In this document: positions 1 through 33,898 of the stretch, one piece after another | Numbering within the stretch: the first letter of the stretch is position 1 | Layout of the letters: each line of letters opens with the position of its first letter | From: Rufibacter ruber | GTDB lineage: Bacteria; Bacteroidota; Bacteroidia; Cytophagales; Hymenobacteraceae | Direction of reading: 5' to 3' | DNA length: 33,898 nucleotides | Assembly (NCBI RefSeq): GCF_001647275.1 | Contig: NZ_LRMM01000060.1 | Coordinates: forward strand, 1-33,898 | Notes under the pieces: model-generated | The model's input: only the letters and a program-made list of their open reading frames with translations | Database searches by the model: none | Told to the model about the DNA's origin: nothing | Position numbers and translations under genes: made by a program

Positions 1-31
1 GCCTGTTTTCTGGAAAACAGGCCAAAAACGG
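1..31. repeat. Palindromic repeat copy 1 (cut by the window edge)
   Basis: The core GCCTGTTTTCTGGAAAACAG and its completing bases form a hairpin. The right arm continues with CCAAAAACGG. The matching left arm lies outside the window. The copy ends about 26 nt downstream of the amidohydrolase stop codon (minus strand), the same 3'-of-gene position as most other copies. Confidence 0.75.
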
Positions 32-56
32 CACTTACGGTTTAGGATCAGTCAGT

Positions 57-1379
57 TCAAGGGTGCACGTACAATTTGCCACTTTTCATGACCAGCTTCA
101 CCTGTCTGAGGGCGCTAATGTGTTGGGTAGGGTCCCCCTGTACAGCCACCAGATCTGCCAGCAGACCCGCTTTGACGCTGCCAAGTTTGTTGTTCAGGTG
201 AAAGAGCCGCGCATTTCCGGAGGTGGCGGCGCGCAGCACCTCTACGGCCGGAACCCCGTAGTGCACCAGCAGTTCCAGTTCACGGGCATTGTCACCGTGG
301 GGGAACACGCCCACATCCCCGCCCACGCAGAGGGGGACTTTGGCCGCGAGGGCGGCTTTCAGGCTGCTCTTCTTTTGGGTGATACGGGCTGGTTCCGGAT
401 CAAAGCCTTTGCGCCAGCCATTGTACTGCAAGAGGGCATCACCGGCAGCCACGGTGGGGCAGAGGGCAATCCCTTTCTTCGCCATGAGTTGGAAGACCTC
501 AGGCGTACCGCCGTCACCATGCTCTATGGTTTCTACGCCGGCCTCTGCGGCACGGCGCATGCCTTCTGGAGTGCTGGCGTGGGCCACAACGGGTCTTCCG
601 CTGCTGCGGGCCACACTCACCACCAGTTTCAGTTCCTCCAGGGTGAACGTGGGCATTGCCTCGCCGTTTGGTCCCCACCTGTAGTCTGCGTAGACTTTGA
701 TGAGGTCTGCCCCTTTGCCTATCTGGTCGCGCACCACCCGCGTGAGGTGGTCAATCCCATCGGCGGCCTCAGCCCCCTGGGGTACTTCAAATGCCGGCGA
801 AAATCCTTTGGGCCCGTAGCTGCCGGTGGCAATGATGGCTTTACCGGCCACCAGCATTCTGGGCCCGGGAATGATGCCTTGGTCAATGGCCTGCTTCAGC
901 CCCACATCGGCGTAGCCGGCCCCCTCTGAGCCCAAATCCCTGACGGTGGTGAAGCCTGCAAGCAAGGTGTGCCGGGCATGGTTGGTGGCCCGGGCCACCC
1001 GTAGCGCCTCAGGTTCTTTCAGCACCTGATCGTTCCAGGAGGTTTCATTGTAGGGGTGCAGCAACAGGTGGGAGTGGCCCTCTATCAGACCCGGCAGCAG
1101 CGTTTGCCCCGGCAAGTCAAAGGTGATGGCACCGGTGGGGAGGGTTACAGAAGACACAGGTCCTGCCGCTGTTATACGTTCCCCCTGCACCACTACCACC
1201 CAGTCTTTATGTAATTCCCGCCCGTCAAAGACCAGGCTCGGTTTCAATACATACACAGAATCTGTTTTGGGGCTGTTTTGGGAAAAACAGCCCCAAAACG
1301 GAAAGAAAATAGCCAGCAGCAGGAGGGACAGTGTTTTGCGGAGCGGCATTTGGTTCAGACTCATAGCGTTAATAGACAT
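57..1379 (-). CDS. Exported metal-dependent amidohydrolase (M38 / imidazolonepropionase-like, possible Xaa-Pro dipeptidase)
   Basis: This is an amidohydrolase-superfamily enzyme of about 440 residues, probably acting outside the cytoplasm on peptides or cyclic amides. Visible family marks are the metal-binding H102-S-H104 after LPGLIEG, a candidate carboxylated lysine in DLIKVYAD, histidines in VVAHAS and ETIEHGD, an Asp in the GGDVG segment, and the C-terminal GSVKAGLLADLVAV strand typical of the family. The start at 1379 overlaps the last 11 bases of the upstream phzF-like gene, suggesting translational coupling. An ATG at 1364 or 1349 is also possible, and a longer reading to 1445 would run far into phzF. 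A hydrophobic N-terminus (LSLLLLAIFF) leads to FWGC31, a poor lipobox-like site. That segment is encoded by a palindromic repeat (1262-1301), so the mature N-terminus is uncertain. The substrate cannot be assigned from sequence. Confidence 0.85.
   Translation of the reverse strand: MSINAMSLNQMPLRKTLSLLLLAIFFPFWGCFSQNSPKTDSVYVLKPSLVFDGRELHKDWVVVVQGERITAAGPVSSVTLPTGAITFDLPGQTLLPGLIEGHSHLLLHPYNETSWNDQVLKEPEALRVARATNHARHTLLAGFTTVRDLGSEGAGYADVGLKQAIDQGIIPGPRMLVAGKAIIATGSYGPKGFSPAFEVPQGAEAADGIDHLTRVVRDQIGKGADLIKVYADYRWGPNGEAMPTFTLEELKLVVSVARSSGRPVVAHASTPEGMRRAAEAGVETIEHGDGGTPEVFQLMAKKGIALCPTVAAGDALLQYNGWRKGFDPEPARITQKKSSLKAALAAKVPLCVGGDVGVFPHGDNARELELLVHYGVPAVEVLRAATSGNARLFHLNNKLGSVKAGLLADLVAVQGDPTQHISALRQVKLVMKSGKLYVHP
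1262..1301. repeat. Palindromic repeat copy 2, inside the amidohydrolase signal-peptide region
   Basis: The arms CTGTTTTGGGGCTGTTTT and AAAACAGCCCCAAAACGG flank a short loop. This copy is read as protein: on the minus strand it encodes about 13 residues running FPFWGCFSQNSPK, just after the hydrophobic core of the signal sequence. It is the only copy clearly inside a real coding region. Confidence 0.85.
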
Positions 1380-2298
1380 ACCATTCCCCTTTTGAAATAA
1401 GTTGTACTTGCCCGCCCACGTTGATTTCATACTGATCTGGTGCACTGCGTTTCCTTTTCAGTTTGATGGAAGCATTCCGGTTCATCTCCACGCCCTGTTC
1501 CACCAGAAGCTCAAGCTCAGTTGCCGGGAAGAACTTGTGGTGGAGCAGGTAACTGAGCAGGCAGCCGTTGGCGCTCCCGGTGGCAGCGTCTTCTATGATC
1601 TGGTTGTTTTCATAGGCCAGCATGCGGGCGTTCAGTTGGGAGTGGGGACTGTAGGTTTCAGGGCAGAAGAAATAAAGCGCCACAGTGAGTCCGTCTGGCC
1701 GCTGGGTTTTATATAGGCCGTGCTTTTGAAGAAACCGTAAAAGAGGCTCTGGTTGTACAGAAAGCTGCCGCATGTGTTTCAGCCGTTGTACAGGGAGGAT
1801 CAGAAAAGGCAACCCCGTAGAAACCTCCTGAACGGGAAGGGTAGGGTGGAAGGCGTCTGTTGGCAGCCCAACCGCGGCGGCCAGCTCCTGTTTAGGAAAT
1901 ATGGGGCCGAAGGAAGGGTTGATTTGGCGCATGAACAGAAAATCTGGCCGCTGGCCCAGGTATTTGAACGAGACGGGTATTGGGCCCGCCTTGAGGTTTA
2001 AGGCCAGGGTAGGGGCGGCATTTCCCATAATAAACTGCTGAATGATGAAAGCGGTGCCCAACGTGGGGTGCCCGGCAAAAGGGACTTCGTATTCCACCGT
2101 AAAAAAGCGTACGTCAAACCCGCCTTGCTGTGGCTGGTCACTGCTGATGAAGGCAGATTCTGCAAAGCCAATCTCCCGGGCAATCTGCTACATTTGTTGG
2201 GTACTGAGGCCTTGGGCATTCCGGAAGACGGCTAACTGGTTTCCCCGGTATGGGGCATCAGCAAAGACATCTACTATGTAGAAAGGAAGTGAGTTCAT
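1369..2298 (-). pseudogene. PhzF-family isomerase gene interrupted by an in-frame TAG
   Basis: Reading from the ATG at 2298 gives a complete PhzF-like protein of about 309 codons (MNSLPFYIVDVFAD..., RGNQLAVF, GFAESAFI, then VEYEVPFAGHPTLG and later EDAATGSANGCLL). Codon 37 (2188-2190 on the plus strand) is TAG, where a neighbouring-type residue such as Gln would fit: one C-to-T change from CAG. The family's catalytic glutamate (E47 in ESAFI) lies after the stop. A product re-initiated at the GTG at 2097 would lack it. The rest of the frame is intact and carries the expected fold motifs, so inactivation is recent or the base is a sequencing error. The gene overlaps the downstream amidohydrolase by 11 bases, implying one transcript. 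PhzF-family proteins are mostly isomerases of unknown substrate. Confidence 0.75.
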
Positions 2299-2380
2299 GG
2301 CCTGAAGGTAAGAACTAACCCGTAGAGATGCGGCACCGGGGCCTATTCTCATTTGATAAAAAGCTTGGGTTTGCTACGGG

Positions 2381-2438
2381 CGCTGTTTCCTGTTTTAGGG
2401 GTGTTTTCTCAAAAACAGCCCTAAAACAGGAAACAGCG
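2381..2438. repeat. Palindromic repeat copy 3 (long form)
   Basis: The outer arms CGCTGTTTCCTGTTTTAGGG and CCTAAAACAGGAAACAGCG enclose the common TGTTTT-loop-AAAACA core. Outer pairing extends about 10 bp further than in most copies, giving a stem of about 25 bp with one mismatch near the core. Confidence 0.85.
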
Positions 2439-2546
2439 GTAGGTTTGTTATCCAGTTTATTTACCTGCCTTCAAGAGTGGATTTCTTTGGGAGGACAGGT
2501 AAAGGAACAACAGTGTGTTGAAGAAAAATATGTTTGTACCGCTCTT

Positions 2547-2589
2547 AAAAGAGGGAGAATACGAAAGTTGTAATTGTATATTCTCTTTT
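2547..2589 (-). terminator. Possible terminator of the DUF1206 gene
   Basis: AAAAGAG at 2547 pairs with CTCTTTT at 2583, with partly paired AT-rich inner arms. It lies 26 nt past the DUF1206 stop. The T-rich end is part of the stem and the inner pairing is imperfect, so support is modest. Confidence 0.35.
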
Positions 2590-2614
2590 GATTATGGAAA
2601 ATGAATAATGGGAT

Positions 2615-3415
2615 TTAATCAATAGAAATATCACTGTATTTTGCCTGCACAAACATAAATATACCATAGCCAATTAAGCCAACAGAAACCGCGGCTAAGA
2701 TCCAACTGCCAAAGGGTGATGTTTGTAAAAAGGTAAATGCCCCTTTGGTGCCTTCGGCTTCTTTAGGGTTCTGATGCCACGCAGCACTTACAAATAGATA
2801 CCCAATTATGCAGAAAACAATTCCTCTGGAGGCAAACCCTGCTCTTCCTGATTTTTCCAGGAAATGATAACTCTGAGGTGGTAAATTCTTTACCTCTTTC
2901 ATGAATGATTTGGTAATTGCTTTCTTTAATTGGTAAAGGCCGTTGCCAATTGTTAACAACCCAATTGCTATTGCCAGCCATTTGCCAAAAGGTTTTTGAA
3001 GTAATTCAGTGATGACCATTTCCTCCCTGGATCCGTCTTTTTTATTATTTGCACTCCCTAAACCAATTTTAAATGCCACCACGGCCAATGATCCATAAAT
3101 AAATCCGCTGAAGGCGTATGCCGCCCTTTTACCAATTGCTTTGGTAGAGGCGCCTTTATCTTCTGTATCTAGAATTGCCTGGGTAAATCTCCAGAGGCTG
3201 TATCCAATTAATCCGGCTGCTAAAAGACCTAATAAAAAGCCTCCCCCAGGTAAGCGTTTCAGCTGAAGGAAGGCATCTGTGTTAGATGCTTTCTGGCCTC
3301 CTATTCCAATGGCAGCCATTGCCGTTAAGGCTCCCACCAAAATATACACTATCCCTTTGGCGGCATATCCTACTTTGGCATAACGTTCAACCCATTTCTT
3401 TTTCTGTGACGGCAT
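2615..3415 (-). CDS. DUF1206 family integral membrane protein
   Basis: This 266-residue protein shows the DUF1206 pattern of three internal repeats of paired membrane helices. Each repeat opens with an aromatic/Gly-rich helix: YAKVGYAAKGIVYILVGAL near residue 12, KRAAYAFSGFIYGSLAVVAF near 98, and KSGRAGFASRGIVFCIIGYL near 188. Each is followed by a second helix containing GLIGYSLW or a related string. Six transmembrane segments are expected, with a basic cytoplasmic N-terminus (PSQKKKW). The family's biochemical role is unknown. The ATG at 3415 is the natural start. The gene stands alone, with intergenic DNA on both sides, and its codon use is more AT-rich than the housekeeping genes further along. 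Confidence 0.85.
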   Translation of the reverse strand: MPSQKKKWVERYAKVGYAAKGIVYILVGALTAMAAIGIGGQKASNTDAFLQLKRLPGGGFLLGLLAAGLIGYSLWRFTQAILDTEDKGASTKAIGKRAAYAFSGFIYGSLAVVAFKIGLGSANNKKDGSREEMVITELLQKPFGKWLAIAIGLLTIGNGLYQLKKAITKSFMKEVKNLPPQSYHFLEKSGRAGFASRGIVFCIIGYLFVSAAWHQNPKEAEGTKGAFTFLQTSPFGSWILAAVSVGLIGYGIFMFVQAKYSDISID

Positions 3416-4955
3416 AGTGGTGACAAACTTTTTTTTGTTCGTACTCCCTAGACGATACGCAAAGGAATTATGTTGTCACGGGCCCCATAATCCTGTTCCA
3501 GATCATAAATCCGGCATGAGCAGGAGGTGTTAGAGCGCCTATTTTTATTGTGCCTGGGATGGTTGATTCATTATTGTGGAAGAAATGAAAGGAAATTTAT
3601 TTTAAATTAATTTATAGGGTAATTCACCTATTACTAAATGATCAAAATTTTAGCAACGGGGGCAGTTTGTGCTGGCAACCCCCACAAAGAGGGAAGAGGC
3701 ACCACGCAGGGGGGTAAAAAAGATAGTTAAAGTTGAGTTTGGGTATATTATTAGAATACCTTGATTAAAAATCATTTATATGATGGTATTTATGATTATG
3801 GTTTAATACCGCCAAGGCAATTTGTAGAACTTGCGCTATGTACTCTGAAGGATTGAAGCTTGACCTTGATTTGGGCTAAAACGCAGGATGCAGGGGAAGC
3901 AACGTTGGAGAAGTTGTAGTTGCATTAAAAGAGATACGAGAAGAATCTGGTAATGTTTTCAACCATTTTTCCGGAAATGATTTTATTGCAGCTGTGATGA
4001 ATTTCCGCGTCTCGCCATTAAACAAGGAAGCTGTTTGGAGCTTTTTCCTTTTTCTAACATGATGGATCGTGACTGACCTTGGCATGGTGAACGCGTACGC
4101 ATGTGTCTGCGTTTTGGAGCTGTTTTCCTAAAAACAGCCCGGAAACAGAAGCTTGCTTCTGCTGAAGGCACAAGCGGGCGTATGCGCCATATCCTGAATA
4201 AAAAACGCTAAACAGCTTCATGGCCTATCACTGTACTTTGCTTTATTTTCTAAAATAGAAACTGACAGCTATTTAGCAGTAATCATTAAGCAGTGTTGTT
4301 GAATAGATGTTAACTCTTATGCCAGGCGAGTAGCGGAGAGAAAGTCTGTATGGAGAGTGAGACTTACAAGGAAATAATTTATAATACCTGGTCCTTTTAT
4401 GGGAATATGTAGCTCAGGTTGTTGGGCTAATTTTACTGGTCTTGTTAAAGTAAGAGTAAGTATTACATCTAAATAAGAAAAGTATGAGCTAAACTGAGTT
4501 TATTTAAACTAACCAGTTAAGATAGTCAATGAGTGGAAATAGATTCTGTATGAAATATGACAGTATATGCGGCCTATAAACCGTTGCCTTATTCTTGTGG
4601 TAAAATCTGTTTGTTAGGTTAAAACAAAATATTATTTGTTTTGTTAAGTTGTTTTTTGCCTAGTTGATTATTTGTTTACCACTGTAATATTATATCAATT
4701 TTAATTTAAATAGTTGAATAGCTCATTCAGTAAATGTATTGAATTATCAACAATGGGTTGTTCTGTAGAAAAAGGAAATGCAATAAAGGTTAATTGTTGA
4801 TACTAAGTTTGTATTTAGATTTTATAACTGATGCTAATTTTTTTTATTATTATTGAACTGTTGAATTATTAGAACTATAGCACTTATTTGTTTCTATTTA
4901 AAGATAGTGACTTTAATCATGTTGACTATTACATCGTGTCAATATAAGCTACTTT
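3416..4955. other. 1.5-kb AT-rich region without a convincing gene
   Basis: Base composition drops sharply here, especially at 4200-4955, with many stop codons in all frames. The short open stretches (for example 3876-4085) have no start context, no family resemblance and cross the palindromic repeat. The only structured element I can define is repeat copy 4 (4106-4149). The region may hold regulatory DNA, an untranslated RNA or decayed genes, but none can be demonstrated by eye. Confidence 0.6.
4106..4149. repeat. Palindromic repeat copy 4 (imperfect)
   Basis: TCTGCGTTTTGGAGCTGTTTT pairs imperfectly with AAAACAGCCCGGAAACAGA. Both outer arms have drifted, but the core TGTTTT-loop-AAAACA is intact. 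It is followed at once by the small palindrome GAAGCTTGCTTC. It sits in the gene-free AT-rich region, about 800 nt from the nearest stop codon. Confidence 0.75.
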
Positions 4956-5318
4956 TTATTTGGAGGAGATGAAGTTTAAACTTGAAAGGTCAAAATTGTG
5001 CTTATAATATTTAGAGGCGGCCTTCTTAGGAAGTACTGCAATAATAGCCTTGTCACATTCATTCTGGAGTTGCGCTATTACTTCTTTTAAAAGGAGTGGG
5101 TCATCTGAATATTGTTTAATGACTTCATTTGACTTAGTAATGCGAGCATCTAAGATGGCTTTGATTTTGATATAATGCATTTCAGAGAGCTCCAATTTGT
5201 TAAGCATTTCCCTTGCAATGGTTTCTGATCTGGTGTCGGGCGTTTGAGGCGACTGGGAAAAACAAAGCGATTTAGTGAATAACAGAAATAATATGGGTAA
5301 AAAGAATCTTGGTTTCAT
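4956..5318 (-). CDS. Small exported hypothetical protein
   Basis: This is a 120-residue protein with a clear signal peptide (KPRFFLPILFLLFTKSLCFSQ, processing likely near residues 20-23). The mature part is a charged helical domain of about 95 residues. Its layout, with a helix ending LNKLELSEMHYIKIKAILDA and later an Asn/Cys/Asp-containing helix and VLPKKAASKYY, recalls small periplasmic LTXXQ/Spy-type helical proteins. I see no exact family motif and do not assign one. The start ATG at 5318 is well placed before the signal sequence. The gene is AT-rich like the flanking region, is not in an operon, and could have a different ancestry from its neighbours. Confidence 0.6.
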   Translation of the reverse strand: MKPRFFLPILFLLFTKSLCFSQSPQTPDTRSETIAREMLNKLELSEMHYIKIKAILDARITKSNEVIKQYSDDPLLLKEVIAQLQNECDKAIIAVLPKKAASKYYKHNFDLSSLNFISSK

Positions 5319-5569
5319 ATGTTGGTATCCCTATATCATGAGTAATATTTAAATTTATCTACGATATGTTCTAATAGTTGGCATTTTCGATGGACTGTCT
5401 TTTTTGAACGTTGAAAAGCGTGCTTTCCAAGTTGAAACATCTGAATATCTAGATATAATTATTTTTTATTAGAAAAAGCAGAAAATCTCCCATCTACTTG
5501 CACAGGTAAAAGAGATCAGATAAATTTGCGTCAGATTTTAAGAGGAACACCTTTTAATCTGAAAGCCAT

Positions 5570-5652
5570 GCGCACGTGGTGAAACTGGTAGACACGCCAT
5601 CTTGAGGGGGTGGTGCCCTACGGGTGTGGGAGTTCGAATCTCCCCGCGCGCA
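5570..5652 (+). tRNA. tRNA-Leu (anticodon GAG)
   Basis: The 83-nt class-II tRNA folds as follows: acceptor GCGCACG with CGCGCGC; D-arm GTG...CAC with the AAACTGGTAGA loop; anticodon stem CCATC/GGTGG around loop TTGAGGG; a long variable arm TGCCCTACGGGTGT; T-arm GGGAG-TTCGAAT-CTCCC; discriminator A. The anticodon GAG reads CUC/CUU leucine codons. CCA is not encoded. Position 5 of the acceptor stem is A opposite C68, so one pair of the stem is mismatched. Confidence 0.93.
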
Positions 5653-5663
5653 CAAGCAAGTAA

Positions 5664-5697
5664 AAGCGCATATCTGTAAATGATATGCCGCTTTTTT
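5664..5697 (+). terminator. Rho-independent terminator of tRNA-Leu
   Basis: AAGCGCATATC and GATATGCCGCTT form a hairpin with loop TGTAAAT, ending in a run of T. It begins 12 nt after the tRNA. Confidence 0.8.
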
Positions 5698-5819
5698 ATT
5701 TGCCCTAATAGGGCACTAGTTGGTGGGCACCTATGGCAATTCTTGAGGAGGGAGAGGTGGCTTCCATTTGAACCTGTCATCGGGTAGCTTGCTTCTCAAT
5801 TGCTAAATGAAAAGTCTGT

Positions 5820-5860
5820 TCTGTTTTTGCCTATTTTCTTAAAAACAGGCCAAAAACAGA
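5820..5860. repeat. Palindromic repeat copy 5
   Basis: TCTGTTTTTGCCTATTTT pairs with AAAACAGGCCAAAAACAGA. One arm carries CCTATTTT where others have CCTGTTTT, giving a mismatch in the inner stem. It lies between the tRNA and the response regulator at 6031. Confidence 0.8.
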
Positions 5861-6030
5861 AGCCCCTCTTAGCCGTGCTGATTCCTCTTGCTTGATCAGG
5901 TACGTATGAGGGAGCTGCTGATTTGTTTAGAATGGCAGGAGTGACAGGTTTTGAGGGGTGTGGCTCCCTTTTCCCAACCACAAACCGCTCTATCCGTATT
6001 TTCCTCAATACCATACCCCAAGTCTGCGCC

Positions 6031-6450
6031 ATGAGGAAGTTGGAATCAATATTATTGGTGGATGATGACCCCACCTCGCTGTTCATTGCAAAGAACATTG
6101 TAAAGCGACACCAGGTGGCCGAAAGAATCTTTGCTGCCCACAGTGGGGTAGAGGCTATTCAACTTCTCAGGAGTGCCTGTGGCAAGGGGCAGGATTCGAT
6201 CATTTGCCCTACGCTGGTGATGGTAGATGTAAGGATGCCAGACATGGATGGGTTTCAATTTGTAGAGGCTATGAGAGCCCTTACAGCCCCCATAGTGCCT
6301 GTGGTAGCCATGCTCTCTTCCCATGACTATGATCGGGATAAAAAGAAGGCGAAACATCTGGGGATTGAGGCGTTTCTGCAAAAGCCGCTCACGGGTGAAT
6401 CGTTCAGAGAATTCCTGCTAAGCGCTGGCCTTACTTCGGGTATTAAATAA
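6031..6450 (+). CDS. Single-domain response regulator (CheY-like)
   Basis: This is a 139-residue receiver domain with no output domain. It has the acidic cluster D11-D12-D13, phospho-acceptor D66 in LVMVDVRMPDMDG, a Ser pair at 96-97 in MLSSHD in place of the usual Thr/Ser, and K118 in FLQKP. The ATG at 6031 begins immediately before the first beta strand (MRKLESILLVDDD). The frame is open further upstream, but that part has no domain sense. Such stand-alone receivers pass phosphate between kinases and HPt domains or bind partner proteins. No kinase gene is adjacent. A hybrid kinase lies 4 kb away on the other strand. Confidence 0.88.
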   Translation: MRKLESILLVDDDPTSLFIAKNIVKRHQVAERIFAAHSGVEAIQLLRSACGKGQDSIICPTLVMVDVRMPDMDGFQFVEAMRALTAPIVPVVAMLSSHDYDRDKKKAKHLGIEAFLQKPLTGESFREFLLSAGLTSGIK

Positions 6451-6613
6451 CTGAAATTGATCAGACGGGGCAACCATAATTTGTGAACGCCTGTCCTCTA
6501 AATCCAGAAGGGGAGCCATAAGACAATTTGAACGGGTAGGTACCCTGGCGGTGAAAGGAATGGTGTCTAATTATGACGGTACACTTACCAGCTTGTACCT
6601 TCTATAGTTGCCA

Positions 6614-7012
6614 CTATGGCTTCTTGAGGGCCAGTTGAAGAATTTGTTGCATTGACTCCTGGGTGATGGGTTTCTGGAAGAAACCATCGGCCCCTGAATG
6701 AAGGATGGATTGCTGTTCCTTTTTGCAGAGGGACGAAGTAAGGACCACCACCTTGGGGCAAGGGGAAAGTTGTAGCTTTTTCATCTCCACCAGAAACTCT
6801 AGTCCATCCATAAGGGGCATGTGGAGGTCCAGCAATATGAGGTGGGGGAGGCGGTTTGCTGGATGTTGCTGCAGTAGTAATTCTAAAGCGTCTTCGCCGT
6901 TTTTTATTGTTTGAATAAGGCACCCTGGATGGCTACTCTTAATCTGCAGCTCTGCAATAAAACTAGCAACCTCATCGTCATCAATGATTAAAATCCGCTG
7001 TAAATCCTCCAT
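6614..7012 (-). CDS. Single-domain response regulator (CheY-like)
   Basis: This 132-residue receiver-only protein carries D11-D12-D13 after ILII, phospho-acceptor D62 in LILLDLHMPLMDG, Thr/Ser in VLTSSL, and K114 in FFQKPI. It is convergent with the receiver at 6031-6450, with 163 nt between the stop codons. The two are only distantly similar, so this is not a fresh duplication. The ATG at 7012 starts the first strand directly (MEDLQRILIIDDD). The receiver core is complete, so a working phospho-acceptor is likely. The partner kinase is unknown. Confidence 0.88.
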   Translation of the reverse strand: MEDLQRILIIDDDEVASFIAELQIKSSHPGCLIQTIKNGEDALELLLQQHPANRLPHLILLDLHMPLMDGLEFLVEMKKLQLSPCPKVVVLTSSLCKKEQQSILHSGADGFFQKPITQESMQQILQLALKKP

Positions 7013-7368
7013 GCGTAAAAGTACGGAGGTGGAGGGGATAAATACTTATAAATTCAGTTGTTATTATTAAAATTTATTAAGAACTTTTTTTCCAGCTCTA
7101 CTTTTGCTTCTGAATGGGTTAGGATTGGAAGGCAAGCACAGCAGGAGGCTTGGATAGCCTCTGCACGGAGGGGTAAAATCTGCTACCTGAATAAGCAGAC
7201 AAGCACACCTGTCAAGGTCCCATTGCCAATGGCCCTCCTTTTGATAACCCAAAGTAATAGGCGCTCCCATAAACAGAAGATCTGCTTCTCTTGTACGAAG
7301 GCAGAAGTCATAGAATTCCTGTTTCTGGGCTAGTTTCCGGAAAACAGGCCAAAAACAGAAAGGGCAGT
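7013..7368. other. Intergenic stretch upstream of the second receiver
   Basis: It holds repeat copy 6 (7316-7360), placed 8 nt past the NFACT stop. I see no gene, RNA or clear promoter in the rest. Confidence 0.5.
7316..7360. repeat. Palindromic repeat copy 6
   Basis: TTCCTGTTTCTGGGCTAGTTT pairs imperfectly with AAAACAGGCCAAAAACAGAA. Left and right arms look like two different sub-types (CTGGGC versus GGCCAA), so this copy has decayed or is a hybrid. It begins directly downstream of the NFACT stop codon on the minus strand. Confidence 0.8.
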
Positions 7369-8928
7369 TCAAGGAATTACCTTAAAAGGGTTTTGGGGCG
7401 TCACCAGGATCACTTTCTCCCGCTCTACTATGACTGAGCCCGGCGTGGCTCCCCTGGGCTTTCTAACATACTTCCTGGGGGTGTACAGAACAGGGCAGAG
7501 GGTGTCATTCTTCCGCTTTGAGTAGTAGGCGGCTACTTGGGCGGCAGTCTCTATCACCGGCATTGGGAAAGGCTGGCCGGCTTTGAGTTTAATCACCACA
7601 TGGGAGCCGGGAACGTCTTTGGCATGGAGCCATAAGTCATCTTTGTGCGTATGGTGCAGGGTAAGCTTGTCATTGGCCTTGGCATTCTTCCCTACTAGTA
7701 TTTTGAATCCGTTTGTCTCAAATGTATGGTAAGGCAGCTCCTGCCCGGCGGGGAGGGGGACCACCGTGTTTTTTTTCAGGTATTGCCGCAGTTGCGGGGC
7801 GGAGGTGATTTCTTCCAGTTCCTTTAGTTGCCGACCTAGGCGCTCTACCTCCTGTTCCTTTTTTTCTGCCCTTGCCTGAAGTAGAGTAAGTTCTATCTGC
7901 TGGTTTTTAGCCTTCTTGTACAACCGTTCTGCCGTCTTTTGCGGGGTTTCAGTGGCGTGAAGCTTTATCTTACGGGTGGTGTCCTGGTAAAAGTCATACA
8001 GCTCCACCTCTGCGCTACCCTTGGGGATGTTGGTAAGGTTGGCCATAATGACATCTGCGGTTTGGGCGTACGGGGTGCCGTGGTGCCACGTTTCCAGCTG
8101 TTCCTGTATCTGCCACCAGATTTTCTGTGCCACCTCCAGCTGGCGCTGTAAAGACTTGTGTGCCGCCCCGTAATGCCTGCTGAAATACTCTTGTGCCCTG
8201 TACTGGGGAACAAAAGCATTAAGGGCTTCTAAGGGGTCTGTATACTTTTGCTGAATCTGCCCTACGGGTAACAGGGAGAAGCGAAGAACCTTGTCCAGGT
8301 AAGTGAGGTAGTAGGAGGGGGTTTCCAGCTGTGCCAGCATTTCTTGTACCAATTGCCATTGGGCCAGTGGTTGTTTTGCTTCTATCCCCATTTCCTGGAG
8401 GTAGAGTAGCGGGAGATCTCCCAGTGTAGGCAGCATTTTACCGAGCAGTTGTGGTTGTGCCAGAAACTGTTCCTGGGTCAAGTGCCAGTTCTGGTGCATT
8501 GCCCTATAGTCTAATTCCAGATCCTTGGCAAATTTCCGGTGGAATAGCGCCATGGGCTGATCCTGCTCAAATAGTATCACATTAGACCTGTTCCCGAAGA
8601 GTTTAAAGAGCAATACTTTCCCTTGGGTGAACTGAATAAAGAAGCTTCTTTCCTGCCGGTGCGCCTGTACCTCCAGCACCTGCTTTCCCCAGACAGATGT
8701 AAACAGGTCTACCGAGTTTTGCCTTGCCCTGTTAAACGTAGCAGGAAACTGGAGGCTGGAAAATGTGGAGGTCTGGATTGCCTTGATGAAAAACTCCTGC
8801 GCCCCGTTATGAAATGCCAATACCAGTTCATCTTTTTCCTGACTGAACACTGAGTGCAGGGAGAATCCTTTTAGTGTTTGTTCAAGCTTTTGGGCAAGTT
8901 GCCGTAAGAAGTAATAATTCTGATGCAC
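7369..8928 (-). CDS. NFACT family protein (RqcH/Tae2-like, DUF814 C-terminus)
   Basis: This 519-residue protein has an NFACT-N-like first half, a charged coiled coil at about residues 330-390 (ERLYKKAKNQQIELTLLQAR...), and a C-terminal NFACT-R/DUF814 domain. The latter is marked by ETNGFKILVGKNAKANDKL, DLWLHAKDVPGSHVVIK and AAYYSKRKNDTLCPVLYTPR. In other bacteria RqcH binds obstructed 50S subunits carrying peptidyl-tRNA and adds alanine tails. Whether this short Bacteroidota form does the same is an inference. The start is GTG at 8928, three bases after the stop of the MBL-hydrolase gene, so the two are almost certainly cotranscribed. A repeat palindrome follows 8 nt downstream of the stop and probably marks the end of the operon. 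Confidence 0.85.
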   Translation of the reverse strand: MHQNYYFLRQLAQKLEQTLKGFSLHSVFSQEKDELVLAFHNGAQEFFIKAIQTSTFSSLQFPATFNRARQNSVDLFTSVWGKQVLEVQAHRQERSFFIQFTQGKVLLFKLFGNRSNVILFEQDQPMALFHRKFAKDLELDYRAMHQNWHLTQEQFLAQPQLLGKMLPTLGDLPLLYLQEMGIEAKQPLAQWQLVQEMLAQLETPSYYLTYLDKVLRFSLLPVGQIQQKYTDPLEALNAFVPQYRAQEYFSRHYGAAHKSLQRQLEVAQKIWWQIQEQLETWHHGTPYAQTADVIMANLTNIPKGSAEVELYDFYQDTTRKIKLHATETPQKTAERLYKKAKNQQIELTLLQARAEKKEQEVERLGRQLKELEEITSAPQLRQYLKKNTVVPLPAGQELPYHTFETNGFKILVGKNAKANDKLTLHHTHKDDLWLHAKDVPGSHVVIKLKAGQPFPMPVIETAAQVAAYYSKRKNDTLCPVLYTPRKYVRKPRGATPGSVIVEREKVILVTPQNPFKVIP

Positions 8929-8931
8929 TGT

Positions 8932-9693
8932 TTATAGGCTAAGGGTTAAGCCATCAAACGCAAGCCTGATGTGAGGGGGCAGTTCTGTTTCGATTTCCCT
9001 ATGTAAACCCAGCAAATGGCTTATATGCGTCAAGTACGCTTGCTGCGGGGCCAGGTCTTCTAAGAGTGCCAGGGCCTCAGACAGCGAAAAATGCGAGATA
9101 TGCGGCTCTCTTCTGAGGGCGTTCACCACCACTACCTTTGAGCCTCTTACCTTCTCTTTTTCCTCCTCAGAAATGAAGTTGGCATCTGTTATGTAGGTGA
9201 AATCACCCACCCTGAAGCCAAATACCGGTAACTTGTGGTGCATGACCTGGATGGGGGTTACCTGTATGCCCTGTACCTCAAAAGGCTGGTTTGAGATTGG
9301 GTGCAGTTCTACCCGGGGTACCCCCGGGTAAGTGGCATTGGTGAAGATATAGCTGAACTCCTGCTGCAGCTGCCTCAGCACCCGCTCATCAGCATAGACG
9401 GGCATGTCTATGCGCTGCATGAAGTTAAAGGCCCTTATGTCATCCATGCCGGCGGTATGGTCTTTGTGCTCATGGGTGAACAGCAGGGCATCAACCCTTT
9501 TAATCCGTTCCCGCAAAACCTGCTGCCTGAAGTCTGGGCCCGAGTCAATGATCAGGCTCTTGCCCTCTACCTCCAGATGCACAGAGACCCGTAACCGTTT
9601 GTCGCGGTAATCTAAGGAACGGCATACGTCACATTCACACCCAATCACGGGTACTCCCTGAGAGGTGCCTGTTCCTAAGAAAGTTACTTTCAC
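8932..9693 (-). CDS. MBL-fold metallo-hydrolase, PhnP-like
   Basis: This 253-residue metallo-beta-lactamase-fold phosphodiesterase or hydrolase opens with the strand VTFLGTGTSQGVP. It has a probable structural zinc site (C19, C21, C24 in GCECDVC) as in PhnP, the metal motif H74-E-H76-K-D78-H79, and later VMHHKLPVFGFR, DFTYITDAN and AYLTHISHL with further metal-binding histidines. Family members cleave cyclic nucleotides or phosphodiesters. The substrate here is unknown. The start is GTG at 9693, overlapping the TGA of the upstream 92-residue gene by four bases (GTGA). The gene therefore sits in the middle of a tightly packed cluster with the NFACT gene. Confidence 0.87.
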   Translation of the reverse strand: MKVTFLGTGTSQGVPVIGCECDVCRSLDYRDKRLRVSVHLEVEGKSLIIDSGPDFRQQVLRERIKRVDALLFTHEHKDHTAGMDDIRAFNFMQRIDMPVYADERVLRQLQQEFSYIFTNATYPGVPRVELHPISNQPFEVQGIQVTPIQVMHHKLPVFGFRVGDFTYITDANFISEEEKEKVRGSKVVVVNALRREPHISHFSLSEALALLEDLAPQQAYLTHISHLLGLHREIETELPPHIRLAFDGLTLSL

Positions 9694-9968
9694 GCAGCGG
9701 TAAGGGTTTGGTTTCTGATGGCCAGGAACAGTTCCTGGCTTTCTTCCCTGAGTTTCTCGGGCGCTATCTCAACTGCTTTCAAAATCTCAATGAGGCAATT
9801 GATTTTTCCCTCCAGCGGGAAGTATTTGTTTACAACCGCCACTTTCGTCTCCTTCAGGATACAGAACCCTGATTTAAACGTTCCTTTTTCGTAACGGAGC
9901 AGGTAATCAGACTCGGCAAAAATATCTTCTAACCGGCTCAGGAAGGGCCGGGTGTACTTTAATTGCAT
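9690..9968 (-). CDS. Conserved-looking small cytoplasmic protein of unknown function
   Basis: The 92-residue protein has no signal peptide or membrane helix. It starts MQLKYTRPFLSRLEDIFAES and has a beta-rich middle (YLLRYEKGTFKSGFCILKE, KVAVVNKYFPLEGK) and a helical C-terminus (INCLIEILKAVE, PEKLREESQELFLAIR). I do not recognise the family. It overlaps the MBL-hydrolase start by four bases and follows the CheY-like gene by 31 nt. It may work with the MBL or NFACT proteins, but this rests on position only. Confidence 0.75.
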   Translation of the reverse strand: MQLKYTRPFLSRLEDIFAESDYLLRYEKGTFKSGFCILKETKVAVVNKYFPLEGKINCLIEILKAVEIAPEKLREESQELFLAIRNQTLTAA

Positions 9969-9999
9969 AGGGTGACTTTAAGCGATGGTGCCGGTGGAA

Positions 10000-10377
10000 T
10001 TAGTGCACGTATTCTTTCACGGTTTGCACCAACATGTCAAAATCCAAAGGCTTAGGAAGGTACGCATTGATACCTGCTTCCTTGAACTGCTCCAGGGTGT
10101 AGTTGTTGGCATTACCCGTCACGGCAATGATAGGAATACCAGATATCTCAGGATTCTCACTGGAGCGGATCTCTTTGGTGCACTCCATCCCGTTTTTCAC
10201 AGGAATGTTAAGGTCCATGAGAATGGCGTCAATTTTCTGCTCGTTCACTTTCTTGATAACCTCGCCACCGTTTTTGGCAGAAAGTACCTTATAGTTTTGA
10301 AGTTCAAGGATTTTCTTGGTAAGGTTCAGAATTACAGAGCTGTCTTCTGCAATTAATATGGTTTTAGTCTCTGCCAT
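10000..10377 (-). CDS. Single-domain response regulator cotranscribed with the hybrid kinase
   Basis: This 125-residue receiver domain has E11-D12 after ILIA, phospho-acceptor D55 in AILMDLNIPVKNG, Thr in AVTGNA, and K109 in YLPKPL. It starts two bases after the stop of the 1755-residue hybrid kinase, so the two are one transcriptional unit. It is a likely terminal or shuttle receiver for the kinase's own HPt domain (kinase His to kinase receiver to HPt to this protein). That route is inferred from gene order and domain content. There is no DNA-binding output domain, so the output must be by protein contact. Confidence 0.9.
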   Translation of the reverse strand: MAETKTILIAEDSSVILNLTKKILELQNYKVLSAKNGGEVIKKVNEQKIDAILMDLNIPVKNGMECTKEIRSSENPEISGIPIIAVTGNANNYTLEQFKEAGINAYLPKPLDFDMLVQTVKEYVH

Positions 10378-10379
10378 GG

Positions 10380-13300
10380 TTAGTTTGATAAAATTGTCTT
10401 TCTGTATTGGGCTTTAAAATTAGCAAAACTTGTCTCTAAATCAGAAAACGTTTGCGGTACACCCTCAATGTCGCCTTTTAGAATGTCATGCTCCAGATTT
10501 TTTGCCAAAGTTGACACTATATTCAGTCCGAGCGTAGAGGCTGTCCCTTTAATTTGATGCAGTGTACTCAAAATACTGCTATAATGTTTTGCGGCTACGT
10601 CCTTTTTGGCCTCTTCCAGAAGAGGAAAGGTTTCTTCCTCAAAATCAATGTACAGCTGCAGGGCAAATTCATCTCCCCCAATACTGCGCAGCTGTTCTAC
10701 TATCTCCATTTCCAGAAAAGGCTCCTCTTTTTCTTGTTCATCAGTTATGAGCGGAGCTATTTCTACGTTTGACTCAGGCACTGCCTCCGTGGCATTCCCA
10801 TACCACTTAACCAAGCGGTCATAGAGGTCAGTGATTTTTACCGGTTTTGAGATATAGTCGTCCAGCCCCTCTCTGATGAACTTCTCCGCATCATCTTTCA
10901 TGGAATAGGCCGTCATGGCTACAATAGGGGGGCAGGAGGAGCCTAGCAGTTTTTTTAACTCTTTGGTGGCGGTCACGCCGTCCATTTCCGGCATCTGTAT
11001 GTCCATGAAGATGAGGTCATATGGAGTAGCCACTGCTTTCTCAATGGCTTCAAACCCGTTAGATGCCACATCTGCATAGCAGCCCATGCGCTCCAACAGT
11101 TTAAGTGCCACCTTCTGGTTGATCTGGTTGTCATCTACCAACAGCAGGGTCGGCGAGGGGTTGAATTTCCCTATTTCTTCCAGTTCTTTTGAAGAGAGAA
11201 GCATTTCATTGATCTGGGTCACGTTGGTTGCCTCACGGCAGGTAATGGTGAACCAGAAGGTACTGCCTTTCCCCACTTCTGACTCCACCCCAATTTCACC
11301 CCCCAGCAGCTCACTGAGTTGTTTGGAAATGGCCAGGCCGAGGCCGGTACCCCCAAATGATTTGGAGGAGGAGTTGTCCAGCTGGGTGAAGTTAGTGAAG
11401 AGGAGCCGTATGTCTTCTTCGCTGATGCCAATACCAGAATCATTGACCCGGAACTGCAACAGGTGCTGGTCTCCCTCTGACTGCAGCCTTTTTACTTCAA
11501 CACTCACAGCCCCTTCATTGGTGAACTTAATGGCATTGGAGGTGAGGTTGGAGAGGATCTGCAGCAGCCTGGTTTCATCTGTGACAATGTAACGTGGGGT
11601 GTCTTCAGAAATAAAGTAAGTAAACTCCAGGTCTTTCTGGTTGGCCCTATTTGCAAAAAGGGAGTGTATTTTTTCTAGGGAGTAGTGTAAGTCAAGCCCC
11701 GTTTCGTTTATCTGCAGCTTGCCCGCCTGTATCTTTGAAAGGTCTAAAATGTCATTTAGAATATCCAGCAGGGCATCTGATGATTTGCGGAGCGTATCTG
11801 TGTAATCCCGTTGCTCATCATTGGTGGCAGAATGGTGCAGGAGGTCAATCATGCCAATGATGCCGTTCATGGGAGTGCGCAGTTCATGGCTCATGTTGGC
11901 CAGAAACTGGTTTTTAGCTTGCAAAGAAGTCTCTGCCAGTTCTTTGGCTCTGATCAGTTCCCGCTGGGTGTTCTTTAGTTCGGTGATATCGCGGCATACT
12001 CCTTCAATAGCCACTGGTTCTGCCTCTGCGTTTAAGATAAGCCGTGAGTTGATCAATACCTGTATCTCTATTTCAAACTTAGTGCGCAGGGTGGTTTCAA
12101 AGTTCCTGACGCTTCTCTGTTCAAAAAGATGATGCAACAACTGCTCACGGTCCTCTGGGTATACATACAAGTCACGGGCATTCATCCCCATGGCCTCTGC
12201 CTGGGTATATCCCAGCATTTCCTGCACAGAGGGGCTCAGCAGCTGGAAGTCTCCCTCAATGTTGGTCTTGTAATACATGTCCTGGAATGACTCAAAGATC
12301 TGTCTGAACTTCTCTTCATTCTCTGCCAGGGCCAATTGAGAGATTTTCTTCTCGGTAATATCCAGCGCAATGGCAGAAACATCTTCAAAACTGCCATTCT
12401 CCAGGTAGATAGGGTTGAGCAAAATTTCAAGCCATTCACTGTTTCCCTCAGGCCGCTGTAGCTCAATCTCAAATTGTTGCGGCTCCCCAGAGAAAGCCTG
12501 CTCATACCTATCCTGCAGTAACCCATAGTACTCTGGAGACACAAACGTTTCTACCAAATAACTCAGTATGCTGCCAATGGCGGGTGTCTTGCCAGCCCAG
12601 GTATGGATTTCGTTAGAGAAGTTCTGGTTAAAAGAGGTAAGCTTATATTGCCGGTTAAGTGACCACATCAGGTGGCTTCCGCTCTCAAAGATGGCTTTTA
12701 AGCGTGCATTCTGAATGGTAATCTGCTCTTCGTTCCGTTTGCGTTCAATGGCCAGCGCCACCTGGTTGGAGATAAAATGCAGAATCTCAATATCTGTCTG
12801 CACATAGGCCTCCGGGTTTTTGTAATCGCGTACGGCAATCACCCCAATAATGCGCTCCCCTATGGAGAGGGGCGAGGAAAGCATTACTTCTGGCACCACC
12901 CCGTTGACTTCAATTTTCCCTTCTTCCACCAAAGCCATGAAATCTTCTTTGGTGGCGTACAGCGGTTTGCCGGTTTTGATCACATACTCCGTCATGCCCA
13001 GCGAGAAAGGCCTGGGCGCGGCGGGCACCGTAGATAACTGATCTACATAGTACACAAAGTTGATGGTGTTCTTCTCCTCATCAAACAGGGCAATGTAGAA
13101 GTTATGGGTCTCAATAATCTTGCTCAGCTCCCGGTGGATGGCACTGTACAAAGACGGCAAATCTTTGGAGCTGATGGCCAGGTTGGCAATGCTGTAATAC
13201 ACCTTCTGCAGGCGCTCTGCCTTGATGCGGTCTGTGATGTCATGGAGAATGGCCCGCGTGGCAATGGGCTTCCCATCCTGCCAGCTGCAGTTGATACTCC

Positions 13301-15647
13301 CTATCAAGTGAATGGGCTTGCCACTTTTGGTCAGAAAGACGGTTTCAATCTTATTGACATCTTCGCCTTTGTAGAGGTTACGAAGCTGGTAGATCAACTT
13401 GGCCTTATAGTAAGGATGGACAATGTCATTGAGGGTGAGGTTCTCAATATCATAGTCATTGTACCCCAGCTTTTCTTTCCAGGCCCGGTTAACAAAGATG
13501 AATTTGTTGTCTGTAGAAATGTTCTGGATGAGGTCATGGGCATTGTCAAAGAGGTCTTGCAGACGTATTTTATTGTCTTTCAAGGCTTCCATGGCAATGC
13601 GTTTGTCGGTCATGTCTTTGCCAACGCCGGTAATGCCTACTACTTTCCCTTCGGCATCCATCTCAAACATGATGTTCCAGCGCAGGATCTTGGTAGACTG
13701 TGACTTGGTGAGCAGGTCCCATTCATAGTAGCTGCGCAACGACTGGCTCTGCAACGCCTTCTGGATTTCCTGAATGCGGGTTCCCCGCTCAGGTTCAGGC
13801 ACAAACAGTTCATAATAGTTCTGACCAATGACTTCCTCCCGCTTATAGCCGGTATACTGCAGGAAATAATCATTGACATAGACAATACGCAGGTCCAGGT
13901 CAAGGCTCACATAGGCCAGGTTCACCTGGCTGAGGAAGGAGCGGAACTGCTGCATGGATTCCCGTAGAACCTCCTGCCGGCGCACCAGTGCCTGTGCCTC
14001 TTTGCGCTGGGTGATGTCCCGCAGAATGCACTGCACAAAAGAAACCCCATCCAGTTGAATAGCGCTGAAGCTGATTTCACTGTCTACCACACTGCCATCA
14101 GGCTTCTCTAAGCGCCACTCCAGCGTCTGCGGAATGCCTTCCAGCAGGGTGCTGTCAATCATTTGGAGCGCTTTCTCTACTGAGGATGTCCCGTCTGCCT
14201 GAAGCGCCGGGGAAAAATCTGCTATTCTCTTGCCCAGAATGTCTCTTTTGTCACAATCAAGCAACACCGAGGCCTGAAAGTTACAGTCAGCTATCTGGGT
14301 TTGGTTCAGCAGGAAAATAGCGTCATTGGAGGACTCAAAGAGGGTTTTGTATTTCCCTTCAGAATAATGTAGCTCCTGACGCAGTTCAAAACGGGAGAGG
14401 TAGGAGCTGATTTCAAACCCTACATAGTTGATGAATTCTGTAAGGGTGCTGGTGATGAGCTGGGCTTCCTCTACCAGAAGTATAATCACCGCCAGGTAAT
14501 TCTTTTCAGTGCTTACCGGCATGGCCACCACTTCCCTTTTCTGGAACAGGTGCTGAAAGTTGCGGGAGATGCTCAGGATGGAGCGGTTCCTGCCCTTGTT
14601 TTCCAGCTGGGCCAAAAACTCGGGTTTCAAGGCCAAAATGCTCTGCTCCTGCAGGAGGTGAGAGTCCTTACCCTTGTTCTTGATCAACTGCACCATGCGG
14701 TTGGTGGGCTGAAATACGTAGACACCGCCGCCAGAAATGGTAGGGCGGGTCAGCAGTGCATCTAAGGTGGCCGCTAGTACATCTTCTGCGGTTTTCAGGT
14801 TTGAAAAGTTGGGGAGTAGCTTAGATACAAACTCCTGTTGGTCCTGACGCAACCTGCCAGCCTCACTGCTGCCTTTTGCGTCTTCAATGGGGCGCGCAGT
14901 GCCAAGCACCACCTCCTGCCCAAAATATTTTCCGCACCTGAAAGAAAGGAGTACGGGGAGCAGCGTTTCGGCTTTGTCTTTGAACCACCAGTCAAACCGC
15001 TGGGTTTTACCTTCGCACGCTTTCTGAATCCTTTTCTTGAAAGCCATTTTCTCTGATGGGTTCAGGTCAAAGGCTTCAAAGACACTTTTACCTACCAGTT
15101 CTCCCTTTTCAAACTGAATGAGCCCCAGTGCTTCTTTGTTAATGTCAATGAAAATCCCTTTTTTGTCAAGAATAAACAGGGGTTCATTGCTGTCTTCAAA
15201 GAGGGTGCGGTAACTGGACTCTGAGGCATACATATCGCCCACGGGCATGACTTCAGCAGAGGCTGACCTAACGGCCAGGTAGAGCAGCTCATGGCCGTCT
15301 TGCTGCACCAGGCTTGATTTGAAATAAAACAATTCACTGCCCAGGTTCTTCTCCTTGGGCTGGAAAAAACCGCTGATGTTCTTGCGGTTACGCAGCAGCC
15401 GTACATTCTTCTCAAACGTAGGCAGGTATTTCTCATCTAAGAGTTGCTTAATGTTCAGGTGCTCCGGAAAATCCTGCCCTTTGAAGAAAAACTCCCGGGT
15501 CTGGCTGTTCACCTTGAGCAATTCACCCTCAGGGGTGCAGACAAACATGAGTTTCCTGCTACCGCTCACGTGCTCGGCCAAATCAATTAATCGTTCTGCC
15601 GCTGCTACCTTTGCTTCTCTTTCTGCAGATGTCATAGTGTTTGTCAT
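10380..15647 (-). CDS. Giant hybrid sensor histidine kinase with seven PAS, two GAF, receiver and HPt domains
   Basis: This 1755-residue protein has no evident membrane helix, so it is probably cytoplasmic. Approximate order: PAS-like (25-130), PAS (145-260), GAF (275-430), PAS (435-560), PAS (580-700), PAS (705-825), GAF (830-985), PAS (990-1110), PAS (1115-1235), HisKA with H1254 in NMSHELRTPMNG, HATPase with DSGIGIS and GGTGLGLAI, receiver with D1549 in LIFMDIQMPEMDG and SKPV lysine, then HPt with H1697 in LHQIKGTAS. Several PAS segments end in the usual DIT motif (ILRDITQRK, ILHDITDR, ALDITEKK, CRDITELK). One polypeptide therefore holds a complete His-Asp-His relay. The next gene, two bases on, is a lone receiver that could take the phosphate. 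The ligands of the PAS and GAF domains are unknown. The ATG at 15647 gives a hydrophilic N-terminus, and an ATG four codons later is an alternative. Confidence 0.93.
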   Translation of the reverse strand: MTNTMTSAEREAKVAAAERLIDLAEHVSGSRKLMFVCTPEGELLKVNSQTREFFFKGQDFPEHLNIKQLLDEKYLPTFEKNVRLLRNRKNISGFFQPKEKNLGSELFYFKSSLVQQDGHELLYLAVRSASAEVMPVGDMYASESSYRTLFEDSNEPLFILDKKGIFIDINKEALGLIQFEKGELVGKSVFEAFDLNPSEKMAFKKRIQKACEGKTQRFDWWFKDKAETLLPVLLSFRCGKYFGQEVVLGTARPIEDAKGSSEAGRLRQDQQEFVSKLLPNFSNLKTAEDVLAATLDALLTRPTISGGGVYVFQPTNRMVQLIKNKGKDSHLLQEQSILALKPEFLAQLENKGRNRSILSISRNFQHLFQKREVVAMPVSTEKNYLAVIILLVEEAQLITSTLTEFINYVGFEISSYLSRFELRQELHYSEGKYKTLFESSNDAIFLLNQTQIADCNFQASVLLDCDKRDILGKRIADFSPALQADGTSSVEKALQMIDSTLLEGIPQTLEWRLEKPDGSVVDSEISFSAIQLDGVSFVQCILRDITQRKEAQALVRRQEVLRESMQQFRSFLSQVNLAYVSLDLDLRIVYVNDYFLQYTGYKREEVIGQNYYELFVPEPERGTRIQEIQKALQSQSLRSYYEWDLLTKSQSTKILRWNIMFEMDAEGKVVGITGVGKDMTDKRIAMEALKDNKIRLQDLFDNAHDLIQNISTDNKFIFVNRAWKEKLGYNDYDIENLTLNDIVHPYYKAKLIYQLRNLYKGEDVNKIETVFLTKSGKPIHLIGSINCSWQDGKPIATRAILHDITDRIKAERLQKVYYSIANLAISSKDLPSLYSAIHRELSKIIETHNFYIALFDEEKNTINFVYYVDQLSTVPAAPRPFSLGMTEYVIKTGKPLYATKEDFMALVEEGKIEVNGVVPEVMLSSPLSIGERIIGVIAVRDYKNPEAYVQTDIEILHFISNQVALAIERKRNEEQITIQNARLKAIFESGSHLMWSLNRQYKLTSFNQNFSNEIHTWAGKTPAIGSILSYLVETFVSPEYYGLLQDRYEQAFSGEPQQFEIELQRPEGNSEWLEILLNPIYLENGSFEDVSAIALDITEKKISQLALAENEEKFRQIFESFQDMYYKTNIEGDFQLLSPSVQEMLGYTQAEAMGMNARDLYVYPEDREQLLHHLFEQRSVRNFETTLRTKFEIEIQVLINSRLILNAEAEPVAIEGVCRDITELKNTQRELIRAKELAETSLQAKNQFLANMSHELRTPMNGIIGMIDLLHHSATNDEQRDYTDTLRKSSDALLDILNDILDLSKIQAGKLQINETGLDLHYSLEKIHSLFANRANQKDLEFTYFISEDTPRYIVTDETRLLQILSNLTSNAIKFTNEGAVSVEVKRLQSEGDQHLLQFRVNDSGIGISEEDIRLLFTNFTQLDNSSSKSFGGTGLGLAISKQLSELLGGEIGVESEVGKGSTFWFTITCREATNVTQINEMLLSSKELEEIGKFNPSPTLLLVDDNQINQKVALKLLERMGCYADVASNGFEAIEKAVATPYDLIFMDIQMPEMDGVTATKELKKLLGSSCPPIVAMTAYSMKDDAEKFIREGLDDYISKPVKITDLYDRLVKWYGNATEAVPESNVEIAPLITDEQEKEEPFLEMEIVEQLRSIGGDEFALQLYIDFEEETFPLLEEAKKDVAAKHYSSILSTLHQIKGTASTLGLNIVSTLAKNLEHDILKGDIEGVPQTFSDLETSFANFKAQYRKTILSN

Positions 15648-15802
15648 ACGTTGCCTTTGAACCAGGTGATGTCCATTGCCTGTGAAACGGGTATGGCTCT
15701 TGGAAAGAAATCACCTATTTTAGCAAAAATAACTTAAAAACATTGTTTTTCTAGGGGCAGTATCTACAAGTGTGGCCCCTCTTTACCGGGCTCTTCACCA
15801 CC

Positions 15803-16888
15803 ATGGGCAAAAGCATTGTCTTGACCGTCACAACTGACCTTAACCATGACCAGCGCATGCTGCGCATTGCCGGCACGCTGGCCAGTGCCGGGTTTGTGGT
15901 GACGCTGCTGGGGAGGGAGCTTCCCGGCTCTAAGCCACTGGGAGGCCAGCACTTTCAACAGGTGAGGCTCAGGTGCCGCTTGGCTAAAGGCCCCTTCTTT
16001 TACCTGGAGTTTAACCTGCGCCTGATCCTGTGGTTTCTCTGGAACAGGTTTGAAATCTACGGCGGCGTTGATGCTGACACGGCCCTGGCCGGCGTCTTGA
16101 CTGCGTGGTGGCGCCGCCAACCTTTTGTCTATGACGCCCATGAGTTGTTCCCAGAGTTGCCGGAGGTGGTCAACAGGCCCCCAGTGGAAGCCGTGTGGGC
16201 TTGGGTGGAGAAGTTGGCTTTCTCCCGTGCCAGCCTGGCCTATACGGTCAGCGGTTCACTGGTAGAGTACTTCCAGCAGCGGTACCGGCGGCGGGTGCAC
16301 CTCATCCGGAACATGCCGTTCCGGCAGCCGGGCGTGCAGGAGCCGGGGCAGCCCGTTTACTTCATTTACCAGGGTGCCCTCAATGTGGGCAGAGGGCTGG
16401 AAGCCACCCTGGAGGCCATGCAAGACGTGCCGGCACAGCTGGTTATTTGTGGCGATGGGCCGTTGCTGCCAGCCCTGCAGGAGAGGGTTCAACAGCTGAA
16501 CCTTTCCCGCAAAGTCATCTTCAAAGGAAATGTAGCGCCAGCAAGCCTGGCCCAGATCACCCAGCAGGCGTATGCGGGCATTATGCTGTTAGAAAACCAG
16601 GGCCTCAGCTACTACTACTCCCTGGCCAACAAGTTTTTTGATTATGTGCAGGCCGGTATTCCGCAGATATGCATTCCTTTCCCTGAATATGAGCGGCTCA
16701 ACACTGAATGGGAGGTTGCCCTCTTGACAAACAATAACCCAGAAGACATCAGAAAAAGCATGCTGGCCCTGCTGGAGGGGAGGGAGACGTACCAGCGCCT
16801 CCGGCATAACTGTCTGCGGGCCCGGCAGGAGTGGGTATGGGAGAAAGAGGCGGAGAGATTAGTACATTTGTACAAAGAATTAGCATGA
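15803..16888 (+). CDS. GT-B fold glycosyltransferase (GT4-like)
   Basis: This 361-residue glycosyltransferase has an N-terminal domain with strand KSIVLTVTTDLNHDQRM, the acceptor-side YDAHELFPELPE segment, and a C-terminal nucleotide-sugar domain (FIYQGALNVGRGLE, LVICGDGPLLPALQE, KVIFKGNVAPASL, then GIMLLENQGLSYYYSLANKF). The SLANKFFDYVQAGIP segment is the usual donor-binding region of GT4-like enzymes. The ATG at 15803 is preferred. The frame is open to 15770, but those extra residues have no family sense. The gene overlaps miaA by four bases (ATGA) and is divergent from the hybrid kinase. The sugar and acceptor are unknown, with envelope polysaccharide a reasonable guess. Confidence 0.85.
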   Translation: MGKSIVLTVTTDLNHDQRMLRIAGTLASAGFVVTLLGRELPGSKPLGGQHFQQVRLRCRLAKGPFFYLEFNLRLILWFLWNRFEIYGGVDADTALAGVLTAWWRRQPFVYDAHELFPELPEVVNRPPVEAVWAWVEKLAFSRASLAYTVSGSLVEYFQQRYRRRVHLIRNMPFRQPGVQEPGQPVYFIYQGALNVGRGLEATLEAMQDVPAQLVICGDGPLLPALQERVQQLNLSRKVIFKGNVAPASLAQITQQAYAGIMLLENQGLSYYYSLANKFFDYVQAGIPQICIPFPEYERLNTEWEVALLTNNNPEDIRKSMLALLEGRETYQRLRHNCLRARQEWVWEKEAERLVHLYKELA

Positions 16889-17820
16889 TGGCGTCTCGGT
16901 TTTTAGTGGTAGTAGTGGGCCCCACCGCGGTGGGGAAAACTGATTTCTGTGTGCAGCTGGCCAAAGAGTATCAGACCCAGATCCTGTCTATGGATTCACG
17001 GCAGTTCTTTAGGGAGTTGAGCATTGGTACGGCCAAACCCTCAAAAGAGGAACAGGGCGGAGTGCCCCACCATTTCATTGACAGCCATTCCATTCAGGAG
17101 GAGTATAACGCCGGAGCCTTCGCCCTAGATGCGCGCCTGCTTCTCCAGCGCCTTTTCCGGCAACACCCGGTTGTCATTGCCACGGGCGGTTCCGGCCTGT
17201 ACGTGCGGGCCCTGTGCGAGGGGCTGGACGAGATGCCGGACATTTTGCCCGGCATAAGGGAAAGCTTAACCCAACGGTTGGAACAGGACGGTTTGCCAGC
17301 CTTGGTAGCGCAGCTCAGGGAATTGGATCCTGTGTATGCCCGGCAAGTAGATGTACAGAACCCGCAGCGGGTGATTAGGGGGCTGGAAGTGTGCCTGAGC
17401 AGCGGGCAACCCTATTCTTCGTTCAGGAAAAAAGCCTTGGCAACTGCAAGGGATTTCCAGATCATCAAGATTGGCCTCACCCGTGACCGCGAAGAGCTGT
17501 ACCGCCGCATTGACCACCGCATGGACCTTATGCTGGCGCAGGGGCTGCTGGACGAGGTAAAGAGCGTACTGCCTTTCAGGAATCACCAGGCGCTCCAGAC
17601 GGTTGGGTACACCGAGCTCTTTCATTACCTGGACGGCGACTACGACTTTGCTGAGGCGGTTAGGTTGCTCAAGCGGAACAGCCGCCGTTACGCTAAACGC
17701 CAGATTACCTGGTTTAACCGGGACCCCGAAATCCAATGGTTCCACCCAGACCAGCTGGCCGACGTGCTGGCGTGGGTGCAACAGAAAATAGAGGGAGAGG
17801 CAGGAAGATCCATTTCATAA
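16885..17820 (+). CDS. miaA: tRNA dimethylallyltransferase
   Basis: MiaA adds a dimethylallyl group to A37 of tRNAs that read UNN codons. The 311-residue length is normal. Landmarks are the P-loop GPTAVGKT at residues 12-19, SMDSRQFFRELSIGTAKPS, VPHHFIDS, ATGGSGLYVRALCEGLDE, RVIRGLEV and the C-terminal NSRRYAKRQITWFNRD. The start is the first ATG of ATGATG at 16885, overlapping the glycosyltransferase stop. The protein could equally start at the second ATG. Translation is probably coupled to the upstream gene. A palindromic repeat begins 2 nt after the stop codon. Confidence 0.96.
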   Translation: MMASRFLVVVVGPTAVGKTDFCVQLAKEYQTQILSMDSRQFFRELSIGTAKPSKEEQGGVPHHFIDSHSIQEEYNAGAFALDARLLLQRLFRQHPVVIATGGSGLYVRALCEGLDEMPDILPGIRESLTQRLEQDGLPALVAQLRELDPVYARQVDVQNPQRVIRGLEVCLSSGQPYSSFRKKALATARDFQIIKIGLTRDREELYRRIDHRMDLMLAQGLLDEVKSVLPFRNHQALQTVGYTELFHYLDGDYDFAEAVRLLKRNSRRYAKRQITWFNRDPEIQWFHPDQLADVLAWVQQKIEGEAGRSIS

Positions 17821-17822
17821 TT

Positions 17823-17863
17823 CCTGTTTCCGGGCTGTTTTTCTGAAAATAGCCCGGAAACAG
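17823..17863. repeat. Palindromic repeat copy 7
   Basis: CCTGTTTCCGGGCTGTTTT pairs with AAAATAGCCCGGAAACAG around loop TCTG. The CCGGGC/GCCCGG arm differs from the GGGGC/GCCCC and AGGCC/GGCCT arms of other copies but keeps pairing. It starts 2 nt after the miaA stop. Confidence 0.85.
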
Positions 17864-17985
17864 ACTTTTCTGTCTGTAGGAATAAGGGCTGTTCAATTAC
17901 GCAGCGCATTACTTTCTAACAGGTGGAACCTGCTTTCTTACCTACCTGCTATAGTTCCAGGGCTCTGCACGGGCAGGACCTCCCT

Positions 17986-18022
17986 CTGTTTTTGGCCTGT
18001 TTTCTTGAAAACAGAAAAACAG
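17986..18022. repeat. Palindromic repeat copy 8 (deleted arm)
   Basis: The left half CTGTTTTTGGCCTGTTTT is complete. The right half reads AAAACAGAAAAACAG, with the GCC of the expected AAAACAGGCCAAAAACAG missing. The outer stem is therefore broken, consistent with a decayed copy. Confidence 0.75.
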
Positions 18023-18227
18023 GACAGATGCTTCAAGCATTCTATTGAGGGGTAGCTTCTGGCTTCTTGTCAGCGAATCCCATAGGTAAACCACCTGCCT
18101 CCGTTCCTTAAACCGCAGTTTTTGCTTAACCACTCCTTCGCCGGGCGTTGGCTTTGGGGCGCTTTTCTACAAAATCAAAGGGGTAAGACTCTTTAGAAGG
18201 AAGGAACTCCTGCCTTAGTATAAGTGT

Positions 18228-18277
18228 CTGCTTTGCGTTTTCGGGCTGTTTTCAGAAAAACAGCGAACGCAAAGCAG
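18228..18277. repeat. Palindromic repeat copy 9 (divergent outer arms)
   Basis: The outer arms CTGCTTTGCGTT and AACGCAAAGCAG are perfectly complementary but share little sequence with other copies. The core GGCTGTTTTCAGAAAAACAGC is the family core. It keeps the fold with a new outer sequence. Confidence 0.8.
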
Positions 18278-18429
18278 CTGAACAACTCAACGAGAGGGCA
18301 TGTCTGACGGGATGATCCTTTTTTCAGACCGTTGGTACTTTGTTCCCATGGGCGGGAAACAATTGACACAGTGCGGGAGCCGCCGCAAGAGCAGGAGGGG
18401 ACCAACGCTGGTTGCCAGGCTCAAAAGTA

Positions 18430-18475
18430 TTCCTGTTTTGGGGCTGTTTTTCTGAAAACAGCTCCAAAACAGGAA
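18430..18475. repeat. Palindromic repeat copy 10
   Basis: TTCCTGTTTTGGGGCTGTTTT pairs with AAAACAGCTCCAAAACAGGAA, with one G-T type wobble position in the inner arm and loop TCTG. It lies 32 nt past the pfkA stop on the minus strand. Confidence 0.85.
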
Positions 18476-18506
18476 TGATAACGGCAAGCCTACCTTGAAA
18501 TGCTGA

Positions 18507-19478
18507 CTACACGCTAAGTACGTGCACCAGCTTCAGGAAACTTTCACTGATGGGCTTCTTCTTGGTGATGGTGTCATGGAATGGAGTGTAGGCTATCTCA
18601 CCGTTGATCACACCCACCATCTCATTGGTGCGGCCGGCTAAAAGGCCCTCCACTGCGCCCATGCCCATTTGGCTGCTGAGCAGGCGGTCGGCGGCTGTTG
18701 GGGTGCCACCGCGCTGTACGTGCCCAATAATGGTTACCTTGGCATCCATCTGCGGCAGCGCCTGCTTCACCTTGGCGGCTATCTCTGAGGCACCGCCTTC
18801 GTCGTCGCCTTCGGCCACAATGATAATGAACGAGGTTTTAGAGCGGCGCCAGCCCTGCTGTAGTGTTTCAATCACTTCTGGCAGTGACGTGATGGTTTCT
18901 GGGATCATCACCATTTCGGCCCCGCCGCCAATGGCGCAGGGGAGGGCAATGTACCCGGAGTCACGCCCCATTACCTCCACAAAAAACACGCGCTCATGGC
19001 TGTCTGCCGTGTCCCTGATTTTGTCAATGGCGTCCAGGGCGGTGTTGACCGCGGTGTCATAGCCAATGGTATAATCTGTGCCAAACAGGTCATTGTCAAT
19101 GGTGCCGGGGCAGCCAATGATGGGAATGCCGTACTCTTTGTGGAAGATCTCAGCTCCGGTAAAGGTACCGTTCCCGCCAATGGCCACAATGCCTTCAATC
19201 CCAAACTTGGTGATCTGCTCAAAGGCTTTTTTGCGGCCTTCGGGCGTCTGGAACTCCATGCTGCGGGCAGATTTGAGAATAGTACCGCCTTTCTGGATGA
19301 TGTTGCTGACAGAATGGGAGAACAGGCGGTAAATCTCGCCCTGAATCATTCCGTTATATCCTCGGCCAATGCCGTAAACTTCTAATTTGTGATACACTGC
19401 TGTCCGGACCACCGCCCGGATGCAAGCATTCATACCCGGGGCATCACCCCCAGATGTAAATACAGCTATTTTTTTCAT
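18507..19478 (-). CDS. pfkA: ATP-dependent 6-phosphofructokinase
   Basis: This 323-residue enzyme matches the usual bacterial PfkA length. It phosphorylates fructose 6-phosphate in glycolysis. Landmarks are FTSGGDAPGMNA at residues 7-18, GIGRGYNGMI, GGTILKSARS, CPGTIDNDLFGTDYTIGYDTA with catalytic D128, VMGRDSGYIAL, EGDDEGG and GHVQRGGTPTAADR. PGTIDND rather than PKTIDND points to ATP, not pyrophosphate, as donor. Residue 103, usually Asp in GGDGS/T, is Asn here (GGNGTFTGAE), which is notable because that Asp helps hold Mg-ATP. The start is ATG at 19478, since the family N-terminus MKKIAVFTSGGD begins there. An in-frame extension upstream has no family sense. Confidence 0.95.
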   Translation of the reverse strand: MKKIAVFTSGGDAPGMNACIRAVVRTAVYHKLEVYGIGRGYNGMIQGEIYRLFSHSVSNIIQKGGTILKSARSMEFQTPEGRKKAFEQITKFGIEGIVAIGGNGTFTGAEIFHKEYGIPIIGCPGTIDNDLFGTDYTIGYDTAVNTALDAIDKIRDTADSHERVFFVEVMGRDSGYIALPCAIGGGAEMVMIPETITSLPEVIETLQQGWRRSKTSFIIIVAEGDDEGGASEIAAKVKQALPQMDAKVTIIGHVQRGGTPTAADRLLSSQMGMGAVEGLLAGRTNEMVGVINGEIAYTPFHDTITKKKPISESFLKLVHVLSV

Positions 19479-19778
19479 GTACAAACCTATACTTGAGCCA
19501 CCAAAGTACGGGATAAACGTACAATTCTCAAGTATTTGCCCAAGAAGGAGAAGGTTTTTCACTGCTACGCACCCTGCTGTAAAAGGGGAGGGAAGCCTTC
19601 TGAATTATGAAAAAGAGCGTGTGGGGTATGATATTTAAATAAATCAACAGTTTTCAAGATTTGACGTAGCTTATATTTATAATTTTCGTAAATTATTAGG
19701 TGAAGTTGAAGCTGCGCAATTTCTGTGCAATGTGTAGGCAACGGCCGTTATACCATCACCCTTACAGACCCTTTACCT
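19479..19778. other. Divergent intergenic region between pfkA and the TerB-like gene
   Basis: It contains the candidate pfkA promoter (19501-19531) and, for the plus strand, an AT-rich patch at 19650-19700 with TTTG at 19660-19663 and TAATTTTC at 19680-19687, a weak match to a Bacteroidota promoter. No gene is visible. Confidence 0.4.
19501..19531 (-). promoter_or_regulatory. Candidate pfkA promoter (Bacteroidota type)
   Basis: On the minus strand TTG, 20 bases of spacer and TACTTTGG resemble the Bacteroidota -33/-7 pattern (TTG ... TAnnTTTG), with one base fewer in the -7 box. It lies 23 nt upstream of the chosen ATG at 19478 and would give a short leader. Confidence 0.35.
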
Positions 19779-20210
19779 ATGTTTTCTATTTTTGAGAGCG
19801 AAGAAACCAAAAGGCTCAAAACCCACATCATCAACCTGGGCACGCTGGCAAAGATTGACGGGCACCTTGACTCAGCTGAAATGGAGCACATCATCTCTAT
19901 TGGGGAGCGCAAAGGAATGCGGCCGCAGGAGGTGAAAAATCTGCTGTCTTCGTGTGAGAATATCAAAATGACCATGCCTAACAATGATCTGGACCGGTTT
20001 GACCAGATTTATGACCTGGTGGAGATGATGCTGGCAGACGGGATTGTAGATGACAGCGAAATGGATTTCTGTATTGAGATAGCCACCAAGATGGGTTTCA
20101 GAAAATCTGTGGTGGGTATTCTGATCAAGAAAATCACCACGGGCGTGAAAGACGGGCTGGACAGGGATGAGATCAAAGCCGAGGCCATCAATTTTCTGGA
20201 GTTACAGTAA
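19779..20210 (+). CDS. TerB-like helical protein
   Basis: The 143-residue all-helical cytoplasmic protein resembles the tellurite-resistance TerB/DjlA-N family. It has two acidic helix pairs with similar spacing: LGTLAKIDGHLDSAEMEHIISIGERKG and MMLADGIVDDSEMDFCIEIATKMG. The repeated pattern of DG followed by D and E residues is the family's putative metal-binding arrangement. The start at 19779 (MFSIFESEETKRL) is preferred over an upstream in-frame ATG at 19725, which would add 18 residues without structure. Function is unknown; TerB proteins are linked to envelope-associated stress responses elsewhere. It faces pfkA divergently and converges with the lipoprotein gene. Confidence 0.7.
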   Translation: MFSIFESEETKRLKTHIINLGTLAKIDGHLDSAEMEHIISIGERKGMRPQEVKNLLSSCENIKMTMPNNDLDRFDQIYDLVEMMLADGIVDDSEMDFCIEIATKMGFRKSVVGILIKKITTGVKDGLDRDEIKAEAINFLELQ

Positions 20211-20223
20211 CGGGCGTAAAAGG

Positions 20224-20853
20224 CTAATTTGCGGGTTTATACCGTTGAAAAGCACCTTTCTCAAATACATACGTCACGGCTGAGTTTTCTGTGCCCACGG
20301 TGATGCCCTCCCGGGGAAGGCTTTTGCTGCTGGCACTTTCATTGGGTTTGCCGTCTTTCCGGGCCAGGGAAAGATACCTAAGGCTTCTTTTTTTCCCTTC
20401 AATTGGCGTGAGTGGGTGTTTCTCCAGAAGATACTCTTCCAGCTCATTGGCATTCTTGCCGCTGAGAAAGGCATAGATGAAAGCTGAATCCCGCTCTACA
20501 ATCTGTATCGCATAATCCTGCTTTGCATCACCGTTAAAATCTGCCTCCAGGTAATAAGGACCCTGTTCCCCTTGGGGAATGCGCTGCGCATCCTGTTCTG
20601 TGAGGGTGGGGTATTGCCAGAGGCCGTGGGTACGGTCTAAGCTCACCTCCAGCAGGGCGGGGAGTTGCTGTTTTACATCTAGCGGAACATCAGAGGAGAT
20701 GTGGGTGCCGTCTTTCCGGGCGTTGCCAACAGAGTCTGCGGTGTTTTCCAGCGCCGGTTCTGCCGCAGCGGGCGAGTCTGGCAGGCCTCCATGGTTGGTT
20801 TGGGGTTTGCAGCTTATGAGGGCAATCAATACAACACAGGCTAACCTATACAT
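20224..20853 (-). CDS. Lipoprotein of unknown function
   Basis: This 209-residue protein has a short signal sequence ending in the lipobox IALISC with the lipidated cysteine at 15. A Pro/Ala/Glu-rich linker of about 45 residues follows. A C-terminal domain contains YYLEADFNGDAKQDYAIQIVERD, where the DFNGD-D spacing recalls calcium-binding FG-GAP-like or repeats-in-product turns found in exported Bacteroidota proteins. I do not recognise a named family. The stop is 13 nt from the convergent TerB-like gene. The upstream SLC13 gene also runs minus, but a repeat palindrome and 60 nt of sequence separate them. Confidence 0.75.
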   Translation of the reverse strand: MYRLACVVLIALISCKPQTNHGGLPDSPAAAEPALENTADSVGNARKDGTHISSDVPLDVKQQLPALLEVSLDRTHGLWQYPTLTEQDAQRIPQGEQGPYYLEADFNGDAKQDYAIQIVERDSAFIYAFLSGKNANELEEYLLEKHPLTPIEGKKRSLRYLSLARKDGKPNESASSKSLPREGITVGTENSAVTYVFEKGAFQRYKPAN

Positions 20854-20912
20854 CTTTCTCTCCTTTGGTTTCCTTTTTGTACGGTGACACCTGGCCGCAG
20901 TTTTGGCGGTTG

Positions 20913-20949
20913 CTGTTTTAGGCCTGTTTTTAGCAAAACAGGCCTAAAC
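20913..20949. repeat. Palindromic repeat copy 11, running into the SLC13 stop codon
   Basis: CTGTTTTAGGCCTGTTTT pairs with AAAACAGGCCTAAAC. The right arm ends early where AAACAG of other copies becomes AAACTAG. The last base of this arm is the first base of the SLC13 stop codon (20949-20951), so gene end and repeat are fused. Confidence 0.8.
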
Positions 20950-22718
20950 TAGTTATTCATAGTCAGTGGCCAGAAGACCGGCACCAGGAACAGAATCAGG
21001 ATGATCAGGAGAAGGGTGAGCCCAGACCCTATTTTGAGGAAGTCGCGGAACGAATATTTACCCGGGCCATACACCAGAATACATGACGGTTCAAAAGGTG
21101 TGATCAGCGACACAGACGCAGAGAGCATGATGGCAATGGCAAAGGTACGGGGGTTGGCGTCTATCTGGGCGGCGGTTTGCAAGGCCACCGGCAACACCAC
21201 CAGCGCGGCCGCCGCATTTGACATGGGTTGGGTCAGAAAGACGGTAAGCAAAATAAAACCAGCCAGAATGGTGAGCACCCCAAACGGTTCCAGCAGTTGC
21301 ACAATCCAGTGGGCCAGAAACTTGTCTGCCCCGGAGTTGGCCATGGCCATCCCAAAGGCCGTCATCCCCCCAATCAGAATAAGCAGGCGCCAGTCAATTA
21401 CCTGATACGCCCGGTCTGTTGAGATGCACTTGAAGAGAATGCTCATCACTGCGGCTCCCAGAAAGGAGGTAGACAGCGGCAGAACACCGGTACTCCCAAT
21501 GATGATGGCTAAGATGAAGAAAGCCAGGGTCAGGATCCCTTTCCGTTCTTTGAACAGCACCGGCTTAAACTCATCCAGCACGGCCAGGTGCTGGTTCATT
21601 TTTAAATACTCCAGGCGTTCAGCAGAGCCTTGCACCAGAAGCAGATCCCCTAACTGCAGCTGTACATCCCCAATTTTGGTCCTGATGGTTTCGCCCTGCC
21701 GGGAGACCGCCAGCACCACCAGCCCAAACCGGCGCAGGAACTCAATTTCCCTGATGCTTCGCTTGAGCAGGTCAGACTTTCCCGTAATCAGGATTTCCGC
21801 CAGCCTGATGTCACCCCCCACCAGGTCGTCTTCCACAATGACATCGGCCAGAATCTGGATGCCTTTGGTTTCTTTTACTTTGATAAGGTCATCCATTTCC
21901 CCTTCTACCAGCAGTACATCATTGGCTCTGATGCGGGTGCGGTAGTCGGGCAGAAAGTTCTCTTTGCTCCTGATGATGTTCAGGATTCTGAACCCCATTT
22001 TTGAAAGGTCAGACGCAAAGGCAATCTGGCCAATGAGCGGTGATTCATCCTGTACCAGAATCTCAGTCAGGTAGGTTTTGATATTATAGCGGGTAGTGAG
22101 GCCCTGGGTGGTGCCGGCCGGAAGCATTTTATTCCCAATGGTCATCATATACACAATGCCCACGGCGAAAACAATTATTCCTATCCCAGAAAATTCAAAG
22201 AAACCAAACGGCTCAAACCCCGCTTTGGCCATGTAGCCGCTTACCGCCACATTGGTAGAGGTGCCAATGAGGGTACAGGTGCCGCCCAGAATAGATGCGT
22301 ACGCCAGGGGCATGAGGTATTTTGAACTGCTGGTCTGCATCTTTTTGGCTACCCCTACAATGGGGGTGACAAAAAGGGCGGTAACGGTGGTGTTGTTCAT
22401 GAAAGCCGAAATCAACCCCGGGACAATCATTATGAAAAGCAGAAGCATGGTTGGCCGGTGACCAGTGTGGCGCATGAGCCAGTTCACCAGAAAGTCAAGC
22501 ACACCAGTGTCCTCCAGGGCCGCGCTCAGTACAAAAATTGAAGCCAGAATGACAATAAAATCACTGCTGAAACCTGCATACGCTTCTTCTGGGGTGATGA
22601 TCTTGGTGCAGGTGAGTACAATGAGCAGGATCAGGGTAATTACATCAACAGAGAGTTTCTCAGACGCAAAAAGGCCGATAGCAACCAACAGCAGAACTAA
22701 GACAAGGGCAATCTCCAT
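20949..22718 (-). CDS. SLC13/DASS-type permease with two RCK_C (TrkA-C) domains
   Basis: The 589-residue membrane transporter has hydrophobic N- and C-terminal halves that flank a soluble pair of TrkA-C domains at about residues 213-285 and 300-375. The latter are visible as two copies of a pattern ending in DVLLVEGEMDDL and DLLLVQGSAERL. Conserved transporter signatures are SAFMNNTTVTALF (about 105-117) and GTCTLIGTSTNVAVSG (about 146-161) in the first half, and LTQPMSNAAAALVV in the second. These are sodium-coupled anion-site hairpins of the family. Members carry dicarboxylates, sulfate or related anions; the substrate cannot be told here. Start ATG is at 22718. The stop overlaps repeat copy 11. 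Confidence 0.9.
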   Translation of the reverse strand: MEIALVLVLLLVAIGLFASEKLSVDVITLILLIVLTCTKIITPEEAYAGFSSDFIVILASIFVLSAALEDTGVLDFLVNWLMRHTGHRPTMLLLFIMIVPGLISAFMNNTTVTALFVTPIVGVAKKMQTSSSKYLMPLAYASILGGTCTLIGTSTNVAVSGYMAKAGFEPFGFFEFSGIGIIVFAVGIVYMMTIGNKMLPAGTTQGLTTRYNIKTYLTEILVQDESPLIGQIAFASDLSKMGFRILNIIRSKENFLPDYRTRIRANDVLLVEGEMDDLIKVKETKGIQILADVIVEDDLVGGDIRLAEILITGKSDLLKRSIREIEFLRRFGLVVLAVSRQGETIRTKIGDVQLQLGDLLLVQGSAERLEYLKMNQHLAVLDEFKPVLFKERKGILTLAFFILAIIIGSTGVLPLSTSFLGAAVMSILFKCISTDRAYQVIDWRLLILIGGMTAFGMAMANSGADKFLAHWIVQLLEPFGVLTILAGFILLTVFLTQPMSNAAAALVVLPVALQTAAQIDANPRTFAIAIMLSASVSLITPFEPSCILVYGPGKYSFRDFLKIGSGLTLLLIILILFLVPVFWPLTMNN

Positions 22719-22888
22719 AGTGGTGGCGCGAAGGTTATGTACAGGTGCTTAGGGGGTACGCAGAAATAACGGATTGAAGGGGCCAGGTGCTTTTTCAATT
22801 CGTGTCTTGTACTCTAGGTACGCCCAAAAGGTTGACCTGTTCAGTGTCTAGTTTCTAACTAATTGGCTGTCATGGCCTATAAAGCCCC

Positions 22889-24082
22889 CTATGGGTGCAC
22901 CTGCTCATGAATAGCTGCCAATACCAGGTCACAGGCCTCCTCAATTTCTGCCATAGTAATGGTAAGCGGTGGGGCTATTCTCATGGAGTTGTCACAGAAC
23001 AGAAACCAGTCAGTCAGGACTCCTTTTAATAGGGCACTGTCAATCACTGACTTTAAAGTAGCAAAAGAATCAAACTCTACCGCCATCATCAGCCCCAGGT
23101 GTCTGAATTCTTTGATGGCGGGGTGGGTTAACCGCTGTTGGAAGCGTGCAGCCTTTTCTGCCACCTGCGCCAGCAGCCCTTCTTCCTGAATGATCTGCAA
23201 GGTGGCCAGGGAGGCGGCGCAGGAAACCGGGTGTCCGCCAAAAGTGGTGATGTGCCCCAGCATTGGGTCATTCTTGAGCGAGTGCATAATCTCCCGGCGG
23301 GAAATGAACGCCCCTATGGGCATGCCGCCGCCCATGCCTTTGGCACAGGTGAGAATATCTGGAATAACCCCAAACTGCTCAAACGCCCAGAAGGTGCCGG
23401 TTCGGCCAAAGCCGCTCTGGATTTCGTCTAGAATTAGCAAGGTACCGGTCTCTGAGCATCTCTGCCTCAGGTTTTGCAGATACGCCCGCGAGGGAACCCG
23501 TACCCCGGCTTCGCCCTGAACCGTTTCCAGAATAACAGCCGCCGTGCGGGTGGTAATCAGTTCTAAGTCAGGCGCATGGTTGTGTCTGATGTGCCGAACG
23601 TCTGGCAGCAGGGGCCTGAACGCCCGTTTGAAACTCTCTGACCCGTTGAGTGAAAGCGAGCCCTGGGTAGAGCCATGGTAGGCGTTCTCAAAAGCGATGA
23701 GTTCAGTACGGCCGGTAAAACGTTTGGCCAGTTTACAGGCACCCTCTACGGCCTCACTCCCCGAGGACACAAAATACACATTGTCTAACCCGGCGGGCAG
23801 GGTCAGCGCCAGCGCGTGGGCCAGCTGGGCGGGAGGCGCCTGTACAATCTCCCCATAGACCATGAGGTGCAGGTACTTGTCCAGCTGTTGTTGTATGGCC
23901 TGGATGACCTTGGGGTGCCGGTGCCCCACATTGCTCACGCCAATCCCCGAGATCAGGTCAAGGTACCGTTCCCCGTTGGGGCCGTACATATACACCCCTT
24001 CGGCTTTCTCTACCTCCAGCAAAAGCGGGAAATCAGTGGTTTGGGCCTGGTGTTGTAAGAAGAGCTGGCGCGGAGAAAGCAT
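22889..24082 (-). CDS. Class-III aminotransferase (acetylornithine/4-aminobutyrate type)
   Basis: This PLP-dependent transaminase of 397 residues has YLDLISGIGVSNVGHRHP near the N-terminus, SSGSEAVEGACKLAKRFTGR (PLP phosphate binding), ENAYHGST, ILETVQGEAGV, ILDEIQSGFGRTG with D219-E220, and the Schiff-base lysine K248 in TCAKGMGGGMPIGA. The family covers acetylornithine, ornithine, 4-aminobutyrate and diaminopimelate-type aminotransferases. No adjacent arginine, lysine or GABA gene helps to choose, so I leave the substrate open. It starts at the ATG at 24082 and appears monocistronic, with 170 nt before the SLC13 start. Confidence 0.92.
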   Translation of the reverse strand: MLSPRQLFLQHQAQTTDFPLLLEVEKAEGVYMYGPNGERYLDLISGIGVSNVGHRHPKVIQAIQQQLDKYLHLMVYGEIVQAPPAQLAHALALTLPAGLDNVYFVSSGSEAVEGACKLAKRFTGRTELIAFENAYHGSTQGSLSLNGSESFKRAFRPLLPDVRHIRHNHAPDLELITTRTAAVILETVQGEAGVRVPSRAYLQNLRQRCSETGTLLILDEIQSGFGRTGTFWAFEQFGVIPDILTCAKGMGGGMPIGAFISRREIMHSLKNDPMLGHITTFGGHPVSCAASLATLQIIQEEGLLAQVAEKAARFQQRLTHPAIKEFRHLGLMMAVEFDSFATLKSVIDSALLKGVLTDWFLFCDNSMRIAPPLTITMAEIEEACDLVLAAIHEQVHP

Positions 24083-24186
24083 GGCAGTAAGATCAGTTTG
24101 TGGTACAAAGGTACGTACATTGCCTTGATTTTCCCTTTTAAAGGAAGCGCCGACAGCCAGAGAAGATGGGGGCAGACGGCGAGAAG

Positions 24187-24230
24187 ACCTGTTTTAGGCC
24201 TGTTTTTCTGAAAACAGGCCTAAAACAGGT
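24187..24230. repeat. Palindromic repeat copy 12 (perfect)
   Basis: ACCTGTTTTAGGCCTGTTTT and AAAACAGGCCTAAAACAGGT are exact reverse complements around loop TCTG: a 20-bp stem, the cleanest copy in the window. Confidence 0.9.
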
Positions 24231-24363
24231 GTGTATTAGCCAAAGGCGCTGCAATTGTACCTCCAAAAACTGACCTTGCCGTTGCCTTATGCTGTTGTGA
24301 GGACGCTATAGAAGAACCCTTTTCTCCCGTTTTTTCTGGAATAGCAACATGCAAGCAAGCTCT

Positions 24364-24403
24364 AAAGCAGAAAAGGGAGGCCACGGCCTCCCTTTTCTGC
24401 TTT
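24364..24403 (-). terminator. Terminator of the sigma/Spy-like operon
   Basis: AAAGCAGAAAAGGGAGGCC and GGCCTCCCTTTTCTGCTTT are perfect 19-bp complementary arms with only two bases between them. It begins 14 nt after the stop of the Spy-like gene. Read on the minus strand the distal arm ends in TTT, and the A/T-rich base can serve both strands. Confidence 0.8.
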
Positions 24404-24417
24404 GTTCTGCTTGTAAC

Positions 24418-24870
24418 TTATTTCTTAGCGGTTTGCAGGCGCTCCAGCAGCAGTTTGGTGAACTCCCGCTCTGACCGGTGCAGGAGTGCCAGCTGCTTGG
24501 GCGAGATCACCCGCAGGTAGCGGTCCATGTACTCCTTGTCCAGGTCCAGCTCCCGTTGGCGGTACACCAGCCGGTTCTCCAGGCCTTCCCGTATCTGCTC
24601 ATCAGTAAGCGAAGCCAGGCTCTCTTCCCTGAACGTGCGGGACCTTTTACGCAGATCCTGCTTCTTGGCGTCTAACTCATTGTACAGTGGCCAAAAGCGC
24701 TGCGCCTGCTCCTGGGTAAGGCTCAGTTTCTCTGTGATAAAAGCAATCTTGGCATTCTCTATCTTCTCCAGACGGTCCTTGCGGTCATCTGTGTCTTTCC
24801 TGGTCTGTGCTTGCACCAATGTGCCCCAAAACAGAAACACCAACACGTAAATACAACTCTTTAACTTCAT
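24418..24870 (-). CDS. Spy/LTXXQ-like periplasmic protein
   Basis: The 150-residue exported protein has a signal peptide (KSCIYVLVFLFWGTLVQAQ, cleavage likely after residue 20-22). A charged all-helical domain follows, with LTQEQAQRFWPLYNELDAKKQ, which matches the LTxxQ pattern, and LVYRQRELDLDKEYMDRYLRVISPKQL. Proteins of this type (Spy, CpxP, CnrX-like sensors) act as periplasmic chaperones or metal and stress sensors. The start at 24870 is preferred because the signal peptide begins there. It follows the one-TM protein gene with a single base between them. It is the last gene of the sigma-led operon, so it is a likely effector or sensor of that stress module. Confidence 0.8.
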   Translation of the reverse strand: MKLKSCIYVLVFLFWGTLVQAQTRKDTDDRKDRLEKIENAKIAFITEKLSLTQEQAQRFWPLYNELDAKKQDLRKRSRTFREESLASLTDEQIREGLENRLVYRQRELDLDKEYMDRYLRVISPKQLALLHRSEREFTKLLLERLQTAKK

Positions 24871-24871
24871 G

Positions 24872-25324
24872 CTATTCGTAAGATTGGGGTAAACTCTCGT
24901 CCTGCAACACCTCCATGGCGGCATCTACGGGCACGTCTTCTGGCGAGACTTCTATAAACTCCAGCGCCTGCGGCGGATTCAACGTGGCAACTTCGGCCAG
25001 CTGGGCTGTCTCCAGGTCCACTTTGGTGAGCAGGTAATGGGTTATGTCCTGGTCGGTCACCTGCGCCAGACTTTGCCCCGGTGAAGCGGTGGTAAAGTCA
25101 AAATACTGGGGCACAAAGAAGGCCAGGAGAAACACCACCGCCATCACGGCCCCTGCCGTCAGGGTCCGGAACTGCCTGAACCACGCCACAGGGGTGACCG
25201 TCTCTGGTAAAGCAGGGGAGACCCGCTGCATAACCTGCGTAGGCAACTTGTCAAAGTAGCCTTCAGGCACCGTGAACGGGTGCTGCCGGGGGAGGTCTTC
25301 CAGATTAAACTTATTTTCCTTCAT
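24872..25324 (-). CDS. Single-pass membrane protein, possible anti-sigma partner
   Basis: This 150-residue protein has a cytoplasmic segment of about 55 residues including the short motif FTVPEGYFDKLP, one transmembrane helix (AGAVMAVVFLLAFFVPQYF, about residues 57-75), and an extracytoplasmic acidic tail with two helices (QDITHYLLTKVDLETAQLAE). It lies between the ECF sigma gene (38 nt after its stop) and the Spy-like gene, the usual position of an anti-sigma factor. It has no recognisable zinc-binding anti-sigma HxxxCxxC motif, so the role is inferred from position and topology only. Confidence 0.7.
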   Translation of the reverse strand: MKENKFNLEDLPRQHPFTVPEGYFDKLPTQVMQRVSPALPETVTPVAWFRQFRTLTAGAVMAVVFLLAFFVPQYFDFTTASPGQSLAQVTDQDITHYLLTKVDLETAQLAEVATLNPPQALEFIEVSPEDVPVDAAMEVLQDESLPQSYE

Positions 25325-25362
25325 AACTATCTGCCTGTTAGATGCCGTGAATTCCCCATGGT

Positions 25363-25902
25363 TTAATGGTTCTTCAGATAATCTTCTATTTTTTTTACCG
25401 CAATGTGGTATGATGCCTTTAACGCCCCCACTGAGGTGCCCAGAATTTCTGACATCTCCTCATATTTCATGTCATCATAGTACTTCATGTTGAAGACCAG
25501 CCGCTGCTTGTCTGGCAGACGCAAAAGCGCTTTTTGGAGTTTCAGCTGAACCTCATCACCAGAAAGATCATCTGAGGTGTCTAGTTTCTCAGCCAGTTCT
25601 GCGGCCACGTCATGCAGGGGGAGGAAGAATCTCTTTTTCTTCGCGTTCAGGAAATTAAGGCATTCATTGGTGGCAATACGGTAAATCCAGGTGTACAGCT
25701 GGGCATCTTGTCTGAAGTTTTCCAGATGGGACCATACTTTCACAAACACCTCCTGGGTGAGGTCATCTGCGTCATCATGGTCAATCACCATCTTGCGCAC
25801 ATGCCAATAGACTTTCTGCTGGTACTTGCGCACCAGTTGGTTAAAGGCTAAGTTGCGGGAGTCTGCCCTCCTGAACTTTTCTAAAATATCCTTGTCTTCC
25901 AA
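25363..25902 (-). CDS. ECF-type RNA polymerase sigma factor
   Basis: The 179-residue sigma-70 family member has only regions 2 and 4. Region 2 shows FNQLVRKYQQKVYWHVRKM, then DHDDADDLTQEVFVKVW, and YTWIYRIATNECLNFL. Region 4 shows LRLPDKQRLVFNMKYYDDMKYEEMSEILGTS followed by the recognition helix GALKASYHIAVKKIE. The start is TTG at 25902 (decoded Met, then EDKDILEKF). No ATG gives a complete region 2, so TTG is the most likely start. The gene leads an operon with a one-TM protein and a Spy-like periplasmic protein, suggesting an envelope-stress sigma factor. The target promoters are unknown. Confidence 0.9.
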   Translation of the reverse strand: MEDKDILEKFRRADSRNLAFNQLVRKYQQKVYWHVRKMVIDHDDADDLTQEVFVKVWSHLENFRQDAQLYTWIYRIATNECLNFLNAKKKRFFLPLHDVAAELAEKLDTSDDLSGDEVQLKLQKALLRLPDKQRLVFNMKYYDDMKYEEMSEILGTSVGALKASYHIAVKKIEDYLKNH

Positions 25903-25958
25903 CAGAAAGTATGACCGTTAGGGTTTGTTAGTTTTAAACGCAGGGGTGACCCCTGGTG

Positions 25959-26013
25959 CCCTTTTTCTGTTTCAGGCCTGTTTTTTTAAAAACAGGCTGA
26001 AACAGAAAAAGGG
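25959..26013. repeat. Palindromic repeat copy 13 (long, near-perfect)
   Basis: CCCTTTTTCTGTTTCAGGCC at one end mirrors GGCTGAAACAGAAAAAGGG at the other, with core CTGTTTTTTTAAAAACAG. A separate perfect small hairpin, CAGGGGTGACCCCTG, lies just beside it at 25941-25955. Confidence 0.85.
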
Positions 26014-26082
26014 GGTTGGCTGCCTGTGCCAGGTTTTGGGGGAAGTACTCCGGGAACTCTTCTACTCTACTTGTAAAACAGA

Positions 26083-26113
26083 GAAAGGCTGCCAAGTAAA
26101 TGGTCAGCCTTTC
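26083..26113 (-). terminator. Possible terminator of the transketolase operon
   Basis: GAAAGGCTG and CAGCCTTTC form a 9-bp stem about 40 nt past the transketolase C-subunit stop. On the minus strand the stem is followed by TCTGTTTTA, a short T-rich tail. Confidence 0.55.
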
Positions 26114-26151
26114 ACCGGGTAACATTTCTGTTAACGCGTGCTTAGCACCAT

Positions 26152-27108
26152 TTATTTCTTTCTGGCCATTACCCGCTTTACGGCTTCTAAAATACTGCCT
26201 TCATTGAGGCCGTATTTCTCCATGAGCTGCTCAGGGGTTCCGCTTTCGCCAAAGGTGTCTTGCACCGCCACAAACTCCTGCGGGGTGGGCAGTTCCTGCG
26301 CCAGCACCCGGGCAACTGATTCACCCAGGCCGCCCAGGTAGTTATGCTCTTCAGCGGTGACCACACAACCTGTCTTGCGTACAGATGCTAAGATGGCCTC
26401 AGCGTCTAAAGGTTTAATGGTGTGGATATTTATAATTTCGGCGTCAATGCCTTGCTCTGCCAGCATCTTGCCCGCCAGAATGGCCTTCCAAACCAGGTGA
26501 CCGGTGGCCAGAATGGTCACGTCTTTGCCTTCGTTCAGCATCAGGGCCTTGCCAATTTCAAATTTCTGGTCAGCTGGGGTGAAGTTAGGCACCACCGGGC
26601 GCCCAAAGCGCAGGTACACCGGGCCGTGGTGCTCTGCAATGGCAATGGTGGCGGCTTTGGTCTGGTTGAAGTCACAGGGGTTGATCACGGTCATGTGCGG
26701 CAGCATTTTCATCATGCCAATGTCTTCCAGGATCTGATGCGTGGCCCCGTCTTCACCCAGGGTTAAACCGGCATGGGAGGCGCAGATCTTCACGTTTTTA
26801 CCGGAATATGCCACAGACTGCCGGATCTGGTCATAGACCCGGCCCGTGGAAAAGTTGGCGAAGGTGCCCGTAAACGGAATTTTCCCGCCAATGGTCATAC
26901 CCGCCGCCAGGCCAATCATGTTGGCTTCGGCAATGCCCACCTGGAAGAAGCGCTCCGGGTTTTCTTTGATAAAGTCACCCATTTTCAGAGAACCCACCAG
27001 GTCAGCGCAAAGGGCAACTACGTTAGGGTTGGTGCGGCCAAGTTCCAGAAGTCCGGCCCCAAAGCCAGAGCGGGTATCTTTTGATTCAGTATAAGGGAAA
27101 TCCTTCAT
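26152..27108 (-). CDS. Transketolase, C-terminal subunit
   Basis: The 318-residue protein equals the second half of a full transketolase (pyrimidine-binding plus C-terminal domains). It has RSGFGAGLLELG, the catalytic glutamate E61 in VGIAEANMIGLAAGM, SHAGLTLGEDGATHQ, and the C-terminal AILASVRKTGCVVTAEEHNYLGGLGE. With the N subunit it would interconvert sugar phosphates in the pentose phosphate pathway using thiamine diphosphate. The N-subunit gene is 1.4 kb upstream and not adjacent: a von Willebrand A gene lies between them, ending 2 nt before this ATG. All three are on the minus strand and likely cotranscribed. Confidence 0.93.
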   Translation of the reverse strand: MKDFPYTESKDTRSGFGAGLLELGRTNPNVVALCADLVGSLKMGDFIKENPERFFQVGIAEANMIGLAAGMTIGGKIPFTGTFANFSTGRVYDQIRQSVAYSGKNVKICASHAGLTLGEDGATHQILEDIGMMKMLPHMTVINPCDFNQTKAATIAIAEHHGPVYLRFGRPVVPNFTPADQKFEIGKALMLNEGKDVTILATGHLVWKAILAGKMLAEQGIDAEIINIHTIKPLDAEAILASVRKTGCVVTAEEHNYLGGLGESVARVLAQELPTPQEFVAVQDTFGESGTPEQLMEKYGLNEGSILEAVKRVMARKK

Positions 27109-27110
27109 GG

Positions 27111-28501
27111 TTAGTTAAAGAGTTTAACAGTAGTAGTCAAATTTGATTTAATGGTAAAATCCTTCACATCTGTGAACTGGCTGCCGCTGGCACTTTTCAT
27201 CCTGAACACGATCCGGTAACGGCCCGGCTGCAAAGGTAAACTTATTTTGGAACTGCCCTCAGGCAGGGTGTGCACCCAGCGCTGCGAGCCGTCCTGTTCC
27301 AGAACGTACAGGGACCCAAAGCCCTGCAGGTCCTGCGCCACACTCAGCACGCCCGGCGGGGCAAACTGTACCGTAGTGGCCTGTCCCGGTTTAATGGTCA
27401 CCGTCTGCCTGATGCGCGGCATGGTCAGCAGCTCCACTTCATAGGTGCCGGCCAGCAGTTTCTGCTGGCTGGGGAAGCGCTGGGTATGCAATAGGGCCGC
27501 GCTGCCTTTCTCCCGCACCAGGGCCAGCATAGACCCGTACGAGGTGGGGGCGTCTTGCCGGAGGTACAAATATCCCTGCGGCGCCCGCACCCGGAAAATA
27601 TTGTGCTGCCCGGGCTTGATGTTCAGATTTCTGAGCTCCACCGCGGGCAGGGTGTTCACCACCAGGTCATAGCTCAGCAGGGCGTCAATGTCCAGCACAT
27701 CGGGCTTGCCCGCCTTGTCCAGGAAATGCACAAAGTTGTATTCGGCCTGCCCTGTCACGTTGTTGACGAAGGTGAGGTTCACATTGGTCTCCACCGGCCG
27801 GCGGCGTCATCTGTCAATTCTACAGACACCGTGGTTTTCTTTAAGGCAATGCTCACCACGTTGTCCAGCACCTGCTGAAATGTTTTGATGTCAGCGGCAT
27901 TGTAGTATTGGCCCATGCACCCAAACTGCTGCGCGTAGCCCGGGTCATCCCCCAGCCCAATGATGAAGGGCTTCAGGAACACCCTTTTCTTCTGCAGGGC
28001 CAGCGACGTGGCGCAGGGGTCACCGCCGCAACTCTCCAACCCGTCTGTGATAATGATGATCACGTTGCGGGTGTTCTCCTCCTCCGGGAAATCATTGGCC
28101 GATTGGGCCAGTGAGTAGGTGAGGGGCGTGTTGCCTTTGGGGACAATCTGCTGCAGCTTCTTCTTGACGTTCTCAGAATTATGCGGCGCAAACGGTACCT
28201 CCAGCTTGGTGTCTTTGCAGTTCTTCTGGGCTACGGTGCTTTGGTGGCCGTACACGCGCAGGGCAATCTCCAGGTTCTTATATGAATCAAGGGAGTCTGC
28301 CATGCGGGCCAGCATGGTCTTGGCCACCTGCCAGCGCTGGCTTTCCTCCCACTTGGCTAGCATGCTCCCGGAGGCGTCCAGGAGAAACAGCAACCGCGTC
28401 TTCTTGGGCGGCGGCTGTTTGTTCTGGGCAGCGGCAGGAGTGGCTGTGCCCCATAGCAGGAGACAGAGAAGCCAGAGACCAACCGTGTGCGCCAGATTCA
28501 T
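27111..28501 (-). pseudogene. Exported von Willebrand factor A protein, frameshifted
   Basis: The N-terminal part (from ATG 28501) has a signal peptide (GLWLLCLLLWGTATPAAAQ) and a vWA domain with MIDAS residues in FLLDASGSM (D42, S44, S46), GNTPLTYSL and IIITDGLESCGGDPC, ending in VSIALKKTTVSVELTDD. The frame then closes early at 27779. The continuation (VETNVNLTFVNNVTGQAEYN..., about 225 residues of beta-sandwich, carboxypeptidase-regulatory-like) is open in another frame down to 27111. The join falls in the GC-rich GCCGCCGGCCGG near 27795-27805. The frame offset equals one missing base. Both halves make good protein sense. It lies inside the transketolase operon. Confidence 0.75.
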
Positions 28502-28546
28502 ATGCTGTGGAAAGTTAGGCTGGTGCGCAGGCACCAGCCCAATAGA

Positions 28547-29407
28547 TTAATAGTCGTTGAGGGTTTCTTTGAGTTGCAACAGCGCCTCTTGCAGCTGGGC
28601 ATCATTAGGGGCCACGCCGTGCCACTTGTGGGAGCCCATCATGAAGTCTACGCCAAAGCCCATCTGGGTATTCATGAGAATACAGATAGGCTGGCCCTGG
28701 CCGGTAAGGGTTTTGGCCTCTTCCAGCACGGGCAGCAGTTGGTCAAAATCATTGCCATTGTCTGTGTGCAGCACTTTCCAGCCGAAGGACTCAAACTTGT
28801 CCCGCAGGTTGCCCAGGCTCATCACCGCGTCTACCGGACCGTCAATCTGCTGGCCGTTGTAGTCTACCGTCCAGATCACGTTGTCTACTTTGTGGTGGGC
28901 GGCGTACATGGCGGCTTCCCATACCTGGCCTTCCTCCAGCTCGCCGTCGCCGGTGAGCACGTACACCAGCTTGTCATCTCCGTTCAGTTTTTTCACCTGG
29001 GCTGCGCCAATGGCAACCGACGGGCCCTGGCCCAAGGAACCAGAGGCAACCCTGATGCCCGGCAACCCCTCATGGGTGGTGGGGTGACCCTGCAGGCGGG
29101 AATTGAGCTTACGGAAAGTGGCCAGCTCGCTCACCTCAAAATAGCCGGAGCGGGCCAGCACGCTGTAGAACACCGGGGAGATGTGCCCGTTAGACAGGAA
29201 GAACAGGTCTTCGCCCACGCCGTCCATGTTAAAGGGCTGGGGCGTGTGGGTCATCTGCTTAAAGTACAGAGACACCAGAAACTCGGTGCAGCCCAGTGAC
29301 CCGCCCGGGTGGCCAGAGTTCACGGCGTGTACCATGCGCACAATGTCACGGCGCACTTGGTGCGCTACATTCAGCAGTTGTTCAGTGTCGTAGTTGAAAG
29401 GGTTCAT
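28547..29407 (-). CDS. Transketolase, N-terminal subunit
   Basis: This 286-residue protein equals the first, diphosphate-binding half of transketolase. It has SGHPGGSLGCTEFL, HPTTHEGLPGIRVASGSLGQG, and the thiamine-diphosphate/Mg motif GDGELEEGQVWEAAMYAAHHK...DYNGQQ. Split transketolases are common in some Bacteroidota, archaea and Gram-positives. The ATG at 29407 is used. A vWA-protein gene begins 45 nt downstream and the C subunit follows it, so the two halves of the enzyme would be made from one interrupted operon. Repeat copy 14 lies 48 nt upstream of this start. Confidence 0.93.
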   Translation of the reverse strand: MNPFNYDTEQLLNVAHQVRRDIVRMVHAVNSGHPGGSLGCTEFLVSLYFKQMTHTPQPFNMDGVGEDLFFLSNGHISPVFYSVLARSGYFEVSELATFRKLNSRLQGHPTTHEGLPGIRVASGSLGQGPSVAIGAAQVKKLNGDDKLVYVLTGDGELEEGQVWEAAMYAAHHKVDNVIWTVDYNGQQIDGPVDAVMSLGNLRDKFESFGWKVLHTDNGNDFDQLLPVLEEAKTLTGQGQPICILMNTQMGFGVDFMMGSHKWHGVAPNDAQLQEALLQLKETLNDY

Positions 29408-29455
29408 TCTATTGGTTTGAAGATTAGACTGGTTTACAAATGGAGGAGTGTGTTT

Positions 29456-29495
29456 CTGTTTTGGGGCTGTTTTGGAGAAAACAGCCCCAAAACAG
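29456..29495. repeat. Palindromic repeat copy 14
   Basis: CTGTTTTGGGGCTGTTTT pairs with AAAACAGCCCCAAAACAG around loop GGAG. It lies 37 nt downstream of the peroxiredoxin stop (minus strand). This is the same GGGGC/GCCCC sub-type as copies 2, 10 and 15. Confidence 0.88.
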
Positions 29496-29531
29496 GAATG
29501 GCTGCCTTCTCACGGGAGCGGCAGCCATAGG

Positions 29532-29978
29532 TTATTTCAGCAGCTGGTCAGCGTGCTTTTTTGTGTCAACTTTGGTGATAATCTCAGAGATCCTGCCTTC
29601 CTCATCTACCACAAAGGTGTAGCGCAGGGTGCCCATGTATTTACGGCCGTACATGCTTTTCTCCTGCCACACGCCGTACTTTTCTACTATGTCTTTTTCA
29701 GTATCAGCCAGGAGCGGGAAGGGCAGGTTGTACTTGTCAATAAACTTGCGGTGTTTCTTCTCGTCATCTACACTCACACCTAGCACCACAAATCCCTTGG
29801 CCAGCAGGGCATCATAGTTGTCTCTGAGGCTACAGGCCTGCGCGGTACAACCGGGGGTGTCATCTTTGGGGTAGAAGTACAGAACTACTTTTTTGCCTTT
29901 GAAGTCACTCAGCTTTACGGTATTCCCGTCCTGGTCTCTGGCTTCAAAATCTGGGGCGGCCTGGCCTACTTCAAGCAT
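29532..29978 (-). CDS. bcp: Thiol peroxidase, Bcp/PrxQ type
   Basis: This 148-residue peroxiredoxin reduces hydrogen and organic peroxides. It has AAPDFEARDQDGNTVKLSDFKGK, YFYPKDDTPGCTAQACSLRDNY with the peroxidatic Cys in PGCT and the second Cys five residues on (the PrxQ resolving arrangement), VLGVSVDDEKKHRKF, and YMGTLRYTFVVDEEGRI. The length is normal and the ATG at 29978 is well placed. It lies between two palindromic repeats (copies 14 and 15), so it is probably transcribed alone. Confidence 0.95.
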   Translation of the reverse strand: MLEVGQAAPDFEARDQDGNTVKLSDFKGKKVVLYFYPKDDTPGCTAQACSLRDNYDALLAKGFVVLGVSVDDEKKHRKFIDKYNLPFPLLADTEKDIVEKYGVWQEKSMYGRKYMGTLRYTFVVDEEGRISEIITKVDTKKHADQLLK

Positions 29979-29983
29979 GGTTT

Positions 29984-30020
29984 TATTAGTTGTTTGTTGA
30001 TCGTTATTCGTTTTTAGTTG
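29984..30020 (+). repeat. Degenerate outer arm left of repeat copy 15
   Basis: A T/G-rich stretch beginning TATTAGTTGTTTGTTGATCG resembles the reverse complement of the stretch at 30084-30125 over about 28 bases (roughly 80 percent by eye). Together they flank copy 15 as imperfect inverted arms. Confidence 0.5.
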
Positions 30021-30032
30021 AAGGTGAGATTT

Positions 30033-30072
30033 CTGTTTTGGGGCTGTTTTTCTGAAAACAGCCCCAAAACAG
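30033..30072. repeat. Palindromic repeat copy 15 (perfect arms)
   Basis: CTGTTTTGGGGCTGTTTT and AAAACAGCCCCAAAACAG are exact complements around loop TCTG. It lies 54 nt past the M23 peptidase stop and is flanked by longer degenerate inverted arms. Confidence 0.9.
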
Positions 30073-30083
30073 GAAACCGGGAA

Positions 30084-30125
30084 GTTATTCGTGTCACGAA
30101 CAACTAAGAACTAACAACGAACAAC
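30084..30125 (-). repeat. Degenerate outer arm right of repeat copy 15
   Basis: Contains CAACTAAGAACTAACAACGA, and its reverse complement resembles the arm at 29984-30020. It also holds an internal palindrome TTCGTGTCACGAA. It ends one base before the M23 stop codon (30126-30128). Confidence 0.5.
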
Positions 30126-32042
30126 TCATATCTTAGTGCGGTACACGGCTTCATTGCCTACAGAGTCTTTGACCCGTAATACCACATCTCCCGCCAAAGG
30201 TACAGTTTTATCTAATCTCTCAGAGGTGAGGGTGGCGTTTTTGTGTTCCCATTTCAGCAGCAGCCACTGCCCGTTCACCTCACAGCTCCAGGAGGCGATG
30301 CCAGAAAGGTTGTCACTGATCCTGAAACTGATCTCTGCCGAGTTCTTTTTTACCAGTTTCACCGTAGGCGCCACGGTGTCACTGATCACCTTGAATTTGC
30401 CCAGGTCACGGGCGTAGAAGGTAATGGCATCGCCGTTCCAGGTGCCGCCCAGAAAACCTGCTGATTTGCCCCAGCCCAGTCCGTACACGGCGGCTTTGCT
30501 CCTGTCTTCGGGTAGTTTGGCCGGGCGGATGGTGACCTTGGCCGGCTGGAATAAGGTGGTCAACGGGTTGTTGATGCTGAACACGTCCAGGGCCTCATTG
30601 TGATCAGTCTGCAGGTAGAGCGTGTCATACAAGGAGTTCTGGCTGAAGGTGATGTCCAGGAACCGGTTGGTGTACAGGAACTCCGTTCCCGGCGGTATCA
30701 GGTGGTCAAAGGGGAACTGGATACTCTTGGCGCCAAGGGCGGCAGAGTCTGGCAAACCGCCAATCATGTTATAGAGGTACACAGAACCCGCACTGGTGGT
30801 ATAACTTGGCACCACGCCGTACCTGAAATTGCCAATGTACAGATCCAGGTCCCGTTTGGCGGTGTCTGCGGCCGTGATTTTCAAGATGCTCTCCATGACC
30901 TCGTAACTTAGTTTAGGCGTAGTGACCTTGGGAGCCTCCAGGACCTGGTAAGCGGTACTCTGCCCTTTCAGGAAGAACCGAAGCTGGGTGGCGTTTTTGT
31001 AGGAATCCTGCAGTTCTGCCACCACCTCATAGACTTTTCCTTCTTCAATCCTGAACCTGCCGCGGTTGGCGTCTACCTCATAAATAGGCAGCGTGTTGCC
31101 GTCTGCTACGTACAGGCGCTGGTAAGCGCGGTTGTTTAGCTTTAAAGCCGTGAAGTTGATGTGGTTAGACACCTGGCGCTGCTTCTCAAACGGCACGCCA
31201 TCTATGTTGTGGCGGTAAATGGTTTCACCGTTGAGGCGCAGTTCCATGGCTTGAACGCCGTTTCTGTTGGCGGCCCCGTTGTACTGGTCAATGGCCTGTA
31301 TCTCCAGCCCCAGTAGCCCGGCAGCAGAAAGGGTGTCGGTGAGGAGGTAGGTGTTGCCCTGTTTGGCGGGCGTGAATTCCTTCCGCTGAAACTCGCCCTG
31401 CACCCGGGCGTCAATGCTCTGCGGCACCAGGGCAAAGTTGTAGATGGTGGGCGCCACATTGTCTACTATTTCGGCGAAGCCGTACCGCAGCGGGTTCAAC
31501 AGCTGGTTCTGGGCATCCCGCACCTCAAAGTGCAGGTGAGGGCCGCCAGAGCCGCCCGTGTTACCGGAGTAGGCAATGATATCCCCTTTCTTCACCGGGA
31601 ACTGGCTTTCGGTGAGGTCCACCTCTACGTCAAAGGCTTTTCTCTGGTACTGGAGCTGCAGCATGTGCTGGGCCAGCGCCGGGGGGAACTGGCTCAGGTG
31701 GGCATAGGTGGTCACCAGTCCGCCGGGATGGGTGATAAAAAGCTGCCAGCCGTAGCCGTAACTGGAGATGCGGGCTCTGGAAATATACCCGTCTGCCGCC
31801 GCATAGACTGGCAGCCCAATCTTCATGTCGGTTTTGATGTCTATGCCCCCGTGAAAGTGGTTGGGCCTGATTTCGCCCATGCTCCCAGACAGGAAGTTCT
31901 GGGTGCCGGGCTTAATGGGGAATTGGAACGGGCTGGCTGCAAACGGCGCAATGGGCGGTGTCTGCTGCGCCGTTTGCGCTGTGACAGCGGTTCCTGCAGA
32001 AATACACGAAATGAGGAAGGGGAGAACTCTACTTAACTTCAA
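30126..32042 (-). CDS. Exported M23 (LytM-type) peptidase
   Basis: The 638-residue protein has a signal peptide (VLPFLISCISAGTAVTAQ) and an N-terminal LytM domain that keeps all zinc residues: H64 and D68 in NHFHGGIDIKTD, and the HLHF pair around H169/H171 in GGSGGPHLHFEV. An insertion of about 40 residues follows YAHLSQFP. The remaining 450 residues are beta-rich, end in a SVGNEAVYRTKI-type Ig-like strand, and may target the enzyme to the wall or outer membrane. It likely cleaves peptidoglycan cross-links. The start is TTG at 32042. No ATG or GTG lies between it and the catalytic domain that would retain the signal peptide. The start overlaps the FAH-hydrolase gene by 14 bases. Confidence 0.9.
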   Translation of the reverse strand: MKLSRVLPFLISCISAGTAVTAQTAQQTPPIAPFAASPFQFPIKPGTQNFLSGSMGEIRPNHFHGGIDIKTDMKIGLPVYAAADGYISRARISSYGYGWQLFITHPGGLVTTYAHLSQFPPALAQHMLQLQYQRKAFDVEVDLTESQFPVKKGDIIAYSGNTGGSGGPHLHFEVRDAQNQLLNPLRYGFAEIVDNVAPTIYNFALVPQSIDARVQGEFQRKEFTPAKQGNTYLLTDTLSAAGLLGLEIQAIDQYNGAANRNGVQAMELRLNGETIYRHNIDGVPFEKQRQVSNHINFTALKLNNRAYQRLYVADGNTLPIYEVDANRGRFRIEEGKVYEVVAELQDSYKNATQLRFFLKGQSTAYQVLEAPKVTTPKLSYEVMESILKITAADTAKRDLDLYIGNFRYGVVPSYTTSAGSVYLYNMIGGLPDSAALGAKSIQFPFDHLIPPGTEFLYTNRFLDITFSQNSLYDTLYLQTDHNEALDVFSINNPLTTLFQPAKVTIRPAKLPEDRSKAAVYGLGWGKSAGFLGGTWNGDAITFYARDLGKFKVISDTVAPTVKLVKKNSAEISFRISDNLSGIASWSCEVNGQWLLLKWEHKNATLTSERLDKTVPLAGDVVLRVKDSVGNEAVYRTKI

Positions 32043-32640
32043 AATTCAATAAGGTTTTGTCTTCTATAAACGCCTCCAGCCGGTCTCCTATTTTAATGGG
32101 GCCCACCCCCGCCGGGGTTCCCGTAAAGATGAGGTCGCCTTTCTTGAGGGTGATGAACCGGGACATATACGCTAAAATTGCCCCAAAGTCATGGAGGAGC
32201 ATCCCTGAATTTCCTTTTTGCTTCAGTTCTCCGTTCAGGTTTAGCCCAAAAGTGATGTTGTCCCACTGGGGGAAGTCTTCAATGGGCAGAAAGTCTGAGA
32301 CCGGGGCAGACCCGTTAAACCCTTTGGCCAGGGTCCAGGGCAGGCCCTTGGTTTTGGCCTTGGTCTGCAGGTCACGGGCGGTGAAGTCAATGCCTATGCC
32401 CAGGCCGTCAATGTAGTTGCCGGCAAACTTGGGCTGGATGTTCTTGCCTTCCTTGCCAATGCGCAGCACCAGCTCCACCTCATAGTGAATGTCTGTGCTG
32501 TAGTCTGGGTAGTAAAACGGCTCGTTGTGGCGCAGTACGGCCGTGTCTGGCTTGAAGAAAATCACCGGTTCCTCGGGTACTTCGTTTTTTAGTTCGGCAA
32601 TATGTTCAGCGTAGTTTCTTCCTATGGCAAGTATTTTCAT
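32029..32640 (-). CDS. Fumarylacetoacetate hydrolase (FAH) family protein
   Basis: This 203-residue FAH-fold enzyme is the compact type (2-hydroxyhepta-2,4-diene-1,7-dioate isomerase, oxaloacetate decarboxylase and acylpyruvase relatives). Metal-binding residues are E54 and E56 in HYEVELVLRIG and D85 in GIGIDFTARDLQ. Further motifs are KGFNGSAPVSDF and FITLKKGDLIFTGTPAGVGPIK. The start at 32640 (MKILAIGRNYAEH) is the family N-terminus; an open extension upstream is not supported. It overlaps the M23 gene start by 14 bases. Such small FAH proteins are often acylpyruvases or oxaloacetate tautomerases, but the substrate is not determined here. Confidence 0.9.
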   Translation of the reverse strand: MKILAIGRNYAEHIAELKNEVPEEPVIFFKPDTAVLRHNEPFYYPDYSTDIHYEVELVLRIGKEGKNIQPKFAGNYIDGLGIGIDFTARDLQTKAKTKGLPWTLAKGFNGSAPVSDFLPIEDFPQWDNITFGLNLNGELKQKGNSGMLLHDFGAILAYMSRFITLKKGDLIFTGTPAGVGPIKIGDRLEAFIEDKTLLNFEVK

Positions 32641-32888
32641 AGCGGTGGTTTTGTTTCCAAAGATACGGCATTTAGGTATGTGCGCTACCTGCCCCAAGGG
32701 CGCCCTTCTCAGAAAAAATGGTTTAGGTGTGGAATTCTATATAGTAAAAAATAAATTTGTGGCCCAGTTGCGGACATAGGCCAACACTTTGGCACATTCT
32801 CTGCGTATATGAGGTGAATTTGCAAAGGCAGGGGTGGTGACGTAAGGTGTGCCAGCCGGAAAAATGTACCATTAAACAATCTAAAACG

Positions 32889-33692
32889 ATGAATATGTTT
32901 AAAAATGCGTTCTTAACGCTTACTCTTTTGGTGATGCTGGGCTGCTCAACCGTTCCCATTACCGGGCGGCGTCAGGTTTCCCTGGTGAGTGACCAGGAAG
33001 TGATCACCATGTCCTTTCAGGCGTACAATGATCTCTTGAAACAGAGCAGACTGTCTAACAATGCCTCTCAAACGGCAATGGTAAAACGGGTGGGGCAGAA
33101 AATACAGCGGGCGGTAGAGCAGTTCATGCAGCAGCAGGGCGCCTCTTCCCAGCTGGAGGGGTACCAATGGGAGTTCAACCTGATTGAAGACGCCCAGCAG
33201 CAGAACGCATTTGCCATGGCGGGCGGTAAAACGGCCGTATATACCGGCTTGCTCCCTATCACCAAAGATGAAAGCGGGTTAGCCGTTGTCATGGGCCATG
33301 AAATTGCCCATGCCATTGCCAAGCACTCAAACGAGCGCATCAGCCAGCAGTTGCTGGCCGAGTACGGCGGGGCTACCCTGGGAGCGGTGCTGGGCCAGAA
33401 CCCGGGCGCCTCCTCTGAAATTGTGAACGCCGCCTACGGGATTGGTGCCCAAGGGGTACTCCTGAAATGGGGCCGCACCCAGGAATCTGAGGCCGACCGT
33501 TTAGGTTTGATCTTCATGGCCATGGCCGGTTACAACCCGCAAACCGCCGTAACCTTCTGGCAACGCATGGCCGCCGCCAGCGGAGGGGCTTCCCAACCAG
33601 AGCTGTTGAGCACCCACCCCAGCAACGAGACCCGGATTGCAGATATTCAGAAACACCTGCCTGAGGCGCAGAAATACTACACCGGCCGTTAA
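32889..33692 (+). CDS. M48 family metallopeptidase lipoprotein
   Basis: The 267-residue exported zinc peptidase has a short signal sequence ending in the lipobox VMLGC with lipid anchor C19. Zinc motif HEIAH (H137, E138, H141) lies in VMGHEIAHAIAKHSNER. The third ligand region RTQESEADRLGL is at about 196-207. A C-terminal LSTHPSNETRI completes the Oma1/BepA-like layout. These proteases act on misfolded envelope proteins. The start at 32889 keeps the full signal peptide. TAAATTTG at 32752-32759 fits a Bacteroidota -7 box, but I see no good -33 element. It is divergent from the FAH gene and alone on its strand. Confidence 0.92.
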   Translation: MNMFKNAFLTLTLLVMLGCSTVPITGRRQVSLVSDQEVITMSFQAYNDLLKQSRLSNNASQTAMVKRVGQKIQRAVEQFMQQQGASSQLEGYQWEFNLIEDAQQQNAFAMAGGKTAVYTGLLPITKDESGLAVVMGHEIAHAIAKHSNERISQQLLAEYGGATLGAVLGQNPGASSEIVNAAYGIGAQGVLLKWGRTQESEADRLGLIFMAMAGYNPQTAVTFWQRMAAASGGASQPELLSTHPSNETRIADIQKHLPEAQKYYTGR

Positions 33693-33695
33693 TCT

Positions 33696-33773
33696 ATGAA
33701 AGCCAAAACCAGATGGTTGCTCTTTAGCGCGGTGCTCATGGCGTTGCTGCTTAAATCTGATAAAGCGAGGTAG
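33696..33773 (+). CDS. Possible 25-residue hydrophobic peptide or truncated membrane-protein remnant
   Basis: An ATG three bases after the M48 stop opens a 25-codon frame: basic start MKAKTRW, a hydrophobic run LLFSAVLMALLL, then KSDKAR and TAG. It looks like the first helix of a longer protein cut short just before a repeat-rich stretch, or a small membrane peptide coupled to the M48 gene. There is no family match. Confidence 0.3.
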   Translation: MKAKTRWLLFSAVLMALLLKSDKAR

Positions 33774-33775
33774 TG

Positions 33776-33820
33776 GCACGTATCACATATCTCGTAGTAA
33801 GTATCACGTAGCACGTAGCA
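33776..33820. repeat. Degenerate tandem repeat of CACGTA-type units
   Basis: Units such as GCACGTATCAC, CTCGTAGTA, TATCACGTAGCACGTAGCA follow each other with small changes. There are about six short units (CGTA/CGTAGCA). It follows directly after the 25-codon frame at 33696. Confidence 0.6.
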
Positions 33821-33865
33821 ATATTTTTTTAGGCGCTCCTTTGCAGATTTGTCGAAGGAGGCGCT

Positions 33866-33898
33866 GCCGTTCGCTGTTTGCAAACAGCCGAAACCGGC
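33866..33898. repeat. Palindrome related to the repeat family (edge copy)
   Basis: The central CTGTTTGCAAACAG is flanked by GCCGTTCG and CCGAAACCGGC, giving near-complementary arms. The core resembles TGTTTT-loop-AAAACA but is shorter. It may continue past the window end. Confidence 0.55.

What the first reader, a model, noticed from the sequence alone, without database searches (positions are those of the whole stretch)
1..33898. Dispersed family of covarying palindromic repeats (about 15 copies in 34 kb)
Seen: copies at 1, 1262, 2381, 4106, 5820, 7316, 17823, 17986, 18228, 18430, 20913, 24187, 25959, 29456 and 30033. All have the core TGTTTT-loop-AAAACA and outer arms of several sub-types (GGGGC/GCCCC, AGGCC/GGCCT, CCGGGC/GCCCGG, CAGGCC/GGCTG). 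The arms change sequence yet mostly keep pairing, which points to selection on the hairpin. At least seven copies lie within 60 nt of a stop codon; most of the rest lie in spacers between genes and one (copy 2) lies inside a coding region. Inferred: a REP-like or MITE-like family used as hairpin terminators or mRNA 3' stabilisers. There is no T-tract after the stems, so canonical termination is not assured. No transposase is nearby to mobilise them.
Basis: partly seen in the sequence, partly recalled or inferred. Interest (0 to 1): 0.8.

Follow-up and report, generated by a model that had tools for sequence, protein, structure and literature searches.

The report
Species-specific DNA palindromes at gene ends
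A bacterial genus carries roughly two thousand short DNA palindromes per genome, mostly fixed just after genes across its species, whose two arms change together and whose wording differs between several lineages, as if read by a protein nobody has identified yet.

Summary
All 15 copies are present, and the family fills the genome: 172 copies in 349 kb sampled, 0 in shuffled DNA, about 2,700 genome-wide by extrapolation. All 16 genus genomes sampled have it at 3.3-6.0 per 10 kb; only 6 of 104 other family genomes have hits, 1-5 each. Density peaks 20-60 nt from stop codons, about tenfold that near starts. Copies are inherited at fixed places: 38 of 40 and 20 of 20 alignable copies are shared between close pairs. 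At orthologous loci the arms covary strongly. Several lineages have their own core dialect at the same loci.

There is no U-tract excess. Mismatches show no RNA polarity (G·U 267: A·C 245), whereas terminators of the same loci do (98:33). RAYT genes of the genus (18 tested) are not preferentially flanked by copies, and a one-contig genome without RAYT keeps the family.

Best reading: an untagged REP-like palindrome kept at DNA level at transcription-unit ends, probably read by an unidentified lineage-specific factor. Function is inferred.

The parts
1..38 (.). palindrome copy 1, cut by the window edge, at the 3' end of the amidohydrolase gene
   Evidence: (E 5e-7, cut off at the window end)
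1255..1308 (.). copy 2, inside the amidohydrolase reading frame 57-1445(-), over a lipobox-like FWGC
2381..2438 (.). copy 3
4102..4155 (.). copy 4
   Evidence: E 1e-9; not in the model
5814..5866 (.). copy 5, downstream of tRNA-Leu 5570-5653
7312..7365 (.). copy 6, next to the stop of the NFACT-family gene 7369-8928(-)
17817..17870 (.). copy 7, just after the stop of the IPP-transferase (miaA-like) gene
17979..18029 (.). copy 8, right arm shortened
   Evidence: E 4e-6
18228..18277 (.). copy 9, arms of unequal length
   Evidence: E 7e-5
18429..18476 (.). copy 10, at the 3' end of the phosphofructokinase gene; a hairpin of the family was found at this gene end in all 16 species
20906..20959 (.). 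copy 11, at the stop of the transporter gene 20949-22718(-)
24187..24230 (.). copy 12, perfect 20-bp stem
25959..26013 (.). copy 13, downstream of the transketolase C-half gene; a copy in 14 of 14 other species with this gap
29453..29498 (.). copy 14, downstream of the peroxiredoxin gene
30030..30075 (.). copy 15, downstream of the M23 peptidase gene

Best explanation
The copies are one family of about 42-50 bp palindromes ancestral to the genus: two inverted arms, each holding two GTTT(T) boxes 11 bp apart, a G+C-rich spacer between them and a variable 4-nt centre. They sit mainly at the ends of transcription units, at places inherited by descent. Shown: copy number, position bias, sharing of positions between species, cross-species covariation, strand symmetry, dialects in several lineages. 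Inferred: they act as DNA (a hairpin or cruciform exposed when transcription or replication unwinds it), as boundary or topology elements behind genes. They are probably read by a trans-acting factor whose preferred core drifted by lineage, so that copies in a genome follow its dialect. In part of the genus this maintenance is weak or lost and copies decay in place.
For: Gene-end bias: 7.10 per kb at 20-60 nt from a stop versus 0.68 per kb at the same distance from a start; convergent gaps 31 of 35 occupied, tandem 73 of 136, divergent 18 of 41. Vertical: syntenic gaps with a copy in this genome have one in 56 of 58 cases in other species, gaps without in 21 of 52 (p 3e-11, species not independent); close pairs share 38 of 40, 39 of 40 and 20 of 20 alignable copies. 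Pairing selected: at the pfk end 18 of 22 pairs have two-sided changes, 51 cells versus 13.3±2.8 shuffled; at the transketolase end 12 of 22, 32 cells versus 10.3±3.0; pairing above the within-species null with z over 2 at positions 9-15 and 17-26, up to 9.3. Not RNA-polar: G·U 267, A·C 245 (276 well-paired copies of 490 tandem) versus 98:33 for 186 U-tract terminators, p 3e-6; no column within the stem or loop differs from its mirror at p<0.05. Dialects: leave-one-out assignment 419 of 898 overall among 15 species (chance 7%), up to 87%; CTCATTT in 7 of 10 G012 arms and 0 of 134 arms of other species at the same gaps.
Against: No reader protein is identified, so the trans-acting factor is conjecture. 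Copies at gene ends are better paired than divergent ones (14.5-14.7 versus 12.8 of 19, p 3e-5 in the tight species), which an RNA role at 3' ends would also predict. Near stops G·U:A·C is 177:153 (p 0.2), a lean towards RNA that is not excluded. Most copies are imperfect, and between close pairs one-sided changes outnumber two-sided ones (186 to 54 and 306 to 26). Eight of the 15 species tested show weak or no dialect. In G012 and G004 near-identical arms also share loops more often (identical in 21% and 15% of pairs against 1-3% for dissimilar arms), which recent copying would explain too. Between the close pairs 15 of 55, 19 of 59 and 19 of 39 copies could not be aligned, so gain and loss may be underestimated.
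Confidence: 0.42

Rival explanations
1. RNA-level 3'-end hairpins: terminators or blocks to 3' exonucleases that stabilise the upstream mRNA, as proposed for REPs.
For: Position after stops and avoidance of starts; strong cross-species covariation; better pairing at gene ends than in divergent gaps; in some species and loci the stem is followed by a T-run or extended by A-tract/T-tract arms (sequences, read by eye).
Against: No T-run excess at the 3' side of the stem: 10 of 116 versus 14 of 116 on the 5' side here, 30 of 233 versus 26 of 233 elsewhere. G·U:A·C near 1:1, unlike terminators at 3:1. Presence independent of true terminators: a copy at 77 of 135 gene ends with one and at 442 of 791 without. 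Loop columns show no preference for the transcribed strand.
Confidence: 0.27
2. REP/REPIN elements spread and kept by RAYT transposases encoded in the genome.
For: RAYT genes in 15 of 16 genomes, above the NCBIfam REP_Tyr_transpos cut-off for 3 of 3 tested; high copy, intergenic, palindromic; in G012 and G004 near-identical arms go with alike loops.
Against: No GTAG/CGTC-type tag or any conserved base outside the palindrome. Strand-symmetric, whereas TnpA-REP recognition is strand-specific (PMC8266576, passages). RAYT genes not enriched for flanking copies: both sides within 200 nt 3 of 18 versus 28 of 242 other genes. G006, one contig, has no RAYT match yet keeps a tight family. In this genome copies with near-identical arms match at 0.34 of loop positions versus 0.34-0.37 for other pairs, identical loops 5.8% versus 3.0-5.1%.
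Confidence: 0.1
3. Functionless palindromes whose arms are kept alike by template switching during replication, tolerated only between genes.
For: Strand symmetry; runs of adjacent two-sided changes in G006/G013, 4 of length 3 or more against 0.25 expected.
Against: In G003/G014 all 26 two-sided changes are isolated single pairs, as in stepwise compensation; inverted loops only 3 of 25 and 1 of 36; does not explain tenfold density after stops, shared core sequence or dialects.
Confidence: 0.14
4. A DNA-uptake-type signal with dialects (DUS/USS-like drive) that here occurs only as inverted pairs.
For: Thousands of copies, lineage dialects and intergenic stem-loops, as described for Neisseriaceae DUS (PMC3630211, passages).
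Against: Half-sites are almost never solitary: 567 of 579 strong arms belong to full palindromes in the 60 loci scanned, whereas DUS/USS occur as single copies too, often inside genes (partly recalled); outer arms without consensus still pair.
Confidence: 0.05

Closest known systems
REP / BIME elements and REPINs with RAYT (TnpA-REP) transposases
   Same: Short intergenic palindromes, hundreds to thousands per genome, near gene 3' ends, sometimes compensatory arm changes; RAYT genes in the same genomes
   Different: No GTAG/GTGG or CGTC tag, no orientation, no BIME arrays (spacings near exponential), not enriched beside RAYT genes, orthologous positions shared between species, lineage dialects, in this genome loop sequence hardly inherited with the arms
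Untagged REP-like palindromic repeats (mentioned for M. tuberculosis, D. radiodurans, Bordetella, Brucella and cyanobacteria in PMC3733652)
   Same: Palindromic, dispersed, no terminal tag
   Different: Those families were not compared here; my searches listed no described family in this genus, and dialects at conserved positions were not mentioned in the passages read
DNA uptake sequence dialects of Neisseriaceae
   Same: Thousands of copies, one variant per lineage, some as inverted pairs forming stem-loops
   Different: Here solitary halves are nearly absent, the unit is the palindrome, and arbitrary outer pairs covary
Intrinsic (U-tract) terminators
   Same: Hairpins shortly after stop codons; some copies abut one directly
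   Different: Opposite T/A polarity inside the stem, no U-tract excess, no G·U excess; separate true terminators coexist in the same genomes

Membership tests
REP/REPIN (RAYT-associated) | More than 100 intergenic palindromic copies per genome | tested here: met
REP/REPIN (RAYT-associated) | Conserved tetranucleotide tag (GTAG/GTGG or CGTC) at one end | tested here: not met
   Information drops to about 0 beyond position 24 from the centre (symmetrised flanks)
REP/REPIN (RAYT-associated) | RAYT gene flanked by two inverted copies | tested here: not met
   Both sides within 200 nt: 3 of 18 RAYT genes versus 28 of 242 other genes, p 0.46
REP/REPIN (RAYT-associated) | RAYT encoded in the same genome | tested here: inconclusive
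   15 of 16 genomes; G006 has no match but keeps the family
REP/REPIN (RAYT-associated) | Cleavage or binding by RAYT | not testable with these tools
   needs biochemistry
MITE | Occupied and empty sites, target duplication, recent copies alike throughout | tested here: inconclusive
   Alignable copies shared between species, 38 of 40 and 20 of 20, but 15 of 55 and 19 of 39 not alignable; loops hardly go with arms in G000 and G005 but do in G012 and G004. Target duplications were not tested
Intrinsic terminator | U-tract after the stem | tested here: not met
   10 of 116 (3' side) versus 14 of 116 (5' side) here; 30 of 233 versus 26 of 233 in other species
Intrinsic terminator | RNA-type pairing (G·U favoured over A·C on the transcribed strand) | tested here: not met
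   267:245 against 98:33 in terminators
DNA uptake sequence | Occurs also as single oriented copies, many inside genes | tested here: not met
   Solitary strong half-sites 12 of 579; 4 of 172 copies in predicted coding sequence in this genome
DNA uptake sequence | Lineage dialects | tested here: met
   (7 of 15 species tested clearly, 8 weakly or not)
BIME | Clusters of alternating copies | tested here: not met
   Neighbour distances near exponential: 18 of 126 below 300 nt, 18.8 expected
Rfam RNA families | Match above gathering score | tested here: not met
   0 matches in the window; the tRNA-Leu was not listed either, so this is a weak test

The most novel reading that the evidence does not exclude
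Probability: 0.3. Interest if true: 0.85.

Novelty: new variant of a known kind. Interest (0 to 1): 0.66.

Why it matters
What REP-like palindromes do, and whether they are selfish, has long been open. Here a family behaves neither clearly like a spreading repeat nor like an RNA hairpin: it stays at the same gene ends across a genus, keeps its pairing, and changes its wording genome-wide in several lineages. The mismatch-polarity test (G·U versus A·C against terminators of the same genomes) is a simple way to ask of other repeat families whether they work as RNA or as DNA.

Tried and rejected
Terminators: rejected as the general role, though single loci may be co-opted (sequences). RAYT partnership: a first look suggested flanking copies; with control genes it vanished. 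Mobility through loop identity: little sign in G000 or G005; in G012 and G004 loops go with arms, which their dialect or copying could explain. Uptake-signal reading: rejected on solitary half-sites. Loop inversion as a mark of template switching: 3 of 25 and 1 of 36, not clearly above what shared loop preferences would give (judged against the loop frequencies, no formal test). In one search orthologous copies were paired by nearest position within 400 nt, so a few pairs may be wrong. Phage carriage: the exact full pattern gave 0 matches in viral contigs. Rfam: no match. Plasmid search with a RAYT gave only distant homologues, under 60% identity, in 7 records. The G·U/A·C control could have been an artefact of the T-tract; restricting it to inner pairs kept it (85:28). 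In one search the printed heading says of 21 pairs; the script counts 19, and at least 17 of 19 for the next column. The covariance-model counts over genomes are capped at about 150 scored candidates or 48, so copy numbers come from the sampled stretches, which include loci chosen around RAYT genes. A2 was selected for pairing, so its pair count is circular and not used. Three of the 16 pfk-end sequences (G003, G008, G014) were left out of A5, and G000 out of A4, because of length offsets; for G004 the transketolase gap was not found in the fetched stretch. G008 (6 copies) was left out of the dialect test.
Full report
What is there. The window is contig 124 of a 5.5 Mb draft genome. The best named relatives of a window protein are in Adhaeribacter, Pontibacter and Hymenobacter; records very near the window's own genome may be left out of that list. 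The genus itself is not named by the tools; I suspect Rufibacter (my recollection of its size and relatives; one search shows only that it belongs to Hymenobacteraceae). Two arms of about 21 nt, each with two GTTT(T) boxes 11 bp apart, flank a 4-nt centre. Nothing is conserved beyond about position 24 from the centre.

More than chance. A position matrix finds 172 copies in 348,902 bases and none in three Markov shuffles. In 870,644 bases of 15 relatives it finds 360 against 1 in simulated sequence. Density is 3.3-6.0 per 10 kb in each of the 16 genomes (17-349 kb sampled per genome). With the covariance model all 16 genus genomes match, 31-48 of at most 48 scored candidates, while only 6 of 104 other family genomes have any hit, 1-5 each (E up to 0.001, stricter filters). 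In loci from eight named members of sister genera none of the 22 strong hairpins found resembles the family by eye; most look like classical terminators.

Where they sit. In this genome 4 of 172 are in predicted genes and 1 at an edge; convergent gaps of at least 60 nt hold one in 31 of 35, tandem 73 of 136, divergent 18 of 41. Over all species sampled the density is 7.10 per kb at 20-60 nt from a stop (nearest gene end) and 0.68 per kb at that distance from a start; 85 of 904 matches fall in predicted genes, with lower scores. Short convergent gaps (60-150 nt) usually hold exactly one, 66 of 89; of 81 long ones 14 have one near each stop and 25 near neither.

Inheritance. Gene order around the window is largely kept in the genus. 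Where this genome has a copy, other species have one in the same gap in 56 of 58 cases; where it has none, in 21 of 52 (the gap 20949-22889 alone accounts for 14 of these 21, a probable loss here). Between G003 and G014 (85.5% identical) 38 of 40 alignable copies are shared (39 of 40 the other way), and between G006 and G013 20 of 20; 15 of 55, 19 of 59 and 19 of 39 copies lay outside alignments. A few of the shared matches look coding.

Covariation. Within this genome the arm-swap test gives a modest excess. Pooled over 795 intergenic copies with arms permuted within species, pairing exceeds the null with z over 2 at positions 9-15 and 17-26, up to 9.3, and not beyond. At single orthologous loci it is strong: 18 of 22 pairs with two-sided change among 13 species at the pfk end and 12 of 22 among 14 species at the transketolase end, with 0 of 500 shuffles reaching the observed covariation scores. 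These shuffles ignore relatedness; the slid-partner control, which keeps it, gives 0.06-0.15 against 0.56 and 0.09-0.13 against 0.40. Between close pairs two-sided changes that keep pairing in the inner stem exceed chance (10 against about 1.8 in G003/G014, 13 against about 0.9 in G006/G013), but one-sided changes are commoner: 306 to 26 and 186 to 54 over the longer stem. So copies break and are re-paired or decay; pairing is not strictly kept everywhere.

RNA or DNA. If the transcript's hairpin were selected, G·U mismatches on the transcribed strand should be tolerated more than A·C. In 186 U-tract terminators from the same loci they are 98:33, and 85:28 in inner stems. In the palindromes they are 267:245, different from terminators at p 3e-6. 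Near stops alone it is 177:153, p 0.2, so a weak RNA contribution is not excluded. No column of stem or loop differs from its mirror relative to transcription in 490 tandem copies; only the two outermost flank columns do, at p 0.02 and 0.04. T-runs are no commoner on the 3' side, and presence is independent of true terminators. A minority abuts a terminator directly: a strong hairpin within 58 nt upstream in 10 of 140 here and 25 of 290 elsewhere (downstream 8 and 15).

Dialects. In 15 species each copy was scored against species matrices, leaving itself out: 419 of 898 go to their own species (chance 7%). G004 45 of 52, G012 63 of 75, G000 121 of 180, G005 73 of 129 and G007 25 of 56 go home; of G006 33 of 39 and of G013 48 of 52 go to one of these two; the other eight species are at 5-23%. 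At the syntenic gaps CTCATTT occurs in 7 of 10 G012 arms and 0 of 134 arms of other species; GTTTA in 8 of 10 G004 arms and 9 of 134. The seven tight species carry 21.7-28.6 bits and 13.3-15.6 of 19 pairs; the other nine 14.9-20.4 bits and 11.2-12.4 (small samples inflate bits). In this genome copies with arms within two differences match at 0.34 of loop positions, as other pairs do (0.34-0.37), with a slight excess of identical loops (5.8% against 3.0-5.1%); G005 is alike, but in G012 and G004 loops go with arms. The first argues against recent copying and for site-by-site change towards a common wording, the main reason to propose a reader; the second leaves copying open in those two lineages.

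RAYT. REP-associated tyrosine transposases match in 15 of 16 genomes (3 of 3 tested pass NCBIfam). Eighteen of them, from ten genomes, are not flanked by copies more than other genes are. G006, one contig, has no match but keeps a tight family. Published REPs are tagged, and strand-specifically recognised by their transposases (PMC3733652, PMC2817692, PMC8266576; passages read). The paper on tagged repeats notes untagged families in a few other bacteria and calls for study. Dialects are described for Neisseria uptake sequences, with inverted pairs at terminators (PMC3630211, passages). PMC8049555 and PMC13155455 were seen as passages, PMC3116915 only in listings.

Not in print? Searches listed no paper on palindromes in this genus; the genus guess limits that claim, and only listings were seen.

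How it may work. Position at gene ends, DNA-level pairing and lineage dialects fit an element that is unwound or extruded behind or ahead of RNA polymerase and read as a hairpin, for instance to bound supercoiling (gyrase binding at BIMEs is recalled, not tested). Convergent ends, where positive supercoils meet, are the most occupied.

On re-reading I mended the range of paired positions, the loop statement, the MITE row, the RAYT wording and the number of dialect species, and confirmed the G005 in-frame copy.

Noticed in passing
window 1255-1308: A copy lies in frame within the amidohydrolase ORF, encoding the FWGC lipobox-like end of the signal peptide; the G005 orthologue has a scoring copy at the corresponding place, L127 15574-15627.
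   Followed up: partly
window 1369-2097: PhzF-family ORF matches its profile only from position 69 on, so the 5' part seems missing or broken.
   Followed up: no
window 24364-24403: A classical perfect 19-bp hairpin with A-rich 5' and T-rich 3' arms, terminator-like and distinct from the family.
   Followed up: partly
G000:C100, C97, C112, C102: Three full-length RAYT genes plus RAYT fragments on C102.
   Followed up: partly
G001, G002, G003, G008, G011, G014, G015: Lineages in which copies keep their places but have lower information and pairing, as if maintenance had been lost (G008 only 6 copies).
   Followed up: partly
L014, L019, L020, L136, L137 and others: Terminator hairpins whose T-run merges directly into the left arm of a palindrome.
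   Followed up: partly
G110 (another genus of the family): Two model hits, the best at E 1.4e-10, outside the genus; could be the family's origin or a transfer.
   Followed up: no
window 5570-5653: tRNA-Leu (gag) found by ARAGORN but not listed by the Rfam scan at gathering threshold.
   Followed up: no
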